A DNA stretch of 64,000 bases from Pontibacter fetidus. Its GTDB lineage: Bacteria > Bacteroidota > Bacteroidia > Cytophagales > Hymenobacteraceae. The notes under the pieces are model-generated. The model was not told where the DNA came from. It ran no database searches and was given only the letters and a program-made list of their open reading frames with translations. Positions 1 through 64,000 of this stretch are shown one piece after another. Each line of letters opens with the position of its first letter. The first letter of the stretch is position 1. Both the position numbers and the translations under genes were made by a program. The stretch is taken from positions 186,001 through 250,000 of the forward strand of contig NZ_JAAEAA010000004.1 in NCBI RefSeq assembly GCF_010119545.1, read 5' to 3'.

Positions 1-2
1 TC

Positions 3-1352
3 GGGCAGGGTTTGCAGTTGTCGTCGGGGTACAGTGTGGGCAAAGGCAGCGAAACCATAATTACACTCAGCCGCGCAAATCTAGGTATCCGGCCATACAG
101 TTCGGTGCTAGAGTCAGCATTTTTCAGGGGTGCGGCAGTAACGTACAGGTTAACAGATGACCTGAACCTTACAGGCTTTTACTCTAACAAACGCGCCGAT
201 GCCAACCTACAGGGCGATACTATTTCGGATGATTTTACAGAAACGTTTACCGGCATCCAGACCTCAGGTTTCCATAGAACAACAACCGAACTAGCTAATA
301 AAGGCCAGGTGCGGGAGCAGATCTTCGGGAGCAGTTTGCAGTATCATAAACAGGCTTTTACACTTGGCTTTACAGCGGTTGGTACCAACTATAGTTCTCC
401 TATCCAGAAAACCGATGTAGCTTACCAACACTTCGAATTTAGTGGCGAAAGCAACTATACAGCCGGCGCCAACTATAGCTATACCTGGCAGAATGTGTAC
501 CTGTTCGGGGAAACGGCCATGAGCAAAAGCGGCGGCGTGGGCAGCGTTAATGGGTTGATCGCGAACCTGTCTAACAAAGCGGAAGTAGCCATGCTGTACC
601 GCTATTATAGTCGCAGTTTCCATAGTTTGTATGGTGGAGCATTTGGGGAAGGCAGCCGGAACATAAACGAACGTGGTTTTTATACCGGCATCAAACTAAA
701 GCCCATTGCCCGCTGGGAGCTAACCGCTTACTATGATCGCTTTACGTTTCCTTGGCTACGCTACCGCGTCGATGCTCCCTCCTATGGCGACGAATACCTG
801 GTGCGACTATACTTTAAACCCAACCGCCAAAGTGCCCTTTACGGCCAGTTCCGTACCGAAAGCAAAGGCCTGAATGCACCCAACAACACCACAGCTATAG
901 ATTATGTAGCCCAGGCCCAGCGCCGAAGTTATTTGCTATACTATGAGTTCGCTCCTACTCCGGCCCTCAGTTTAAAAAGTCGTGTACAGTTCAGCAGTTA
1001 TGACCACGAAGCACCTAAACAAACCGGTTACCTTATCGCTCAGGATATAAACTATACTTTCAAAAATATCCGACTCAGTACCCGTTACGCCCTTTTCGAT
1101 ACTGACAGTTACGATACCCGCCAGTATGTGTACGAGCGCGATGTGCTCTATGCATTTTCTATTCCGGCGCTAAGCGGCAAAGGGACACGTATGTATGCGC
1201 TGCTGCAGTTTCAGCTGATCCGGGATCTGGATGTGTGGGTAAAGTATGGCATCACTAACTATAGAAATGTGGACACCATTGGTTCAGGACTGGAAACTAT
1301 AGCTGGCTCCACGAGATCGGATGTTAAAGCGCAGGTTAGGTATAGGTTTTAA
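3..1352 (+). CDS. Outer-membrane beta-barrel protein, C-terminal part (5' end outside window)
   Basis: The frame is open from the first in-frame base, so the true start lies upstream. A TTG at 12 is only the first possible start codon inside the window. The 447 visible residues are a run of alternating hydrophobic/aromatic strands and turns, ending in VRYRF. A C-terminal Phe after a beta strand is the usual outer-membrane insertion signal. The segment GIRPYSSVLE followed by FFRGAA resembles the barrel half of Bacteroidota helix-hairpin-helix (ComEA-like) outer-membrane proteins. That family assignment is tentative because the diagnostic N-terminus is missing. The gene ends one base before the convergent lipoprotein gene, with no terminator hairpin between them. 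Confidence 0.7.
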   Translation, partial: GQGLQLSSGYSVGKGSETIITLSRANLGIRPYSSVLESAFFRGAAVTYRLTDDLNLTGFYSNKRADANLQGDTISDDFTETFTGIQTSGFHRTTTELANKGQVREQIFGSSLQYHKQAFTLGFTAVGTNYSSPIQKTDVAYQHFEFSGESNYTAGANYSYTWQNVYLFGETAMSKSGGVGSVNGLIANLSNKAEVAMLYRYYSRSFHSLYGGAFGEGSRNINERGFYTGIKLKPIARWELTAYYDRFTFPWLRYRVDAPSYGDEYLVRLYFKPNRQSALYGQFRTESKGLNAPNNTTAIDYVAQAQRRSYLLYYEFAPTPALSLKSRVQFSSYDHEAPKQTGYLIAQDINYTFKNIRLSTRYALFDTDSYDTRQYVYERDVLYAFSIPALSGKGTRMYALLQFQLIRDLDVWVKYGITNYRNVDTIGSGLETIAGSTRSDVKAQVRYRF

Positions 1353-1353
1353 G

Positions 1354-1770
1354 TCAATAGCCATCGCAATGAATTAATGGTCTTTCGTCCTGAGCGATGT
1401 AAAAATCAATTCGAACAGAATCTCCAGCCTGAAAGATAACAGGCGTAGTTTCAACATTCAAATACCCCACATATCTACTTACCAATGGATAACCAATACT
1501 ATATGGTCTTGTTATTAAACTATAGTTACCCAATTGATCCCCATAGTAATTACAACCATAATTTACTACTGCACCCTCTAAAAGCTCTTTGGTAACAATA
1601 TCATAAACACTACCACCGATATAAATACTATCCTGCGCTGCCAAATACTTGCTCTTGTATACTTTAAAAGTATAACCTCCCTTATTGTATGTTGGAGTCA
1701 AAGCCAACTGTTCCGTTTTGCAGCTAACAAAGAGAGCAGAAATTAACAGGTAAAATAGCAGGTTCTTCAT
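1354..1770 (-). CDS. Small lipoprotein with carboxypeptidase-regulatory-like fold
   Basis: This 138-residue protein starts with a lipoprotein signal peptide, with the lipobox Cys at residue 17 (FVSC). The body contains IGGSVYDIVTKELLEGAVV, then a G-NYSL turn and a closing strand. That pattern fits the beta-sandwich carboxypeptidase D regulatory-like domain often found in Bacteroidota envelope proteins. No enzymatic motif is visible. It is probably anchored in the outer or inner membrane. The gene stands alone, ending convergently against the barrel gene, and the sigZ operon lies upstream on the same strand. Specific function is unknown. Confidence 0.65.
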   Translation of the reverse strand: MKNLLFYLLISALFVSCKTEQLALTPTYNKGGYTFKVYKSKYLAAQDSIYIGGSVYDIVTKELLEGAVVNYGCNYYGDQLGNYSLITRPYSIGYPLVSRYVGYLNVETTPVIFQAGDSVRIDFYIAQDERPLIHCDGY

Positions 1771-1844
1771 CTTTATGCTTTAGTTTAGTTCTTACTATAC
1801 TTAGATGCTAAACTTTGCCTTTTTCCATAAGTTGAATTAAAAAT

Positions 1845-2447
1845 TTAACCCTCATGCTGCTGCAGTGGCTTACAACTGTCTTTTATACTTGCGGCAACTA
1901 TACTTCCATCGTGGCTGAATTCGAGGTGGCAGCATTCTATGAAAAGGGCTTTCAGTTTTTCGCGGCCGCGCTGTACTCTTGATTTAGCTCCGGAATACGA
2001 AATACCCAATCTTTCCGCAATCTCCTTTTGGCTAACACCTTCCAGCTCGCTCAGGCGCAGGGCTTCGGCATACTCTTCAGGCAATAAGCTGATCAGGGGT
2101 TCTACCAGCGCTTCTACATCGTGGCGGGTGTCGTCAGGTAGTTCTTCCAACTCTACATCGGTTATACTTTGGTACTTACTGTTTTCCCTGAAAAAATCGT
2201 ACACGGCGTTGCGGGTTATCTGGTAGAGCCAGGCTTTCATGTTCTTTACCTCGGGCAACTGCTCGCAATGTTTGTATACTTTCAGGTATAGTTGCTGCAG
2301 TATGTCGTTGGCTTCATCTTTATCCAGGATGCGCTTCTGTACAAAGCCTTTCAGTTGGGCCTCGTAAGCCAGGAAAACAGGCGCTACTGCCGCACAGGTG
2401 TCAGCAGAAAGATTGTTAAGTTTTGGGGTGTGGCAGCAGCTATCCAT
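1845..2447 (-). CDS. sigZ: ECF-type RNA polymerase sigma factor, SigZ family
   Basis: The 200-residue protein has sigma region 2 at about 25-90 (including KAWLYQITRNAVYDFFR) and a region 4 helix-turn-helix at about 139-166 (VSQKEIAERLGIS, then SRVQRGREKL). It should direct RNA polymerase to a small regulon. Unusual features are cysteine pairs at both ends (C4-C5 and C172-C173, plus C192). The ECCHLEF tail is typical of SigZ proteins. No anti-sigma gene follows. It is the last gene of the arsI-GNAT-sigZ set, 33 bp after the GNAT gene. A thiol-based metal or arsenic response is an inference from the cysteines and the neighbours only. Confidence 0.88.
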   Translation of the reverse strand: MDSCCHTPKLNNLSADTCAAVAPVFLAYEAQLKGFVQKRILDKDEANDILQQLYLKVYKHCEQLPEVKNMKAWLYQITRNAVYDFFRENSKYQSITDVELEELPDDTRHDVEALVEPLISLLPEEYAEALRLSELEGVSQKEIAERLGISYSGAKSRVQRGREKLKALFIECCHLEFSHDGSIVAASIKDSCKPLQQHEG

Positions 2448-2480
2448 GTAAATATAAAGTTAAGGTTTCTGTTATCTAAG

Positions 2481-2993
2481 TTAAACTCCTACAACGTTGC
2501 TTCTTCTTTCCATCAGACAGATGTCGCGCCACTGGCCATGTAGCTGGCCCAATCGTTCGCGTACACCTAAAATCCGGAAGCCGCATTGTTCGTGCAGTTT
2601 TATACTTGCTTTGTTCTCGTTCAGGATGCCGGCCTGCAGTGTCCAGATGCCTTCCTGCTCTGATGCCAACACCAGCTTTTGCAGTAACAATTTACCAATA
2701 CCCTGGCCTTTAAAATCCGGATGAATGTAGACACTGTCTTCGGCCACGCCGGCATAAACGCACCTACCCGATACCGCCGTAAGCGCAGCCCAGCCTGCTA
2801 CCACGCCATTTTGCAAGGCAACCAGCCGACAACTTTTCATATACTTGGCATCCCACTCTTCCCAATCAGGGGCTTTGGTCTCGAGGGTGGCGTTGTTGGT
2901 AGCCATGCCCAGTTCATATATCGCTTTTACCTGCGGGTAATGCTCCGGCAGCATGTCGGTAACTATAACTGATGTTGTGATGGTAGTTTCCAT
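2481..2993 (-). CDS. GNAT N-acetyltransferase, ArsN1/phosphinothricin acetyltransferase type
   Basis: This 170-residue single-domain GNAT protein carries the acetyl-CoA pyrophosphate-binding loop GQGIGKLLL at 95-103. It also has the family-typical LNENKASIKLHEQCGF segment, seen in phosphinothricin/methionine-sulfoximine acetyltransferases and the ArsN1 group. ArsN1 enzymes acetylate the amino group of phosphinothricin-like compounds, including the arsenical arsinothricin. The neighbouring arsI gene supports an organoarsenical-detoxification role, but the substrate cannot be read from sequence. It lies between arsI and sigZ on the same strand. An 84-bp gap with a strong hairpin separates it from arsI. 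Confidence 0.78.
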   Translation of the reverse strand: METTITTSVIVTDMLPEHYPQVKAIYELGMATNNATLETKAPDWEEWDAKYMKSCRLVALQNGVVAGWAALTAVSGRCVYAGVAEDSVYIHPDFKGQGIGKLLLQKLVLASEQEGIWTLQAGILNENKASIKLHEQCGFRILGVRERLGQLHGQWRDICLMERRSNVVGV

Positions 2994-3019
2994 TTGCGAA
3001 TTAATTTACAGGAAAACAA

Positions 3020-3057
3020 CAACAGCGGCAAGTATAAATTTATACCTGCCGCTGTTG
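3020..3057 (-). terminator. Long near-perfect hairpin between arsI and the GNAT gene
   Basis: A 19-bp inverted repeat with one mismatch spans these 38 bases, beginning CAACAGCGGCA and ending TGCCGCTGTTG. It has no real loop, because the centre is the self-complementary TATAAATTTATA. On the minus strand it is followed by TTGTTTTCC. It could stop or attenuate transcription leaving arsI before the downstream genes, or stabilise the arsI message. Confidence 0.6.
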
Positions 3058-3077
3058 GCTTATAGTTTTATGTTGTA

Positions 3078-3488
3078 CTAAACGGCTGCTTCGGTTTTGC
3101 GTGCGTTGGCACCTTCGCCGTACACAGTTGCCTCTCCAAAAGTATAAAAAGCTTCCCAGTCTACGCCCTGCGGGTCAGTTATCCACGACTTTTCCGATTT
3201 GGCATAACAGCAGGTACATTTTCCTTCTTCCCGGATGGCGCCTTTTGCTTTTTTCAGGTTGCCGTATACTTCTGCCAGTTCTTCTTCGCTCTCGGCCTGT
3301 ATGCCTAAGTGCTCAATGCCGGCATTCTCTGGGTGCAACGATATGGCGAAATTTATGCGCGGGTTTTCCAGCATCCATTTAGCGTAATCTTCTTTTAGCA
3401 CAGTTGGCTCGGTGGCAAATAAGGCAGTATAAAAACCTACTGATTCTTCCAGGTTTATTACTCTTACATTAACGTGAAATCTTTTCAT
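3078..3488 (-). CDS. arsI: ArsI/CadI-family VOC metalloenzyme (organoarsenical lyase type)
   Basis: This 136-residue vicinal-oxygen-chelate protein belongs to the ArsI C-As lyase family, Fe(II) dioxygenases that demethylate trivalent methylarsenicals and aromatic arsenicals in the cytoplasm. The predicted iron ligands are H5, H60 and E112 (in VDWEAFYTF). The predicted arsenic-binding vicinal cysteines are C93-C94, with C91 nearby (KCTCCYAK). C-terminal residues ITDPQG fit the family. It is the first gene of the leftward arsI-GNAT-sigZ set. No ArsR, ACR3/ArsB or ArsC gene is present nearby. CadI-like cadmium-induced proteins share the fold, so the substrate remains an inference. Confidence 0.88.
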   Translation of the reverse strand: MKRFHVNVRVINLEESVGFYTALFATEPTVLKEDYAKWMLENPRINFAISLHPENAGIEHLGIQAESEEELAEVYGNLKKAKGAIREEGKCTCCYAKSEKSWITDPQGVDWEAFYTFGEATVYGEGANARKTEAAV

Positions 3489-3544
3489 GACTTATGTTTT
3501 TTTAAGGTGTTTTATTTCGTTTACACCCTGATGACGGAGCCACT

Positions 3545-3590
3545 TTTAAAAAGACGCAGCCCACAGAATATATTTTTTCTGTGGGCTGTG
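3545..3590 (-). terminator. Rho-independent terminator of the propeller-like lipoprotein gene
   Basis: A perfect 12-bp stem (CAGCCCACAGAA at 3557-3568 with its complement at 3577-3588) has an 8-base loop. On the minus strand it is followed by a T-rich tract. It lies 40 bp after the stop of the leftward gene at 3629-4771. Confidence 0.8.
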
Positions 3591-3628
3591 GGTTATTTTG
3601 TTGGAGGAGGTTTAGCTGTAAGAATATG

Positions 3629-4771
3629 TTAAAAAATGGATTTAGGGGATACTTTAATAAAGTCAAGAAAAAATTCAAGATTATTAGAAACTCCAGCAAG
3701 CGCAATGAAAATGCCGTTATCCAATGTTTTGATAGTGACAAAGGACCTTTGAGCGTAAGCAGCACTGTAAACACTTCCTTTTGTCAGCCTTTTTACCTCG
3801 TTTCCATTGGCATCTAACACCATAATGGTTACGTTACCAATTTGGTCAAAATAAGTGCAGATGAAGTGTTTCATATCATAATTCATCACATTAATGGCTT
3901 TCAACTCCGATATAGGCCACAGTTGATCTAAAGTCTTATTCCATAATTCGTTCCCATGTTCGTCGAACCTTACAAGCTTAGGTGCAGTTGAGACGCCTGC
4001 TCGGCCCGTAACAGCTAAAAAACCATTATCTGGCAATGCTACAACTTTAATTCCTTTATAGAGTTTAGACCAAAGTTTCTTACCACCAGCATTGAGTTTA
4101 ATTAGGTATTCATCATTACCGGAGTAAAACCAACCGCCTATTGCAATATAATTGCCGTCATTAAGTTTCGAGATAGAGCAAGCACTAGGGTAGTTCCAAA
4201 AAGTTTGATCCCATTGTTTTTCTCCGTTCATGCCGATTTTCCTGAACAGCATATCAGAATTACCTCTTCCGGCAATAACAAAATTGTTATTATCTTTAAT
4301 GATATCAAGCCCAACAAAATCAGTATCAATCGATACTTCACTTAAAACTTCTCCAGTACTGCTGAATTTTACCATGTGTGGAGCTCTGCCACTCTCATTG
4401 CCAAAACTTTGAGTTCGAATGCCAACATACCCATTTACATCTGCGAATAGTTCCTCTATTCCTCTAGGAGTAGATGTATTTTTCATAATACTCATCCACT
4501 CTCTTTTACCAAATTTATTTAATTTGATAAGTACATTCCTATCAAAACTTCCATCGTATCGAATCCCGCCTGCAATAGCATAACTACTATCACTCAACTG
4601 AACAATGCTATTAACAGTGAAAAGTGAGTCTTTTGTGTTATTGTATTTTGTAAATGCAGAAGTGGGCTCTTTTGGAGCAGATGGTTCAGGCGCAGAATTA
4701 TCTTTAGTACAAGATGTGTTGAATATAAATACAATAGCACATATTAATTGCAAATAATTGATTCGTCTCAT
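3629..4771 (-). CDS. Propeller-like lipoprotein of unknown function
   Basis: The 380-residue protein has a lipoprotein signal (hydrophobic segment, then NTSC with the Cys at about residue 21) and a Pro/Ser-rich linker. It then has repeated units of the form 'LIKLNKFGKREW', 'KFSSTGEV', 'KIGMNGEKQW', 'KLNAGGKKLW' and 'RFDEHGNELW'. These repeats match the blades of Bacteroidota propeller proteins that read 'x-D-x-G-x-x-x-W'. It probably sits on the cell surface or in the periplasm. The gene is visibly more AT-rich than its neighbours and lacks the CTATAG motifs common around it, which may mean recent acquisition. No catalytic motif is seen. Confidence 0.65.
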   Translation of the reverse strand: MRRINYLQLICAIVFIFNTSCTKDNSAPEPSAPKEPTSAFTKYNNTKDSLFTVNSIVQLSDSSYAIAGGIRYDGSFDRNVLIKLNKFGKREWMSIMKNTSTPRGIEELFADVNGYVGIRTQSFGNESGRAPHMVKFSSTGEVLSEVSIDTDFVGLDIIKDNNNFVIAGRGNSDMLFRKIGMNGEKQWDQTFWNYPSACSISKLNDGNYIAIGGWFYSGNDEYLIKLNAGGKKLWSKLYKGIKVVALPDNGFLAVTGRAGVSTAPKLVRFDEHGNELWNKTLDQLWPISELKAINVMNYDMKHFICTYFDQIGNVTIMVLDANGNEVKRLTKGSVYSAAYAQRSFVTIKTLDNGIFIALAGVSNNLEFFLDFIKVSPKSIF

Positions 4772-4918
4772 AGAACTTAGTTTAAATTTTCAGAACTGAG
4801 TGTTAATGGAAAAAACAGAACATATGGATATCTAATTCTTGCTAACTATAGTATAAACGAAAACATACGCTTAACTGCACTATAGCTGTAATTATTAAAA
4901 TCTATTATCAACCAAAAC

Positions 4919-6826
4919 TTACTGCACATTCTTTACAAACACCAGTTGCTGGCCGTCGGCTTTTACGATGTTATTCATAAACTCGAGCATCTGTGCATAA
5001 GCTTCGGGCTTAAAGCGGCCTTTGTTCATTTGCAAGGTTCGCTCATAGGTTACTTTCTGGCCGTCTACTTTGGTAATAGTTTTAAACGTACCGAACTCAG
5101 TTTTATAGTTGGTGTCGGTGGGTTTGTATTCTAAAGTATAGCCGGCCGGCATTTCGTAGGTAACTATATCGGTGTTGGTATAAGCTGATGCGCGCATTAC
5201 ATCCCATTTGCGGTTCTCCACGGCATTGGGTGTGCTGTCCCATTTGTTCATCAGGTTTGGCGCCAGGAACATGCGTTTTCCGCTCAAAGTTGCCACCTGG
5301 CGCAGGCTTAATTCCAGTTTTTCGTTTACTTCCGGCAGCTTGCCCTTCTTCAGTTCAAAGGCAAAATTCTGTATCTCAAAAGCCGGGATATCGATGTTTT
5401 TATACAGCCATTTGCGCTGGTTTTCCGGGGAGGCGTTTTGCATTACATCCCGGTGGTCTTCGTGGCTCAGGCCGGTGTAGCGTGTTTGCACATTGGCGGT
5501 GCCGTTACCTTTCTCATCTAGCTTTACAGTTGCGGTGCGGTACTGGGTATTTTCGGTAGCCGTATACGTTGGCGTGCTTACCAGTTTACCACCTTCTGGG
5601 GTTACAAGCAGCGCTTTGCGGTTGCCGGTAAAACTGCCCGTGTAGCCCGCCGACTCATGCTGGCTGGTACACTCCAGCCACAGCGTATCCTTTTCCATCG
5701 GCACCGAAAGTATAACGTGGTTAAACTGTTGTCCCGGAAAGTCCGAAAGTATAGGTGCTACATCATCCCCGGCGCGTATCAGGGCATGATACGAGTCTAT
5801 ACCTACTGTTTTCAGCATGGCTTGTGTATAGTTGGTTAGTGCCTTGCAATCGCCGTAGCCTTTGCCATCTACAAAACTAGCCTCAAAAGGTTGCCACCCA
5901 CCTATACCCAACTGTATGGAAATATACCTGGTGTTATTCTGGAGGTAATTATAGATGCGCTTGGCTTTTTCTTCGGGGGTTTTGGCATCGGCAACTATAG
6001 CTGCGATTTTGGTTTTGGTAGCTTCGGGCAATACATCGCGGCCGGCATTCAGTTTGTTTATCCACTGGCCATAATTCAGCCAGGTTTCCATGTTGCCGGC
6101 ATATCCTTCTACTTCAAAATCGGTTGGGGCGGTGCGCACCATCGGTACCAGCTCAGCCATTGGCGGCATATAAGGTTCCGACTTAAAAGGTGCCAGGTTA
6201 CTAACCTCCCAGGTAAAGATCTGCTGTCCTGCTTCGGTGCGCATGGCAACGGGCTGTTGCAGGTTTGCTTCGCGGTAGCGTAGTTTCAGGCCGGCAGGTA
6301 TAGTTACCGTAAACACAGATTTCTCAACCGAAAGGCTTTCTTCATCTAACGGGGCCCAGGTAGGGTAAAACAGCATGTTAGTGGTTGTAACCTGGTACTC
6401 AAACTCAACTGTAAACGGGTACATGGTATGCGACAGGTTTGCGATCTTTACGCGGTTATCTGCAAACAAGGAGTTATCGGTTATAGCACTGACATCAACA
6501 ATATCGCTGTTTTTCAGGGTCTTTAATTTAACGCCATACGTGTCGTAAGAGGTACCTTTTACATATACTACTTTGGTGAGCTTGTCGTAGGGCACGTATA
6601 GTTTGGCGCGGTGCAGTCCGTTTTCGTTTAGTATGGTTATGCGGGTTTTAAAAGTGGTAGTGGCACTGCCCCGCGATGCAACCGCAAACACGGTTTCTTC
6701 TTTATTAATTATTACATTGGCCCCTTTTTTCAGATCTATAGGGTTGGTTTGCTTTGCTGCAAAGGCAGCGAGCGACGAGATAGCCAGCCAAAGTATGAGA
6801 GGCAGCAACGTAGTTTTTTGTTTCAT
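4919..6826 (-). CDS. Secreted DUF3857/transglutaminase-fold protein, catalytic Cys present
   Basis: This 635-residue protein has a signal peptide (about 1-24), an N-terminal DUF3857 beta domain, and a transglutaminase-like core with GYGDCKALTNY (candidate nucleophile C327) and FNHVIL (H370). The third triad position falls in LWLECTS (E385), where many relatives have Asp. These proteins are periplasmic or exported and often occur in tandem in Bacteroidota; their substrates are not established. It lies 81 bp downstream of a second DUF3857 gene on the same strand, probably as one transcript. The C-terminal 200 residues form a DUF-type beta domain. Confidence 0.85.
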   Translation of the reverse strand: MKQKTTLLPLILWLAISSLAAFAAKQTNPIDLKKGANVIINKEETVFAVASRGSATTTFKTRITILNENGLHRAKLYVPYDKLTKVVYVKGTSYDTYGVKLKTLKNSDIVDVSAITDNSLFADNRVKIANLSHTMYPFTVEFEYQVTTTNMLFYPTWAPLDEESLSVEKSVFTVTIPAGLKLRYREANLQQPVAMRTEAGQQIFTWEVSNLAPFKSEPYMPPMAELVPMVRTAPTDFEVEGYAGNMETWLNYGQWINKLNAGRDVLPEATKTKIAAIVADAKTPEEKAKRIYNYLQNNTRYISIQLGIGGWQPFEASFVDGKGYGDCKALTNYTQAMLKTVGIDSYHALIRAGDDVAPILSDFPGQQFNHVILSVPMEKDTLWLECTSQHESAGYTGSFTGNRKALLVTPEGGKLVSTPTYTATENTQYRTATVKLDEKGNGTANVQTRYTGLSHEDHRDVMQNASPENQRKWLYKNIDIPAFEIQNFAFELKKGKLPEVNEKLELSLRQVATLSGKRMFLAPNLMNKWDSTPNAVENRKWDVMRASAYTNTDIVTYEMPAGYTLEYKPTDTNYKTEFGTFKTITKVDGQKVTYERTLQMNKGRFKPEAYAQMLEFMNNIVKADGQQLVFVKNVQ

Positions 6827-6907
6827 AACTATAGGTTTGGAAAGAGCAGCAGCTTACAAAGGAACACTTAATTTGCCTTTGCAAGCTGCCACCCGGAAAT
6901 GCTATAC

Positions 6908-8866
6908 TTAGTTTGCGGTGCCTTTTTTTAGCACGATCTGTTCGGCGTGTTTGGCGATTATCTGATTGTAAAATTCTTTCAGGTAGGCGTACTCCTGGGC
7001 GTAAAACACAGGTTTGTTGATGTTTATTCTGCTTAGTACCTGCAACGTATTGCCTTCCTGCTGCACCAAGTAAGTAAACTTGCCGCCGTTGTTGGGCAGC
7101 GATACCGTTACATTTTTAGGTGCTTCATCTATCACATACCCAGTTGGTATCGTGTAGTTTGTAATAATGGTCTCATCTACCGGGGTACCGAAATCGACGG
7201 GGTAAACGCGCTCGCTTACTTTAAAAGGGTTGTCGGTTTTGGCATGGCCTACCAGCGGGCTCAGGTAAATAATATGATTGTCCTGTCCGTTTCCGCTGGC
7301 ACTGATGCTGTATTTTATCTTCAGGGCTTCGGTAAGTTTGTCTTTATTCTCGATCATGGGCTTGCCTACTTTATAGTTAGCTCCGCGCTTCAGGCTCTCC
7401 GAAAACTTTTCCTCGCCGTTATCGCTCAGGCTTTTGCGCACCGAAAATGCATAATACCCACCTGCTGATTCCGTTGCCTGGCCATCCATGTCTCCGTTAG
7501 CTTTCAGGGCAAGGTCGGTGGTAATAAACTTAGAGTACACAACCGGCTTTAAGGCTACCCAGCGGTGCTCTTTCTTTTTTATCAGGTAACCTTCGCCGTT
7601 CAGGGCTCTTACCGGCAACATGCCAAATGGCATCAGGGGTTCGGTGGCATCCAGCAAATACGATACACCGTCGATCTCAACATGGCAAACCACATAGTTA
7701 AACTTATTAACCAACGGCGACTGTTTGGGCGGGCGGCCATTTTCGCGGGTACTCACCAGCACCGGCGATGCCTCCAGGCCGGCTTCCTGCAGCATGGCTG
7801 TCAGCAACAGGTTAATATCGGCTACGTTGCCAGTGCGGGTTTCGTAGGCTTTGCGTGTAGTAGTGGTGGCCAGGTAGGTATACTTTCCGTTCCAGTTCAT
7901 CCGGCTTTTTACCTGGTCGTAAAGCGCCTGCGCCAGTTGCAGCGGCGTTTTATGCTGGTTCATGGTATAGGCAACCTCACTTTTAAAGAAACCACTGCGG
8001 TTAAGCTGCGCCCCGAAACGCTCGCTCATCATCAGGTCGCTGGTCACGTCGTCCCAGTTGCCGCTCATCTGGCGGGCAGCCTGCCCCGGATATACGATCT
8101 GCTGCAGCTCAAACTCGATCCTGGACTGGTAATCTTTTATAGTTGTGATATACTTTTCCTCTTTCAGGGCAGGTACGTCTTTCATTATCCAGACGTAGGC
8201 GTTGTTTACGAGTTCTGGCTTGGCTGAGGCGGCTATGTTTTTATCATTACTATACAACGGATGGTAGCCCTGCATCAGAAACTTATAGTCGTAATAAGAG
8301 GGTATTTCGGCGTGGTATTCGCTCCAGAGCGTAGGTATAGTTGTCTGAAATTCCCACTCGCGCAGGTTGTACACAAAATCAGAAGTTATCGTATAGGCCA
8401 CATCTATCACCGAGCCTTCTTTTACATTGGGCATCGTAAACTTTTTAGAGAACCAGTTCTCGCTGTGCTGCTCCTCAAACACTGCCCCCGACTCCAGTTT
8501 TGATTTCTGCACCTGCCCGTTCTCCAGGTTATAAGTTACGCCTTTAATGCTCGACACGCGCTCTCGGTCGCCGCCTTTTACATAAAACGGTACATCTATA
8601 GTTGCCCAGTCGTAGCCGGACTTTTTAAGTATTTTGATGCGTATGTGGCGCTCTGTAATTACCTGTACTTCGTGGTTAAAAGAAAACCGGGTGTAACCGT
8701 AATCTGACAGTACGATGGCCTCTGCTGAGGTATCCTGTGCAAACCGGGTCATTTTTAATTCGGCTTCATTTACTTTTCCGTATTTGGCTACCTGTGCAAA
8801 AGCGGAGGTTGCAGCAAACCCGAAAACTAAAAGAAAGAGCATGCGAAGGGTAAAATTTGTTCTCAT
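6908..8866 (-). CDS. Secreted DUF3857/transglutaminase-fold protein, catalytic residues missing
   Basis: The 652-residue protein has a signal peptide (MRTNFTLRMLFLLVFGF, then a cleavage-like AFAQ), a DUF3857 domain and a transglutaminase-like core. At the position of the usual Cys it reads TGNVADINLLL, with V348 in place of Cys. The His position reads KFNYVVC, with Y392. The third residue is kept (LLDATEP, D406). It therefore looks like a pseudoenzyme, perhaps a binding partner of the active-looking paralogue just downstream (4919-6826). The two appear to form an operon. Family knowledge places such proteins in the cell envelope; substrate unknown. Confidence 0.83.
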   Translation of the reverse strand: MRTNFTLRMLFLLVFGFAATSAFAQVAKYGKVNEAELKMTRFAQDTSAEAIVLSDYGYTRFSFNHEVQVITERHIRIKILKKSGYDWATIDVPFYVKGGDRERVSSIKGVTYNLENGQVQKSKLESGAVFEEQHSENWFSKKFTMPNVKEGSVIDVAYTITSDFVYNLREWEFQTTIPTLWSEYHAEIPSYYDYKFLMQGYHPLYSNDKNIAASAKPELVNNAYVWIMKDVPALKEEKYITTIKDYQSRIEFELQQIVYPGQAARQMSGNWDDVTSDLMMSERFGAQLNRSGFFKSEVAYTMNQHKTPLQLAQALYDQVKSRMNWNGKYTYLATTTTRKAYETRTGNVADINLLLTAMLQEAGLEASPVLVSTRENGRPPKQSPLVNKFNYVVCHVEIDGVSYLLDATEPLMPFGMLPVRALNGEGYLIKKKEHRWVALKPVVYSKFITTDLALKANGDMDGQATESAGGYYAFSVRKSLSDNGEEKFSESLKRGANYKVGKPMIENKDKLTEALKIKYSISASGNGQDNHIIYLSPLVGHAKTDNPFKVSERVYPVDFGTPVDETIITNYTIPTGYVIDEAPKNVTVSLPNNGGKFTYLVQQEGNTLQVLSRININKPVFYAQEYAYLKEFYNQIIAKHAEQIVLKKGTAN

Positions 8867-9181
8867 AGGCTAAAAATTAAATTTGATGGCAGACTGATGA
8901 TAAGCTACAGGCTGATTAACTATAGCATCTGTAAGTTTATACATACAAATTAAACTATATTTTCTACATTCTGTAACTTTGCAGCTTCTAAAATTCTAAC
9001 ATTTAAGCGCTATACTTCAATTTGCAGCAATCAAGCAGCCTGTGTTATGCTTTTATGCAAGATGCTGGATAAGGCTTGTCACTCCTGCCACAGATAGATT
9101 CCCGTTAACTTTTGCTATAACCAGTTTGTAAACTATAGCCACAACTATAAACCTACCCCTCGCCTGCTCTATTCTGCTTTT
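8867..9181. other. Gene-free divergent spacer (315 bp)
   Basis: The spacer lies between the leftward DUF3857 gene and the rightward frameshifted gene, so promoters for both should lie here. A -7-like TAACTTTG is visible on the plus strand at 8974-8981, about 200 bp before the rightward gene, without a good -33 TTTG. Several CTATAG-type words occur. I see no conserved RNA or small gene. Confidence 0.4.
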
Positions 9182-9878
9182 ATGAAAAAGATCTGTTTCC
9201 TGGTTTTTATGCTGATAAGTATAGCCGCCAACGCTCAGCAAATTGCGCCTGATGCCAGGGCAACTATAGTTAAAACTGCAGTTATGAATGCCGTTGGTGG
9301 AGGTAAAGCGATCAAAGGAATCAGCCACTTTAGCTACACTATACACAAGACCACCTATAGTTCGGACACGACTGTTACCCGCACAGCTTATACACTGGAT
9401 CTGAACCGCAAACACATACAGGAAATACAGTTTACAGCTGCTGATACTATTACAAAATGGATTGGAGAAGATGGCGCCTGGCTGCAGAAGAATGGCATCA
9501 AAAACCACATTACCAGAAACGGACAATATAAGGCTACAACATATTTTCCTGACCAACTTTATACCGATGCTGCAAAACGACAGCCTGGTGTATGAGTATA
9601 AAAAATCTGTAGTTTATAAAGACCGTGAAGCCCAAATTGTGCAGGTGTATACGCCACAAAAAAAGGCCCTGCTCATGGACATGTTTGTTGACGCTAAAAC
9701 CGGGAAGATACTCACCTCTTCTAAACCTGACCCTGAAACGGACAACTATAATTACTTTGCTGATGAACTGGACTACCAGCCGATCGGGAAGGGTGTGATT
9801 TTTCCGTTAGTATACCAGGTATGGGTAAAGGGTAAGCTAGTAACAGAAGGGAAGTTTTTAAACGTAGTGGTGAAGTGA
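9182..9878 (+). pseudogene. Frameshifted secreted protein (LolA/outer-membrane-lipoprotein-sorting-like)
   Basis: Two overlapping frames together encode one protein. Frame A (9182-9595) starts with the signal peptide MKKICFLVFMLISIAANAQ and runs to about FPDQLYTD. Frame B (open to 9878) continues from about LQNDSLVYEYKK to the stop. Removing one base near 9555-9575 gives a continuous 231-residue product. The C-terminal part, with FVDAKTGKIL and GVIFPLVYQV, resembles the LolA-like fold seen in Bacteroidota exported proteins; this is tentative. No slippery heptamer or stimulatory hairpin is evident. A real inactivating indel or a sequence error therefore fits better than programmed frameshifting. 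Confidence 0.65.
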
Positions 9879-9938
9879 TAAAAGAAAAACAGAGCGGCAG
9901 CCTAGGGTGTGATGGAGGCCTGCCGCCCTGCAGTTATA

Positions 9939-10307
9939 CTATAGGTAGGTTGCAAAATTATCGGTGTTCTGCCAGAATTCGCGGCAGGCTTTTCGCTGTT
10001 CTTCTAAAAATTCAGCGTCTTTTTTTAGTTCTCTCCAGTTGCCGTAGCCCAAGCGCTCGCATAGCCTGAAGAAGTTGTCGCCCTGGTTCTTAAAGCCTTT
10101 GGTGCTAACCAGTGCGCTTAATAAGGGTCTGCCCTCCGAGTGTTCCTCTTCCGAGATCTCGTCTATCACTTCAATCAGCTCTGCTTTTTCGTAAGTGTTA
10201 TCTAGGTTTAAGCCTAATTCGGCCTCGTAGATAAGGTTTTGGAAGGTCATTTGGTTAGCTCTGCCGCGAGCTACCTGAATAAGTTTTTTACGTACGCGTG
10301 TATTCAT
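9939..10307 (-). CDS. Conserved hypothetical protein, 122 aa
   Basis: The frame is open further upstream, but I chose the ATG at 10307 because MNTRVRKKLIQ begins the compact hydrophilic part. The longer version would add an unlikely 39-residue leader. The protein is charged and mostly helical, with an acidic middle (EVIDEISEEEHSEG), a G-Y-G-NWRELKKD segment and no signal peptide or Cys motif. It should be cytoplasmic. I do not recognise a family. The next upstream gene on this strand is the TIGR03915-type gene, 178 bp away, so co-transcription is possible but not clear. Confidence 0.6.
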   Translation of the reverse strand: MNTRVRKKLIQVARGRANQMTFQNLIYEAELGLNLDNTYEKAELIEVIDEISEEEHSEGRPLLSALVSTKGFKNQGDNFFRLCERLGYGNWRELKKDAEFLEEQRKACREFWQNTDNFATYL

Positions 10308-10485
10308 ATGTGCAAAAACTATAACTAAAGCCGCAGATCGTGGTAAGACCACTTTATGCATTAGCAGGTTTTCTGCCGCTTGTTTTAAAATAAATATATA
10401 GTAATGCTTACGTGCAGCGTACACCGTATGTTACAGGTGAGTGCAATTTTCTGCTCCTTTTTTCGGAACAAGGTTCGTTTTGGGG

Positions 10486-11262
10486 TTATGCCTGCATGCG
10501 TGGCTGTTTTTCGGAAAGATATTTCCAGTAACGTTTGGGAATATGCCTTAGGTGCAATTTCGGGTTTTTACGCTCCGGTATGTTTACGTGATCAAAGTAT
10601 ACCTGCCATAATTGTTTGTATGTATGCTCTTCTTCCATTACTGCCGACTCCGGCAACACGCCTATACCTTTTCGGGGCGCTGCATCCAGTGTTATAAAAG
10701 TTGTAGTGTGCAGATCGTAGTAGGCACCGTACCGGCGACGCGTGTCGTAAATGGCCCAAAGCTGGTCGGCGTAGCGTTTCGTAAAATGGCTGATGATAAC
10801 GGGCAGCACATTAAAGTCAGGCTCAATGTGCGCATAGTATAGCTCTTCGGTTGTCTTCTGGAAACGCACAAACGCTTCCATGCGGTGTTTTTCGCGGTGC
10901 AGTTGTTTAGCTGCCTGTTGCACCTGTAATACACACGGGGCTGTATAGTTGCCTTCTATACTTTCAGAGTTATCAAACGCGAGCTTAATATAACTGAATA
11001 TGGTTTGCTCAAAACCGGGCTGCTCCCACAGGTAAGTATAGTATAGCTCTTTAAGTGCGCTGGCAGATAAGCGCTTCTGCAATCCTTTCCATACTCTTCC
11101 GGCTTTCTCCTCATCAGCAGTAACGGCTATAGTTGTCCCGAAAATACCTGGCTGCGCCAGCTGCTCCTGCTCAATGGCAGTAGGCCAGGCTTTGCGCTCG
11201 TAGGCTTCGAACACTACCGTCAGCAGTCCTTCAAAAGAGCCGTCGTAAGTATAGAAATGCAT
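10486..11262 (-). CDS. TIGR03915-family putative DNA repair protein (DUF4130)
   Basis: The 258-residue protein starts MHFYTYDGSFEGLLTVVFEAY and contains SHFTKRYADQLWAIYDTRRRYGAYYD and a basic C-terminus (PKLHLRHIPKRYWKYL). These features match the TIGR03915 group, which is almost always encoded beside a TIGR03916 radical SAM protein, as here. In some taxa the domain is fused to uracil-DNA glycosylase-like enzymes, which is the reason for the DNA repair prediction; the actual reaction is unknown. It starts 7 bp after a 66-residue ORF that separates it from the radical SAM gene, so the three are probably one operon. Confidence 0.82.
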   Translation of the reverse strand: MHFYTYDGSFEGLLTVVFEAYERKAWPTAIEQEQLAQPGIFGTTIAVTADEEKAGRVWKGLQKRLSASALKELYYTYLWEQPGFEQTIFSYIKLAFDNSESIEGNYTAPCVLQVQQAAKQLHREKHRMEAFVRFQKTTEELYYAHIEPDFNVLPVIISHFTKRYADQLWAIYDTRRRYGAYYDLHTTTFITLDAAPRKGIGVLPESAVMEEEHTYKQLWQVYFDHVNIPERKNPKLHLRHIPKRYWKYLSEKQPRMQA

Positions 11263-11269
11263 TTAAAGC

Positions 11270-11470
11270 TTACTGGTTGTTGTTGCGGGCTTTCTCCTGT
11301 TTGCGCTCGGCCTGCATGCGCTGCAGGTGAGGTACCAACATGTTCAGTTTGCAATAACAGGATACGCGGGCAACTTTGTTATTCTTTCTCATCACTTTTA
11401 CTTTTATCGTTTTTATCTTTTTTGTTTCTGATTCTTGATCTGTAGCAACTGCTTTATACTTCTGTGCCAT
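11270..11470 (-). CDS. Small basic protein between the radical SAM and TIGR03915 genes
   Basis: The ORF encodes 66 residues. It begins 17 bp after the radical SAM stop and ends 7 bp before the TIGR03915 start, spacing that is typical of a real operon member. The product is very basic (KKIKTIKVKVMRKNNKVARV), with a CYC motif (VSCYCKLN) and a second basic cluster near the end, compatible with nucleic-acid binding. I do not know a named family. The tight packing is the main support; it could be a chance ORF in a spacer. Confidence 0.5.
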   Translation of the reverse strand: MAQKYKAVATDQESETKKIKTIKVKVMRKNNKVARVSCYCKLNMLVPHLQRMQAERKQEKARNNNQ

Positions 11471-11487
11471 AGCTATACTTGGTTTTA

Positions 11488-12753
11488 TCAGCCCACTTGC
11501 CGGAACAGGTCCAGCTGCTGGGTAAGCAACGGGCTCCGTACGGCACCATCTCCAAACAATATCTTATTCCTGATGCGCTGCGAGTCGAAGTCGTAAGGTT
11601 GCAGGCTTTTGTGGTTACAGGTTATAAAGTATTTTGCCCGCTTCAGCACCACGCCCATCTGCCGTAGATGTTCAAAAGTAAGAGCAGCAAACCTGCGCGC
11701 CGACACAATCTTCTTGGCCGACTTCACCCCAATTCCGGGTACTCTCAAAATCATTTCATAGTCTGCCGTGTTCAGCTCTACCGGGAAAGCATGGCGGTTG
11801 CGTAGCGCCCAGCTCAGTTTCGGGTCAATGTCCAGGTCAAGGTGCGGGTTGCTGTCATCCAGTATTTCCTTTACATCAAAGCCATAAAAGCGCATAAGCC
11901 AGTCAGCCTGGTAAATGCGGTTCTCTCTTATAATTGGTGGCTCCGTGATGATCGGCAAACGGTTATCGGCACTTACCGGCACGTAACCCGAATAATACAC
12001 GCGCTTCAAACTATAGTCTTTGTACAGCTGGTCCGATAGCAACAGGATCTGCTGGTCGTTCTCGGCGGACGCACCAACTATAAGCTGTGTACTTTGGCCG
12101 GCCGGTGCAAAAGTTGGCGCCGACTTAAAAAGCTTCTTCTCTTCTTTGGCCTGCATCAACTGCTGCTTAATGTTATCCATCGGCAGCAGTATTTCAGAGT
12201 AGCTTTTTTCCGGAGCTAATTTTTTCAGACTGTTTTCAGAAGGCAGTTCAATGTTTACGCTCAGGCGATCGGCATACAAACCGGCTTCTTTTATCAGTTC
12301 TTCGCTGGCACCCGGTATAGTTTTCAGGTGGATGTAGCCGTTAAACTTATGTTCCTGACGCAGCTTTTTGGCAATGCGTACCAGGCGCTCCATGGTGTAG
12401 TCGGCATTCGAGAAAATACCGGAACTCAGGAAAAGCCCCTCGATGTAGTTGCGGCGATAGAAGTTTATAGTTAAGTCTACTACTTCCTGCACCGTAAAGG
12501 CAGCTCTTTTAATGTCATTACTTTTGCGGGTAACGCAGTAAGCACAATCAAAAATGCAGTGGTTGGTAAGCAATATCTTCAGTAACGAAACACAACGGCC
12601 GTCTTCAGTATAACTATGGCAAATGCCCATCCCTTCCGCATTACCCAGGCCTTTGTTCTCGTTCTTCCGCTTTCCGCCGCTCGATGAACACGAAACATCG
12701 TATTTCGCAGCATCTGCTAATATCTTTAGTTTCTCTGTTATTCTGCTATCCAT
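11488..12753 (-). CDS. TIGR03916-family radical SAM protein, putative DNA modification/repair
   Basis: The 421-residue enzyme has a radical SAM iron-sulfur motif CIFDCAYC (C66, C70, C73) preceded by extra cysteines (C22, C45, C54). A helix-hairpin-helix DNA-binding element lies near 335-365 (ILRVPGIGVKSAKKIVSAR). That combination defines the TIGR03916 family, predicted to act on DNA bases with the adjacent TIGR03915 protein. It should be cytoplasmic and require S-adenosylmethionine and a [4Fe-4S] cluster. It is the first gene of the leftward three-gene set. The product is not established for any member I can name. Confidence 0.87.
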   Translation of the reverse strand: MDSRITEKLKILADAAKYDVSCSSSGGKRKNENKGLGNAEGMGICHSYTEDGRCVSLLKILLTNHCIFDCAYCVTRKSNDIKRAAFTVQEVVDLTINFYRRNYIEGLFLSSGIFSNADYTMERLVRIAKKLRQEHKFNGYIHLKTIPGASEELIKEAGLYADRLSVNIELPSENSLKKLAPEKSYSEILLPMDNIKQQLMQAKEEKKLFKSAPTFAPAGQSTQLIVGASAENDQQILLLSDQLYKDYSLKRVYYSGYVPVSADNRLPIITEPPIIRENRIYQADWLMRFYGFDVKEILDDSNPHLDLDIDPKLSWALRNRHAFPVELNTADYEMILRVPGIGVKSAKKIVSARRFAALTFEHLRQMGVVLKRAKYFITCNHKSLQPYDFDSQRIRNKILFGDGAVRSPLLTQQLDLFRQVG

Positions 12754-12995
12754 TCAGGCTATAGTTGTCTGCTTTAATGTTTTAAAGGTAGCACTTGATC
12801 AGCAATACTCCTAACAATTTTAGCAAAAACTTATAAACACGCTTATCAACATCTACATAAATACTAATTTAATTAGCATGCAGATTATGCTATAAAAGCG
12901 CCTATATCCATTTTAAGCGTATTGCGTAAGTGTTCTGCGCTTAAAAACCGTTATCTTTAGAAGGCTATACTTATTTTGTACCTCCTGTAAACTTT

Positions 12996-14900
12996 ATGCA
13001 TCCCTGCTCCCCTAACTATAGTTTAGCTTTGCGGCCGTTACTGCTGGCACTGCTTCTGCTATTTACTACAGGGTTAGCCGCACAAAAAAAACCGACTCCC
13101 AAGCCCGTTTTAGTTAAGCCCGATACTACCGTTATTATAACAGATACCACCCGCCATTTTGAAGAGCGCGTAATGCAGAACCTGAAGCAATTGTCGGAGC
13201 GGAAAACGATAATGGGGAAGTTGCTGAACTCGTTGCTGGAGTTTGACCCTAAAGACGAAGTACTGAACCTGGATGCAGAACTGATAGAGCGTGAATACGA
13301 ACGCCACAACTATAAAGTAGTGCGCAACATACGCATCGTTACGCAGGATGCTTTTGGCTATTCGATACAGGACACCACGCTGGTACCGGATAACTGGCTC
13401 GAAAAAACGGGCAATATCTTCCATGCAAAATCGAAGCGCAACCTTGTCCGGAACAAGCTGCTTTTTCAGAAAAACAAAGTGCTGGAACCGCTGGCGCTGG
13501 TAGAATCGGAGCGTTTGCTGCGACAAACGGATTACATACTGGATGCCCGCATAATAGTAGACGAACGCACCACCACCGACGACAGCCTGGATGTGATTGT
13601 CATTACCAAAGACGTATTCAGTTTAGGTGGGTCCGGTTCTTTTTCCCCCTCGTCTGGGTCAGGAAGGGTAACGGTTCGCGAGCTTAACTTTTTAGGCCTG
13701 GGCCATCAGCCAGAGATCACGTACCGCTTTAACCAGGAAAAGCCACGCCCCTGGGAGTTTGCCGGGCGCTATAGCATAGAGAACATTGGCAGGTCGTATA
13801 TTACCGCCGATGTAGCCTACATTAACCAGAATTACTACAAGGAGAAAAGCGCCTTCCTGCACCGTGATTTTTATGCGACCAATACCCGTTATGCCGGTGC
13901 TGCAGGTATAAGCCAGGTAGATGAGCGCATACTGCTGCCGCCTACCAGTGCAGATACAGTTCCGCAGTTTGGTAACCTGGGCTATACACGCCGCGATGCC
14001 TGGCTTGGTCGTGCCTTTAAATTCAAAACTTATAACCTGGGCTACGAACCGCGCGGCCGCATGATCATTGGTCTACGTGTAGTGGATACAAAGTATAACA
14101 CCACCCCTACTGCAAACTTCCAGAGCAACCAGCTATACCTGGGCAGTATAGGTTATAGCGTGCGTAAGTATTATAAAGACCGCTACCTTTTTGGTTTTGG
14201 CCGCACAGAAGATATTCCAGCCGGAAGCATCGTGTCGATTACCACAGGTTATGAAGATGGCACCGTTAAAGACCGCCGCTATTTGGGAGCATCGATAGCG
14301 TATGCCCGGTACAGCGCCAACTTTGGTTACCTGTATGGCAATGCATCTTATGGGTCATTTATTCGGGATGATGCCTGGGAACAGGGTATGTTGCAGGTGC
14401 AATCGTTATACTTTACCAGGTTGTATGAAAACGGCAACTGGAAACTGCGCCATTATGTACAGGGTCGTGCTACCTTTGGCCTTAACCGCAACCCCGAAGA
14501 GTTGCTTACTATTAATAACAACGAGGGCCTGCGCGGGTTTAACTCTGCCATGTTGCGCGGCAGCAAACGCTTTACGGTTAATTACGAGGCTAATTTATAT
14601 ACTCCTTTTTCTTTTCTGGGCTTTAAACTGGCGACTCTTGCCTTCGCTGATGTGGCCTGGCTCTCGGCCGGCAATAAAGCGAATCCGTTCAACTCCAAAC
14701 CTTATACCGGCTATGGGTTAGGCTTCCGGTTCCGGAATGAGTACCTGTCTTTCAGTACGATACAGATCCTGTTCAGCTTTTACCCGCGCCTGCCTGCCAA
14801 CGAAGACATCAGCAGTTTTAAAGTATACGAGGTTTCGCGCCCCTATTACGACTTCACTGATTTCCGTTTTGAGCGCCCGGGCGTAGCCGAATTCCGCTAA
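12996..14900 (+). CDS. Omp85-superfamily (BamA/TamA-like) outer-membrane protein
   Basis: The 634-residue protein has a signal peptide (ALRPLLLALLLLFTTGLAAQ) and a Pro/Lys linker. A POTRA-like region follows around 100-200 (EREYERHNYKVVRNIRI; LARIIVDERTT-type strands), then a C-terminal barrel with repeated Gly/aromatic strands. It is shorter than true BamA, with room for about one POTRA domain, so a specialised paralogue is more likely than the essential assembly factor. The expected location is the outer membrane. It stands alone between the rightward dps gene and the leftward radical SAM operon. The palindrome AACTATAGTT lies within its first codons (13014-13023). Confidence 0.78.
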   Translation: MHPCSPNYSLALRPLLLALLLLFTTGLAAQKKPTPKPVLVKPDTTVIITDTTRHFEERVMQNLKQLSERKTIMGKLLNSLLEFDPKDEVLNLDAELIEREYERHNYKVVRNIRIVTQDAFGYSIQDTTLVPDNWLEKTGNIFHAKSKRNLVRNKLLFQKNKVLEPLALVESERLLRQTDYILDARIIVDERTTTDDSLDVIVITKDVFSLGGSGSFSPSSGSGRVTVRELNFLGLGHQPEITYRFNQEKPRPWEFAGRYSIENIGRSYITADVAYINQNYYKEKSAFLHRDFYATNTRYAGAAGISQVDERILLPPTSADTVPQFGNLGYTRRDAWLGRAFKFKTYNLGYEPRGRMIIGLRVVDTKYNTTPTANFQSNQLYLGSIGYSVRKYYKDRYLFGFGRTEDIPAGSIVSITTGYEDGTVKDRRYLGASIAYARYSANFGYLYGNASYGSFIRDDAWEQGMLQVQSLYFTRLYENGNWKLRHYVQGRATFGLNRNPEELLTINNNEGLRGFNSAMLRGSKRFTVNYEANLYTPFSFLGFKLATLAFADVAWLSAGNKANPFNSKPYTGYGLGFRFRNEYLSFSTIQILFSFYPRLPANEDISSFKVYEVSRPYYDFTDFRFERPGVAEFR

Positions 14901-14963
14901 GCTTTTCAAATCCTTTTCTGCGCTTTTTCGGTAAGTATAGCTGTATAAATACAAACTATACCT

Positions 14964-15596
14964 ATGGAAAAACTAAGAGAAAAATCAGAATATGAAGGCA
15001 ACCCGGTAGGGTTATCAGATAATACAGCAAAAGTTATGGCCCGTGAACTGGACCGCCACCTGGCTTCTTTTATCACGCTGTTTAACCAGTATCATAAGCA
15101 CCACTGGATGGTAGAAGGCCCGCAGTTCAGAGACCTGCATTTGTTCTTTGAAGACCACTACACCCAACTGCACGAGCAGTACGACGCTATTGCCGAGCGC
15201 CTGACCGTAATGGGTTACTGCCCGACCTGCCACCCTAAAAAGCAACTGGAGCTATCTTACATAGAGCATGAAGAGGAAGGTGTTTTCAGGATTAGAGAGA
15301 TGCTGGCCAAGGACATGGACGATGAGAAGAACATTGCCATAGAGCTCCGTAAAACTATAAAACTTGCGTTCCAGCACGAAGATTTTGCAACCAAAGCTCT
15401 GTTGGAAGGAATCCTGATCAAAACAGAAGACCGCTGCCATCACATCGAGCACTTTTTAGGTGAAGATGGTTTATCTATAGGCCTTATTGCCAAACCCGAA
15501 GATATTATGGATGAAGAGGATAAGAAAAGCCGCAGCAGCAAACCTGGTTTAAGAGTAACAGCCAAAAAAGCTCCTGCAAAAGCAAAGGCGAAGTAA
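14964..15596 (+). CDS. dps: Dps-family DNA-binding ferritin with basic C-terminal tail
   Basis: This 210-residue Dps has ferroxidase ligands spaced exactly as in the family: H47, H59, D74 and E78. Dps proteins form dodecamers that oxidise and store Fe(II) using hydrogen peroxide and can coat DNA. The protein is longer than the usual 150-170 residues. A CPTCHP element (86-91) interrupts the core, and the C-terminal 30 residues are rich in Lys and Ala (AKKAPAKAKAK), a likely DNA-binding tail. A second, standard-length Dps is encoded at 37081-37554. A terminator follows directly, so this gene is probably monocistronic. Confidence 0.92.
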   Translation: MEKLREKSEYEGNPVGLSDNTAKVMARELDRHLASFITLFNQYHKHHWMVEGPQFRDLHLFFEDHYTQLHEQYDAIAERLTVMGYCPTCHPKKQLELSYIEHEEEGVFRIREMLAKDMDDEKNIAIELRKTIKLAFQHEDFATKALLEGILIKTEDRCHHIEHFLGEDGLSIGLIAKPEDIMDEEDKKSRSSKPGLRVTAKKAPAKAKAK

Positions 15597-15615
15597 GTAT
15601 AAAGTATAGATTTGA

Positions 15616-15646
15616 AAGGCGATGCAGCAATGTATCGCCTTTTTTG
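15616..15646 (+). terminator. Terminator of the dps gene at 14964-15596
   Basis: The 7-bp stem AGGCGAT (15617-15623) pairs with ATCGCCT (15634-15640), followed by a run of T, 20 bp after the stop codon. Confidence 0.82.
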
Positions 15647-15650
15647 TTTG

Positions 15651-15697
15651 TCTGAATCAGGATTTGTGGGATTTTAAAAGATGTATAGGATTTTATA
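15651..15697 (+). repeat. AATCCTG-type dispersed repeat, copy 1
   Basis: Starts TCTGAATCAGGATTT and continues with degenerate GGATT units every 9-12 bases. The same family is seen at 27541-27575, 35703-35750, 50552-50595 and 52155-52208. Confidence 0.65.
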
Positions 15698-15740
15698 ACT
15701 TATAGTGGGAGGTTATATGGGGTCTTGGCTTAGAATTAAT

Positions 15741-15773
15741 AGACGCTCCGAGGTGCAAGCACGCTCGGAGATC
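15741..15773 (+). repeat. 33-bp hairpin repeat, divergent copy 1
   Basis: Reads AGACG, then stem CTCCGAG, an 11-base loop ending GCACG, then CTCGGAG. Compared with the copy at 16268 both stem arms have changed, yet pairing is kept. Confidence 0.6.
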
Positions 15774-15820
15774 GGCTATAGCTATAGTTATGGCTTTAGT
15801 TTTATAGTTACCGTTTTACC

Positions 15821-16301
15821 TCACCCCAGCCCTCTCCTAAAAACAGGAGAGGGAGTTTTCTGACATTGCTCTAATTGAATTTATAGGTACAAACAAAGAG
15901 CGAATAGGTCGCGACCTGTCCCTACGGAACTACAACCACGATCAATCTCGAAGCAAACAAGTTTCATATCAACTATAGAAGTAGCTATCGAAAGATCTCA
16001 GTCTTTGGGTTGAGCGCCTTGTAGATTTCTGGTGGCGCAGCCATTGCGAGGAACGAGCAAAAGAAATGTACACCGCGCGATGCCCGAAGACGGGGCCTCC
16101 CGGCCGTGAGGGAGCTAAAGTAACTATAAAACTATAGGCAAGTAGAGCTCCCAGGATGAAAGGGTAATTGAAAGTATAGCTTGGTTCAAAGAAGTATAAT
16201 TACCAGCTATAGGACAAATAAGATTTCTCGGCTAGCGCTCGAAATGACAATAGAGATACTATAGCAAAGACGCTAGCAGGAGCTTCGCACGCTGCTAGTT
16301 C
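15821..16301 (+). repeat. Composite intergenic repeat, copy A (about 480 bp)
   Basis: It shares ordered blocks with copies B (38911-39465) and C (42697-43274). The blocks are a TCACCCCAGCC/TCTCC left part, the palindromic AGGTCGCGACCT followed by GTCCCTACGGAA (15906-15928), the CAGTCTTTGGGTTGAGCGCC block (15999-16018), the GACGGGGCCTCCCGGCCGTG block followed by AGGGAG (16089-16114), AGAGCTCCCAGGAT, an AGATTTCTC...TCGAAATGACA end, and the 35-bp hairpin repeat. It encodes no plausible protein. Confidence 0.75.
16268..16301 (+). repeat. 35-bp hairpin repeat, copy 2
   Basis: AGACG, stem CTAGCAG, loop GAGCTTCGCACG, stem CTGCTAG: a perfect 7-bp stem. It is located at the right end of composite element A. 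Confidence 0.7.
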
Positions 16302-16439
16302 ACCTTCTTTTTATACTTAACCTACTCCATATTATACTTTACCTTAAATATATAGCCGATAAGTTTTTAACCGCTGTTACAACTTTTAAAGCCCCCTGCT
16401 TTTTATTAGATTTGTTACACAACACAAACAACAACAGGT

Positions 16440-17279
16440 ATGGTAGATTTAGGCAATTACAACGAGCTCGAAATAGCCCGTGAAGTAGACTTTGGGGTGT
16501 ATTTAACTTCTGAAGACGGCGACATATTACTGCCTAAAAAATACCTACCCGAAGGCGCTCAGGTTGGCGACTTTGTACGCGTGTTCGTGTACCGCGACTC
16601 GGAAGACCGTGTAATTGCTACTAACCTTACCCCCTTTGCTACTGTCGGCGAGTTTGCTGGTTTATTGTGTAAAGATGCCTCCGGTTTTGGAGCTTTTATG
16701 GACTGGGGACTGGAAAAAGACCTGCTGGTGCCGCTCAATAACCAGAAAGACAAAATGATACCGGGCCGCAAATACTGTGTGTATGTCTATCTGGATGAGG
16801 CATCGGACCGGATTGTAGGTACCTCCAAAATTAATAAATACCTGAATACGGATACTTCCCAGTTGAAAGAAGGCGAAGAGGCACAGCTTTTAATTGCAGA
16901 ATATACTGACCTGGGTTATAACGTCATCATCAACAACGAATTTAAAGGCCTGCTTTACCGTAACGAGGTTTTTAAAGACCTGGAGATAGGCGATAAAGTA
17001 ACAGGCTACATTAAAACTGTCCGCCCGGATGGTAAGGTAGACGTAACGTTGCGCAAGCCAGGTGCAGATACTTTCAGTGAGATGGATGAGACGTCAACTA
17101 TAGTTATGCAGCTGCTGGAAGAACAGGGCGGCACCCTGAACCTGTCGGATAAAAGCGAGCCGGAAGATATTTACCGAATAGTGGGTGCCAGCAAAAAAAT
17201 GTTTAAGCGTGCTATTGGCAACCTGTACAGGGCCGGTAAAATCGAGATCTTCGATACCTATATTACGCTTAGGCGCTAG
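16440..17279 (+). CDS. cvfB: CvfB/YitL-family S1-domain RNA-binding protein
   Basis: The 279-residue protein contains S1-like OB domains in tandem, seen as FGVYLTSEDGDILLPKKYLP, then GFGAFMDWGLEKDLLVPL and FKGLLYRNEVFKDLEIGD...RPDGKVDVTLRKPG. It ends with a winged-helix-like tail (IYRIVGASKKMFKRAIGNLYRAGKI). This arrangement is that of CvfB, an RNA-binding regulator of virulence and stress genes in Firmicutes; its Bacteroidota role is not known. It should be cytoplasmic. A -7-like TAGATTTG lies 25 bp upstream of the ATG. It is followed by the DUF5916 gene after 83 bp. Confidence 0.88.
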   Translation: MVDLGNYNELEIAREVDFGVYLTSEDGDILLPKKYLPEGAQVGDFVRVFVYRDSEDRVIATNLTPFATVGEFAGLLCKDASGFGAFMDWGLEKDLLVPLNNQKDKMIPGRKYCVYVYLDEASDRIVGTSKINKYLNTDTSQLKEGEEAQLLIAEYTDLGYNVIINNEFKGLLYRNEVFKDLEIGDKVTGYIKTVRPDGKVDVTLRKPGADTFSEMDETSTIVMQLLEEQGGTLNLSDKSEPEDIYRIVGASKKMFKRAIGNLYRAGKIEIFDTYITLRR

Positions 17280-17362
17280 CAAGGCTATACTTCCGCAAAC
17301 ACCTAACTAAAATCAGACTTACAACTTATTGCAGCAGCGCTTTTCCAGGGCGCAGTTATATT

Positions 17363-19864
17363 ATGTTACACAAAACCATCACCTTTGCTTTAACCTTTAC
17401 ATTATTAACAGGCAGCGCTTCAGCTACCGATAAAGATAAGAACAAGGATCCCGAAGCTGCCGAGCTTAACCGCAAAACTACCATTGCGGCGCGTGCTGCC
17501 AAAGCCCCGGTGCTGGATGGCTACCTGGAACCTGAAGTTTGGCAAACGGTTACACCAGCTACTAACTTTGTGCGCTACGACCCACATAACGGCAAGCCCT
17601 CTTCGCAGAAGACCGAGGTATACCTGTTGTATGACAACGAAGCCGTTTATATTGCCGCCAAATTACATGACACAGCCCCTGACTCTATACTTACCCAGCT
17701 AGGTGGCCGCGACTCCGGCGAGAATAACTCGGATATGTTTGCTGTGTACCTGGATACCTACAACGACAAGCAGAATGCTTTCTCTTTTATGGTTTCGGCG
17801 GCAGGTGTGCAGACAGATATTAAACTATCGCAGGGCCGCGAAGACTGGAACTGGGATGCCGTGTGGGCCAGCAGCACCAAGCTAACTGACGATGGCTGGG
17901 TGGTAGAAATGAAAATACCATACGGTGCTATCCGCTTCCCCGAAACCGAAGTGCAGACCTGGGGCGTAAACTTTATGCGCATTATCCGTCGTACCCGCGA
18001 AAAATCATACTGGAACCATGTAAATAATACCGTAGAAGGTTTTGTAAGCCAGGAAGGCCGCGCCATAGGTATTGAGGGTATAAAATCGCCGGTACGGTTG
18101 CAGTTTACGCCATATGTTTCGGGGTATGTAAACCACTACTCCGGCGATACCAAAGGCAAGAGCCCGTATAGCCGTGCCGTAAACGGCGGTATGGATGTGA
18201 AATATGGTATTAACGATGCTTTTACCCTTGATGTAACCTTAGTACCCGATTTTACCCAGACACAATCTGATAACCAGGTACTGAACCTTGGGCCGTTCGA
18301 AGTGAAGTATGGCGAAAACCGGCAGTTCTTTACCGAAAGCACCGAGCTGTTTAACAAAGGGGGCCTGCTTAATTCGCGTCGTATTGGTGGCACACCTATC
18401 CTTAAAAACTATGTTGGGCGCCAGATATCTGAAACCGAAACTATAGTTGAGAACCCGAACATTAGTGGTTTGTTAAATGCCGCTAAACTATCAGGCAGAA
18501 CTATAAAAGGCTTGGGTATAGGCATACTGAATGCTTTTACACGCAACATGTATGCCACCGTACAGGATAAGGAAACAGGTGAAACCCGCGAGGTATTGAC
18601 CGACCCGTTTACCAACTATAACGTATTTGTGCTGGACCAGACGCTGCCACGCAACTCGTTCATTACGTTTACCAATACCAATGTTACGCGCACCAAAGAT
18701 GTTTATGATGCTAACGTATCGGGTTTACAGGTGCGCTTTGCTGATAGAAAAAACAACTTCGCGATACGTGCGGGCGGTAACCTGAGCCAGTTATTCGGTA
18801 ACAATATTATACTTCGTGGCGATACGCTGCCTGAAAAACTACACTTGGGCCACCAGTACAACGTAAACCTGAGCAAGGTAAGTGGCAACCTGCGGTATGG
18901 CATTAACCACCATGTAGAGTCCGATACCTACGAGATTAACGACCTGGGCTTCCTGAGCAGTAACAACGAGATCAGCAACAGTGCCAGCATCAGCTACAAC
19001 TTTTATCAGCCTGTCTGGAAGTTTTTAAGCTGGGGTAGCAGCATGAGCGTGAGCCAAAGTATGCTGTATGCGCCACGCGAGTTTGTAAGCACCAGTATGG
19101 GCGTAAGTACTAATGTGCGTTTCCGTAACTTTATAAGTGCATACTGGAGTTTTGGCCTACGCCCGGGCAACGCCTACGACTACTTTGAAGCCCGTGTATT
19201 TGAGCGAGTGTTTGTAAAACCCCCGGCTTTCGATACCAACATGGGTATCAGCACCGACTACCGCAAACGCCTTGCCCTGGATGCATCTTCCGGGTTCTGG
19301 CGCTCGAACCGCTACAACCAGTTTAGCTGGTGGGGCAACCTGAGCCCACGTTTCCGGGTTAACGATAAATTCTCGTTGGTAAACAGCAACAACTATCGCC
19401 AGGAAAAACGAAATATTGGTTATGTAAAGCATGTTGGCAACGACATTACTTTCGGAGATCGCACCATTACCACTTTTACATCTACGCTGTCAGGAGCCTA
19501 TATCTTTAACGAGAAAGCCGGTATAACCCTGAACATGCGCCATTACTGGTCTAGTGCCGACTATAAACGTTTATTTAACCTGACCGAAGACGGCTTACTG
19601 AGCGGAGAAACGCCAGGCGGCAATGGCAACAACATCAACTATAATACTTTTAACATAGACCTGGTATATAGCTGGCGCTTTGCACCTGGCAGCGAACTAA
19701 TGGTTGTCTGGAAAAATGCGATAGAAGACAGAAACAAAGAAGTAGAACCCAAGTATATCGAGAACGTGGGTAAAACCCTGCAGGCACCGCAGAACAACAA
19801 TTTCTCGGTTAAATTATTATACTACCTCGACTATATAGCACTGAAAAACGTATTCTCAGCATAA
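17363..19864 (+). CDS. DUF5916 outer-membrane protein with N-terminal CBM9-like domain
   Basis: The 833-residue protein has a signal peptide (about 1-22) and an N-terminal carbohydrate-binding family 9-like beta sandwich at about 40-220 (APVLDGYLEPEVWQ; EVYLLYDNEAVYIAAKLHD; DGWVVEMKIPYGAIRFP). A long C-terminal DUF5916 region follows with barrel-like strands (GYVNHYSGDTKGKSPY; FTLDVTLVPDFTQTQSDNQ). The QTQSDNQ and FFTESTELFNKGGLL segments are hallmarks of this family. It probably sits in the outer membrane; its substrate or function is not established. It is followed within 14 bp by the oxidoreductase gene, which suggests co-transcription. Confidence 0.85.
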   Translation: MLHKTITFALTFTLLTGSASATDKDKNKDPEAAELNRKTTIAARAAKAPVLDGYLEPEVWQTVTPATNFVRYDPHNGKPSSQKTEVYLLYDNEAVYIAAKLHDTAPDSILTQLGGRDSGENNSDMFAVYLDTYNDKQNAFSFMVSAAGVQTDIKLSQGREDWNWDAVWASSTKLTDDGWVVEMKIPYGAIRFPETEVQTWGVNFMRIIRRTREKSYWNHVNNTVEGFVSQEGRAIGIEGIKSPVRLQFTPYVSGYVNHYSGDTKGKSPYSRAVNGGMDVKYGINDAFTLDVTLVPDFTQTQSDNQVLNLGPFEVKYGENRQFFTESTELFNKGGLLNSRRIGGTPILKNYVGRQISETETIVENPNISGLLNAAKLSGRTIKGLGIGILNAFTRNMYATVQDKETGETREVLTDPFTNYNVFVLDQTLPRNSFITFTNTNVTRTKDVYDANVSGLQVRFADRKNNFAIRAGGNLSQLFGNNIILRGDTLPEKLHLGHQYNVNLSKVSGNLRYGINHHVESDTYEINDLGFLSSNNEISNSASISYNFYQPVWKFLSWGSSMSVSQSMLYAPREFVSTSMGVSTNVRFRNFISAYWSFGLRPGNAYDYFEARVFERVFVKPPAFDTNMGISTDYRKRLALDASSGFWRSNRYNQFSWWGNLSPRFRVNDKFSLVNSNNYRQEKRNIGYVKHVGNDITFGDRTITTFTSTLSGAYIFNEKAGITLNMRHYWSSADYKRLFNLTEDGLLSGETPGGNGNNINYNTFNIDLVYSWRFAPGSELMVVWKNAIEDRNKEVEPKYIENVGKTLQAPQNNNFSVKLLYYLDYIALKNVFSA

Positions 19865-19878
19865 GCTTATTTATACTT

Positions 19879-20550
19879 ATGCACAAAACCCGAAATGCAC
19901 TGATTGCCGGTGCCAGTGGCCTGGTGGGCGGGCATTGCCTGCGCCTCCTTTTAAACAGCGAACGGTATAGCCAGGTCATCTCGGTAGGCCGCCGCGACCT
20001 ACCGCTAATACACCCCAAACTGGACCAGAAAGTTATTGATTTCGATAACCTGAAAAAGTACGGGGCCGAACTTGCTGCTGATGATGTATACTGCTGCCTG
20101 GGCACTACTATAAAAAAAGCGGGCTCGAAAGAGAACTTCTCTAAAGTAGATTATACCTACGTGGTAGAGCTGGCAAAGCTGGCCGCTTCTAAAAATGCGT
20201 TACAATTTCTGGTGGTTTCTGCTATGGGTGCCGATGCCGGTTCTATGTTCTTTTACAACAAAGTAAAAGGCGAAATGGAGCGCGATGTGCAGCAACTGGA
20301 TTTCAGGGCGGTGCATATTTTCAGGCCTAGTTTGCTGTTGGGTGAGCGCGAAGAAGAACGCACCGGCGAAGAACTGGCCTCTAAAATAATGAAACCGCTG
20401 AGCAACCTGATGGTTGGCCCGTTACGAAAGTATAAGCCTATACCTGCCGAGGATGTGGCCAAAGCCATGCTGTATGCCGCTTCTCAAAAAGCTTCCGGAG
20501 TACATATTTATCCATCAGACCAATTAGCCCAAATGGCTGCCAAACTATAG
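19879..20550 (+). CDS. NAD(P)-binding atypical SDR oxidoreductase (HTATIP2-like)
   Basis: The 223-residue Rossmann-fold protein has the dinucleotide-binding motif GASGLVGGHCLRLLL near its N-terminus. It also has CCLGTTIKKAGSK, a segment diagnostic of the HTATIP2/TIP30-like atypical short-chain dehydrogenases, and VSAMGADAGSMFFYNKVKGEME, carrying the Y-x-x-x-K catalytic-type pair. It is likely cytoplasmic; substrate unknown. It begins 14 bp after the DUF5916 gene and precedes a methyltransferase by 46 bp. The spacer holds an exact AACTATAGTT palindrome (20580-20589). Confidence 0.82.
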   Translation: MHKTRNALIAGASGLVGGHCLRLLLNSERYSQVISVGRRDLPLIHPKLDQKVIDFDNLKKYGAELAADDVYCCLGTTIKKAGSKENFSKVDYTYVVELAKLAASKNALQFLVVSAMGADAGSMFFYNKVKGEMERDVQQLDFRAVHIFRPSLLLGEREEERTGEELASKIMKPLSNLMVGPLRKYKPIPAEDVAKAMLYAASQKASGVHIYPSDQLAQMAAKL

Positions 20551-20596
20551 CTTAAGCCCTGCGTAAAGGCTAGACACTAAACTATAGTTTAACTTT

Positions 20597-21382
20597 ATGC
20601 AGCAGCGCCAGTTACGGCACGTTTTCCCGAAAGCCACCCAGTATGACCCCGAATGGGTGCGCAAGCACTCGATGGGCGAAAACGTACTTTTTAACCTCGA
20701 AAGTCTTACCAAATCACTGCAACTGAAACCGGGCATGCGTGTGCTCGACTTGGGTTGTGGCAAAGCCATCAGTTCTATTTTCCTGGCTAAAGAGTTTGGA
20801 GTTACGGTTTGGGCCGTAGATGAAGCCATATCAGCCAGCGACAACTATGAGCGCATACTGGAAGAAGGCTGTGAAGACAAAGTTATACCTATTGAGGCCG
20901 ATGCCCGCTCGCTGCCCTTTGCCGAAGAATACTTTGATGTCGTGATTGTGGTAGACTCCTATACCTATTTTGGCACCGACGAAAAGTACCTGCCCTACAT
21001 TGCCCGCTTCGTAAAACCAGAGGGCTACATTGCTATAGTTGATGTTTGCTTTACCAAAGAGATAGTGAACCTGGCGCAGGTACCAAAATTTCTGAAACGT
21101 GATTACCAGAACTACTGGTACTTTATACATAGCATTGATTGGTGGCGTAAACTATGGGAGAAAACCGGATTAGTACAAATTGAAGCTGCAGAAGAACTTT
21201 CCGAAGCCGACCTGGTGCGCGAGCATTACATAAAGGATTTTGAACACGAAAAAAAACCGGACGCCTTTGCCAAAGCCTTAAAACATGACGATCAGCGGTT
21301 TATCTCTTTTTTTAAACTGATCGGTCGCCGAACTCAGAAAACTGCCTACCTGCAGAGCTATAAAATTGCACCGAAAAACTAA
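20597..21382 (+). CDS. Class I SAM-dependent methyltransferase
   Basis: The 261-residue enzyme has motif I MRVLDLGCGKAISSIFLAKE, the acidic residue ending beta-2 (WAVDEA), IEADARSLPFAEEYFDVVIVVDSYTYF (motifs II/III) and FVKPEGYIAIVDV. The core is the standard seven-strand Rossmann methyltransferase. Nothing identifies the methyl acceptor; the architecture is that of small-molecule or lipid methyltransferases. It is likely cytoplasmic and may be the third gene of a short rightward run after DUF5916 and the oxidoreductase. Confidence 0.83.
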   Translation: MQQRQLRHVFPKATQYDPEWVRKHSMGENVLFNLESLTKSLQLKPGMRVLDLGCGKAISSIFLAKEFGVTVWAVDEAISASDNYERILEEGCEDKVIPIEADARSLPFAEEYFDVVIVVDSYTYFGTDEKYLPYIARFVKPEGYIAIVDVCFTKEIVNLAQVPKFLKRDYQNYWYFIHSIDWWRKLWEKTGLVQIEAAEELSEADLVREHYIKDFEHEKKPDAFAKALKHDDQRFISFFKLIGRRTQKTAYLQSYKIAPKN

Positions 21383-21481
21383 AGAAGGCGTACAATAATT
21401 AGTTAACTCTACGTTAGTTGTTTTAATTTTACGCAACCCGGAAACATACATCCGGTTGCACTTTTAACTTTTAACCTTTTC

Positions 21482-21976
21482 ATGAAAACGTTTATTCGAA
21501 TTTCCTTTGTACTGGCGCTGGTGTTAACAGTAGCTTTTAGTGCAAATGCCCAGAGCGGCTACAAAACAGGTATAGGCTTTAGAGGTGGTATTGCATCTGG
21601 CTTAACTGTAAAACATTTTATTAAAAGCGATGCTGCTATAGAAGGTATCCTGAGCACCAGCTTCAGGCACCGCGGCACAGTTATCACCATTCTTTACGAA
21701 AAACATGCGCAGGCTTTTAACGCCAAAGGCTTGCAGTGGTACTATGGTTTAGGTGGTCACGTTGGCTTCCATGACGGTCACCATTACTACCACAAAAACC
21801 ACGAGCATTACGACGATGACCATGTGGTAGCAGTAGGTATAGACGGTGTGCTTGGCCTGGAATATTACATCCGCGATATTCCGTTTACGATTGGTGCCGA
21901 TATTAAGCCATACATAAACATACCAAGCGGCGGCGGCTACTGGGACTCAGCACTGCACGTACGTTATGTATTCTAA
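21482..21976 (+). CDS. Small secreted beta-rich outer-membrane-type protein, His-rich loop
   Basis: The 164-residue protein has a clear signal peptide (SFVLALVLTVAFSANAQ) followed by Gly-rich strands (YKTGIGFRGGIASGLTVKHFI) and a final strand ending HVRYVF with C-terminal Phe, as in small eight-strand barrels. A loop around 98-112 is extremely His/Tyr/Asp-rich (GHHYYHKNHEHYDDDH) and could bind metal ions; that is an inference. It is followed by a strong terminator, so probably monocistronic. No enzymatic motif seen. Confidence 0.7.
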   Translation: MKTFIRISFVLALVLTVAFSANAQSGYKTGIGFRGGIASGLTVKHFIKSDAAIEGILSTSFRHRGTVITILYEKHAQAFNAKGLQWYYGLGGHVGFHDGHHYYHKNHEHYDDDHVVAVGIDGVLGLEYYIRDIPFTIGADIKPYINIPSGGGYWDSALHVRYVF

Positions 21977-22020
21977 ATAATTGCCTAATAGTTAAATTTA
22001 CTTAACTGTTATCTATAAAA

Positions 22021-22055
22021 ACGGCCCTGCTATAGTTTAGCAGGGCCGTTTTGTT
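22021..22055 (+). terminator. Terminator after the His-rich small barrel gene
   Basis: A perfect 11-bp stem, ACGGCCCTGCT (22021-22031) with AGCAGGGCCGT (22039-22049), is followed by a T-rich stretch. The loop region holds CTATAGTTT. Confidence 0.88.
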
Positions 22056-22203
22056 TTAGCAACTATAGTTTACAGTAGTATTCAGCATCTTGTTTAGTCT
22101 GATTCTAAATTTCTGTAAAAGCGCTTTATATAGTAAACCAGCGTTAATGGTGGCAAGTATAACGTAAGAGTTACATCAAGACAAACTATAAACCTACATA
22201 ACT

Positions 22204-22440
22204 ATGGAAGCAACATGCAATCACTGCAACCACTGGGAGCAGGACCCCAATAAGGTACAACTACAGAATAATAATTTTGGCGTTTGCGATGAATTGACCG
22301 GGCAACACGCCATGGACCCATCGTATGTACTGCCACTGGTACACGAAGCCTCCGCAGACCTAAAACCAAAACGATTTGAAATGATAACCGGCGCCGAGTT
22401 TGGTTGTAACCACTTCAGCGAACGCAAAACCTGGGTATAA
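22204..22440 (+). CDS. Small cysteine-containing hypothetical protein, 78 aa
   Basis: The product has two CxxC-like elements at the N-terminus (TCNHCNHWEQ), a third Cys in FGVCDELTG and a fourth in FGCNHFSERK. This is a plausible four-Cys or Cys/His metal site, similar to small zinc-ribbon proteins and to ferredoxin-like small domains. It has no signal peptide, so it is probably cytoplasmic. The ATG at 22204 follows 'ACATAACT', and a strong terminator follows the stop by 17 bp. I cannot name a family or function. Confidence 0.68.
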   Translation: MEATCNHCNHWEQDPNKVQLQNNNFGVCDELTGQHAMDPSYVLPLVHEASADLKPKRFEMITGAEFGCNHFSERKTWV

Positions 22441-22456
22441 CCTATAGTTTACCTAT

Positions 22457-22502
22457 AAAAGCAAAGGCCTGGCTATAGTTGTAGCCGGGCCTTTGCTTTT
22501 AC
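22457..22502. terminator. Bidirectional terminator between the Cys-rich protein and the aspartoacylase-like gene
   Basis: A 17-bp stem with one mismatch (AAAGCAAAGGCC... at 22458-22474 with its complement from 22483) has A and T tracts on both sides. It lies between convergent genes. The loop reads ATAGTTGT, as in the terminator at 46378. Confidence 0.88.
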
Positions 22503-22503
22503 C

Positions 22504-22538
22504 AGACGCTGGCAGGAGCTGTGCACGCGGTCAGGTCT
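22504..22538 (+). repeat. 35-bp hairpin repeat, copy 3
   Basis: AGACG, CTGGCAG, GAGCTGTGCACG, CGGTCAG, GTCT. The stem is imperfect. It is located between the terminator and the aspartoacylase-like gene. Confidence 0.6.
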
Positions 22539-22555
22539 AAAATCCTGCAGCCAAA

Positions 22556-23497
22556 TTAAAACGCAATATGCAGCAGCGCATCGCCCTGGTTTACAACTGG
22601 CATGTTATTTAACCCTACCACGTAGCCACTTGCAGGTGCATTAATACGTAACTCCATTTCACCGTAAGGGTCGGTTATGCTGCCAATGTACTGGTTCTTT
22701 TTTACAAACTCCCCTATCTGTATAAAGGTACGCCACAAGCCTGCATTTTTAGCCCGCAACCAGATATCCTTCATACAAACTACACTTGGCTCTGTTGGTT
22801 CGGTGTGGTTGGCCATCATGCCCAGGTGGTGCAGTACGCGGCAGGTACCTTCAATACCGGTTCGTATGCCTTTCTCATCGAAGCGCAGGCTTTCGCCGGT
22901 CTCATATACCAGTATAGATTTGCCAAGTTTGCCAGCCTCTTTGCGGAGTGAGCCCTGGCGGTAAGGAGCGTTAAGTATAAAAGGTGCAGCAAAAGCTTTG
23001 GCAAGTTCTTCGTTTACATGGTCGCCGAGTACACAGCGTATCTGCGGATAATTAGCACGGCTGGAGCCACCCGTATGGAAATCGAGGCCATAGTCCACAT
23101 AAGGCATTACTTCTTTCATGAACCGGTGCGCTACGCGGCTAGCCAAGGATCCATCGCGGTTCCCCGGGAAACTTCGGTTCACGTCTTTGCCATCCGGCAC
23201 TTCCCTGCTAAAGTTCAGGAAACCGTAAATGTTAAGGATCGGCACAGCAATTATGGTCCCTTTCAGCGGGTACAGCATTTTTTTGGAAAGCATCCTCCGG
23301 ATAATTTCCGTACCATTCACTTCGTCGCCGTGCATACCGGCCATCAGCAACACCACCGGCCCGTCGTGCACCGACCTGAAAACATAAATTGGAATTTCGA
23401 TTACAGTGCCGCTGGGCAGTTTACTGATCACCAGTTTGGTCAGCACTTTTTCACCACGGTCTATGCTGCGACCGTTGATAACTATAGTTTCGGGCAT
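22556..23497 (-). CDS. Succinylglutamate desuccinylase/aspartoacylase-family zinc hydrolase
   Basis: The 313-residue M14-like amidohydrolase has the zinc-site motif AGMHGDEVNG (H and E ligands), NRSFPG with the conserved Asn-Arg pair, and DFHTGG (third ligand). A C-terminal beta domain starts near MELRINAPASGYV. These enzymes cleave N-acyl amino acids or related amides. It is the last gene of the RimB-RimK-aspartoacylase set and abuts the rimK stop with no gap, which strongly suggests translational coupling and a related substrate, possibly an oligoglutamate or N-acyl-glutamate adduct. The substrate is inference. Confidence 0.86.
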   Translation of the reverse strand: MPETIVINGRSIDRGEKVLTKLVISKLPSGTVIEIPIYVFRSVHDGPVVLLMAGMHGDEVNGTEIIRRMLSKKMLYPLKGTIIAVPILNIYGFLNFSREVPDGKDVNRSFPGNRDGSLASRVAHRFMKEVMPYVDYGLDFHTGGSSRANYPQIRCVLGDHVNEELAKAFAAPFILNAPYRQGSLRKEAGKLGKSILVYETGESLRFDEKGIRTGIEGTCRVLHHLGMMANHTEPTEPSVVCMKDIWLRAKNAGLWRTFIQIGEFVKKNQYIGSITDPYGEMELRINAPASGYVVGLNNMPVVNQGDALLHIAF

Positions 23498-24400
23498 TTA
23501 CTCTTTTATTCGCTTCTTGGGCTTAGTCTGGGCTAGGCTCTCCACGTACTCAATTATTTTACCGGCAATGTCTTTTTGGGTCGCTTTCTCAATACCTTCC
23601 AGTCCAGGCGAGGAGTTTACTTCCAGGATCAATGGTCCGCGTTTAGATTGCAGCATGTCTACCCCAGCTATACCTAATCCCAACGATTTGGCAGCCAACA
23701 GAGCGGCAGCTTTTTCGGCACGCGTAAGTTTGATAAGTGTTGCCTTTCCGCCACGGTGCAGGTTAGATCTGAACTCCCCTTCTTTGCCCTGGCGTTTCAT
23801 GGCACCCACTACTTCGCCGTTAACTATAAAGGCACGAATATCGGCACCGCCAGCTTCTGAAATAAACTCCTGCACTATAACACGCGCCTTCAGGTTATGG
23901 AAAGCTTCTATTACCGATTCGGATGCTTTTTTGGTCTCAGCCAATACTACACCAAGGCCCTGCGTACCTTCCAGCAGCTTAATTACCAGCGGCGCTCCGC
24001 CCACTTCTTTTACCAGTTCTGAGGTTTCTTTGGAGTAGTTTGTAAAAGCAGTTTTAGGCATCCCCAGCCCGGCACGGCTCAAAATCTGGAGGCTGCGCAG
24101 TTTATCACGGGACCGAACTATAGATTGCGAATCTACGGCGCTTTTCACTTTCATCATCTCGAACTGGCGCACCACCGCCGTACCATAAAACGTAACCGAT
24201 GCCCCGATACGCGGAATAACGGCATCAATACCGGTCAGGCGCTCGCCTTTGTAGAGTATATGCGGGTCGCCCTGCTCTATAATAAGGTCGCAACGCAGGT
24301 GGTCGAGTACCATGGCCTGGTGCCCCCGCTGCTCTATGGCCTCTACCAGGCGGCGGGTAGAGTATAGCTTAGGGTTGCGGGAGAGAATGGCTATCTTCAT
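23498..24400 (-). CDS. rimK: RimK-family ATP-grasp alpha-L-glutamate ligase
   Basis: This 300-residue ATP-grasp enzyme has the pre-domain [21 protein letters not shown]. Its core contains [21 protein letters not shown] (ATP lysine), [23 protein letters not shown] and a metal-binding end [14 protein letters not shown]. This matches RimK, which adds glutamates to the C-terminus of ribosomal protein S6 and can make poly-alpha-glutamate. The start overlaps the upstream protease-like gene by four bases (ATGA), and its stop touches the next start. The trio is therefore translationally coupled. Confidence 0.9.
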
Positions 24401-24891
24401 AAATTCGTGTGTTTCTGCTGTTGTTTGATCTTATACTTCTGAGAGACATTTTTGCGGGAAACATCTACTATAAACCTGCCTTTTAACAGCTTACGCCCGA
24501 TCAGCACCGGGTACTTCATATCGCTGCGGTCTGAAAGCGAAAACTCGGCCTCTATTACCTCGCCGAAAAGCGCTATGGTTGTACGGATAACATAGCGCTG
24601 CTGCACCTCCCCAAACGAACTTTTTATGTCGCGCAGGTCGTAATCTGCAAAACGCAGCTTTTTATGGTTGTATTGCGGATGCGATGGATCGAGCAACTCT
24701 ACACAAATTACTTTTTTACCATCTGCATTGGTTTCCTCGTGTATATCCGAACAATGTATGGCCGATGTAAACGCACCGGTATCTATCTTGGCTTCGATCT
24801 CCGTTATATCCAGGTCGGGTAGGGCAACCAGCTCGCGGCGGCCTATCACACGTTTCTCTGGTCTGGGAGTAAGGGCTTTTTCCTCTTTCAT
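24397..24891 (-). CDS. rimB: RimB-type retropepsin-like ('ATP-dependent zinc') protease
   Basis: I chose the ATG at 24891 ([20 protein letters not shown]) because the conserved domain begins just after it; the 24 residues of the longer frame look like chance hydrophobic sequence in an AT-rich spacer. The 164-residue protein has the aspartic-protease-type motif [13 protein letters not shown] and a C-terminal [19 protein letters not shown]. It belongs to the COG4067 family, encoded beside rimK in many bacteria. In Pseudomonas the equivalent RimB modulates RimK activity. It overlaps rimK by four bases. Confidence 0.86.
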
Positions 24892-24903
24892 CAGCAGCGA
24901 AAA

Positions 24904-25060
24904 TAGGGAAATTAAGTAATGAATAGGTAGTAATGAGGAATGAATAATGTGAATTACTAGCAACTATAGCTTGCACATCCATTTCAGACAGGTGGTCTAC
25001 TTATAAACTTATAGATTACATTCTTTCTTATTATTCATTAGTCATTCTTCATTACTCATT
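24904..25060. repeat. AT-rich imperfect inverted repeat of ATTCATTAC-type words
   Basis: On the left is TAATGAGGAATGAATAATG (24932-24950); on the right are CATTCTTCATTACTCATTA and neighbouring repeats (25041-25061). The two arms are approximately complementary, with a 90-base spacer holding CTATAG words. Likely a dispersed non-coding repeat between rimB and the PQQ-type gene. Confidence 0.45.
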
Positions 25061-26239
25061 ATAAGAGATGCGGTAAATGGCATTGTTAGTATCGTCAGAT
25101 ACAAGTATAGCACCGTCGGGCATTACCATTACATCTACAGGGCGGCCCCAGGCTTTGCCATTTTGCAGCCAGCCTTCGGCAAACGACTTATAGTTAGTAG
25201 CTTTTCCGTTTTCATCCAGACTTACAGTCATCAGGCGGTAACCGAGCGGTTCGGAGCGGTTCCAGGAGCCGTGCTGCGCTATGATAAGCTGGTTCTTATA
25301 CTGTTCCGGAAACATACTGCCTGTATAGAATTTCAACCCAAGAGCAGCTACGTGCGGGCCAAGCTTTTGTACCGGTTTTACAAATTCATCGCAGTTGCGG
25401 TTCTTGCCAAATTCCGGATCGGGTATTTCGCCCTCGTGGCAGTACGGAAAACCAAAGTGCATTCCCTTTTTTGGTGCGTGGTTCAGTTCGTCGTTCGGGA
25501 TGTTATCGCCCAGCATATCACGGCCATTGTCGGTAAACCATAGTTCTTTGCTAGTAGGGTGCCACGTAAAACCAACGGTGTTGCGCACACCTTCAGCAAA
25601 AATTTCCATGCCCGAGCCATCCGCGTTCAGGCGGGTTATAGTGGCGTAAACGGGGTTCTCTTCTTTACACACATTGCAGGGCGCACCCACTGGCACGTAT
25701 AGTTTGCCATCGGGCCCAAAGGCGATGTACTTCCAGCCATGGTGCGTATCGCTCGGGTACTTGTCATACACTACTTCATATTTGGGGTTGTTGCGCATGT
25801 TCTGCTCTATCTTCGGAAACTTGATAATGCGGCTGATCTCGGCTACGTACAGGTCGCCATCCTTTAAAGCCACGCCGTTCGGCGAGTTCAGTCCTGAAGC
25901 TATCGTTATTGTTTCGTCTGCTTTGCCGTCTTTGTCTTTGTCAACTATAGCAAATACTTTGTCGTTGCTGCGCGTGCCTACAAACAACACTCCCGACGGA
26001 CTTAACGCCATAGAACGCGCATTTTCTACATCCCTGGCATAATAAGCGATCTTAAAGCCATCGGGTAGTTTTATTTTGGCAAGGCTGCTGTCAACGGGTT
26101 CACTGGGTTCGTCGTTCTTTTCAGTTGATGCGGCCTGTTCATTTTCGGTTTTGGTTTCTTCTTTAGTGTCACTGGAGCAGGCTGAGCCAAAGACCATTAA
26201 AGCAAAGCTAAAAGCCATAGCGCGGTTCAGGTATTTCAT
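25052..26239 (-). CDS. PQQ-dependent sugar dehydrogenase-like lipoprotein (sorbosone/glucose dehydrogenase fold)
   Basis: The start is set at the second Met (MKYLNRAMAF); the frame also offers an ATG nine bases upstream. A lipoprotein signal ends in FGSAC, followed by a 40-residue Glu/Ser/Thr-rich linker. A six-bladed propeller then follows with GLNSPNGVALKDGDLYVAE, FGPDGKLYVPVGAPCNVC, FAEGVRNTVGFTWHP, FTDNGRDMLGDNIPNDELN and IAQHGSWNRSEP. These are the hallmarks of the soluble glucose/sorbosone dehydrogenase family. It is probably periplasmic and membrane-anchored. PQQ dependence is family knowledge; no pqq genes are in the window. The gene appears monocistronic. Confidence 0.86.
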   Translation of the reverse strand: MKYLNRAMAFSFALMVFGSACSSDTKEETKTENEQAASTEKNDEPSEPVDSSLAKIKLPDGFKIAYYARDVENARSMALSPSGVLFVGTRSNDKVFAIVDKDKDGKADETITIASGLNSPNGVALKDGDLYVAEISRIIKFPKIEQNMRNNPKYEVVYDKYPSDTHHGWKYIAFGPDGKLYVPVGAPCNVCKEENPVYATITRLNADGSGMEIFAEGVRNTVGFTWHPTSKELWFTDNGRDMLGDNIPNDELNHAPKKGMHFGFPYCHEGEIPDPEFGKNRNCDEFVKPVQKLGPHVAALGLKFYTGSMFPEQYKNQLIIAQHGSWNRSEPLGYRLMTVSLDENGKATNYKSFAEGWLQNGKAWGRPVDVMVMPDGAILVSDDTNNAIYRISYNE

Positions 26240-26373
26240 AGTGTGCAAAGTTGGGGTTAATGAAAACTATAATTAGTTGTAAGTATACTAAGCTGTAAAG
26301 GTATTGTTGTCAGAACCACAGATTAATGGGGATTTAAAGGATTCCTTAATCGTGCTGTTCCAGTGAGTTAGCA

Positions 26374-27186
26374 TTAATCCAGGTTCAGGCTTTTGCGTTT
26401 GTGCAACAGATCTGCCACATCCTGTATCAGGTTAGAGTGGCCGGTCTTCAGTATAACCAGTTCGCCTTTGTCCAGGGCATCCATAAATACACGCACGCGC
26501 CGCGGCGAAATAATCTCGTCGTACTCGCCCAGGAACATGGTTACCGGTATTTTATGGTTATTGAGCAGCTGCACTATCTGGCGAATATCGAAATTCAGGT
26601 CCCGGAAACCGATCCAGCTGCGGTACACGCGCAGGCGCTTGGCTGTGCTGTCCATCTGGAAATGCGCAAACCGGATCAGACTTTTGTGTGCCAGTTTATA
26701 CTTGTGCAGTACTTTCAGAAACTTAAAAAAAGGCTCTGGTTTAACAACAGTGCGTTTAAAAAGCTGCTGCATCCAGCCGGGGTAGGTAGCAATGTTATAC
26801 CAAAAGCTAGTTTTAATTCCATCTGGCGCAATCAGGTATAGTTCTTCCATCCGGTCTGCCATCTGCTCTACCAGCGCCAGCGCAAACTTACCGCCCATGC
26901 TAAAACCCATCACCGAAAACTGCTCAATGTTATACTTCTCCAGCAACTGACTGATCATCCTCTTCATAAACTCTTTAGTGAGAGGCATATCGTCTTTGTG
27001 CAGGCGGCTGCCCCCATGAAAAAAGAGATCGAAGGCATAAATGGTATAGTCACGACCCAGGGCATGCTCCATGGGGTGGTAATACAGGCTGCTCTGCCCA
27101 TACCCATGAAACGCCAGTAACACTTTACCCCCACTCCCGATTACACGGTAATGCAGCTTCGATTTATCGCATATCAGGTAAGGCAC
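26374..27186 (-). CDS. Alpha/beta hydrolase
   Basis: The 270-residue protein has the oxyanion region LLAFHGYGQSS, the nucleophile elbow GFSMGGK (S96), an acid in FLGEYDEIISP and a final His in LKTGHSNLIQ. That is a complete Ser-Asp/Glu-His hydrolase triad in the expected order. It has no signal peptide, so it is probably cytoplasmic. The substrate cannot be inferred; related proteins act as esterases or C-C hydrolases. It is isolated, with repeat-bearing spacers on both sides. Confidence 0.85.
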   Translation of the reverse strand: MPYLICDKSKLHYRVIGSGGKVLLAFHGYGQSSLYYHPMEHALGRDYTIYAFDLFFHGGSRLHKDDMPLTKEFMKRMISQLLEKYNIEQFSVMGFSMGGKFALALVEQMADRMEELYLIAPDGIKTSFWYNIATYPGWMQQLFKRTVVKPEPFFKFLKVLHKYKLAHKSLIRFAHFQMDSTAKRLRVYRSWIGFRDLNFDIRQIVQLLNNHKIPVTMFLGEYDEIISPRRVRVFMDALDKGELVILKTGHSNLIQDVADLLHKRKSLNLD

Positions 27187-27374
27187 TTTTTTAAGTATGA
27201 GTTAAGATTGGTGAAGTAAAAAGGAAAACATTAAACTATAGTTTATTCGTCATGCATACAATTTTGTTGTCAGAACCGCAGATTAAAACTGATTTTATAG
27301 ATTAAATATGATTAATAGTAATAGATTTCAACCAACTCTTCTTTTTAAGTAAGTTATGTCGCAAATTTAGCGGT

Positions 27375-27506
27375 AGCGTAACCTGTGGTTTTGTATGGCA
27401 GCAAGTTTGTAACTTGATTTGCTTTAAAAAAGCAATGGTAACTATAGTTTGATAGTTGCAGAAAGCCAGTTACAAACTGGCACCAACTATAACCACAGGT
27501 TACGCT
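27375..27506. repeat. 132-bp nested inverted repeat
   Basis: The outer arms AGCGTAACCTGTGGTT (27375-27390) and AACCACAGGTTACGCT (27491-27506) are perfect 16-bp complements. Inside, CAAGTTTGTAACTTG (27402-27416) and CCAGTTACAAACTGG (27466-27480) are each self-complementary, and they also pair with each other across AGTTTGTAACT. No protein is encoded. Confidence 0.75.
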
Positions 27507-27540
27507 AAAACTAAACTGCGGCATGTACTTTTTAATCAAA

Positions 27541-27575
27541 TTAATCCTTCCAATCCTGAAAATCCTGATTCAGAC
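27541..27575 (-). repeat. AATCCTG-type dispersed repeat, copy 2
   Basis: Contains CCAATCCTGAAAATCCTG, then ATTCAGACAAAAG: the reverse orientation of the copies at 15651 and 35703. Confidence 0.65.
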
Positions 27576-27651
27576 AAAAGATGCAAAGTATTGCGTCTCT
27601 ACAAAATATATCAAATCTGTTAAATCCCCACTGATCTGTGGTTCAGACAAA

Positions 27652-28194
27652 CTATAGCCGCGACACACCACCCGACACAATAAATTTCATGACATCGGAG
27701 CTGGGCATGTTAAGGTAAGTTACATTGCGTTGCGGCACCAAAAAAAGTTCGCCCGAAAAGTTATAGGAGTGCGGAAAGTATACGGCTACTTTATCGGCTG
27801 CATCTATATTTTCGAGCACGTCCTGCGTTACAAAACCCAGTTTATAGTTCTCCGAGTCTTCGCTCATCTTTACCATTACCGGTTTGTTAAATTTCTGATT
27901 ATCGCCCACAAAGGCATCAAACAAGTCGCGGATGCTGGAGTAAACGATACCTATAAGTGGTACTTTATGAAAAATGCGCTCGGTAAGGATAATAAACGGC
28001 TTTACCAGGAACGAGGAACCCAGGAAACCAACCAGTGTGAGCAGCACCACCATCAGTAAAATGCCCAGCCCCGGTATGCCCAGGTCAAACATATCGTTCA
28101 GCCAGTCAATAATCGCCACCACTATCCAAACGGTGATGGTAAAAGGTGCAATGATCAGAAGTCCGTTAAGGAAATAGCTGAATAAACGTCTCAT
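27652..28194 (-). CDS. DUF502-family membrane protein
   Basis: I set the start at MRRLFSYFLNGLLIIAPF (ATG at 28194) because homologues begin there; a 12-residue extension exists upstream. Two transmembrane helices follow (about 8-30 and 38-65). Then come the DUF502 signature region KVPLIGIVYSSIRDLFDAF, a GFVTQ strand and VAVYFPHSYNFSGELFLVP. The protein should lie in the inner membrane. Function is unknown in bacteria; plant relatives are the COV membrane proteins. It is 80 bp downstream of ispH on the same strand and may be the last gene of the lipoprotein-cmk-ispH run. Confidence 0.85.
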   Translation of the reverse strand: MRRLFSYFLNGLLIIAPFTITVWIVVAIIDWLNDMFDLGIPGLGILLMVVLLTLVGFLGSSFLVKPFIILTERIFHKVPLIGIVYSSIRDLFDAFVGDNQKFNKPVMVKMSEDSENYKLGFVTQDVLENIDAADKVAVYFPHSYNFSGELFLVPQRNVTYLNMPSSDVMKFIVSGGVSRL

Positions 28195-28274
28195 GTTGTT
28201 GTGTTCACAAAAAAGGCCTTGCCGAAGCAAAGCCTAAATGTAGCAAAAATGCTTATATTTTGTAATTGCTATAC

Positions 28275-29165
28275 TTAGTGTGTTACCGAAGTCAGGTTGG
28301 CAATACCGTCTGCTACCTGTTGCATCAGCCACATCGGCGTAGAGGTTGCCCCGCAAATGCCTACACTTTCAGCGTTCGCAAACCAGCTCTCGTCTAGTTC
28401 GGTCTCGTTCTCTATAAAGTAGCTGTTCGGGTTGTGCTGCTTGCATACGCTGTACAAAGCTTTTCCGTTCGAGCTTTTTTTACCACTTACAAATATCAGT
28501 ACATCGTGCTCAGTCGAGAACCTGGCCAGTTGCGGCTCACGGTTCGATACCTGGCGGCAAATGCTGTCATTGGCGTCAAACTCAGGTTGAGTGCTGTCTG
28601 CATTGGCCTGCTTGATGCGTTCTTCTATAAGCGCTTTAATATGATAAAAGCCTTTGGTGCTTTTGGTGGTCTGGCTGAAGAGCGCTACCGGGCGTTTAAA
28701 GTCGATCTTATCCAGGTCTTCTTCGGTTGTAACTATAATAGCTTCGTCGCAGGTCTGGCCAGCTAAACCAATCACTTCGGCGTGCCCAACCTGGCCATAA
28801 ATTACCACCTGCCCATCATCTTTTTTAATAGAATCGAAGGCATGTTTTACGCGGTTCTGCAGTTTTAACACTACCGGGCAGCTGGCATCAATCAACTCTA
28901 AATTATTCTCCAGTGCAATCTGGTACGTCTCAGGCGGTTCGCCGTGCGCACGAATTAATACTTTGCAGTCGCGTAGGTTGCGCAGTTCTTCGCGGTCTAT
29001 TACCCGAAGGCCTTTTTTATAGAGGCGCTGCACTTCCATGCTGTTATGTACGATATCGCCGAGGCAGTATAGTTCTTCCACATGCTCCATTTCGTCCTCT
29101 GCCATTTGTATGGCAAACTCTACCCCGAAACAGTAACCGGAATTTTTATCTATCGTGATATTCAT
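28275..29165 (-). CDS. ispH: 4-hydroxy-3-methylbut-2-enyl diphosphate reductase
   Basis: The 296-residue IspH catalyses the last step of the MEP pathway, making IPP and DMAPP. The three iron-sulfur cysteines are C12 (NSGYCFGV), C96 (DASCPVV) and C203 (NDSICRQV). Other family landmarks are IRAHGEPPE (active-site His and Glu region), YGQVGHAEVIGL and GICGATSTP. Cytoplasmic. The start is unambiguous because C12 must be near the N-terminus. It follows cmk by 15 bp. The C-terminal His lies after a short tail, and no extra RpsA-like domain is present. Confidence 0.95.
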   Translation of the reverse strand: MNITIDKNSGYCFGVEFAIQMAEDEMEHVEELYCLGDIVHNSMEVQRLYKKGLRVIDREELRNLRDCKVLIRAHGEPPETYQIALENNLELIDASCPVVLKLQNRVKHAFDSIKKDDGQVVIYGQVGHAEVIGLAGQTCDEAIIVTTEEDLDKIDFKRPVALFSQTTKSTKGFYHIKALIEERIKQANADSTQPEFDANDSICRQVSNREPQLARFSTEHDVLIFVSGKKSSNGKALYSVCKQHNPNSYFIENETELDESWFANAESVGICGATSTPMWLMQQVADGIANLTSVTH

Positions 29166-29180
29166 AATCTACTTCCCTTC

Positions 29181-29888
29181 TTAGTTCTGCTCTACAGCAG
29201 TATACTTTTGTTCAAGCAACTTAGATGCCACCTTGTTCATTACAAACTCTACCTGTTCATCAATGGTCATGTGCGAGGTATCCAGCAAATGAGCATCATC
29301 GGCGCGGCGCAACGGACTCTCGGCTCTGGTTGAGTCTATCAGGTCGCGCTTCTGCAGGTTTTCTTTTATTTCGTTCAGATTTACCAGCTGCTTTTTTACC
29401 AGTAGTTCCTGCTGGCGGCGCCTGGCTCTGGTGTCTACATCGGCCGTCATAAAAATCTTTACCTCCGCATCCGGAAAAACAGCCGTACCTATATCGCGTC
29501 CATCCATTACTACACCGCGGCGCTTACCCATTTTTTGTTGCTGGGCTACCATAGCATGGCGTACGGCAGGCACCACACTTACCTCACTCACCTGGTTTGA
29601 GATGTACATTTTGCGTATCTCATCTTCCACGTTCAGGCCGTTCAGGTAGGTTTCGTTGCGCTGCGTTTTTGGATTATAATGGAATGTGATGTCGATATTT
29701 TTCAGGGCATCGCTTACATCTTTAGGGTTTGTAAGCGCCACATGATGATCGAGGAAGTATAGCGTAACCGCCCGGTACATAGCGCCGGTATCAATGTAAG
29801 CGTAGCCCAGTTCGGCTGCCACTTGCTTGGCCGTTGTGCTTTTGCCGCACGAGGAATGGCCATCTAACGCGATCACGATTTTCTTCAT
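29181..29888 (-). CDS. cmk: Cytidylate kinase
   Basis: The 235-residue enzyme phosphorylates CMP and dCMP with ATP. The P-loop is ALDGHSSCGKSTTAKQVA, followed by YIDTGAMYRAVTL (nucleotide-monophosphate site), GRDIGTAVFPDAEVKIFMTAD and RDLIDSTRAESPLRRADDAHLLDTSHM, all standard for Cmk. Cytoplasmic. It lies between a short lipoprotein gene (16 bp upstream) and ispH (15 bp downstream), an arrangement common in Bacteroidota. Confidence 0.95.
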   Translation of the reverse strand: MKKIVIALDGHSSCGKSTTAKQVAAELGYAYIDTGAMYRAVTLYFLDHHVALTNPKDVSDALKNIDITFHYNPKTQRNETYLNGLNVEDEIRKMYISNQVSEVSVVPAVRHAMVAQQQKMGKRRGVVMDGRDIGTAVFPDAEVKIFMTADVDTRARRRQQELLVKKQLVNLNEIKENLQKRDLIDSTRAESPLRRADDAHLLDTSHMTIDEQVEFVMNKVASKLLEQKYTAVEQN

Positions 29889-29904
29889 AAAAACAGGGTA
29901 AGTA

Positions 29905-30060
29905 TTAATTAGAATCGCAAGGACAAGGAGCTTTGCCGCGCTTGCTCATTTTCTGGTATTTAGCCGTTTTTTTCTGCTGCGCTGTTTTCTGGCTGCAACC
30001 CGCTAAAGAGCCGGATGCCAACACGCACGCTATCACCAGGTATGAAATTATCTTTCTCAA
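29905..30060 (-). CDS. Very small lipoprotein, TTG start
   Basis: The product of about 51 residues starts at a TTG (30060): RKIISYLVIACVLASGSLAG followed by lipobox Cys, then a basic region (KKTAKYQKMSKRGK) and a CPCDSN tail. An upstream in-frame ATG (30111) exists. However, a -7-like promoter box TATATTTG lies at 30078-30085 on this strand, so that ATG would be upstream of the transcript. The TTG start also places the hydrophobic segment correctly at the N-terminus. It is probably envelope-anchored; function unknown. It is first in the run leading into cmk and ispH. Confidence 0.65.
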   Translation of the reverse strand: MRKIISYLVIACVLASGSLAGCSQKTAQQKKTAKYQKMSKRGKAPCPCDSN

Positions 30061-30077
30061 AACGACTGAATTTAATG

Positions 30078-30104
30078 CAAATATAAAGTAATTTACGGGT
30101 TCAA
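30078..30104 (-). promoter_or_regulatory. Candidate promoter of the lipoprotein-cmk-ispH run
   Basis: On the minus strand TTG (30104-30102) is followed after 16 bases by TATATTTG (30085-30078). The spacing is shorter than the usual 19-20, so this is a weak-to-moderate match to the Bacteroidota pattern. Confidence 0.45.
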
Positions 30105-30145
30105 GCCCCATTTACAGGCAATTTAATAAACTAATACCAGATACC

Positions 30146-31783
30146 ATGCAGGCAGCCTATTCTGTTTCCGGACGCATTATAGACATACACAACAAAGAAA
30201 TATTTGAAGGTACAGTTCAGGTTGAAAACGGCCGTATTTCTAAAATAGTTCGTGAGGCAACCAATGCCACAAATTATATTTTACCCGGTTTTATAGATGC
30301 CCACGTGCACGTGGAAAGTTCGATGCTGGTACCCAGTGAGTTTGCCCGCCTGGCTGTACCCCACGGAACTATAGCCACCATCTCAGATCCCCACGAAATT
30401 GGCAATGTACTGGGCGTGAAAGGTGTGGAGTATATGATCGAGAATGGCAAAAAAACACCTTTCAAGTTTTACTTCGGGGCGCCGTCATGCGTGCCGGCCA
30501 CTCCTTTTGAGACGGCTGGTGCCGAGATAACGGCTGCCGACATAGAAGAATTGTTTAAGCGAGACGAGATTGTATACCTGGCCGAAATGATGAACTGGCC
30601 CGGCGTGCTGCACCGCGACCCTGTGGTGATGGAGAAGATTGAACTGGCAAAAAAGTATGGCAAAGCTGTAGATGGCCACGCGCCCGGGCTAATGGGCGAA
30701 CAAGCCAAGCTATACGCCTCTGCCGGCATCACCACCGACCACGAATGCTTTACCGCCGAAGAGGCCCTTGACAAACTGGCCGTTGGCATGAAGATATTGA
30801 TACGTGAAGGTAGCGCCGCCAAAAACTTTGAAGCGCTTATTCCTTTGCTGCCAGAGCACTATAGCAACATCATGTTCTGCTCCGACGACAAACATCCGGA
30901 TAACCTGGTGGAAGGACACATCAACCTGCTGGTAAAACGCGCACTAGCTAAAGGCAACGACCTGTTTCATGTGCTGCAGGCTGCTTGTATAAACCCGGTA
31001 GTGCACTATAAAATGAAGGTGGGTTTGCTAAGAGAAAATGACCCTGCCGATTTTATAGTTGTAGACAACCTCGATAACTTTAATGTGCTGGCCACATACA
31101 TTAACGGCGAAAAAGTAGCGGAGAACGGAAAGTCGAACATCGCCTTTACCCCAAGCGAAACTATAAACAACTTTAACACCAGCCCTAAAACTATAGCGCA
31201 GTTCCGCATTCCTGCTGCCGATGCGCATAAGATACGCGTGATTGAAGCTTTTGACGGACAATTGATTACCAAAGAAGGTATAGTTGCGCCTAAAGTGGAG
31301 AACGGTTTTATAGTTTCGGATGTGGCGAATGATGTGTTGAAAATAACCGTAGTGAACCGTTATGAAGATGCCGAACCTGCCGTAGCTTTTATCAAAAATA
31401 TTGGCCTCAAGTCCGGCGCTATTGCTTCGTCGGTGGGGCATGATTCGCATAACATTATAGCGGTGGGTGTGGATGATGAAAGTATCGTTCGTGCAGTAAA
31501 CCTGATCATCGGTGCAAAAGGTGGCGTATCAGCAGTAGATGGCAAGAAAGAGCAGTTATTGCCGTTGCCGGTAGCTGGTATTATGTCGGCGGAGGATGGT
31601 TATAAGGTAGCCCAAGCATACTCAAGTATAGATAAGATGAGCAAGGAAATGGGCAGCAACCTGGCCTCGCCGTTCATGACGCTTTCATTTATGGCACTGC
31701 TGGTTATTCCATCGCTAAAGCTCAGCGACAAAGGTTTATTTAACGGCGACACGTTTTCGTTCGTACCTGTAACAGCACCTTAA
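30146..31783 (+). CDS. ade: Adenine deaminase
   Basis: The 545-residue amidohydrolase converts adenine to hypoxanthine with ammonia release, in purine salvage. It has the metal motif [41 protein letters not shown] (family signature), [32 protein letters not shown], and the C-terminal [14 protein letters not shown]. The length matches bacterial Ade (about 550-590). Cytoplasmic, with manganese or iron at the active site by family knowledge. It is divergent from the small lipoprotein gene and followed after 31 bp by the TauE/SafE gene. Confidence 0.94.
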
Positions 31784-31814
31784 CAAAACCCCGTTGCCAG
31801 GCGCACGGCAGCAA

Positions 31815-32666
31815 ATGGAAGAATTACTTATCTTCTTTATTGGTATACTTGTCAGCGGGTTCGGAACGGTGATCGGTTTTGGTGGTGGCGTATTTATGGT
31901 ACCCATTCTCATCATCTTTTTCGGGTTTAACATCGAAATCGCGATTGGATCAACGATGGCGGCACTGGTTCCGGCATCGTTCATCGCATCTGTCTTTAAC
32001 CTCCGCGATAAAACCATTGATTACCTGGTGGGCACGTTAATCCAGATTCCGGCTATAGTTGGCACCGTGCTGGGTGCATTTCTGGTTGCTTTTTTACCGG
32101 TGTTTAAGCTGCAGCTGATTTTTGCGCTTTTTGTTATTGCTGTAGGTATTGCCATGGTGCTGCCCCAAAAAAATAAACCCACTACCAGCCATGCCGGGCT
32201 AATGTACCGCATGCGCCGCGTACCTACTACCTTTATCCGGAAAAATAAAGAAAAGCACCTGGCTTACAGGTTAAATGGCGGTGTAGTATCTACGCTGGGG
32301 TTTGTATCTGGTGTTATGGCAGGCTTGTTTGGCATCGGCGGTGGCTTTGTACAAACACCTATGATGATTAAACTCTTCCGGATTCCGGCACAGATCGCGA
32401 CATCTACCTCACTGTTTATACTTGTTATCACCAGCTTTACGGGCTTTATAAGTCATTTTTTGCTGGGCAATGTGCTATGGAGCCGCTGCCTGCCTTTGAT
32501 AGCTGCATTTGCATTGGGTGCCCTGGCCGGCAACCTTTACAAACGCAAACGAGGCAAACTTAATAACATGGAAATTCTTATTGGGCTCGGGCTTTTCCTG
32601 GCTGGCTTAGGTGTGTTATTAAACCTTGCCATTAAAGCACATGTGGGTGTCGGGTTCTCGTTTTAG
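31815..32666 (+). CDS. TauE/SafE-family sulfite/anion exporter-like permease
   Basis: I chose the ATG at 31815 (MEELLIFFIGILVSGFGTVIG) over a TTG seven codons earlier because the first transmembrane helix begins immediately. The 283-residue protein has two repeats, each starting with a Gly-rich motif: GFGGGVFMVPILI near the N-terminus and GLFGIGGGFVQTPMMI in the second half. This is the TauE/SafE pattern, with about eight membrane helices and a basic loop between the halves. Transport of sulfite or organosulfonates is typical of the family, but the substrate cannot be decided. Inner membrane. Confidence 0.88.
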   Translation: MEELLIFFIGILVSGFGTVIGFGGGVFMVPILIIFFGFNIEIAIGSTMAALVPASFIASVFNLRDKTIDYLVGTLIQIPAIVGTVLGAFLVAFLPVFKLQLIFALFVIAVGIAMVLPQKNKPTTSHAGLMYRMRRVPTTFIRKNKEKHLAYRLNGGVVSTLGFVSGVMAGLFGIGGGFVQTPMMIKLFRIPAQIATSTSLFILVITSFTGFISHFLLGNVLWSRCLPLIAAFALGALAGNLYKRKRGKLNNMEILIGLGLFLAGLGVLLNLAIKAHVGVGFSF

Positions 32667-32670
32667 CAAC

Positions 32671-32698
32671 AAAAAAGGCCACTGTATTTACAGTAGCC
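32671..32698 (-). terminator. Terminator of the response-regulator gene
   Basis: A hairpin GGCCACTGT/ACAGTAGCC (one mismatch) is followed on the minus strand by TTTTTT. It is placed 29 bp after the stop at 32727 and between convergent genes. Confidence 0.72.
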
Positions 32699-32726
32699 CG
32701 GCAAATGCATAAATCAAACTCGGTCA

Positions 32727-33167
32727 CTATACTTTATCAGTTTGCATGTTGGGGAAGTATTTCTGCAGCAATCTATTCATTTTATCAGCCGTAAGCGGTT
32801 TAGGGATATATTCGGCTGCGAAGGTTTCAACTGCATCTGTATCCTGTGGGTGCGAAGATGTCGTTAATACCACCATTACAATACCTTTCCGGAATTCCGG
32901 GTCCAGGCGCTCGTACAGGTCCAGCATCTCAAACCCATCCATCACCGGCATGTTAATATCCAGAAAGATAAGTTCGGGCTTAAAGTATTCAGAGCTCCCC
33001 TTTTCGTAATTGTTATTGCTTACATTATACAGGTAATCAAATGCTTGCTTGCCGTTTACAAACGTATGGATATGGTCTGTTATCTGCAGCCTGTCGAGCA
33101 GGCGCTGATTCAGAAAATTAGTGGTTTCATCATCATCGATGAGCAGTATGCCAGCTATTTTTTTCAT
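32727..33167 (-). CDS. Single-domain response regulator (CheY-like receiver)
   Basis: The start is ATG 33167 (MKKIAGILLIDDDETTNFL). The 146-residue receiver domain has the acidic pair in IDDDE, the phosphoacceptor Asp in ELIFLDINMPVMDGFEM, the Thr/Ser switch VLTTSSHPQD and the conserved Lys in EYIPKPLT. It has no output domain, so it should act through protein-protein contact, as in the Bacteroidota single-domain regulators paired with hybrid kinases. No kinase gene is nearby, so its partner is encoded elsewhere. Cytoplasmic, with its own terminator. Confidence 0.9.
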   Translation of the reverse strand: MKKIAGILLIDDDETTNFLNQRLLDRLQITDHIHTFVNGKQAFDYLYNVSNNNYEKGSSEYFKPELIFLDINMPVMDGFEMLDLYERLDPEFRKGIVMVVLTTSSHPQDTDAVETFAAEYIPKPLTADKMNRLLQKYFPNMQTDKV

Positions 33168-33397
33168 TAGTTGATAGGTACGCCAGACCAACAAGTGTTC
33201 AGGGTACTTGTAAATATACTTATTTATGCTTTTAAAAACAGCACCTTACTATCGCTGATACTCAAACTGTGCTGGTCTGGTTTATAAAAGTCAAAAATAA
33301 AATCATATAACTATAGTTGCAATACCCGGCGCTTGCAGCCTTTAACCAACCTGATCACAAAGCTAACCAACTAACACCCAAGCCCTGAAGCACCAAA

Positions 33398-33432
33398 AAC
33401 AGAAAGCCCGGAGATACACCCCAGGCTCTCTG
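33398..33432 (-). terminator. Terminator of the cysteine synthase-type gene
   Basis: AGAAAGCCCGGAG and a matching CTCTGG...-type arm (GGCTCTCT) form a hairpin with G-U pairs. On the minus strand it is followed by TTTTTGG. It lies 24 bp after the stop codon. Confidence 0.65.
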
Positions 33433-33455
33433 AAATTTATAGTCTATAGTTTGTC

Positions 33456-34442
33456 TTAGTCAATGTAGCCCTGGGCACGCATCCAGTCGTCGTTGTAGAT
33501 CTTGCCCAGGTAACGCGTGCCGTGGTCTGGCAATAAAACCACGATCACATCCTCTTCGGTCAGGTTGTTTTCGCGGGCATACTCCAGGGCGCCAAACACG
33601 GCTGTTCCGCAAGACCAACCCACAAACAGGCCTTCTTCTTTCGCCAGTCTTCTGGTCATTACAGCACCATCCTTATCCGTCACTTTTATAAACTGATCAA
33701 TCAGATCAAAATCTACGTTCTTTGGCAGGATATCTTCGCCAATGCCTTCTGTAGCGTAAGAGTAAATTTCGTTCTCGTCGAAAATACCGGTCTCTTTATA
33801 CTTTTTAAACACAGAGCCATAGGTATCGATACCGATCGTTTTAACTGCCGGGTTCTTTTCTTTCAGGTATTTTGAGATGCCGGTTACCGTACCGCCGGTA
33901 CCAACGCCTGTAATAAAGTGCGTTACCTTGCCTTCGGTCTGCTCCCATATTTCAGGTCCGGTGCTTTCGTAGTGCGCTGCCCAGTTCGACATGTTATCGT
34001 ACTGGTTAGGGTAAAACGAATTCGGGATTTCCTGGTTCAGGCGCTTTGCCACCGAATAGTAAGAGTCCGGATGATCTGGAGAAACATTGGTCGGGCACAC
34101 AACCACTTCGGCACCCACTGCACGCAGTATGTCCATTTTCTCTTTGCTTTGCTTATCAGCCAGTGTAAAAATACACTTGTAGCCTTTGGCAATAGCAGCC
34201 AGCGCTAGGCCCATACCGGTGTTACCAGATGTGCCTTCAATTATAGTTCCGCCTGGCTTCAGGATGCCGGCTTTTTCGGCATCTTCAATCATTTTTATGG
34301 CCATGCGGTCTTTTACAGAGTTGCCCGGGTTCAGGTACTCTACTTTTGCCAGTATGGTCGCTTTTACGCCTTCGGTTACGTTGTTAAGCTTCACCATCGG
34401 GGTGTTACCGATCGCTTCAGTTATATGGTTCAGGTACTTCAT
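33456..34442 (-). CDS. PLP-dependent cysteine synthase/cystathionine beta-synthase-type enzyme
   Basis: The start is set at ATG 34442 (MKYLNHITEAIGNTPMVKL), where family members begin. The 328-residue fold-type II PLP enzyme has the PLP Lys motif NPGNSVKDRMA, the substrate loop EGTSGNTGMGLA, GVGTGGTVTGISKYLKE (phosphate-binding Gly-rich loop) and GWSCGTAVFGALE. DHGTRYLGKIYNDDWM at the end resembles cystathionine beta-synthase more than CysK. It has no CBS domains. It should make cysteine or cystathionine from activated serine; the exact substrate is uncertain. Monocistronic, with a terminator downstream and a -7 box TACCTTTG 24 bp upstream. Confidence 0.88.
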   Translation of the reverse strand: MKYLNHITEAIGNTPMVKLNNVTEGVKATILAKVEYLNPGNSVKDRMAIKMIEDAEKAGILKPGGTIIEGTSGNTGMGLALAAIAKGYKCIFTLADKQSKEKMDILRAVGAEVVVCPTNVSPDHPDSYYSVAKRLNQEIPNSFYPNQYDNMSNWAAHYESTGPEIWEQTEGKVTHFITGVGTGGTVTGISKYLKEKNPAVKTIGIDTYGSVFKKYKETGIFDENEIYSYATEGIGEDILPKNVDFDLIDQFIKVTDKDGAVMTRRLAKEEGLFVGWSCGTAVFGALEYARENNLTEEDVIVVLLPDHGTRYLGKIYNDDWMRAQGYID

Positions 34443-34466
34443 CTGAATTCGTTTTGGATTCGGGTG

Positions 34467-34474
34467 CAAAGGTA
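34467..34474 (-). promoter_or_regulatory. -7 box of the cysteine synthase-type gene
   Basis: TACCTTTG on the minus strand, 24 bp before the ATG, matches TAnnTTTG. No clear TTTG is found 19 bases further upstream. Confidence 0.5.
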
Positions 34475-34673
34475 AGTAATTTAAATTATGTTTTTTACAG
34501 TGGTGCCTGGCATAGCCTGCCCTGCATATCTAACAGTTTAAACAATGCATCGCGTTCCGGTAACTATAGTTTATGCTATCCTGTGCAGCAAACTACTGTA
34601 ATGCTCCCTGCAACCTGTAACCACCAAAAGCCTGATACCCCCAAACTCCCGACTATATTAGCTTTAACTATTT

Positions 34674-34704
34674 TTTGTACGCGCCATAAAAAAGCCTATT
34701 TTTG
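34674..34704 (+). promoter_or_regulatory. sucD promoter, canonical Bacteroidota type
   Basis: TTTG (34674-34677), 19 bases, then TATTTTTG (34697-34704) is an exact match to TTTG-N19-TAnnTTTG. It lies 47 bp before the sucD ATG. Confidence 0.85.
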
Positions 34705-34751
34705 CACATCTTTATTATTAGACGGTCTTTATACAACTAAATAAGATACAC

Positions 34752-35642
34752 ATGAGTGTTTTAGTAAATAAAAATTCGAAAGTGATCGTACAGGGCTTCA
34801 CAGGTTCTGAAGGTTCTTTCCACGCATCTCAGATGATAGAGTATGGCACTAACGTAGTTGGTGGTGTAACTCCGGGCAAAGGTGGCAACAACCACTTAGA
34901 CCTGCCTGTTTTTAACACAGTAGAAGAAGCTGTAAAGAAAACAGGTGCTGATGTATCTATCATTTTCGTGCCGCCGGCTTTTGCTGCTGATGCCATTATG
35001 GAAGCTGCAGATGCAGGTATTAAAGTGATTGTGTGTATTACAGAAGGTATTCCGGTAAAAGACATGGTGACCGCTAAAAACTACATCAAGTCTAAAAATG
35101 TAACCCTTATCGGACCAAACTGCCCGGGTGTTATTACGCCAGGCGAAGCGAAGGTTGGTATCATGCCAGGTTTCGTATTTAAGCCAGGTCGTATCGGTAT
35201 CGTGTCTAAGTCTGGTACGTTAACGTACGAAGCTGCTGACCAGATCGTAAAAGCCGGTTTAGGTATCTCTACAGCTATCGGTATCGGTGGTGACCCAATT
35301 ATCGGAACACCTACAAAAGATGCAGTTCAACTGTTAATGGAAGACCCTGAAACGGATGCGATTGTAATGATCGGTGAGATTGGTGGTAACTATGAGGCCA
35401 TGGCTTCTAAGTACATCAGCGAAACTGGTAATAAAAAGCCGGTAGTTGGCTTTATAGCTGGCCAGACAGCTCCGGCTGGTCGTCGTATGGGCCACGCAGG
35501 TGCAATAGTTGGCGGCGCCGACGATACAGCTGCTGCTAAAATGCAGATCATGCGCGAGAACGGAATCTTTGTAGTTGATTCTCCTGCTGAGATCGGTGAA
35601 GCTATGGTTGAAGCACTTCAGAAAGCCGGCATCAACGCGTAA
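34752..35642 (+). CDS. sucD: Succinate-CoA ligase (ADP-forming), alpha subunit
   Basis: The 296-residue TCA-cycle enzyme subunit converts succinyl-CoA to succinate with nucleotide triphosphate formation, partnered with SucC. Landmarks are the CoA-binding Rossmann part ([22 protein letters not shown]), [20 protein letters not shown], the [14 protein letters not shown] loop, and the phosphorylated His in [12 protein letters not shown]. The gene uses well-expressed-type codons and contains almost no CTATAG words, unlike its neighbours. sucC is not in the window, so the subunits are unlinked here. It has its own promoter and terminator. Confidence 0.95.
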
Positions 35643-35668
35643 GTTAGATTTAACTTTATTTTATAACG

Positions 35669-35702
35669 AAAGGCTGCTCTTTACAGGGCAGCCTTTTTTG
35701 TT
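35669..35702 (+). terminator. sucD terminator
   Basis: An 11-bp stem, AAGGCTGCTCT (35670-35680) with AGGGCAGCCTT (35685-35695), has one mismatch and is followed by TTTTT. Confidence 0.88.
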
Positions 35703-35750
35703 TGTCTGAATCAGGATTTGCAGGATTTAAAAGGATTGACAGGATTTTCC
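35703..35750 (+). repeat. AATCCTG-type dispersed repeat, copy 3
   Basis: GTCTGAATCAGGATTTGCAGG followed by AAGGATTGACAGGATT: four GGATT units at roughly 9-12 base steps, directly after the sucD terminator. Confidence 0.7.
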
Positions 35751-35897
35751 TGCTGACGCTGAAATCTGTCCGGTGAAATGGTGTGAGTCTCCATACTTAC
35801 TTCTCAACTATAGCCAGCGAGTCTGGAGACTCGCGCACACAGCACGTCGCCAGCTGGATGCTGGCGCCAGTGGAAACTATAGTTTATGGTTATGACC

Positions 35898-35932
35898 AGA
35901 CGCTAACAAAGATTGCGCACGCTGCCAGGTCT
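35898..35932 (+). repeat. 35-bp hairpin repeat, copy 4
   Basis: AGACG, CTAACAA, AGATTGCGCACG, CTGCCAG, GTCT. Stem weakened, flanks conserved. Confidence 0.6.
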
Positions 35933-35970
35933 CACAACCCTTAAACTTTCTAACTTCCCAACTTTCTAAC

Positions 35971-36915
35971 TTACTTCACTCCTATTACCTGTTGCTTTTT
36001 TCGGTTAACTATAGTTTGGGGCACGGAGGCTACAATCTCTTTCTGCAGGGCTTCTACCAGCTTCTTTTTCAGGAAACTTTTATGCACTACCAGGCTAACC
36101 TCGCGCAAGGGCTTTGGCTCTTTAAATGCACGTACCAATCGCTTTTTATCTTCAGGCATTTCCAGCACCGATAGTTCAGGTAGCAACGTGAGGCCGTGTT
36201 GTGTTTCTACAATGCGTTTCAGGGTTTCAAGGGAGCCGCTTCTATAGTCTAAGTTGGTTCCTTCGGAGTTGCTGAGTTTGCCGCCACGGTTACAGATGTT
36301 CAGTACCTGGCTCCGGAAACAATGGCCTTCGTTTAAAACCCACAGGTCGTCGGGCAACAGTTCTGAAGGGTCTATTTCGGATTGTTTTGCCAGCGCGTGT
36401 TTCGGGTTTACATACACCATAAAGGCTTCGTAAAACAGCGGCAGTTCTTTTATAGTTTTGTTCTCCAAAGGCGTAACCAGCAAGCCAACATCCAACTGTT
36501 CGTGGTTTAGTTTTTCTACAATTTCAGATGTCAGGAGTTCCTGCACCACTACCCTTACCTGCGGATATTTTTCTAGGAAGTTTGTTATAAAAAGTGGCAT
36601 CAGGTACGGGGCTAAGGTTGGTATCACGCCAATTCTAAGCTCGCCGCTCAGTTCCTGCTTCTGGTCCTGCACTATTTCCTGTATCTTCTTTGATTCAGCG
36701 AGCACGATACGCGCCTGCGCAATTATCTCTTTTCCTATTTCTGTTGGCCGCACCGGCACCCGGCTCCTGTCAAACAACTGCACACCTAACTCTTCCTCCA
36801 GCTTTTGTAGCTGCATGCTTAAGGTTGGCTGCGTTACAAAACAATTCTCTGCAGCGGTAGCAAAATGCCGGTAGGTATCCACAGCAATCAGGTATTCGAG
36901 TTGTACTAAAGTCAT
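35971..36915 (-). CDS. oxyR: OxyR-type LysR-family hydrogen peroxide sensor/activator
   Basis: The 314-residue LysR regulator has an N-terminal winged helix (AENCFVTQPTLSMQLQKLEEELG) and a peroxide-sensing C-terminal domain with C199 and C208 in EGHCFRSQVLNIC. These are the same numbering and nine-residue spacing as E. coli OxyR, where oxidation forms the activating disulfide. It is divergent from dps-prx-ahpD, the classic target set, across a 165-bp shared control region. It should bind that region and activate the rightward genes on peroxide exposure; autoregulation is likely but not shown. Confidence 0.94.
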   Translation of the reverse strand: MTLVQLEYLIAVDTYRHFATAAENCFVTQPTLSMQLQKLEEELGVQLFDRSRVPVRPTEIGKEIIAQARIVLAESKKIQEIVQDQKQELSGELRIGVIPTLAPYLMPLFITNFLEKYPQVRVVVQELLTSEIVEKLNHEQLDVGLLVTPLENKTIKELPLFYEAFMVYVNPKHALAKQSEIDPSELLPDDLWVLNEGHCFRSQVLNICNRGGKLSNSEGTNLDYRSGSLETLKRIVETQHGLTLLPELSVLEMPEDKKRLVRAFKEPKPLREVSLVVHKSFLKKKLVEALQKEIVASVPQTIVNRKKQQVIGVK

Positions 36916-36976
36916 AGCTCAGATTTTATTTGTATTGAAGTATAGAAAAGCGCCTTACTACTCGCAAAGGTATGTT

Positions 36977-37001
36977 ATAGTTTAAAGCTATCAAACTATA
37001 A
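36977..37001. promoter_or_regulatory. Candidate OxyR-binding site upstream of dps
   Basis: ATAG-TTTAAAG-CTAT (36977-36991) fits the OxyR half-operator ATAG-nTnnnAn-CTAT exactly, followed six bases later by ATAA. It lies just upstream of the dps -33 element, as expected for an activator. Caution: CTATAG-like words are very common in this genome. Confidence 0.5.
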
Positions 37002-37011
37002 AAACAATCAA

Positions 37012-37043
37012 TTTGATTTATATGACTACCCGCAGCACTTTTG
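37012..37043 (+). promoter_or_regulatory. Candidate promoter of dps-prx-ahpD
   Basis: TTTG (37012-37015), 20 bases, then CACTTTTG (37036-37043) follow the Bacteroidota pattern except for C in place of the T of TA. It ends 37 bp before the dps ATG. Confidence 0.6.
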
Positions 37044-37080
37044 TATCACCTTAGCAACAGGAACCTTAAAACAAAAGACT

Positions 37081-37554
37081 ATGACGAAACTGACAAATAT
37101 CGGATTGCACAAAGAAGACTCGAAGCAGATTGCCGACAAACTAAATGAGCTGTTGGCTAATTACCATTTGTATTATCAGAACCTGCGCGGCTTTCACTGG
37201 AACATTAAAGGCGCTAACTTTTTCCAGCTGCATGCCAAATTTGAGGAACTATACAACAGCGCTTTGGCACGCATCGATGCCATTGCCGAGCGCATTTTAA
37301 CTATTGGCCAGCCACCGCTGCACACTTTCTCTCATTATCTAAAGGTATCAACTATAAAAGAGGCAAGTAACCTGAGCAGCGATAACGAAACAGTAACCAC
37401 CACGCATCATAACCTGACCGTTATCCTTCAACTGGAGCGCGAAATCATGAGCCTGGCCACAGAAACCGGAGACGAAGGAACTGTAAGCCTGCTGAGCGAA
37501 GACATTAACGAGATCGAGAAAACACTCTGGATGCTGAATGCTTTCCTAAGCTAA
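37081..37554 (+). CDS. dps: Dps-family ferritin, peroxide-locus member
   Basis: The 157-residue Dps has exact ferroxidase ligands H39, H51, D66 and E70 (FHWNIKGANFFQLHAKFEELY, then RIDAIAERI). It should form dodecamers that use hydrogen peroxide to oxidise Fe(II), lowering Fenton damage. Unlike the Dps at 14964 it has the standard length and no basic tail. It is the first gene of the rightward peroxide-defence run, under the shared control region with oxyR, and precedes the peroxiredoxin gene by 43 bp. Confidence 0.94.
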   Translation: MTKLTNIGLHKEDSKQIADKLNELLANYHLYYQNLRGFHWNIKGANFFQLHAKFEELYNSALARIDAIAERILTIGQPPLHTFSHYLKVSTIKEASNLSSDNETVTTTHHNLTVILQLEREIMSLATETGDEGTVSLLSEDINEIEKTLWMLNAFLS

Positions 37555-37597
37555 TCTAATCTGTAAATCAATTTATAATTCACCCAATATACATATC

Positions 37598-38155
37598 ATG
37601 ACACAGAACAGAATATTATCTGTAGGATCTACTTTCCCGGCTTTCACAAAACAGGCTGTGGTATCATTAGAAAAAGGAAAAGAATTTGCTGACCTGACCA
37701 GCGAAGATCACAAAATTAACGACCAGTGGCTAGTGATGTTCTGGTGGCCAAAAGACTTTACATTCGTTTGCCCTACCGAGATTGCAGAGTTTAACAAAAA
37801 CTACGACGAGTTCCGTGACCGCGATGCCATGCTGATCGGTGCCTCTACAGACTCTGAATTTGTGCACTTGGCCTGGCGCCAGAACCACGAAGACCTGAAC
37901 AAACTACGCTTCCCGATGCTGGCCGACACTTCTAAATCGTTGGCTGAGGAGCTGGGTATTTTAGAAGCCAATGAAAAAGTAGCTTACCGTGTTACCTACA
38001 TCGTGGACCCACAAGGTATAATCCGATGGGTGAGCCTGAACGACCTGAGCGTGGGCCGCAATGTGGCTGAAGTGCTGCGCGTGCTCGATGCCCTGCAAAC
38101 CGACGAGTTGTGCCCATGCAACTGGAAAAAAGGCGAAGAAACTATAGCCGCTTAA
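37598..38155 (+). CDS. AhpC-type peroxiredoxin
   Basis: The 185-residue peroxiredoxin has the peroxidatic Cys C58 in FTFVCPTEIAEF. A C-terminal ELCPCNWKKGEE contains the likely resolving cysteines, which fits an AhpC-type two-Cys enzyme. It reduces hydrogen peroxide and organic hydroperoxides in the cytoplasm. It is encoded directly before an AhpD-like protein. That pairing, known from mycobacteria, suggests AhpD supplies reducing power instead of AhpF. The locus is headed by dps and controlled by the divergent oxyR. Confidence 0.92.
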   Translation: MTQNRILSVGSTFPAFTKQAVVSLEKGKEFADLTSEDHKINDQWLVMFWWPKDFTFVCPTEIAEFNKNYDEFRDRDAMLIGASTDSEFVHLAWRQNHEDLNKLRFPMLADTSKSLAEELGILEANEKVAYRVTYIVDPQGIIRWVSLNDLSVGRNVAEVLRVLDALQTDELCPCNWKKGEETIAA

Positions 38156-38255
38156 TAAACTATAAAATAAGGTGTGAGTGAAACAGAGGCGGAAGCGGCA
38201 CAGCTATTTTGTGCTGCGACCGCACCTGTTATATTCTTCCCTAACTATAAACTAT

Positions 38256-38843
38256 ATGCTGACTGCAACACAAGAAACCAAAACCGACCTGCTGCGCGAC
38301 CTGGGACTTTCAGAAGAAACAACATTTCAGGCTTTAGAAAAACTGACCGATACAGAATCGCGTTACCTGCGCGACCTACGTGTAAACCTTAAAACTGCCC
38401 TTGCCAGCGAGACCTTAACATTAAAAGAAGCTTACCTGCTTGCCCTTTCGGCAGCTGCCAACCAAGAGAACGATGTACTGAGCAAAGCTTTTGAAGAAAA
38501 GGCCTTAGAGAACGGGGCCGGACAAGGCGAAGTAGCCGAAGCTATTGCCTGTGCTTCGTTACTGGCTACAAATAACATTCTTTACCGCTTCCGTCACTTT
38601 GCACACAAAGATGTATATGAGCAACTACCGGCTCGCGTAAAAATGAATATTATGGCAAACCCTGTGCTCGGCAAAGAGTTTTTTGAGTTGGTAAGCCTGG
38701 CCGTTTCGGCCATTAATGGTTGCGAACGTTGTGTAAATGCTCACGAAGCATCCGTTCTGAAATTAGGAGCCACCGAAACCCGTATTTTCGATGCGATTCG
38801 GGTAGCTGCTGTGGTGGTCGGCTTAAGTAAGCTCATACGATAA
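38256..38843 (+). CDS. AhpD-like alkylhydroperoxidase (carboxymuconolactone decarboxylase fold)
   Basis: I set the start at ATG 38256 (MLTATQETKTDLLRDLGLS) because the earlier in-frame ATG adds a basic, unrelated leader. The 195-residue helical protein carries the AhpD redox motif NGCERCVNAHE (CxxC with the following His). AhpD proteins reduce the partner peroxiredoxin through this dithiol. It lies 100 bp after the prx gene in the same direction and ends at a terminator, closing the OxyR-linked run. Confidence 0.92.
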   Translation: MLTATQETKTDLLRDLGLSEETTFQALEKLTDTESRYLRDLRVNLKTALASETLTLKEAYLLALSAAANQENDVLSKAFEEKALENGAGQGEVAEAIACASLLATNNILYRFRHFAHKDVYEQLPARVKMNIMANPVLGKEFFELVSLAVSAINGCERCVNAHEASVLKLGATETRIFDAIRVAAVVVGLSKLIR

Positions 38844-38871
38844 AACCAAATACAACTAATCTATACTCCGA

Positions 38872-38903
38872 AAGCGCCTGTAGTTTCTGCAGGCGTTTTT
38901 TTT
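38872..38903 (+). terminator. Terminator of dps-prx-ahpD
   Basis: GCGCCTG (38874-38880) pairs with CAGGCGT (38890-38896) across a TAGTTTCTG-like loop and is followed by eight T. Confidence 0.82.
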
Positions 38904-38910
38904 ACTACAT

Positions 38911-39465
38911 ACCTGCCCTCTTCTAAAAACAGGAGAAAGAGTTTATTTGCTGCTGCTCATATTGTCATTTCGAACAACATGAGAAATCCGGGTTCAATAG
39001 TTAGCGTTTTAACCCACCCCGAACCCATCTCAAGAAGGGAATTTCTGCTTTGGCTATAGTTCTATAGTTCCCGTCCAGTCCCTACGGAACTATAGTCCGA
39101 TTGATTTCAGTCCGATCAATTTTGAAGCTTACCGAGTCAAACTATAGTTGGTGGCTAAAGTTGAAAATTACAGTCTTTGGGTTGAGCGCCTTTGACTGGT
39201 GATAGGCAATCCAACGTACGAGGATAGCAAGAAGGAAGTAGCGCGATGTCCAGGGACGAGGCCTCCCGGCCGGCCAAATTGAAACGATAGGTTAGTAGAG
39301 CTTCCAGGAATAAGGTAATTTAAAAGGGTTACTTGATTCAATAATATAGGCTTGAACTATAAATCTCAGATTTCTCTTTTCGTCGAAATGACAAAGTAAG
39401 AACTGCAAATTTAAACTATAGTACAATTAAGATCCCTCGGCTTCGCCCGGGATGGCATAGAAACC
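38911..39465 (+). repeat. Composite intergenic repeat, copy B (about 555 bp)
   Basis: It begins with TCTAAAAACAGGAGAAAGAG, then TGTCATTTCGA...GAGAAATCC (38958-38985), TTTTAACCCACCCC, the CAGTCTTTGGGTTGAGCGCC block (39171-39190), a GAGGCCTCCCGGCCGG block (39258 on), AGAGCTTCCAGGA, and an end AGATTTCTC...TCGAAATGACA (39368-39394). The last two are inverted relative to the left TGTCATTTCGA, giving terminal-inverted-repeat-like ends. Confidence 0.75.
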
Positions 39466-39523
39466 AACTATAAATCTGCAGCTTACAAACTATAGCTCTA
39501 CAAAACAAGCATCCAAACTATAG

Positions 39524-39554
39524 TTTGAAATTACCTAAACTATACTTACCTTTG
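39524..39554 (+). promoter_or_regulatory. rpsP operon promoter, canonical Bacteroidota type
   Basis: TTTG (39524-39527), 19 bases, TACCTTTG (39547-39554). The -33 TTTG is part of an AACTATAGTTTG palindrome context (39516-39527). The ATG is 52 bp downstream. Confidence 0.85.
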
Positions 39555-39606
39555 CGGTTCTAAAAACTGGCGGACGGGTTCCGCCGACTTAACTTATTTA
39601 TAAAAA

Positions 39607-40155
39607 ATGGCTGTTAAAATCAGACTGGCCCGCAGAGGCCGCAAAAAAGCCGCTATCTACGATATCGTAGTAGCTGACGCTCGTTCGCCACGTGATGGTA
39701 AATTCATCGAGAAACTGGGTACTTACAACCCAAATTCAAACCCTGCTACAATTGACTTCTCTGACGAGAAGGCATTCCAGTGGTTGATGAATGGAGCGCA
39801 ACCAACTGATACTGTAAAAGCTATGCTTTCTTACAGAGGTATCCTTTTCAAAAAACACCTTCAAATTGGTGTAAACAAAGGTGCTATCACTCAGGAAACT
39901 GCTGATGCTCGTTTCGAAGAGTGGAAGAACGCGAAAGATGCAAAAATTGCAGGTAAAGTTGAAAGCCTGAGCTCTGCTAAAGAAGCTGCTAAGAAAGCTG
40001 CTTTCGAAGCTGAGACTAAGAAGAAAGAAGCTCGTGCAGAAGCTATCCGTCAGCGTGATGCTGAGAAGGCTGCTGCTAACGCACCTGCTGCTGAAGCAGA
40101 AGAAGCTCCTGAAGCACCAGCTGCTGAAGGCGAGTCTACTGAGGAGCAAGCATAA
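39607..40155 (+). CDS. rpsP: 30S ribosomal protein S16, with extended C-terminus
   Basis: The first 80 residues are standard S16 ([39 protein letters not shown]). The protein then continues for about 100 residues as a Lys/Ala/Glu-rich helix and an acidic Ala/Pro/Glu tail, giving 182 residues against about 80-90 in most bacteria. Long S16 tails are typical of Bacteroidota. The gene uses highly expressed codons and has no CTATAG or TATACTT word. It heads rpsP-rimM-trmD(-rplS), the conserved order for 16S and tRNA processing partners. Confidence 0.96.
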
Positions 40156-40167
40156 TTTATTTGTGCC

Positions 40168-40749
40168 ATGAATATTGATGCTTGTTTTCAGCTTGGATAC
40201 ATCGTTAAGACGCATGGCATAAAGGGGCAGGTTGTTGCGTTTTTTGACGTAGACTACCCCGAAGATTACGAAGATCTGGAATCAGTTTTCCTTGAACAAC
40301 AGGGAAGGCTGGTTCCATTTTTTATTGATGCCATGGAGGCCCAGCAGAAAGGGCGCTTCATCATTAAGTTTGAAGATATAAACACCATTGAGCAGGCTGA
40401 AAAGCTTCGCAACACGGCTTTATACTTGCCACTTGATGAATTGCCTGAATTGGAAGAAGACCAGTTCTACTTCCATGATGTGATCGGGTATACCGTAGTG
40501 GATGCAAATCATGGCGACCTGGGTATTGTAAAGGAATTTTACGACCTGCCACAGCAGCAATTAATGGCTATGGAGTACCTGGGCCAGGAAATGCTGATAC
40601 CCGTGATAGATGAGATCTTCCTGCGTGCGGACCATGACGCCAAAAAGCTGCACATAAACCTGCCGGAGGGATTACTCGAAGTTTACACCCAACCTAGCAC
40701 CCCTGATGATGCCGATGAAGCGGACGAGCGTGCGGAGGAGGAAAAATAA
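40168..40749 (+). CDS. rimM: Ribosome maturation factor RimM
   Basis: The 193-residue protein has the N-terminal RimM beta barrel ([20 protein letters not shown]) and the PRC-barrel C-domain ([51 protein letters not shown]). It helps assemble the 30S head and binds S19. It has an acidic C-terminal tail ([14 protein letters not shown]). It lies 12 bp after rpsP, and its stop overlaps the trmD start (TAATG), so it is coupled to trmD. Confidence 0.95.
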
Positions 40750-41426
40750 TGCGTATCGATATTATCAGCTGCCAGCCAGACCTGCTGGAAAGCCCCTTCA
40801 GCCATTCTATACTTAAACGCGCGCAGCAAAAAGGCCTTGCAGAAATACATGTGCACGACCTGCGTAAGTTTGCCATCAATAAATATGGCCAGATAGATGA
40901 CTATGCTTTTGGTGGTGGAGCCGGCATGGTAATGATGATAGAGCCTATTGATAAATGCATTTCCGGGCTGCAGGCTGATCGCACCTATGACGCCATTATT
41001 TACATGACGCCGGACGGGCAGACGCTGAACCAGAATATTGTAAATCAGTTTTCGCTGCTGCAGAACATTATTATACTTTGCGGACACTACAAAGGCGTGG
41101 ATGAGCGCGTACGTCAGCGGTTTATAACTCATGAGATCAGCATCGGCGACTATGTATTATCGGGTGGTGAACTGGGCGCGGCTGTTTTGGCTGATGCCAT
41201 TATCCGGATCATACCTGGTGTACTGAACGATGAATCTTCTGCCCTGACAGACTCTTTTCAGGATGGTTTACTGGCGCCACCGGTATTTACCAGGCCAGCT
41301 GAGTATAAAGGCATGCAGGTACCCGATATACTTTTATCAGGTGATGGGCCTAAAATTGAACAGTGGCGTTTTGAACAGGCCATTGAACGAACCAGGCAAC
41401 GTAGACCGGATTTATTAAACGAGTAA
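40749..41426 (+). CDS. trmD: tRNA (guanine37-N1)-methyltransferase
   Basis: The 225-residue SPOUT methyltransferase has [21 protein letters not shown] at the N-terminus, [30 protein letters not shown] and the trefoil-knot SAM site [21 protein letters not shown]. It methylates G37 of tRNAs to prevent frameshifting. Cytoplasmic dimer. It overlaps the rimM stop by one base. A 149-bp spacer with its own -7 box separates it from rplS, so rplS may be transcribed separately too. Confidence 0.96.
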
Positions 41427-41525
41427 GACTATAGTTTATGCTTTCGGTAACACGAGCCACTAACATATTATAACACAACAAAAAATATTTTTCGGAGCAA
41501 TATTCTTAAGTAAAAAATATTTACA

Positions 41526-41533
41526 TATCTTTG
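41526..41533 (+). promoter_or_regulatory. -7 box upstream of rplS
   Basis: TATCTTTG matches TAnnTTTG, 42 bp before the ATG. The upstream TTTG is not recognisable at the expected distance. Confidence 0.55.
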
Positions 41534-41575
41534 CAGTCCGAATTCAAGAAGATACTTTAGCTTTAGAACATAGCC

Positions 41576-41929
41576 ATGAGCGAATTAATTAAACTTATCG
41601 AGCAGGAAAACACTGACAAACGCGCTTCTTTCCCTGTTTTCCAGGCAGGTGATACTATCAATATCCACGTTAAAATCCGTGAAGGTAACAAAGAGCGTAT
41701 CCAGCAGTTCCAGGGCGTTGTTATTCAGCGCAAGAACGTTAACACAAACGGCGAAACTTTTACTGTTAGAAAAATCTCTAACCAGATTGGTCTAGAGCGT
41801 ATCTTCCCACTTCTTTCTCCATCTATCGAGAAAATAGAGCTTGTTAGAAAAGGTAAAGTAAGAAGAGCTAGATTATACTATCTGAGAGGCTTGTCAGGTA
41901 AGGCTGCAAGAATCAAGGAAAGAAGATAA
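41576..41929 (+). CDS. rplS: 50S ribosomal protein L19
   Basis: The 117-residue protein matches L19 in full: [93 protein letters not shown]. It sits at the 30S-50S interface. It ends the rpsP-rimM-trmD-rplS series with a strong terminator. The gene has no CTATAG word. Confidence 0.97.
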
Positions 41930-41956
41930 TACCTGTTTTCACAAATTTTCCATAGT

Positions 41957-41992
41957 TAAAAAGGAGCCGTTCGAACAACGGCTCCTTTTTTA
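41957..41992 (+). terminator. rplS terminator
   Basis: A 14-bp stem, AAAAAGGAGCCGTT (41958-41971) with AACGGCTCCTTTTT (41977-41990), is followed by T. Confidence 0.9.
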
Positions 41993-42079
41993 TTGGCTAT
42001 AGTTTAGAGGCAGCAACTATAGGTTTGACCTGTGCAGCTTTTTATATTTGTGTACATACCAGTTACCGAGATACTCCTT

Positions 42080-42670
42080 ATGCCGCGCTCAACCTATACC
42101 CTGCTACTCATATTAAGCATCCTGTGGTTAACAAGTTGCCAGACAGATTATGCTACGTTGCCAACTTATTCCGGTGCCCGGCAACTACAGGCTGTTATCG
42201 AAACACCGGCAGGGTCCAGCCATACCGTAAAGTATAACCGCGCATCAAAAGCCTTCGAAAATGACAAGGAAGCAGGTCAGGATAGAGTAATCCGGTTTTT
42301 GCCCTACCCCGGTAACTATGGCTTTATACCTTCTACTGAAACGGGAACCAACGGCAGGAATTTAAGTACCCTGATTTTAGCTGAACGTGCCGATGCAGGA
42401 ACTGTACTGGAAATTATACCTGTGGCCACGCTTCTACTAGAAAAGCCAAACGGAGACTTATACCCGGTTATCATCTCGGTACCAGCACGCCCCAGCGCCC
42501 GAACAGTAGATGCCACAGATTATATTACCTTAAGCAGAAAATATCCGGCTGTCAAAAGCATACTTCAGCAATGGTTCATGCATCACAATCACAGCTACCC
42601 ACTCAAATACGTTGGCTGGAAGGACGAACAGTTTGCTGAAAAAGAGATACAGCGCTGGATGAAGTTGTAA
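42080..42670 (+). CDS. Lipoprotein with degenerate inorganic pyrophosphatase fold
   Basis: The start is set at ATG 42080 (MPRSTYTLLLILSILWLTSC), which gives a proper lipobox with C20; the longer frame would put 16 extra residues before it. The 196-residue protein then resembles family I soluble pyrophosphatase (AVIETPAGSSHTVKYNRA; LPYPGNYGFIPST, 75-86). However, the DGDPLD-type metal-binding loop is replaced by TNGRNLSTLIL (90-100), and the later Asp/Lys cluster is absent. It therefore probably cannot hydrolyse pyrophosphate and would work outside the cytoplasm as a binding or structural protein. That role is inference. Confidence 0.72.
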   Translation: MPRSTYTLLLILSILWLTSCQTDYATLPTYSGARQLQAVIETPAGSSHTVKYNRASKAFENDKEAGQDRVIRFLPYPGNYGFIPSTETGTNGRNLSTLILAERADAGTVLEIIPVATLLLEKPNGDLYPVIISVPARPSARTVDATDYITLSRKYPAVKSILQQWFMHHNHSYPLKYVGWKDEQFAEKEIQRWMKL

Positions 42671-42696
42671 TTTTGTAGTTCTACAGATACTGTTTT

Positions 42697-43274
42697 CACC
42701 CCAGCCTTCTCCTTGCTAAGGTGAGGAGTTATTCTGCTATTGCTTATCCATCTGTCATTTCAACCAGAGGGGGAAATCTGAAAGCATTTTAACCCACCCC
42801 TACCCCTCCCGAGAGGGGAATTTCTGCCTTACCAATTTTTAAACTATAGTTCCATAGTTACAGACCATGCGCGGACAGGTCGCGACCTGTCCCTACGAAA
42901 CTATAGCCATGATAAATGTCGAAGCGAAGAAAGTTAAAACTATAGATACAGGTAGCTATCGAACTGATATCAGTCTTTGGGTTGAGCGCCTCGAGAGGTT
43001 CCGGTGCCGAAGGCATTGCGAGGAACGAGCAAAGGAAGCGAAAGCAGCGATCAATCCAAAGACGGGGCCTCCCGGCCGTGAGGGAGCCAAGGTATAGTTA
43101 AAACGATAGGTGACTAAAGCTCCTAGGATTGGTGGCAACTATAGAAGGTTAGCTGGGTGTGAGTAAGTATAGCCTTCAACCATAGGCACATAAGATCCCT
43201 TGACTTCGCTCGGGATGACAAAAGAGAAACTATAGCAAAGACGCTAATAGGAGCAGCGCACGCTGCTAGGTCTG
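42697..43274 (+). repeat. Composite intergenic repeat, copy C (about 578 bp)
   Basis: It has CACCCCAGCC/TCTCC at the left, TGTCATTTCAACC...GGGGAAATCTG (42749-42780), TTTTAACCCACCCC, the GGTCGCGACC palindrome followed by TGTCCCTACGAAAC (42879-42902), the CAGTCTTTGGGTTGAGCGCC block (42971-42990), GACGGGGCCTCCCGGCCGTG followed by AGGGAG (43061-43086), AAGCTCCTAGGAT, AGATCCCTTGACTTCG...GGGATGACA, and the 35-bp hairpin repeat. Confidence 0.75.
43239..43273 (+). repeat. 35-bp hairpin repeat, copy 5
   Basis: AGACG, CTAATAG, GAGCAGCGCACG, CTGCTAG, GTCT, at the right end of composite element C, the same position as copy 2 in element A. Confidence 0.65.
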
Positions 43275-43278
43275 GAAA

Positions 43279-43312
43279 CAAAAAAGCCGGTCACATGGCT
43301 GCAACCGGCTAT
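43279..43312 (-). terminator. Terminator of the coiled-coil protein gene
   Basis: AGCCGGT (43285-43291) pairs with ACCGGCT (43304-43310) and is followed by six T on the minus strand, 25 bp after the stop. Confidence 0.82.
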
Positions 43313-43336
43313 AAGCAATAAGTATAAAGTATTCTT

Positions 43337-44047
43337 CTACTTCACTTGCATTAACTTAGCACGAACGGCTTCTACAGCTTTCTCCATTTCAAGAACCTGT
43401 AGCTTACTGGCTTCCTGCTTTTTCAGGTTATTCTGTACTTCCTGTTCCAGCTTTTTCAGGTCATCGGCATTTTTTACAAGCTCAGCTTCCAATTCTTGCT
43501 TACGCTGCTGGTTTTTGGTTATACTTGTTTGTATATCGTTCGCCTGCTTTACAACGCGCTCCTGTTCAGCTATAGTTGCTTTCAATACATCCTCTGCCTG
43601 GTTTATCTGTCTGAAGATATCCTCTTTATAAGCTTTTCGGGCAAAGGCCTGCATAAATCCTTCGGCGGCCGCATACTCTTTTGGCGTAGCTTTCTTGTCT
43701 ACATACGCTACACCCATATCCAGAGACCACCAAACAAAGCTACCTTCGGGGCCACTGCCAACTGTAGAGATAATGCGCATCGGCGAACTTGTGATCGTAT
43801 CCAGCACGGCACCATCTATAGTATACACGCCTTTGGTAAATTTTACTTTGGTCTTGCCGGTTTTGGCAGTCAGTTGGTCTTTCCAGAGCTTTTCTACAAA
43901 CTTAGGATCCAGCTGCACGGTAAGCTGCTGCCCTCGTCTGTTTACACCGTTCACGGTTTGCTCACTCTCCTCTACCTTACCCGATTGGGCATTGCACAAA
44001 CCAGCTGCCATACATAGCAGCCCCAGTAGTAAAGCTTTCAGTCTCAT
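43337..44047 (-). CDS. Secreted coiled-coil protein of unknown function
   Basis: The 236-residue protein has a signal peptide (MRLKALLLGLLCMAAGLCNAQ) and a beta-rich region to about 125 (VYTIDGAVLDTITSSPMRII; SFVWWSLDMGVAYVD). A long coiled coil follows from about 145 to the end (QINQAEDVLKATIAEQERVV; KNQQRKQELEAELVKNADDLK). It is probably periplasmic and may act as a tether or scaffold. No named family. It appears monocistronic and is divergent from the PTPS gene. Confidence 0.68.
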   Translation of the reverse strand: MRLKALLLGLLCMAAGLCNAQSGKVEESEQTVNGVNRRGQQLTVQLDPKFVEKLWKDQLTAKTGKTKVKFTKGVYTIDGAVLDTITSSPMRIISTVGSGPEGSFVWWSLDMGVAYVDKKATPKEYAAAEGFMQAFARKAYKEDIFRQINQAEDVLKATIAEQERVVKQANDIQTSITKNQQRKQELEAELVKNADDLKKLEQEVQNNLKKQEASKLQVLEMEKAVEAVRAKLMQVK

Positions 44048-44157
44048 AAATATGGTTGGATTAAAAAATTGATACAGTTGGAATGTAACGCTACGAAAAT
44101 AACTAAATCAAACGAAAAACAAGATGCGCACCCAGACTAATTTAGCCAAAAATTTGA

Positions 44158-44187
44158 TTTGCCTTTCCGCCGGACTGGCTACCTTTG
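44158..44187 (+). promoter_or_regulatory. Promoter of the PTPS-folE operon
   Basis: TTTG (44158-44161), 18 bases, TACCTTTG (44180-44187). A second -7-like box, TATCTTTG, lies at 44217-44224, 41 bp before the ATG, without a good -33. Confidence 0.65.
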
Positions 44188-44264
44188 CAAACTTATAGCT
44201 ACGTTTATTATTTCCGTATCTTTGGAAGTATAACAATTGCGTATCTGGGATTGTTGGTGATACT

Positions 44265-44672
44265 ATGAATGTAACTGTTTGCCGGAAAGAACACTTTAAT
44301 GCAGCGCACCGCTTGTATAATGCAGGCTGGAGCGATGAGCAGAATATAGCTGTGTTTGATAAGTGCAGTAACCCGAATTACCACGGCCACAACTATGAGC
44401 TGATAGTGAAGCTGACCGGACCTGTAAATGCAGAGACCGGCTACGTGTATGATCTGAAGCAACTAAGCGAACTCCTGAAAACGGAAATTATTGAGCGCTT
44501 CGACCATAGAAACCTGAACCTGGATACCGAAGAATTTAAAGAATTGAACCCTACCGCCGAAAATATCGCGATCGTGATCTGGAACATACTCCGGCCACAA
44601 ATCAGCGAAACTTATGCGTTAGGTATTACACTGTATGAAACTGAACGAAACTTTGTTGAATATAATGGATAA
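44265..44672 (+). CDS. 6-pyruvoyl-tetrahydropterin synthase-type protein (PTPS/QueD superfamily)
   Basis: The 135-residue protein has zinc ligands H15 (HFNAAH), H40 and H42 (YHGHNY). The catalytic Cys C34 is in KCSNPNYHGHNY. The Cys-x5-HGH spacing is that of biopterin-pathway 6-pyruvoyl-tetrahydropterin synthases; canonical QueD has Cys-x3-HGH. The co-transcribed folE supplies the substrate dihydroneopterin triphosphate. Tetrahydrobiopterin-type pterin synthesis is therefore more likely than queuosine, though the superfamily is promiscuous. Its stop overlaps the chosen folE start by eight bases. Confidence 0.85.
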   Translation: MNVTVCRKEHFNAAHRLYNAGWSDEQNIAVFDKCSNPNYHGHNYELIVKLTGPVNAETGYVYDLKQLSELLKTEIIERFDHRNLNLDTEEFKELNPTAENIAIVIWNILRPQISETYALGITLYETERNFVEYNG

Positions 44673-45330
44673 CCAGGATCTGGAGAATGACAAAGAAGCC
44701 ATGGATGACCACCTGATGAGTTCCCTGGAAACCCCGCTTCGTCAGGATGCTTTTGACCTGAGCGACCAGGAGAAGATTGCGATTATTGAAGGGCACTTTA
44801 AAGAGATAATGCACACCTTGGGCCTGGACCTGACAGACGACAGCCTGAAGGGTACTCCGCGCCGTGTAGCTAAGATGTATGTAAAGGAAATCTTTCATGG
44901 CTTAAATCCTGAAAATAAACCTGATATCCGCCGCTTCGAGAACAAGTATAAGTATAACCGCATGTTGGTAGAGCGCGATATTACGCTGTACTCTTCCTGT
45001 GAACACCATTTTGTACCTATTATTGGCAAAGCGCATGTGGCCTATATGCCCGGTGAACATGTTATCGGGTTATCCAAGCTGAACCGTATTGTGCAATACT
45101 ATGCCCGCCGCCCACAGGTGCAGGAACGCATGACCATGCAGATAGCCAACGAACTGAAGCAGGCCCTGCAAACAGAAGACGTAGCCGTACTGATAGAAGC
45201 TGACCACCTTTGTGTAATGAGCCGTGGCGTGAACGATGTTACCAGCAGCACAATTACTGCCGAATATGGCGGCTTGTTTCAGGAAGAGCAGTACCGTAGC
45301 GAATTCCTGAGCCATATCCGTAAAAAATAA
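44665..45330 (+). CDS. folE: GTP cyclohydrolase I
   Basis: I chose ATG 44665 (MDNQDLENDKEAMDD) over an ATG ten codons earlier because the shorter overlap with the PTPS gene (ATGGATAA) is typical of coupling. The 221-residue enzyme has zinc ligands in SSCEHHFVPI and HLCVMSRGV. It also carries the standard DSLKGTPRRVAKMYV, GLSKLNRIVQYYARRPQVQERMT and GGLFQEE. It converts GTP to 7,8-dihydroneopterin triphosphate, feeding folate and, here with the PTPS gene, biopterin-type pterins. Cytoplasmic homodecamer by family knowledge. Confidence 0.95.
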   Translation: MDNQDLENDKEAMDDHLMSSLETPLRQDAFDLSDQEKIAIIEGHFKEIMHTLGLDLTDDSLKGTPRRVAKMYVKEIFHGLNPENKPDIRRFENKYKYNRMLVERDITLYSSCEHHFVPIIGKAHVAYMPGEHVIGLSKLNRIVQYYARRPQVQERMTMQIANELKQALQTEDVAVLIEADHLCVMSRGVNDVTSSTITAEYGGLFQEEQYRSEFLSHIRKK

Positions 45331-45438
45331 GTTATACCTGCTTACTGATGTTATAGCCTCCTTAAAGAAAGAGCAACGAAACTATATATAGATTACGTAT
45401 AGGGTATCTTCTATATGCAGTTATACTAACAACTTGCT

Positions 45439-46353
45439 ATGCCTCAAAAAATACTCATTACTGGTGGTTCTGGTTTAGTGGGCACCCGGCTTTCCGAAAT
45501 GCTTATTGATCAGGGTTACGAAGTGGCGCACTTAAGCAGGCAGCCCAGCAAATTCTCGAAGTATAAAACCTTCCGCTGGGATATAAAAGAAGGCTACATC
45601 GATGAAAACGCCATCACCTACGCCGACTACATCATACACCTGGCAGGTGCGGGCGTAGCCGACGAAAAGTGGACCGAAGAGCGCAAACAGGAAATATTAA
45701 AAAGCCGTGTAGATAGCGCTAACTTACTATATAGTTGCCTTCAAAAATCAGATCATCATGTAAAAGGCTTTATCTCGGCATCGGCTATCGGCATATATGG
45801 CAACTCCGGTGATAATGTGGTGTCTGAAGAAAGTATACTGGCTGATGATTTTCTGGCAGAAGTTTGCAAAGCCTGGGAAGCATCGTCGTGGCAAATAAAT
45901 ACGCTGGGGCTGCGAACCGTTATCCTGCGCTTAGGTATTGTTCTGAGTGATAAAGGTGGTGCACTGCCACAACTGGCTCGTCCTGTTAAAATGATGGCTG
46001 GTGCGCCTTTAGGTACCGGTAACCAATATATGTCGTGGATACATATTGATGATGTATGCCGCTTGTTTATAAGAGCGATAGAAGACACTCAGTTTGAAGG
46101 CGTATATAATGCCGTGGCGCCACACCCGGTAACTAATAAAGAGTTTACCAAAGAGTTGGCAGAAGTAATGCATAAACCGCTTGTATTGCCTAAAGTACCT
46201 GTTTTTGCCTTAAACCTGGTGCTGGGTCAGAAAAGTGGTGTAGTGCTCGATAGCCAGCGCGTAAGTGCCAATAAGGTGTTACAGACAGGCTTTACATTTG
46301 AGTACAATTACCTCGACGAAGCGTTGGAATCTTTTTATGATAAGAAATATTAA
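45439..46353 (+). CDS. TIGR01777-family SDR epimerase/oxidoreductase
   Basis: The 304-residue protein has the nucleotide-binding motif ITGGSGLVGTRLSEML, WDIKEGYIDE, YIIHLAGAGVADEKWTEERKQEIL (family signature), FISASAIGIYGN and LRLGIVLSDKGGALPQL, then YMSWIHIDDV. These define the extended SDR family TIGR01777 (YfcH/SulA-like in annotation). The reaction is unknown. Probably cytoplasmic. It appears monocistronic, ending at a shared bidirectional terminator. Confidence 0.9.
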   Translation: MPQKILITGGSGLVGTRLSEMLIDQGYEVAHLSRQPSKFSKYKTFRWDIKEGYIDENAITYADYIIHLAGAGVADEKWTEERKQEILKSRVDSANLLYSCLQKSDHHVKGFISASAIGIYGNSGDNVVSEESILADDFLAEVCKAWEASSWQINTLGLRTVILRLGIVLSDKGGALPQLARPVKMMAGAPLGTGNQYMSWIHIDDVCRLFIRAIEDTQFEGVYNAVAPHPVTNKEFTKELAEVMHKPLVLPKVPVFALNLVLGQKSGVVLDSQRVSANKVLQTGFTFEYNYLDEALESFYDKKY

Positions 46354-46375
46354 TACATTCCATACTTAGCAAAAA

Positions 46376-46415
46376 CCAGAAAGGCCGGCTATAGTTGTAG
46401 CCGGCCTTTCTGGTT
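46376..46415. terminator. Bidirectional terminator between TIGR01777 and PBP1A genes
   Basis: A perfect 13-bp stem, AGAAAGGCCGGCT (46378-46390) with AGCCGGCCTTTCT (46399-46411), lies between convergent genes. The loop ATAGTTGT is identical to that of the terminator at 22457. Confidence 0.85.
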
Positions 46416-46433
46416 CTATACTTTTATACTTGC

Positions 46434-48791
46434 TTACTGCGACGAATCCCCTGACCCTGAATTTAATTGCTCCAGAATATCAAATAGCTCAAAGTCCGGG
46501 CTTAGGGCTGTGGAATCTACTTTTGGCTGCTTCGGCAATACAGTAGTACAGTTATACTTTTTGCTGATCTTAACGGTAGGCCCCGGGAAGCGTCCCATAG
46601 TATAGCCCAGCGATTTATCCTGGTAGATCTTCTCCATGTAGAGGCCAAACACAGGCAGCGCCGTTTTAGAGCCTTCGCCCAGGCTTGATGTACGGAAGTG
46701 AATGCTGCGGTCTTCGCCACCCACCCAAACACCGGTTACAAGATCTTTGGTTACACCCATAAACCAACCATCAGAGTGGTTAGAGGTTGTTCCGGTTTTG
46801 CCACCAATTTCGTTGCCTTTCCAGAGGTCGTATTCCCATAGCGCTTGCGATGTACCGCCTGGCTCTTCAATACCGCCCTTCAGCATGTGCATCATCAGGA
46901 AAGCCGTTTCCTCGCTCAGTACTTTCTTTTGCTTTGGTACAAACTGGTGTATCAGGTTGCCGTTGCGGTCTTCGATGCGGGTAATGAACATTGGTTTGGT
47001 ATGGAAGCCATTGTTCGGGAATGTACTGTAAGCCCCTACCATTTCATAGATAGAAACATCGCTCGGGCCTAAGCCAATAGACGGAACAGACTGCAGCGGA
47101 CTGGTTATACCTAAGCGGTGCGCATATTTTACAACCGTTTCCCAACCTATCTTTTCTGTAAGCTGAGCCGTAACCGAGTTAACCGATTTACCCATACCAC
47201 GACGTAGCGTCATCGGGGCACCAGTATATTGCCAGTCAGCGTTTGTAGGTGACCAGGTTTTCTTCTCGCCTTTCTCGACATAGTTTATAGTGATGCGCTG
47301 GTCTACAATTTTATCGCAAGGCGAGTAACCGTTATCGATAGCAGCTACATACACAAATGGCTTAAACGTAGACCCCGGCTGACGACGAGCCTGTTTCACG
47401 TGGTCGTACTTAAAGTATTTAAAGTTGATACCACCTACCCACGCTTTTATATGCCCGGTAAACGGATCCATGGTCATCATGCCGCCATGCAGGAAGTGCT
47501 TATAGTATGCCAACGAATCAAGTGGGCTCATGGTCACCTTTTTCTCTAGCGAGTCATTATCCCAGGTAAATACCATCATCTCGCGTGGTCTGTTCAGCTC
47601 GCGGTTAATGGCGGCTACATCGTTGCCATACTTCTTTTTCAGGCGCTGGTAATAATCTGTACGCTTTATAGTTTCTTCAATAAAACCCGGTATCTCTTTG
47701 TCCTGCTCGTCTACCCAAGGGTTGCGGCCCTGCCAGTGGTTATCGAAACGGCGCTGCAGGTTACGCATTTGCTTTTGCATGGCCTCTTCGGCATGTTTCT
47801 GCATCCGCGAATCTATTGTAGTATAGATCTTCAAACCATCGCGGTAAAGGTCATACCCATTCTGCTTGCACCATTCTTTCAGATAATCGGCAACAGCACC
47901 TCTGAAGTATGTCGCAGGGCCATCGTAATGGTTTTCTACACTATAATCTAATTTAAGCGGAATTTTGCTCAGCGAGTCGGCTGCTGCTTTGGTCAGGTAG
48001 TTATACTTGGCCATCTGCTCCAGCACGGTATTGCGGCGGCGTGTAGCATTTTCGGGGTTAAACTTGGGGCTATAGTAGGTCGGGGCTTTCAGCAGGCCAA
48101 CCAGTGTAGCGGCTTGTTCTGTTTTAAGACTATCGGCAGAGGTACCAAAAAACGTTTTAGAGGCCACTTTTATACCGAAGGAGTTGGACCCAAAATCCAC
48201 GGTATTCAGGTACATAGCCAGGATCTCTTCTTTAGTGTAGCGCTGCTCCAGTTTAATAGCGGTAAGCCACTCTTTGGTTTTCGCAATTACCACATTCAGG
48301 CCCGGGATGTGGCCCAGCACACCTTTAGAGTCGTCGGTTCGGGTTTTATAAAGGTTTTTGGCTAACTGTTGGGTAATGGTACTGGCACCACGGGCATCGC
48401 CGGTAAAGCTACCATATGCTGCTGAAACTATAGCCTGCGGGTCGATGCCGGAATGTTCGTAAAAACGAACGTCTTCTGTCGCTATCAGGGCTTTCAGCAG
48501 CATCGGCGACATTTTTTCGTATCCTATAGGGCTGCGGTTCTCTTTAAAGTATTTACCAATCAGCTCACCATCGGAAGTATAAAGTTCGGATGCCTGGTCG
48601 CTGCGCGGGTTCTCCAGTTTGTCAAGGCTCGGAGACGACCCGAACAGGAACAACAGGTTAAACTCTACACACAGCAGGTAAGCTACTATCGTAATAAAGC
48701 CAATAATAAAGCTTTTCCAGGCAAACCGGATAATGCTACGGTACGTGGAGGCTGGTTTTGATTCTTTGGTTTCTTCTTGCTCTTTCAGCAT
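46434..48791 (-). CDS. Penicillin-binding protein 1A (bifunctional transglycosylase/transpeptidase)
   Basis: I set the start at ATG 48791 (MLKEQEETKESK), where the cytoplasmic tail begins; a 21-residue upstream extension is unlikely. The 785-residue class A PBP has one membrane anchor (FIIGFITIVAYLLCVEF). The GT51 domain carries ATEDVRFYEHSGIDP (catalytic Glu), ASTITQQLAKN and QRYTKEEILAMYLNTVDFG. The transpeptidase domain carries RRQPGSTFKPF (Ser nucleophile), SVN and GGKTGTTSNHSDGWF. It builds peptidoglycan at the outer face of the inner membrane. The Ser/Asp-rich tail is of no known role. Confidence 0.94.
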   Translation of the reverse strand: MLKEQEETKESKPASTYRSIIRFAWKSFIIGFITIVAYLLCVEFNLLFLFGSSPSLDKLENPRSDQASELYTSDGELIGKYFKENRSPIGYEKMSPMLLKALIATEDVRFYEHSGIDPQAIVSAAYGSFTGDARGASTITQQLAKNLYKTRTDDSKGVLGHIPGLNVVIAKTKEWLTAIKLEQRYTKEEILAMYLNTVDFGSNSFGIKVASKTFFGTSADSLKTEQAATLVGLLKAPTYYSPKFNPENATRRRNTVLEQMAKYNYLTKAAADSLSKIPLKLDYSVENHYDGPATYFRGAVADYLKEWCKQNGYDLYRDGLKIYTTIDSRMQKHAEEAMQKQMRNLQRRFDNHWQGRNPWVDEQDKEIPGFIEETIKRTDYYQRLKKKYGNDVAAINRELNRPREMMVFTWDNDSLEKKVTMSPLDSLAYYKHFLHGGMMTMDPFTGHIKAWVGGINFKYFKYDHVKQARRQPGSTFKPFVYVAAIDNGYSPCDKIVDQRITINYVEKGEKKTWSPTNADWQYTGAPMTLRRGMGKSVNSVTAQLTEKIGWETVVKYAHRLGITSPLQSVPSIGLGPSDVSIYEMVGAYSTFPNNGFHTKPMFITRIEDRNGNLIHQFVPKQKKVLSEETAFLMMHMLKGGIEEPGGTSQALWEYDLWKGNEIGGKTGTTSNHSDGWFMGVTKDLVTGVWVGGEDRSIHFRTSSLGEGSKTALPVFGLYMEKIYQDKSLGYTMGRFPGPTVKISKKYNCTTVLPKQPKVDSTALSPDFELFDILEQLNSGSGDSSQ

Positions 48792-48976
48792 TGTATGCAA
48801 ACAGGGCGTGGGCCCTAAAAATTCCAGATGGCACTTCTTTCGAAATTGATGCAAATATACTTTATGTGGATAACAAACCTGCCAAATAAAGACAAAACTT
48901 AGTAAAGTGACTTTTATACACTGATTAATAAATACGGCCTGCCTATCTTTGCCCTAATTCTCTGAAACTATACGTT

Positions 48977-49477
48977 ATGCGTACTCCTATAAAAGAGGCT
49001 TTAGATAAACTGATCGGCCTTCCGCTTACAAAAACTACCCGCACCGAACTGGTACAGTATTTCCATTTTGGCAAGGCACATTACACTACCCCGCAGGGGC
49101 TTATACTTGATGTAGGAGCTGTTACGCTTGCCCTTAACTGCCCGTGGCAACTGGTGCTACCCAACGGCGACAGCATAAAGCACAGCGAAGTATTTATGCG
49201 CAAACGCGAAGCCGGCATGCCAGCCCTTAAATTCGACTGGAAAGTACCCGGTGCCAACCTCCGCGACCAACGTTTGCAACTACTAATAAATGCAGGTGGC
49301 GAGCTAACCCCACAAGGCCTGGAAACAACGGACAATAATGGCTTTATACTTCATTTTGAGTATGGCGCTAAACTTATAGTTTCCCCGGATGCCACTAAAG
49401 AGCAGGAAGTAAACTGGCAGCTGTTCAGTAATACTGGCGATGGGTTTAGTTTTATAGTTGGAAGTGAGGCAAACTAA
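48977..49477 (+). CDS. Conserved hypothetical protein, 166 aa
   Basis: It has no signal peptide or membrane segment, so a cytoplasmic location is likely. The sequence is a mix of short strands and loops (FHFGKAHYTTPQGLILDVGAV, then LNCPWQLVLPNGDSIKH and NNGFILHFEYGAKLIVSP). A single Cys and a conserved-looking CPWQL segment are present. I do not recognise a family. The spacing of the start (23 bases after TTTGCCCTAATTC) is ordinary. Isolated between the divergent PBP1A gene and the repeat cluster at 49484. Confidence 0.62.
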   Translation: MRTPIKEALDKLIGLPLTKTTRTELVQYFHFGKAHYTTPQGLILDVGAVTLALNCPWQLVLPNGDSIKHSEVFMRKREAGMPALKFDWKVPGANLRDQRLQLLINAGGELTPQGLETTDNNGFILHFEYGAKLIVSPDATKEQEVNWQLFSNTGDGFSFIVGSEAN

Positions 49478-49483
49478 ATAGCC

Positions 49484-49615
49484 CATGGCGCGAGCGCCTT
49501 CGTCCCGAAATGCTTCGGGATCTGCAACTCGTGACTTGCTATAGTTGGGTCTTTGGCCCAGTGAGTCTGGAGACTCTGTTACACCCTACGTCACGAGTCT
49601 GGAGACTCGTGCCAG
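49484..49615. repeat. Cluster of REP-like hairpins
   Basis: After ATGGCGCGAGCGCC (also at 57463) there are four hairpins in 110 bp: CCCGAA-ATGC-TTCGGG (49504-49519), TGGG...CCCA (49546-49560), GAGTC-TGGA-GACTC (49563-49576), and CACGAGTC-TGGA-GACTCGTG (49592-49611). The GAGTCTGGAGACTC unit also occurs near 35819. Confidence 0.65.
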
Positions 49616-49688
49616 AGCAAGAAAGCCTAAAAGCAAACATAAGTATAACTAAATAGGCGGATGCGTAGTATGTGCTGTAAAAAAGCAT

Positions 49689-50480
49689 TTGAACATCCGT
49701 CTCCAACTTTTTGAGCTCGAAGACCAGCGTTGGTTTCCGCACGTTATCCGGCAGGGCATGCTCGATTTTCTGCGGTTCATGATCTCGAAATTGGGTGCCT
49801 ACGAGGCGGCAGTTCCTTTGCTACAGGAACTGCTTATCAAAACCAACCAGACGCATATTACTGACCTTTGCTCCGGAGCCGGCGGCGGAATAGAAACTAT
49901 ACAACAAGCGCTTAGTCGGCAAATGAGTGAGCAGATAAAAATCACCCTCTCCGACCTGTACCCTAATATTGCCGCTTACCAGTATCTGCAACAGCAAACT
50001 AACGGAAGTATAGATTTCAAACCCGAGCCTGTAGATGCCACTGCCGTACCCGAAAGTATAACCGGTGTCAGAACTATCTTTTCTTCATTCCACCATTTTC
50101 CGCCAACTATAGCACAGCGCATTTTGCAGGATGCAGCCACTAAGCGAACAGCCATCGGTATTTTTGAAGGCGCAAAAAAGAGTTGGCTGGAGATGCTGTT
50201 GTTATGGTTTTTATTCCCGGTGGTTATACTTGTCGTTACCCCATTTATAAAACCGTTTAAGTTCAGCAGGTTATTTTTCACGTACATTATACCGCTTATA
50301 CCTGTTGGCATTATCTGGGATGGCACCGTTTCGCTGCTCCGCATCTATACTCCTGAACACCTGCAACGTATGCTGCAAAATATAAACGCTCCAAACTATA
50401 CCTGGCGCACCGGCCGAGCAGGCAACAAACCCGGCAAACACGTCATCTATCTTATTGGATATCCAAGGTATAGCAGTTAA
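49689..50480 (+). CDS. Membrane-associated SAM-dependent methyltransferase-like protein (TTG start)
   Basis: No ATG lies between the upstream stop (49650) and TTG 49689, so TTG is the best start; the next ATG (49758) would cut off conserved-looking residues. The N-terminal half has a Rossmann motif (THITDLCSGAGGGIETIQ), acidic strand ends (LSDLYPN; PVDATAVPE) and SSFHHFPP. A hydrophobic C-terminal region follows (LLLWFLFPVVILVVTPF; FTYIIPLIPVGIIW). A lipid or quinone substrate is possible, as a UbiA prenyltransferase follows, but this is inference. Confidence 0.7.
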   Translation: MNIRLQLFELEDQRWFPHVIRQGMLDFLRFMISKLGAYEAAVPLLQELLIKTNQTHITDLCSGAGGGIETIQQALSRQMSEQIKITLSDLYPNIAAYQYLQQQTNGSIDFKPEPVDATAVPESITGVRTIFSSFHHFPPTIAQRILQDAATKRTAIGIFEGAKKSWLEMLLLWFLFPVVILVVTPFIKPFKFSRLFFTYIIPLIPVGIIWDGTVSLLRIYTPEHLQRMLQNINAPNYTWRTGRAGNKPGKHVIYLIGYPRYSS

Positions 50481-50483
50481 AAA

Positions 50484-50520
50484 GTTTGGAAGTTAAAAGG
50501 TTAGAAAGTTAAAAAATGAG
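50484..50520. repeat. AGTTAGAAAGTT-type A-rich repeat
   Basis: AAGTTTGGAAGTTAAAAGG then TTAGAAAGTTAAAAAATG. The same words occur as a near-perfect tandem at 52039-52085 and in reverse orientation at 35940-35972. Confidence 0.5.
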
Positions 50521-50551
50521 GTGCTATTCTTTAAACTATAGTTGAGTATTA

Positions 50552-50595
50552 AATCCTGTTCATTCTTTTAAATCCTGAAAATCCTGATTCAGACA
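50552..50595 (-). repeat. AATCCTG-type dispersed repeat, copy 4
   Basis: AATCCTGTTC, AAATCCTG, AAAATCCTG, then ATTCAGACAATAAA. Same orientation as the copy at 27541. Confidence 0.65.
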
Positions 50596-50610
50596 ATAAA
50601 CAACTTAACA

Positions 50611-51489
50611 ATGCAACCCTACCGCGATGCGCTTACTTTAATGCGAATACCTTTTTCGGTGTATTTGATGCCAGTATTTTGGTTTGCGCTGAGTGCCCTG
50701 CAGCAGGTTAATGTAAGCCGGGCTATAGTTGTGTTCCTGATCCTGCATGTACTGGTTTATCCTGCCAGCAACGGCTACAATTCTTACTACGACCGTGACG
50801 AAGGAAGTATAGGCGGCCTTAAAAATCCGCCTAAAGTAAACAGGCAATTGATGCATCTGGTGTTGCTGTTTGATATATTGGCGGTTGTGCTGGCTATATT
50901 TTTATCGCCACTTTTCGGCGCTTCGGTGGCTATTTACCTGCTCGTTTCAAAAGCCTATAGTTACGAAGGTATTCGACTCAAAAAATACCCGGTCATCAGC
51001 ACGTTAGTAGTTACAGTTTTTCAGGGGGCTTTTACGTTTGCCATGGTGCAGGTTGGAGCAGGCTTAAGTATAGATAAGGTGTTGCAGATGCCCAACGTAG
51101 GCTTTGCTATAGTCAGCACCTTATTTTTATGCGGCTCCTACCCGCTTACCCAGATCTACCAGCACGAAGAAGACAGCCGCCGCGGCGACAGAACATTAAG
51201 TCTTATTCTCGGCATTACCGGCACCTATGTATTTGCAGCTATCAGTCTTTTAACCGGAACTATACTTTTACTGTGGCTATACTTTACCGCAGACCAGGTA
51301 CAGAACATCATCATCTTCCTGATTGCAACGGCGCCGGTCTTATACTTCTTTACCAGTTGGGTGATCAGCGCGTCGCGCAACAGGGCAGCCGTTAACTATG
51401 AAAACACCATGCAGATGAACAAAATATCATCGGTTTGCATCAGCCTGGCCTTTATTTGTATGCTCACTTTCAGGCATCTTCAACTTTAA
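50611..51489 (+). CDS. UbiA-family prenyltransferase
   Basis: The 292-residue membrane protein has about eight or nine helices and both Asp-rich diphosphate motifs: SNGYNSYYDRDEGSIGG in the first half and YQHEEDSRRGDRT in the second. It transfers a prenyl group to an aromatic or similar acceptor. The acceptor is not evident; menaquinone (MenA), heme (CtaB) and chlorophyll-type enzymes have different contexts. The neighbouring methyltransferase and the small membrane protein downstream may belong to the same pathway. Inner membrane. Confidence 0.86.
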   Translation: MQPYRDALTLMRIPFSVYLMPVFWFALSALQQVNVSRAIVVFLILHVLVYPASNGYNSYYDRDEGSIGGLKNPPKVNRQLMHLVLLFDILAVVLAIFLSPLFGASVAIYLLVSKAYSYEGIRLKKYPVISTLVVTVFQGAFTFAMVQVGAGLSIDKVLQMPNVGFAIVSTLFLCGSYPLTQIYQHEEDSRRGDRTLSLILGITGTYVFAAISLLTGTILLLWLYFTADQVQNIIIFLIATAPVLYFFTSWVISASRNRAAVNYENTMQMNKISSVCISLAFICMLTFRHLQL

Positions 51490-51561
51490 TTCCAGTGCAG
51501 ATAGCACAGCGCCAAACCATGCAGCCTAAATGCGTATAAGGTATAAAATCAAAAATTAAAC

Positions 51562-52035
51562 GTGAAGCTGATTTATGTGATATTGGCTGGGCTTGCTGGC
51601 ACTGCGGCCATGACAACCATTTTATACTTGTTATCCCGGGTTACGAGCCGTGTTATGCAAGTACCACGCTTACTGGGCACCATGCTGCTTGGCCGGACAC
51701 ACCCTGATGGCGGTTTGTCTAATGCGCCTGCCACGTTAATGGTCGGTACCTTGGCCCATTATACGGTTGGTGTGCTATATGCCATTGGTTACCTGGCGCT
51801 CTGGGAGTCCGGGGTGGGCACCATTACCGCTTCGTGGGGTGCTCTTATCGGGTTAGCGAACGGCTTGTTTGCCATGATCATCTGGTATTTCTTTTTCATG
51901 ATACACCCAAAGCCTCCCCACATCCGGCTGGACAGGTACCTGATAGAAATGGTTTTAGGACACATACTTTTCGGCTTTGTAGTCGCTTTTGTATACTATC
52001 ACCTCACCAACCCGGAATATACTTTCTGGCAATGA
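51562..52035 (+). CDS. Small integral membrane protein, 157 aa (GTG start)
   Basis: Four hydrophobic helices are visible: VILAGLAGTAAMTTILYLLS, MVGTLAHYTVGVLYAIGYLA, WGALIGLANGLFAMIIWYFF and VLGHILFGFVVAFVYYHL. A conserved-looking cytosolic or periplasmic loop lies between helices 1 and 2 (RLLGTMLLGRTHPDGGLSNAP). The start is GTG at 51562, just after an AT-rich leader. The family resembles small DUF-type membrane proteins that I cannot name with certainty. It follows the UbiA gene by 72 bp in the same direction and ends before the shared terminator at 52213. Confidence 0.66.
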   Translation: MKLIYVILAGLAGTAAMTTILYLLSRVTSRVMQVPRLLGTMLLGRTHPDGGLSNAPATLMVGTLAHYTVGVLYAIGYLALWESGVGTITASWGALIGLANGLFAMIIWYFFFMIHPKPPHIRLDRYLIEMVLGHILFGFVVAFVYYHLTNPEYTFWQ

Positions 52036-52038
52036 GTT

Positions 52039-52085
52039 ATAGTTAGAAAGTTAGAAAGTTAGAAAGTTTGGAAAGTTTGGAAGGT
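52039..52085 (+). repeat. Short tandem repeat of GTTAGAAA/GTTTGGAAA units
   Basis: About three GTTAGAAA units are followed by two GTTTGGAA(A) units, directly after the membrane-protein stop. Confidence 0.7.
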
Positions 52086-52154
52086 ATAAGTTTAAGAGTT
52101 GTAGAGACGCAACACTTTGCGTCTTATCAGCTACGAAACGATCAAAATCCTTCA

Positions 52155-52208
52155 CATTTATCAAATCCTGCATATCCTTTCCAATCCTGTAAGTCCTGAT
52201 TCTAACAA
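52155..52208 (-). repeat. AATCCTG-type dispersed repeat, copy 5
   Basis: AAATCCTGCATATCC, CCAATCCTG, TAAGTCCTG, then ATTCTAACAAAA. It is preceded at 52099-52126 by a TAGAGACGC...CTTTGCGTCTT word, also seen in reverse near 27575-27604. Confidence 0.6.
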
Positions 52209-52212
52209 AAAC

Positions 52213-52250
52213 AAAAACGGCCTGCAACTATAGCTGCAGGCCGTTTTTTT
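52213..52250. terminator. Bidirectional terminator between the membrane protein and rho
   Basis: A perfect 14-bp stem, AAAAACGGCCTGCA (52213-52226) with TGCAGGCCGTTTTT (52235-52248), has loop ACTATAGC, flanked by A and T tracts. The genes are convergent. Confidence 0.9.
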
Positions 52251-52272
52251 ATAATTGATGCCAAACTATAGT

Positions 52273-54078
52273 TTAACCGTTCATCGAGATCAGGAATTCT
52301 TCGTTGCTCTTTGTGCCAACCATTCTGTCTTTCAGGAACTCCATCGCTTCTACAGAGTTCATATCTGACATAAACTTGCGCAGTATCCAGATACGGTTCA
52401 GCTCGTCTCTGTCCATCAGCAGGTCCTCGCGGCGTGTACCCGAAGCAGGAACGTCGATAGCAGGGTAAATTCTTCTGTTGGCCAGTTTACGATCCAACTG
52501 AAGTTCCATGTTACCGGTACCTTTAAATTCTTCGAAGATAACTTCATCCATCTTAGAACCTGTGTCAATAAGTGCAGTGGCAATGATAGTAAGTGAACCA
52601 CCATTCTCAACGTTACGGGCAGCACCAAAGAAACGCTTCGGCTTGTGCAGCGCGTTGGCATCCACACCACCCGATAAAATCTTACCAGATGAAGGAACAA
52701 CCGTGTTGTAAGCACGGGCCAGACGTGTAATGGAGTCAAGAAGTATAACCACATCGTGGCCGCACTCTACCATTCGCTTCGCTTTGTCCAGTACAATGCT
52801 TGATACTTTCACGTGGCGCTCGGCAGTCTCATCAAACGTTGATGCAATAACTTCCGCTTTTACGCTACGAGCCATATCGGTTACCTCTTCCGGGCGTTCG
52901 TCAATCAGCAGGATCATTAGGTATACTTCCGGGTGATTTTCAGAAATAGCGTTGGCTATCTCTTTCAGCAACACGGTCTTACCTGTTTTAGGCTGCGCCA
53001 CAATCATACCACGCTGGCCTTTACCGATCGGGGCAAAAAGGTCCAGAATACGGGTTGATAATTGGCTTGGCTTGGTAGTTAATTTTAAGCGCTCTTCTGG
53101 GAAAAGCGGCGTAAGGTGCTGGAACGGAATACGGTCACGAATTTCTTCGGTGGTACGCCCGTTTACAGAGTCAACTTTTAAAAGGGCAAAATACTTCTCG
53201 CCTTCTTTCGGCGGACGGATCTGGCCTTTTACAGTATCACCCGTTTTCAGTCCAAATAGTTTGATCTGCGACGGCGATACATAAATATCATCCGGAGATG
53301 CCAGGTAGTTATAGTGTGTAGAACGCAGGAAACCATACCCATCCTGCATCAGCTCCAGTACACCTTCGTTTAAGATTATGCCATCAAACTCTTTAAAGAT
53401 ATTACCGCCCGCATTTGACTGCTGTTGTTGTGGGTTGTTACGACGCTGGTTGTCGTAGCGGTTATCTGGTCTGTTAGTTTGCTGGTCGCTGCGCTGTTCG
53501 CGGTTGTCCTGACGTGGCTCGCGTTCAGGGCGCTGCTCGCGGTTATCGTTGCGGTTTTCAGCACGTGGCTCACGGTTATCCATACGCTCACGTGGTTCGC
53601 GGTTTTCAGTGCGCTCCGGTCTTGGCTCTCGTGGCTGGTTCTCAGCACGTTCTGCTCTTGGCTCGCGGTTATCGGTGCGTTGCTCTGTTCCTGTTTGTTC
53701 GCGGCGTGGTTGCTGTATGCGTTCGCGTTGCTGCTGCGGTCCATGGTCTTTGGCAGGAGCTGCGGCAGGTCTTGGAGCGCGTTGCGATTGCTCAGCACGT
53801 ACTATTGGTCTTCTTTCTTCCAGGGCTGGCGCTGCAGGTTCTGCTACTTCTACTTCAGTTGTAATTTCAGGAGATGATTCGCTTGCTGGGGTAGCGCTGC
53901 CGGCGGCAGATTTGATCTTTTTTGGTAATTTTTCGGGAGGGGTGATGGCTTGCTGATCGAGGATTTTGTAGATGATGTCCTGTTTGCTCAGTTTCTTAAA
54001 GTTCTGAACGCCCAGATGCTCTGCAATTTCCTTGAGTTCTGAAAGAAGCCTATCTTTCAATTCTTCAATATTGTACAT
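52273..54078 (-). CDS. rho: Transcription termination factor Rho with long disordered insert
   Basis: The 601-residue Rho has the Rho_N SAP-like domain at 1-50 ([21 protein letters not shown]). A disordered insert of about 170 residues (55-225) is composed of repeated ENREPR/DNREQR-type units and Gln/Asn runs. The OB-type RNA-binding domain follows ([13 protein letters not shown]). The ATPase has the Walker A AQPKTGKT (361-368), [18 protein letters not shown], the Q-loop and R-loop. It is a hexameric RNA helicase ending Rho-dependent transcripts. Many Bacteroidota Rho proteins have such inserts. Its low complexity produces long false frames on the other strand. Confidence 0.96.
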
Positions 54079-54331
54079 AAATGTGGTATGGTGTTAATGT
54101 AATGCCGGGAGCGTGTTGATACGCAAACGCAGCGAGAGTCTTAAATTATAAATCAGGAAACAGAATAGATTGCGTAGAAAAAGTGAGGCTCAGGAAGGGC
54201 CTTCGTAATAAATGCACTGCAATGTTATTGCAATGGCACCTAATTAACAAATATTACGCATCATTTTATGAAAAATGTTTCAGAAAAAGGGTAAAAGATT
54301 TGCGAATTGCCACGTACTACGCAAAAAAGTA

Positions 54332-54339
54332 TATTTTTG
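54332..54339 (+). promoter_or_regulatory. -7 box of serS
   Basis: TATTTTTG matches TAnnTTTG, 22 bp before the serS ATG. A TTG at 54307-54309 (22-base spacing) or TTTG at 54299-54302 is a poor -33 candidate. Confidence 0.55.
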
Positions 54340-54361
54340 TACCAATACTTAACACGCAACT

Positions 54362-55636
54362 ATGCTACAACTATCCGTTTTAAGGGAGCAGACAGACCTG
54401 GTAGTGGCAGGCCTAAACAAGAAAAACTACAAAAATGCAGCCGCTGAAGTTGCCGCTTTACTGGACCTTGACCAGCGTCGCCGCCAGGTGCAGAGCGAGC
54501 ACGACGAGTTGCAGGCCAGGGCAAACAGCATCTCTAAAGAGATCGGAATTCTGATGAAGAATGGCGAGCGCGAGAAAGCCGAATCTTATAAAACACAAAC
54601 TACTGAACTAAAGCAGCAAGCCAAAACCCTGGGTGACCAGTTAACATCACTGGAGGAAGAATTACAGGCTGCTTTATATAAGTTACCAAACCTGCCGCAC
54701 GAAAGCGTACCGGTAGGCCGTTCGGCAGAAGATAATGAAGTAGTGCTACAGCACGGCGAAATACCGGAGTTGCATGCCGGCGCGCAACCCCATTGGGAGC
54801 TTATTCAGAAATACGACATCATTGATTTTGACCTGGGCAACAAGATAACTGGTGCAGGTTTCCCGGTTTATAAAAAGCAGGGTGCCCGTTTGCAGCGCGC
54901 GCTTATCAACTTCTTTTTAGATGAAGCCCTGAAAGCCGGTTATATAGAAGTACAACCACCTATACTTGTAAACGAAGCATCGGGCTACGGTACCGGCCAG
55001 TTACCGGATAAGGATGGACAGATGTACCACGCCACCGAAGATAACTATTACCTGATACCGACTGCCGAAGTGCCGATCACAAACCTGTACCGCGATGTGA
55101 TTGTGCCGGTTGAGCAGTTGCCGATCAAGAATGCAGGCCATACGCCATGTTTCAGAAGAGAAGCTGGCTCGTGGGGCGCTGATGTGCGTGGCTTGAACCG
55201 TTTGCACCAGTTTGACAAGGTGGAGATTGTGCAGATAACGCTGCCTGAGAAGTCGTACGAAACGCTGGAAGAAATGAGCAGCTACATACAAGGGCTGTTG
55301 CAGAAACTGGAGTTACCTTACCGGGTGCTGCGCCTTTGCGGCGGCGATATGGGCTTTACCTCTGCCCTAACCTACGACATGGAAGTATACTCGACAGCGC
55401 AAGGCCGCTGGCTGGAAGTAAGCTCGTGCAGTAACTTCGAAACGTACCAGGCCAACCGCCTGAAATTGCGTTATAAAAACGATGCTGGTAAAACTCAGCT
55501 GTTGCATACGTTAAATGGTAGCGCCCTTGCCCTGCCTCGTATCGTAGCTGCCATCCTCGAGAATAACCAGACACCAGATGGTATTAACATGCCAAAAGTG
55601 CTGCACCCTTATTTAGGGTTTGAAAAGATTTCTTAG
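54362..55636 (+). CDS. serS: Seryl-tRNA synthetase
   Basis: The 424-residue class II synthetase has the N-terminal long coiled-coil arm that binds tRNA(Ser) (about 30-105: QRRRQVQSEHDELQARANSI; EEELQAALYKLPNLP). Motif 2 is TPCFRREAGSWGADVRGLNRLHQFDKVE, and motif 3 is LNGSALALPRIVAAILENNQ. It charges tRNA(Ser) with serine (and tRNA(Sec), where present). Cytoplasmic homodimer. It is divergent from rho and followed by its own terminator. Confidence 0.97.
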   Translation: MLQLSVLREQTDLVVAGLNKKNYKNAAAEVAALLDLDQRRRQVQSEHDELQARANSISKEIGILMKNGEREKAESYKTQTTELKQQAKTLGDQLTSLEEELQAALYKLPNLPHESVPVGRSAEDNEVVLQHGEIPELHAGAQPHWELIQKYDIIDFDLGNKITGAGFPVYKKQGARLQRALINFFLDEALKAGYIEVQPPILVNEASGYGTGQLPDKDGQMYHATEDNYYLIPTAEVPITNLYRDVIVPVEQLPIKNAGHTPCFRREAGSWGADVRGLNRLHQFDKVEIVQITLPEKSYETLEEMSSYIQGLLQKLELPYRVLRLCGGDMGFTSALTYDMEVYSTAQGRWLEVSSCSNFETYQANRLKLRYKNDAGKTQLLHTLNGSALALPRIVAAILENNQTPDGINMPKVLHPYLGFEKIS

Positions 55637-55683
55637 GATTTAGAAATTTAAAGTTGTGGAGAGTTGAAAATTATCTCTGCTAT

Positions 55684-55722
55684 AAAACAAAAGCCGCTGA
55701 TAATCTCAGCGGCTTTTGTTTT
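55684..55722 (+). terminator. serS terminator
   Basis: A perfect 17-bp stem, AAAACAAAAGCCGCTGA (55684-55700) with TCAGCGGCTTTTGTTTT (55706-55722), encloses the loop TAATC. Confidence 0.9.
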
Positions 55723-55875
55723 ATAGTTAGACGCCCACAGGTCTGTAAGACACTGTGAGGTCGGCCTTACTCAATTTGCTTTAGCTCTTTCGGACTTCCT
55801 AGTCCGCATCAGCTATAGTTCCGGATTAAGAAATCCGAAACAGCTCATTTTCATTTCCAACTTTTCAAATCTTAT

Positions 55876-56283
55876 TTACCCACCAAACTGCTCCTGGTAT
55901 TGCTGGTAGTAGGTCTTGAGTTTATACTTTTTAAGCTCGCCGCTTTTTACAGCTTTTATAGTTTCTTCAGCTATAGTTTGTTCTTGCAGAAGGTTCAACA
56001 GTAACTCATCACTCTCACTTAAGCCCTCTTGCAAAGTCAGTGCTTCGTAATGACACAAGAAATCGGGGTTAATGTTAAGCTTATTCTTGGTTATAGTTAC
56101 CACCTTTGCCGCTACCAGTTTCAGCAGAGCGTCTTCCACTTCTTTCAGTTCAAAGACAGTTCCGTCCACAGCATCGGCCATTAATAGCACTTCCTGCAAA
56201 GGCGCTCCGCCTTCACCGCCGGTAGCTAAAAGTAACGCTTCTAAAAAGCGCGAATCGGTTTCGTTCAACCTATAGTTCTTCAT
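55876..56283 (-). CDS. Conserved hypothetical protein, 135 aa
   Basis: The protein is helical, with no signal peptide, and should be cytoplasmic. It shows a run resembling a winged-helix: FELKEVEDALLKLVAAKVVTITKNKLNINPDF. A second helical half follows (LSESDELLLNLLQEQTIAEETI), then a basic tail KKYKLKTYYQQYQEQF. It lies 11 bp after the GT9 glycosyltransferase gene on the same strand, so the two are probably one operon. I do not recognise a named family, and the winged-helix reading is inference only. Confidence 0.62.
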   Translation of the reverse strand: MKNYRLNETDSRFLEALLLATGGEGGAPLQEVLLMADAVDGTVFELKEVEDALLKLVAAKVVTITKNKLNINPDFLCHYEALTLQEGLSESDELLLNLLQEQTIAEETIKAVKSGELKKYKLKTYYQQYQEQFGG

Positions 56284-56294
56284 CTGTTTTCTAA

Positions 56295-57308
56295 TTACTT
56301 ATTCGCAAAATCAACTATAGCCTGTTCATCAATATCGCGCATGCATTTAAAGTGGCCGAGCGGGCATTCTGATCTTCCGAACTTAGTGCACGGGCGACAA
56401 GGCAACTCCACTCCTGCTTCGTAATGTTTACTAACTTGGTAGGGCTGCACACCTAGTAGTTCCGGCACTGTACTCCCCCAGATCGTTACCAGTTCTTTAT
56501 CAAAAGCTTCGGAAATGTGTGTCAGTCCGGTATCGAACCCAATAACTTTGGCAGCCTGCTTCACCACGTATACCGATTCATTCATGTTCAGTTTTCCGCA
56601 GGCATTGTACACGTTCGCTCCGGCGGTTTCGGCTATAGTTGCGCCATTCTCTTCCACATCTTTGCCGCCCAGCAACACCACCGGTTTGTTAAGCGCGTTA
56701 CAGATGCTGATCACCTGATCATTCGGCATGCGCTTGGTAAAGTGCGTTGCTCCAATTATAAAAGCAACGTAATCCTGCTGGTGTGTTTCCGGTAGCAGTG
56801 TGCTCAAACTATAGTTGCCGGGCAGGAAATAATCAACCGGTTTCTGGTCGTTTACTACGCCTAAAAACTTTACAGCTTCCAGATAGCGGTCAACCAGGTG
56901 AGTTGGCTTTACCGTGTTCAGCTTAAACTTGAGCGCCAATATTTTGCGGATGCGCTGCTTTTTGAACGTCGAGAATTTTACGCCCAGCTTATACTTCACC
57001 AGCACCGAGCGCAGGCTGTTGTGCAGATCAATCACATAATCAAATTTCTCTGCCCGCAAATCCTGTATCGTGTCGTTCAGTTTATCTTTCAGCAGATGCA
57101 GCTTATCTACATATGGGTTATTATCAAGTATAAACCGGAAACCTGGCTTGGTCAGGTAATGAATCTCCACCCCCGGAACCTGTTGCTTCAGGCAACGGAC
57201 AACCGGCGTGGTGTAGATTATATCCCCGATAGAGCTGAACCGGATGATAAGTATTTTAAGCTTCTCTTTTTGCAATGGAGAGTTCTGTTTTATAGTTATA
57301 GTTGCCAC
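56295..57308 (-). CDS. Glycosyltransferase family 9 (heptosyltransferase-like)
   Basis: The 337-residue GT-B enzyme has the N-terminal KILIIRFSSIGDIIYTTPVVR (GT9 signature), VDYVIDLHNSLRS in the first Rossmann half, the donor-binding region GATHFTKRMPND and VVLLGGKDVEENGATIAE, and IGFDTGLTHISEAFDKELVTIWGST. The C-terminus ELPCRPCTKFGRSECPLGHF is characteristic of Bacteroidota GT9 proteins. It adds a sugar, classically ADP-heptose, to the lipopolysaccharide core at the inner face of the inner membrane. The exact donor is uncertain. It is followed by a small hypothetical gene. Confidence 0.9.
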   Translation of the reverse strand: MATITIKQNSPLQKEKLKILIIRFSSIGDIIYTTPVVRCLKQQVPGVEIHYLTKPGFRFILDNNPYVDKLHLLKDKLNDTIQDLRAEKFDYVIDLHNSLRSVLVKYKLGVKFSTFKKQRIRKILALKFKLNTVKPTHLVDRYLEAVKFLGVVNDQKPVDYFLPGNYSLSTLLPETHQQDYVAFIIGATHFTKRMPNDQVISICNALNKPVVLLGGKDVEENGATIAETAGANVYNACGKLNMNESVYVVKQAAKVIGFDTGLTHISEAFDKELVTIWGSTVPELLGVQPYQVSKHYEAGVELPCRPCTKFGRSECPLGHFKCMRDIDEQAIVDFANK

Positions 57309-57379
57309 TCCCTTCTCACAAGATTCTTCCAGAATGACAAAAAAGGTAAAAATTTATAGTTCAGCCTGATCTTATAATT

Positions 57380-57449
57380 TGTCATCTCGAACTATGTGAG
57401 AGATCTATCTCAGATTCTAAATAAATTTCTCGCTGCTCTCGAAATGACA
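57380..57449. repeat. 70-bp inverted element with composite-repeat ends
   Basis: Left arm TGTCATCTCGAACTATGTGA then GAGAT; right arm ATTTCTCGCTGCTCTCGAAA then TGACA. The arms are inverted relative to each other and match the TGTCATTTCGA...GAGAAAT ends of composite element B, but without its central blocks. Confidence 0.6.
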
Positions 57450-57462
57450 GCTAAAGTTTACC

Positions 57463-57599
57463 ATGGCGCGAGCGTATTCGCTCTTGATTTATAACAGGGC
57501 CTCTGGCCGTTTTTATTTAAGTCTGCAGCCTTAATTTTTACATCAAATGGGCGGGACGCCCAACTATAGTTCGACACGAGCGAAGACGCTCGCGCCATA
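57463..57599. repeat. 137-bp inverted repeat bounded by ATGGCGCGAGCG
   Basis: ATGGCGCGAGCG...TTCGCT on the left and AGCGAA-GA-CGCTCGCGCCAT on the right pair over about 18 bases with one bulge. The interior holds AGGGCCTCTGGCC and GGGCGGGACGCCC hairpins. It shares the ATGGCGCGAGCG word with 49484. Confidence 0.65.
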
Positions 57600-57611
57600 T
57601 TTAATCAGCAA

Positions 57612-59312
57612 TTAAATCCCCGCCTTCCGCTTATTAAAGTAAGCTTCTACTTCCTCTACTGGCTTGGCATTAAAGGTCATTTCTTTGGTTAGTCCGCCTT
57701 TTCGACCTACCAGCACGCCGTACTTCATGTCGTCGTAGCCACTGGTGTGGTGGGCGTCGGGGTTTATGCTGAGCATTACGCCCTTTTCTAAGGCATACTG
57801 CACGTGTCGCCAGTCCAGGTCTAAGCGCCAAGGGTTGGCGTTTATCTCGATGATGACGTTGTTGGCAGCGCAGGCATCTATCACCATTTTATGATTGATC
57901 GGGTAGCCTTCGCGGCGCAGCAATAGCCTGCCGGTCGGGTGGCCGAGCATGGTGGTGTAAGGGTTTTCAATGGCTGTGATCAGGCGCTGTGTAGCTTTTT
58001 TCTCATCCATATTCAATACGCTGTGAATGCTGGCAACTATAAAGTCGAAGGTTTTCAGAATGTCTTCTTCATAGTCCAAAGAGCCGTCAGTCAGGATATC
58101 CGATTCTATACCTTTGAAAATCTTGAAAGGAGCCAGTTTCTGGTTCATCTCATCTATCTCTTTTTGCTGGCGCAGCACATCGCCTTCGCGCAGGCCGCCT
58201 GCATACGATGCTGTTTTGCTGTGATCCGAAATACCTAAATACTGGTAGCCCATATCGCGGCAGAAAGTAGCCATTTGCTCTAAAGTATGCGCGCCATCGG
58301 AGTAAGTGCTGTGGTTGTGCAGGATGCCTTTCAGGTCAGATAGCTCGAGCAGTTTTGGTAGTTTGTTATCCATGGCCAGTTGCAGCTCATTAGTACCTTC
58401 GCGCAGCTCCGGAACGATGTAGGCCATACCAGCTGCATGGTACACATCCTCTTCGGTTTTATGGTTCTCTTCGCGCAGCACATTCAGCATGGTTTTACCG
58501 GCTGCAAAAACCTGTGTTAAGTGTGGTTCAGAAGCTGATCTTAAAACGACTTCGTTGGCAAAGCAGGCATCATCCACCAATCTGATTTCGGTAGCCATGC
58601 CATTTAAACTATAGTTACCGCGCCAGATGCGTGGACCAGAGTTACGCACATCCTGTTCCAGCACATCAATCTTACTAAGTTTTTCACAGGCATCTTTATA
58701 CTTATCAGTAGCCACTACAAACTGCAGGCTTTCTACAATTTCCATGCGGCGGCGCACATCACCTACTACTTCTATTTTGGCATCTGGCAGGGCTTGTTTT
58801 ATAGTTTGTAACAGTTCTTCGGCACTTGGTTCGGCTTCGGCATATAACAACTTACCACGATTTTGTTGGGTAAAGAGCAGCGCCTGTTTTATGTTTTCCT
58901 GGGTTTTAGCGCCAAAGCCTTTCAGTTTGCTCAGTTTGTCCTGCTCGCAGGCCTCCAGCAATTCTTCCACGGTTTCAGTGCCCAGTTCTTTCCAGATGGT
59001 ACGCACCTTTTTAGGGCCAATGCCTTTTATGCGCAGCATCTCTACCACACCCGGCGGGGTGGCGGCCAGCATCTGGTCCAGTTCCTCGAACGAGCCGGTC
59101 TGGTTTATTTCGATTATTTTGGCAGCAATCCCTTTGCCAACTCCCTGTATACTTTCCAGGGTAGCCTGGCTCATGCCTGCCAAAGGTTCTTCCACTAATT
59201 CCAGCGTGGCGGCGCCATTTACGTAAGAGCGAATTTTGAACGGGTTCTCATCGTGCAGCTCCATCAGCTCGGCAGCCAGCTTAAACAGTCGTATGATCTT
59301 TTTATTTTCCAC
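57612..59312 (-). CDS. PolX-like protein with degenerate polymerase domain and intact PHP domain
   Basis: The 566-residue protein begins with helix-hairpin-helix elements (LESIQGVGKGIAAKI; MLRIKGIGPKKVRTIWKELG). It continues with a pol-beta-like palm and a C-terminal PHP phosphoesterase. The palm motif reads EVVGDVRRRMEIVESLQFVV (181-200); PolX polymerases have a GS then a D-x-D catalytic pair in that place. The PHP metal ligands look complete: LHNHSTYSDG (H332, H334), GISDHS, KGIESDIL, ASIHS, LGHPTGR and INPDAHH. It should therefore act as a DNA-repair 3'-5' exonuclease or phosphoesterase rather than a polymerase; that reading is inference. Confidence 0.82.
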   Translation of the reverse strand: MENKKIIRLFKLAAELMELHDENPFKIRSYVNGAATLELVEEPLAGMSQATLESIQGVGKGIAAKIIEINQTGSFEELDQMLAATPPGVVEMLRIKGIGPKKVRTIWKELGTETVEELLEACEQDKLSKLKGFGAKTQENIKQALLFTQQNRGKLLYAEAEPSAEELLQTIKQALPDAKIEVVGDVRRRMEIVESLQFVVATDKYKDACEKLSKIDVLEQDVRNSGPRIWRGNYSLNGMATEIRLVDDACFANEVVLRSASEPHLTQVFAAGKTMLNVLREENHKTEEDVYHAAGMAYIVPELREGTNELQLAMDNKLPKLLELSDLKGILHNHSTYSDGAHTLEQMATFCRDMGYQYLGISDHSKTASYAGGLREGDVLRQQKEIDEMNQKLAPFKIFKGIESDILTDGSLDYEEDILKTFDFIVASIHSVLNMDEKKATQRLITAIENPYTTMLGHPTGRLLLRREGYPINHKMVIDACAANNVIIEINANPWRLDLDWRHVQYALEKGVMLSINPDAHHTSGYDDMKYGVLVGRKGGLTKEMTFNAKPVEEVEAYFNKRKAGI

Positions 59313-59454
59313 GGCGCTATATCGTATAGTTACAAAGATAGGAAAACCGACCGAACCATAGTTGCTGGTGTTTTATATTCATTCGCTTCTATATAAAGGC
59401 AGAAATCCCTATCTTGGCTTACAAAATATGCTGCTGTTGCAGCGTTCTATACTT

Positions 59455-59868
59455 ATGAAATACGCTTCGCTGCTTTGTTTGGTGTGCCTGTTGCTACTGG
59501 CCAATACCTGTAAAAGACCCAGTAAACTGGAAACCCAGTTAGTTGGCAAAACCTGGCTACACGCTTTTGAAGAGGACCAGGAAGACATTACCACATATCG
59601 CCCCAACACCTACGATTTTGCTCCATCGCGGGGTCGCACAGGCTTTATGCTGGAGAAAGGCGGTATCCTGAAAAATTATGCCATTGCCCCTGCCGACGGA
59701 CTGGAAGAACAAGCCGGCACCTGGCAGTTTACCGATAATGACAAGATACTGGTAACTATAAAGCCGGAAGGCCAACCGCAACAGCAATACATTATAGAGG
59801 TGGTGTCGCTGGAGAATGATGTGCTGAAAGTGAAACGCGAAGAAGTAACTGAAAACCCGATAAAATAA
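59455..59868 (+). CDS. Small lipocalin-like lipoprotein
   Basis: I chose ATG 59455 (MKYASLLCLVCLLLLANTC) because it gives a clean lipoprotein signal peptide with the lipobox Cys at residue 19; a longer frame from 59362 would bury it. The remaining 118 residues are beta-rich, with LVGKTWLHAFEEDQEDITTY, TYDFAPSRGRTGFMLEKGG and AGTWQFTDNDKILVTIKPEG, resembling lipocalin-like stress-domain lipoproteins. Envelope-located; ligand unknown. It is directly followed by a 64-residue membrane protein gene. Confidence 0.7.
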   Translation: MKYASLLCLVCLLLLANTCKRPSKLETQLVGKTWLHAFEEDQEDITTYRPNTYDFAPSRGRTGFMLEKGGILKNYAIAPADGLEEQAGTWQFTDNDKILVTIKPEGQPQQQYIIEVVSLENDVLKVKREEVTENPIK

Positions 59869-59869
59869 C

Positions 59870-60064
59870 ATGTTCAGTTACCGAAACCTGAGCGCCCGAA
59901 CCCGCGCCATCATCTTATTCTCGTTGTTGGGTGTGCTGGCTATACTTATAGTTGCCGAGCCCAAAGGCGACTTCTTCAACTTCCTGAAAGGCTTCCTGAA
60001 TGGCGTCCTGATCGTGATGTTTCTTGGCGAGGTTGGCTTATACTTTATGGGCCGGAAGAAGTGA
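59870..60064 (+). CDS. Small membrane protein, 64 aa
   Basis: The ATG lies one base after the stop of the lipocalin-like gene, so translation is probably coupled. It has two hydrophobic helices (TRAIILFSLLGVLAILIVAE and FLNGVLIVMFLGEVGLYFMG) joined by a KGDFFNFLKG loop, ending in a basic RKK. It should lie in the inner membrane. No family is recognised; the tight spacing is the main support for reality. Confidence 0.65.
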   Translation: MFSYRNLSARTRAIILFSLLGVLAILIVAEPKGDFFNFLKGFLNGVLIVMFLGEVGLYFMGRKK

Positions 60065-60090
60065 GATTTATACTTTAAAATAATCTACAA

Positions 60091-60540
60091 ATGAATAAAA
60101 TATTCACACTTATTATCATACTTGGCCTAACAATTAGTATAACTAAAGCACAAGGAATTGATGCTTTAAAACTTAGCGAGACAGAACTTCCTGCAAACTA
60201 TAAAATTGCTGATAAGCTTTATTGTAAATCGATACAAGTAGCAACTCTTTATAATAGTCCTCAAACTTATAGCTTCCTTTTAGGGAATATGGTTGAAAAG
60301 AGCTTTCAGAGTTTTGAAAGCGAGAATGAAAAGGGTTCTGTTATGTTTATTACTTTTGATAAAGATGTATCAGAAAGTGATTCATTTATTGAAGGTTTAA
60401 TTTGGGGTAGCTCAGGAAAACCGACTAAAGCACATCCGGAAGAATTCTTGGCTAAAGGGAATACACTTGTCATCTGGAGCTTTGAAAGAAAAAGTCCAAT
60501 CAAAGATCTTTCGAAAGATAAAGTAACAAAGAACTTATAG
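60091..60540 (+). CDS. Secreted hypothetical protein, AT-rich gene
   Basis: The 149-residue product has a signal peptide (MNKIFTLIIILGLTISITKAQ) and a mature part with LPANYKIADKLYCKSIQV, EKGSVMFITFDKD and HPEEFLAKGNTLVIWSF. No known domain is visible. The gene is clearly AT-richer than those on either side and uses A/T-ending codons. That sets it apart from the local codon style and suggests recent acquisition, as for 3629-4771. It is 26 bp after the small membrane gene. Confidence 0.62.
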   Translation: MNKIFTLIIILGLTISITKAQGIDALKLSETELPANYKIADKLYCKSIQVATLYNSPQTYSFLLGNMVEKSFQSFESENEKGSVMFITFDKDVSESDSFIEGLIWGSSGKPTKAHPEEFLAKGNTLVIWSFERKSPIKDLSKDKVTKNL

Positions 60541-60614
60541 TTTTCGAGCATTTATATATCAAGTCAAAAGCTTGCAACAACAATCAACAACACTTTTACA
60601 CTTACAAAAATCAA

Positions 60615-61019
60615 ATGCATTACTGGTTAGTAAAATCGGAGCCTGAAACGTATTCGTGGGCAGACTTAGTGAGAGACGGGCGCATCTGCTGGGATGGCGT
60701 CAGAAATTACCAGGCACGTAACAACCTGCAGCAAATGCAACCCGGCGACATGGTATTGTTTTACCACAGTGTAACCGAGAAAGCTATAGTTGGCATTGCT
60801 AAAGTAGACAAAGCCGCTTACCCCGACCCAACTGCCGACGACCCGAAATGGATGGCTGTGGACTTGGTGCCGTTCCGGGATTTCAGAGACCCGGTAACAC
60901 TGGAGCAGATAAAACAGGATAAACGCCTCGAAAATATTGCCCTGCTGCGCCAATCCAGGTTATCGGTTATGCCACTTAAAGCCGAAGAGTTTGATGTGTT
61001 GCTGGCGCTCGGCAACTAA
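60615..61019 (+). CDS. EVE-domain protein
   Basis: The 134-residue single-domain protein has the EVE/thymocyte-nuclear-protein fold: MHYWLVKSEPETYSWADLVR, WDGVRNYQARNNLQQMQPGDMVLFYHS, IVGIAKVDKAAYPDPT and FRDPVTLEQIK. EVE domains are PUA-like and bind modified bases such as 5-methylcytosine derivatives in DNA or RNA; the bacterial role is not settled. Cytoplasmic. The gene starts 74 bp after the AT-rich gene and is followed by a spacer of 119 bp. It contains one CTATAGTT. Confidence 0.92.
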   Translation: MHYWLVKSEPETYSWADLVRDGRICWDGVRNYQARNNLQQMQPGDMVLFYHSVTEKAIVGIAKVDKAAYPDPTADDPKWMAVDLVPFRDFRDPVTLEQIKQDKRLENIALLRQSRLSVMPLKAEEFDVLLALGN

Positions 61020-61138
61020 CTATAGCTATAGATTAAATTTACGGGCAACAAAACAACGATTGGCGACTAAAACAAGTACAAGCCTTTAGCCGCCAATCTT
61101 ATACTTTTCCTGTACTTACCTATACTATACTTAGCGCT

Positions 61139-62620
61139 ATGTACAAAGTATGCCTGTTGCTCTTACTTATAGTTGTGCTTGCCTGCTCATCTGTGCTCGC
61201 GCAAAAGCCTACACAACCTATCCGTATAGAACTGGAACTCGACAGCTATAAAACCGATGCAGATCTTATTGCCACCCCCGACAGCAGCTTACTGCTATTT
61301 ACCAAAACAGAAGGTATGTGGTCGGTGCCGCCAACTTTTGAATTCACAAAATACAACAGCCAGTTACAACCTGTCTGGACAAAAAAAGTAGACTTAAAAC
61401 CGATAAGTCAGTATTTAACGCACTACTCCGAAGCCCGCTATGCCCATGTAGCTTTTAGTGGCGACAACGAAAAAAAGTACCAGTTTGTAAAGCTCAACCT
61501 CAAAAGTGGCAACATAACCAAACACGACTACACAATAGAAGCCATCGACTCTATTTATTCGTTTGAAGTGGTGGCTGATAATTACTTTATAGTTGCCCGC
61601 TCGCGCAAAGATGGTACCCCTACCCTGCTGCACCTGAACCAGGCATCCGGCGAAATAAAGCCCCTGCCTGCCGCTTATGGTGCCGAGTCTGCTTTTTCTG
61701 ATGTGCTGGCTCACCCGCAGCAAAAACAGGTAAGCGTGGTTATGTCGGAGTCGAACGGGCGGGTATCGCGGTTGCAAACCAAACTATTTGATGCGGGCGG
61801 CACCTTGCTTAAAAACTATTTTATACTCCCCGAACTTGATAAGCGACCCTTATATGCCGAGGTAACACCCGGCGACACCACCACCAGGTTATTGATTGGC
61901 AATTATGCAACCCGCAACCTGCGCTATGCTACAGGCTTCTTTACAGTACCCGTTAATTCCAACGCCGCCGATACACGTTACTATAGTTTTCTGCAGCTCA
62001 AAAACTTTTTTAAGTACATGAGCCCCAAACGCGAAGCGCGAACCCGCCGCCGCGAGACAAACCGCCTGAAGGCAGGCAAAGAACCTAATCTACAATACCG
62101 CCTACTGCTGCACGATATTTATACTACACCAGATGGCTACATACTTAGTGCCGAGGCATATACAACCAACTCCCGACAAGGGGGTTTCAACAGGCTTTAT
62201 GGCCCAACAGGCTATTTCCTTCCCAGCCCTAAAAGTTACCGCCGCACACAGGCTGTTGCGCTCGGCTTTGATAAAAGTGGTGTATTGCTTTGGGACAACA
62301 GCTTCCCGCTGCAGGATATAGAAAGCAGGGAATTGCGCCCCACCGTCGAGGTAGCCTGTAACCCCGCCGGAAAAGTCGTGATTGCTTACCCTGATAAGGA
62401 CGAGATCGAATACAAAATAATGGACCAGGATACCTACATCGAAGATAAAACCAACCTGAAACTACAACCTGAAGACCCCAACGGTAAAATCCTGTCGACG
62501 AGCATGGCTGGGGTTGTAAGCTGGTACGGACTCAATTTTGCTGCATTTGGCTGGCACCGTATCAAATCGCCGGGTTCAGACATAAAGCAGGTTTTCTATA
62601 TCAACAAGGTTTCGTTTTGA
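61139..62620 (+). CDS. Secreted protein of unknown function, 493 aa
   Basis: It has an N-terminal signal (VCLLLLLIVVLACSSVLAQ) and a mature domain of many short strands and turns (FTKYNSQLQPVWTKKVDLK; FSGDNEKKYQFVKLNLKSGN; LGFDKSGVLLWDNSFPLQD). These look like repeated blades of a propeller. A central basic segment (SPKREARTRRRETNRLKAGKEP) interrupts it near residue 295. It is probably periplasmic or cell-surface. No enzymatic motif and no named family recognised. It lies upstream of the pyr genes across a 204-bp spacer. Confidence 0.66.
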   Translation: MYKVCLLLLLIVVLACSSVLAQKPTQPIRIELELDSYKTDADLIATPDSSLLLFTKTEGMWSVPPTFEFTKYNSQLQPVWTKKVDLKPISQYLTHYSEARYAHVAFSGDNEKKYQFVKLNLKSGNITKHDYTIEAIDSIYSFEVVADNYFIVARSRKDGTPTLLHLNQASGEIKPLPAAYGAESAFSDVLAHPQQKQVSVVMSESNGRVSRLQTKLFDAGGTLLKNYFILPELDKRPLYAEVTPGDTTTRLLIGNYATRNLRYATGFFTVPVNSNAADTRYYSFLQLKNFFKYMSPKREARTRRRETNRLKAGKEPNLQYRLLLHDIYTTPDGYILSAEAYTTNSRQGGFNRLYGPTGYFLPSPKSYRRTQAVALGFDKSGVLLWDNSFPLQDIESRELRPTVEVACNPAGKVVIAYPDKDEIEYKIMDQDTYIEDKTNLKLQPEDPNGKILSTSMAGVVSWYGLNFAAFGWHRIKSPGSDIKQVFYINKVSF

Positions 62621-62648
62621 TGGTTAGATTGCTAATAGTTGAATGGTA

Positions 62649-62769
62649 GAAGGCTTAATTGTTAAACTATAGTTTGACCTGCTTAGCAGTAAAACTTAAC
62701 TATAGCTAACCCTGTCATTGATCAAACAATACAACCATCTGCAATTAACAATTTAACAATTAAGCCTTC
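62649..62769. repeat. Perfect 18-bp inverted repeat upstream of pyrR
   Basis: GAAGGCTTAATTGTTAAA (62649-62666) and TTTAACAATTAAGCCTTC (62752-62769) are exact complements with an 85-base spacer that begins with ACTATAGTTTG. AACAATTAA words continue to the right. Confidence 0.75.
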
Positions 62770-62799
62770 CAACAATTAAACAATTAACTATAACTCTCC

Positions 62800-62807
62800 T
62801 ATATTTG
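62800..62807 (+). promoter_or_regulatory. -7 box upstream of pyrR
   Basis: TATATTTG matches TAnnTTTG, 17 bp before the pyrR ATG. No TTTG at 19-20 bases upstream, so the match is partial. Confidence 0.5.
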
Positions 62808-62824
62808 CAGCTATACTTCCGGTT

Positions 62825-63373
62825 ATGCAGAAAAGACTCATTGTAAACCAACAGTTACTCGATATTATGGTGATGCGCCTGTGCCATCAGCTGATCGAGA
62901 ACCATGGCGACTTTTCTGATTCTGTTATACTTGGACTGCAGCCACGCGGCAAATACGTAGCAGAACGCATACAAACTACACTGGCCACCATACTCGGCAA
63001 ACAAATACCAACCGGCTACCTCGACACCACGTTCCACCGCGACGACTTCCGCAGACGCGACACGCCTCTAGCTGCTAATGCCACTAAAATCGATTTCCTG
63101 ATTGAAGGCAAAAAGGTAATTCTGGTGGATGACGTGCTGTATACGGGCCGTTCGGTGAGGGCTGCTTTGGATGCCATGATCGCGTATGGTCGCCCTGCCA
63201 ATGTAGAGTTGCTTGTTTTGGTAGACCGCCTGTACACCCGCCATTTACCCATTGAGGCTACCTATGTGGGCCGGCAGGTAAATTCGCTGCAAAGCCAACG
63301 GGTATTGGTAGACTGGAAAGCGCAGCAGGCCCCGGAAGATGCCATTTGGCTTATCACTAAAACCGAAGACTAA
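62825..63373 (+). CDS. pyrR: PyrR-type uracil phosphoribosyltransferase/pyr regulator
   Basis: The 182-residue type I phosphoribosyltransferase has the PRPP-binding loop VILVDDVLYTGRSVRAALDAM. LGLQPRGKYVAERI and RDDFRRRDTPL match PyrR. PyrR has weak UPRTase activity and, in Firmicutes, binds pyr mRNA as an attenuator with UMP. The next gene, pyrB, starts 9 bp downstream, so the pair is an operon. RNA-binding regulation in Bacteroidota is not established, and I see no Firmicutes-type PyrR anti-antiterminator nearby. Confidence 0.92.
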   Translation: MQKRLIVNQQLLDIMVMRLCHQLIENHGDFSDSVILGLQPRGKYVAERIQTTLATILGKQIPTGYLDTTFHRDDFRRRDTPLAANATKIDFLIEGKKVILVDDVLYTGRSVRAALDAMIAYGRPANVELLVLVDRLYTRHLPIEATYVGRQVNSLQSQRVLVDWKAQQAPEDAIWLITKTED

Positions 63374-63382
63374 TTTCTTACC

Positions 63383-64000
63383 ATGCAAGAGCTCAGCGTC
63401 CGGCACCTGTTAGGCATCAAAGACATCACTCCGCAAGATATTCAGCTCATTTTTGAGACCGCGGATAATTTTAAAGATGTACTGAACAGGCCGATCAAAA
63501 AAGTGCCTTCGCTGCGCGATATTACCATTGCTAACGTCTTCTTCGAGAACTCTACCCGCACGCGCCTGTCGTTTGAGCTGGCCGAAAAACGCCTGTCTGC
63601 CGATGTGATAAACTTCAGCAGTAGCAGCAGTTCGGTAAAAAAAGGCGAAACCCTGCTGGATACGGTAAACAACATCCTGGCCATGAAGGTGGACATGATT
63701 GTGATGCGCCACAGCAGCCCGGGAGCACCACACTTTTTGAGCCGCCACATAAACGCCAATATCGTAAATGCCGGCGACGGCACCCACGAGCACCCAACGC
63801 AGGCCCTCTTAGACTCTTTCTCTATTCGTGAAAAGTATGGGGAAGTAGCCGGTAAAAAAGTAGTTATCATTGGCGATATCCTTCACTCGCGTGTAGCTTT
63901 ATCCAACATCTTTGCCCTGCAGAAATTAGGTGCCGAAGTAATGGTTTGCGGGCCGATAACTTTGCTGCCAAAGTATATTAAAGAGCTGGGCGTAAAAGTA
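63383..64000 (+). CDS. pyrB: Aspartate carbamoyltransferase catalytic subunit (3' end outside window)
   Basis: From ATG 63383 the frame is open to the window edge, giving the first 206 residues ([20 protein letters not shown]). Landmarks are the carbamoyl-phosphate-binding STRTR (57-61), the conserved Lys in SSVKKGETL (about 87), HPTQ (137-140) and [12 protein letters not shown] at the start of the aspartate domain. The enzyme makes carbamoyl-aspartate in pyrimidine synthesis. It is coupled to pyrR (9-bp gap). The rest of the pyr operon would lie outside the window. Confidence 0.95.

Follow-up and report, generated by a model that had tools for sequence, protein, structure and literature searches.

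AACTATA, a directional word with dialects across a Bacteroidota genus, underlies an abundant palindrome in Pontibacter fetidus

The palindrome AACTATAGTT, present far beyond chance in the window (the whole 64,000-nucleotide stretch of DNA analysed here), is an incidental by-product of a directional word of 7–8 bases, AACTATA. This word is itself one dialect (AAC) of ARSTATA, which is found across the genus. As a tentative explanation, to which we assign a probability of about 0.4, we propose that ARSTATA lets the cell recognize its own DNA and has spread through molecular drive, with a reader common to the genus and drifting in its specificity.

The palindrome in the window and beyond

The window contains 24 exact copies of AACTATAGTT. 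A first-pass annotation had reported 22 between 9262 and 62674, which is exact for that interval, and had overlooked the copies at 387 and 1518; its estimate that chance would give well under one copy in 64 kb agrees with dinucleotide shuffles of the window (mean 0.06). A third-order Markov model of both strands of the window expects 1.47 occurrences, compared to 48 seen, and the whole genome carries 1087 copies compared to 5 of the reversed control. A fifth-order model of the window already expects 32 of the 48, the first hint that a shorter word accounts for the palindrome. More than 100 copies are found in 8 of 204 genomes of the family, all 8 belonging to one genus, of which 5 of 50 genomes (the palindrome-rich set) carry 1087–1477. 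Among named relatives, 80 named loci around rho, covering 1.46 Mb, contain 2 copies.

Several copies in the window lie within open reading frames (ORFs): 387..396 (ORF 12-1352), where two opposed AACTATA have their TATA in common, 13014..13023 (ORF 12996-14900), 17096..17105 (ORF 16440-17279), 18439..18448 (ORF 17363-19864; the copy in genome G045 is intact), 23480..23489 (ORF 22556-23497; intact in G009 and G013), 36007..36016 (ORF 35971-36915), 56807..56816 (ORF 56295-57308), and 58607..58616 (ORF 57612-59312). The copy at 20580..20589 is flanked by two ORFs and is intact in G017 and G038, the one at 27234..27243 is intact in G028, G009, and G013, and that at 34562..34571 in G038. The copy at 35875..35884 is not within any ORF of at least 200 codons, 42842..42851 (intact in G038) stands just ahead of a GGTCGCGACC hairpin repeat at 42878, and 52264..52273 marks the 3' edge of a rho-like ORF on the minus strand (52273-54078). 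Further exact matches are at 1518..1527, 9262..9271, 22061..22070, 27440..27449, 33309..33318, 39140..39149, 39516..39525, 50534..50543, 57562..57571, and 62665..62674.

Both palindrome and word are in excess genome-wide in coding and non-coding DNA, as is characteristic of HIP1-type repeats, and the word is not limited to mobile-element copies. Within ORFs of at least 100 codons in 351 kb of the window's genome, 13 of 36 palindromes are at codon offset 0, 23 at offset 2, and none at offset 1, the frame containing a stop, which bears out the annotation's remark that genic copies use all viable frames. Even spacing, also raised there, is absent for the palindrome (coefficient of variation of gaps 1.11 in C44:1-180000 and 0.80 in the window) and for AACTATA (1.37 and 1.33).

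The over-represented unit is a directional word

AACTATAGTT consists of two opposed AACTATA overlapping in the self-complementary TATA. In three genomes, the number of palindromes seen is close to that expected from chance overlap of opposed AACTATA (123 and 133.2 in G028, 84 and 110.8 in G017, 93 and 76.6 in G000), indicating that the palindrome is not the over-represented unit. In the AAG dialect described below, the matching palindrome is under chance, with 20 seen and 81 expected in G049. The proposed resemblance to HIP1 of cyanobacteria therefore holds for abundance and is not borne out for the palindrome as the unit.

AACTATA occurs 99 times on the plus and 92 times on the minus strand of the window, and has a density of 2.8 per kb across 351 kb of the window's genome; the next base is mostly G or A, and a preceding G is rare. 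Eight of its 20 one-mismatch words are enriched 2.0–2.8 times and the other 12 are at 0.24–1.54, and only 1 of 19 such words of AAGTATA is above 2.

Dialects across the genus

Of 50 genomes in the genus, 39 have ARSTATA in abundance, in its AAG, AGG, or AAC form; the other 11 have no strong dialect. AAGTATA is abundant in 23 of the 50 (at least 2052 per strand) and AGGTATA in 12 (2866–4796 per strand), so that a single directional word is present in the thousands on either strand, as in the uptake sequences called DUS and USS. The annotation had noted an excess of both CTATAG and AAGTATA, which we also find (AAGTATA occurs 46 times on the plus and 69 times on the minus strand of the window), but AAGTATA, described there as a related half-word, is a sister word abundant in its own right. 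A species tree of 13 of these 50 genomes (12.9 kb, with a root of our choosing) orders the dialects AAG, mixed, and AAC, and the dialects are consistent with it.

Codon choice in genes is skewed 6–8-fold toward the local dialect relative to synonymous-codon shuffles. Genic AACTATA numbers 680 in G028 (shuffled 89.7), 602 in G017 (83.2), and 97 in the window (15.1), genic AAGTATA 653 in G049 (92.1), and genic AGGTATA 102 in an AGG sample (12.0).

Retention and in-place change between species

Within one dialect, words are kept about 1.4–2.6 times as often as control 7-mers (597/851 vs 0.52 for controls, 153/272 vs 0.30, and, for AAG, 15/30 vs 0.22). Across dialects, retention is at or under that of controls: 51/413 AAG words from G049 are retained in G028 and 47/412 in G017, both against a control of 0.17, and AACTATA from G017 is retained in G049 at 0.20 vs 0.20. 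AACTATA also has no retention excess from G000 to G013 (18/57 vs 0.35) or from G017 to G013 (28/99 vs 0.29). Words gained after two species separated would account for part of the low retention seen where the source genome is word-rich and the target word-poor, and retention within a dialect could be raised by parallel gain.

Some sites change from one dialect to the other in place. AAG has become AAC at 44/413 sites in G028, about 13 times the 0.8% background for that pair, and at 28/412 sites in G017, and the transition at the same base is found at 5/413 and 7/412 sites, respectively. Substituted bases account for far more of the differences between species at word copies than insertions do. 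Spread by micro-insertion or mobile elements is not supported, with 5 of 851 words wholly in an alignment gap and 40 touching one. Of 555 spacer sites in G028, 244 lie in interspersed repeats, which thus account for some of the spacer excess; the remaining 311 are singletons.

Alternative explanations

A Chi-like site is unlikely. Such a site would regulate a nuclease of the RecBCD or AddAB type and so flag DNA as self for repair by recombination, and it would suit a short directional word with species-specific variants that is scarce in several acquired-looking islands. Depletion in these islands is uneven (L164, L159, and L144 have 1.5–1.95 per kb). Against this explanation, replication-strand bias appears small (699/625, 548/568, and 463/562 in three genomes, with 51–55% of words on the G-rich strand), and the word is AT-rich, unlike known Chi sites.

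The annotation suggested a methyltransferase target, and a HIP1-like repeat, modified by an orphan methyltransferase and enriched through repair or selection linked to methylation, would have a precedent in the alternate HIPs, which Elhai 2015 (PMC4390886) ties to matching methyltransferases. This is quite unlikely here: the palindrome is not the unit, and searches with five Pfam families (PF01555 and PF02086 in 50 genomes each, PF00145 and PF02384 in 13 each, PF07669 in 24) found no DNA methylase that all five palindrome-rich genomes share. PF01555 has no match in four of these five and PF02086 none in three. PF07669 and PF02384 gave no common DNA methylase either; weak PF02384 matches of ~300 and ~400 residues that recur in palindrome-rich genomes were, in G028, PrmC and an RlmL-like rRNA methylase. 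Yet all five contain one or more genes for a C5 methylase, and those of G000, G038, and G028, three of the five, are related to one another and to that of G013 at 58–84% identity. The C5 genes of G017 and G009 are unrelated to this group, and none was found in G045, G049, G026, or G023.

Enrichment through substitution, on either strand and in spacers as well as genes, would fit functionless context-dependent mutation or biased repair, with an enzyme making or mending DNA toward the word. We regard this as improbable, since it needs a roughly 13-fold preference for a G-to-C transversion in one lineage while its neighbor keeps G, and one-mismatch words show no general depletion. A plain mutational attractor, as the annotation had put it, does not easily explain the in-place change.

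Least probable is a binding site for a nucleoid or chromosome-segregation protein or a global regulator, which could account for thousands of sites, for spacers in which the dominant words are 3–6 times denser, and for their greater density where genes converge than where they diverge (9.0 vs 4.9 per kb in G000), but not readily for the lack of even spacing and of any fixed or preferred distance to gene starts or stops, for near-even orientation in spacers, or for genic AACTATA being 60–63% sense while genic AAGTATA in G049 is 54% antisense. The absence of a preferred distance to gene starts or stops also argues against a promoter role and, more weakly, against a terminator role.

Proposed explanation and significance

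Under our preferred reading of ARSTATA as a self-recognition word, the genus would share a sequence-specific DNA reader that favors copies of its own word, and drift of its specificity between species would give rise to the dialects. The reader would most likely act at DNA acquisition or recombination, in the manner of uptake-signal self-recognition; alleles bearing the word would spread by molecular drive, and copies would build up most where protein constraint is least. Counting against this reading are the 11 genomes with no strong dialect, the lack of a retention excess of AACTATA into G013 and from G017 into G049, the share of the spacer excess that lies in interspersed repeats, and the uneven depletion in islands. 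The known pilus-based route appears to be missing: among the best ~31 candidates per genome scored, no full-length type IV pilus ATPase (PF00437) was found in 50 genomes, and the matches in all 50 are P-loop-sized fragments, 3 of them barely above the cut-off. Any entry machinery would thus need to be another one, and, with no common DNA methylase found in five families either, neither of the two models, HIP1/methylase and pilus uptake, applies as it stands.

More cautiously still, we suggest that self-DNA recognition in this Bacteroidota genus may be pilus-independent, and that drift from AAGTATA to AACTATA may have reset about 10,000 words across the genome, a number extrapolated from samples. 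Individual bases of some of these words would have been replaced where they stood, with both words still present in intermediate species. To our knowledge, only two families, both proteobacterial, are known to have uptake-type words. The abstract of PMC1939737 names Pasteurellaceae and Neisseriaceae alone, and a literature search, incomplete in coverage, found no paper on the word in Bacteroidota. If the proposal is true, a genus with three dialects and transitional species, in which no pilus ATPase was found, would provide a natural experiment in how a reader alters its specificity and takes the entire genome along. The ability of species to exchange DNA would then be predictable from their dialects, and donor DNA supplied with the appropriate word might aid genetics in these bacteria.

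Comparison with known systems

Chi sites are short, directional, over-represented words that are species-specific. ARSTATA is likewise a short, directional, over-represented word that varies among species; unlike Chi sites, it is AT-rich and appears to have little replication-strand bias. With HIP1 and the alternate HIPs of cyanobacteria, as described in PMC4390886, it shares extreme over-representation in genes and spacers, but HIPs are palindromic, mostly GC-rich, and generally accompanied by matching methyltransferases, while here the palindrome is incidental and five Pfam families revealed no common DNA methylase. The DNA uptake sequences (DUS) of Neisseriaceae (PMC3630211) are 10–12 bases long, compared to 7–8 here, so that copy numbers are not directly comparable. 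The present host belongs to another phylum, and no pilus ATPase was found in its genus. The likeness in sequence features extends to a short directional word in thousands of copies, to dialects that are a few bases apart and fit the species tree, and to an excess in permissive spacers.

Overlap of two directional words

The 10-bp palindrome AACTATAGTT, reported in the first-pass annotation as strongly iterated, was indeed in excess in the window, with 24 exact copies against 0.06 in dinucleotide shuffles and, counting both strands, 48 against 1.47 expected by a third-order Markov model; a fifth-order model already expects 32 of these 48. The whole Pontibacter fetidus genome (G000, 4.07 Mb) holds 1087 copies, and 5 of the reversed word. 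Among 204 family genomes, more than 100 copies were found in eight, which belong to a single genus: G000, G009, G017, G028 and G038 have 1087-1477, and G013, G045 and G049 have 104-330. The remaining 196 have 0-28.

The palindrome consists of two opposed AACTATA words sharing TATA. The 351 kb of G000 examined contain 988 AACTATA, 15.8 times the number given by a first-order model, and 552 AAGTATA (8.8 times); a G stands before AACTATA in just 11% of cases, and a G or A comes after it in 84%. Of the 3280 TATA sites in the 400 kb of G028 examined, 699 have AAC on the left, 625 GTT on the right and 123 both, where independence predicts 133. The corresponding counts are 84 against 111 in G017 and 93 against 77 in G000. 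Given these counts, the best reading of the palindrome is that it arises incidentally where two directional words overlap in a common self-complementary core, and not that it is itself the iterated unit, as first proposed. Palindromes matching the sister words fall under chance (20 against 81 for AAGTATA in G049, 4 against 22 in an AGGTATA sample). Of the 20 one-mismatch variants of AACTATA, 8 are enriched 2.0-2.8 times and the remaining 12 range over 0.24-1.54. Decayed copies are therefore present, and there is no general depletion of near-misses.

Other repeats were also seen in the window. An interspersed spacer repeat, TCTGAATCAGGATTTGCAGGATT... (35693-35753), has 12 matches, itself included, in the searched G000 sequence and matches in all 12 relatives searched. 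A hairpin repeat, GGACAGGTCGCGACCTGTCC (15907 and 42878), often has TATAG or AACTATAG words close by; its core GGTCGCGACC has 8 copies in the searched G000 sequence. A second palindrome, TCCGGA (for example at 1989, 2573 and 12209), occurs 135 times against 48 in G000, 2.8 times a second-order model, and ranks in the top five of the palindromic 6-mers for 10 of the 14 other samples.

Dialects across the genus

Sister words occur in samples from further species of the genus, and we call the variants of the general word ARSTATA dialects: AAC (AACTATA), AAG (AAGTATA) and AGG (AGGTATA). In whole-genome counts for 50 genomes of the genus, 12 carry 2866-4796 AGGTATA per strand, with 110-189 for the reversed control, and 23, G000 among them, carry at least 2052 AAGTATA per strand. 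The AAC dialect comprises the five palindrome-rich genomes, a class set from genome-wide palindrome counts, AACTATA itself having been counted in genome samples only. By our own cut-offs, 39 of 50 genomes have a strong dialect. Of the other 11 (G008, G014, G016, G027, G029, G033, G035, G036, G037, G041 and G047), some are moderately enriched (G016, AAG 1472 forward against 340; G041, AGG 1567 against 288), and others, such as G035 (AAG 370 against 495), are empty. In the family's other genera, where AGGTATA alone of the three was counted, it stays at or below 588 per strand.

A tree built from 12.9 kb in 13 genomes, with the root placed by us on the AGG group, puts G026 and G049 (AAG) first, G045 and G013 (both words) next and the AAC clade last, with support of 0.99-1. 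The proteins resemble Bacteroidota ones. Pontibacter roseus shows the top whole-protein Rho identity (77%) among the 80 named loci listed, from which closer records may be absent; its locus, which contains the AGG word, could be aligned to 14.5 kb of G000 at 73.8%, in agreement with the assignment to Pontibacter.

Codon choice and retention

Thirty synonymous-codon shuffles that preserved every protein showed the words to be in excess within genes: AACTATA 680 against 89.7 in G028 and 97 against 15.1 in the window, AAGTATA 653 against 92.1 in G049, and AGGTATA 102 against 12.0 in the AGG sample. For two control words, the counts were close to or under expectation. The dominant word is denser in spacers (6.1-8.2 per kb) than in genes (2.0-2.2) in G028, G017 and G049. 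For AAGTATA, the minor word of G000, the spacer excess is just 1.7-fold. Some G028 spacers (L210-L229) carry tandem word clusters at 8-base intervals, AACTATAGAACTATAG.

Within a dialect, orthologous words stayed intact more often than control 7-mers: AACTATA at 597 of 851 sites from G028 to G017 (control 0.52) and 153 of 272 from G000 to G028 (0.30), AAGTATA at 15 of 30 from G026 to G049 (0.22), and AGGTATA at 15 of 20 from G003 to G023 (0.41). Between dialects, retention was equal to or under control: AAGTATA 51 of 413 from G049 to G028 (0.17), AACTATA 64 of 406 from G028 (0.18) and 89 of 436 from G017 (0.20) to G049, and AGGTATA 1 of 29 from G003 to G049 (0.17). AACTATA showed no retention excess toward G013 from G000 (18 of 57, 0.32 against 0.35) or G017 (28 of 99, 0.28 against 0.29), which would follow if AAG is the main word read in G013. 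Minority words look like remnants and survive well in the genome in which they are dominant: from G028 to G049, AAGTATA stayed intact at 51 of 95 sites. Words differ by substitution, only 5 of 851 lying wholly within a gap. AAGTATA in G049 is replaced by AACTATA at 44 of 413 sites in G028 and 28 of 412 in G017, against a background of 0.8% for that base change in other 7-mers (G028 pair); the transition at that base occurred 5 and 7 times, respectively.

Search for a reader

The first-pass annotation had suggested a methyltransferase target. Profile search found a C5 methylase gene in each of the five palindrome-rich genomes, but no DNA methylase common to them in PF01555 or PF02086 (50 genomes each), PF00145 or PF02384 (13 each) or PF07669 (24). 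Relatedness among the C5 genes links G000, G038, G028 and G013 and leaves out G017 and G009. Common weak PF02384 matches, checked in G028, proved to be PrmC and an rRNA methylase. Around methylase genes AACTATA occurs at 0.19-1.95 per kb (15 partly overlapping loci in AAC genomes), against 2.00-3.65 in 16 G000 stretches unmatched in coding share and G+C.

The related C5 methylases (L159, contig C27:1-16000 of G000, and L160-L162) have about 540 residues in G000, G038 and G013, and a shorter frame in G028. Proteins judged by eye to be ATPase-like adjoin them in L145 and L146. The methylase loci are word-poor in G028 (0.31 per kb) and G038 (0.19), less so in G000 (1.5).

Across 50 genomes PF00437 gave only P-loop-sized fragments, three slightly above cut-off, and pilus, type II and Tad ATPases therefore appear to be missing.

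Interpretation and comparison with known systems

The simplest account of the word is a putative sequence-specific reader, a cellular protein common to the genus, whose specificity would drift among species. Our first choice, at a probability of roughly 0.4, is a self-recognition word linked to uptake or recombination, which molecular drive would spread. Methylase-linked, binding-site, neutral-bias and Chi-like readings jointly take up the rest. The literature excerpts returned by our search included papers on HIP1 and DUS, and none of them reported this word in Bacteroidota. Counts of the ARSTATA-type word are near even on the two strands, in contrast to a strong strand bias of the Chi kind.
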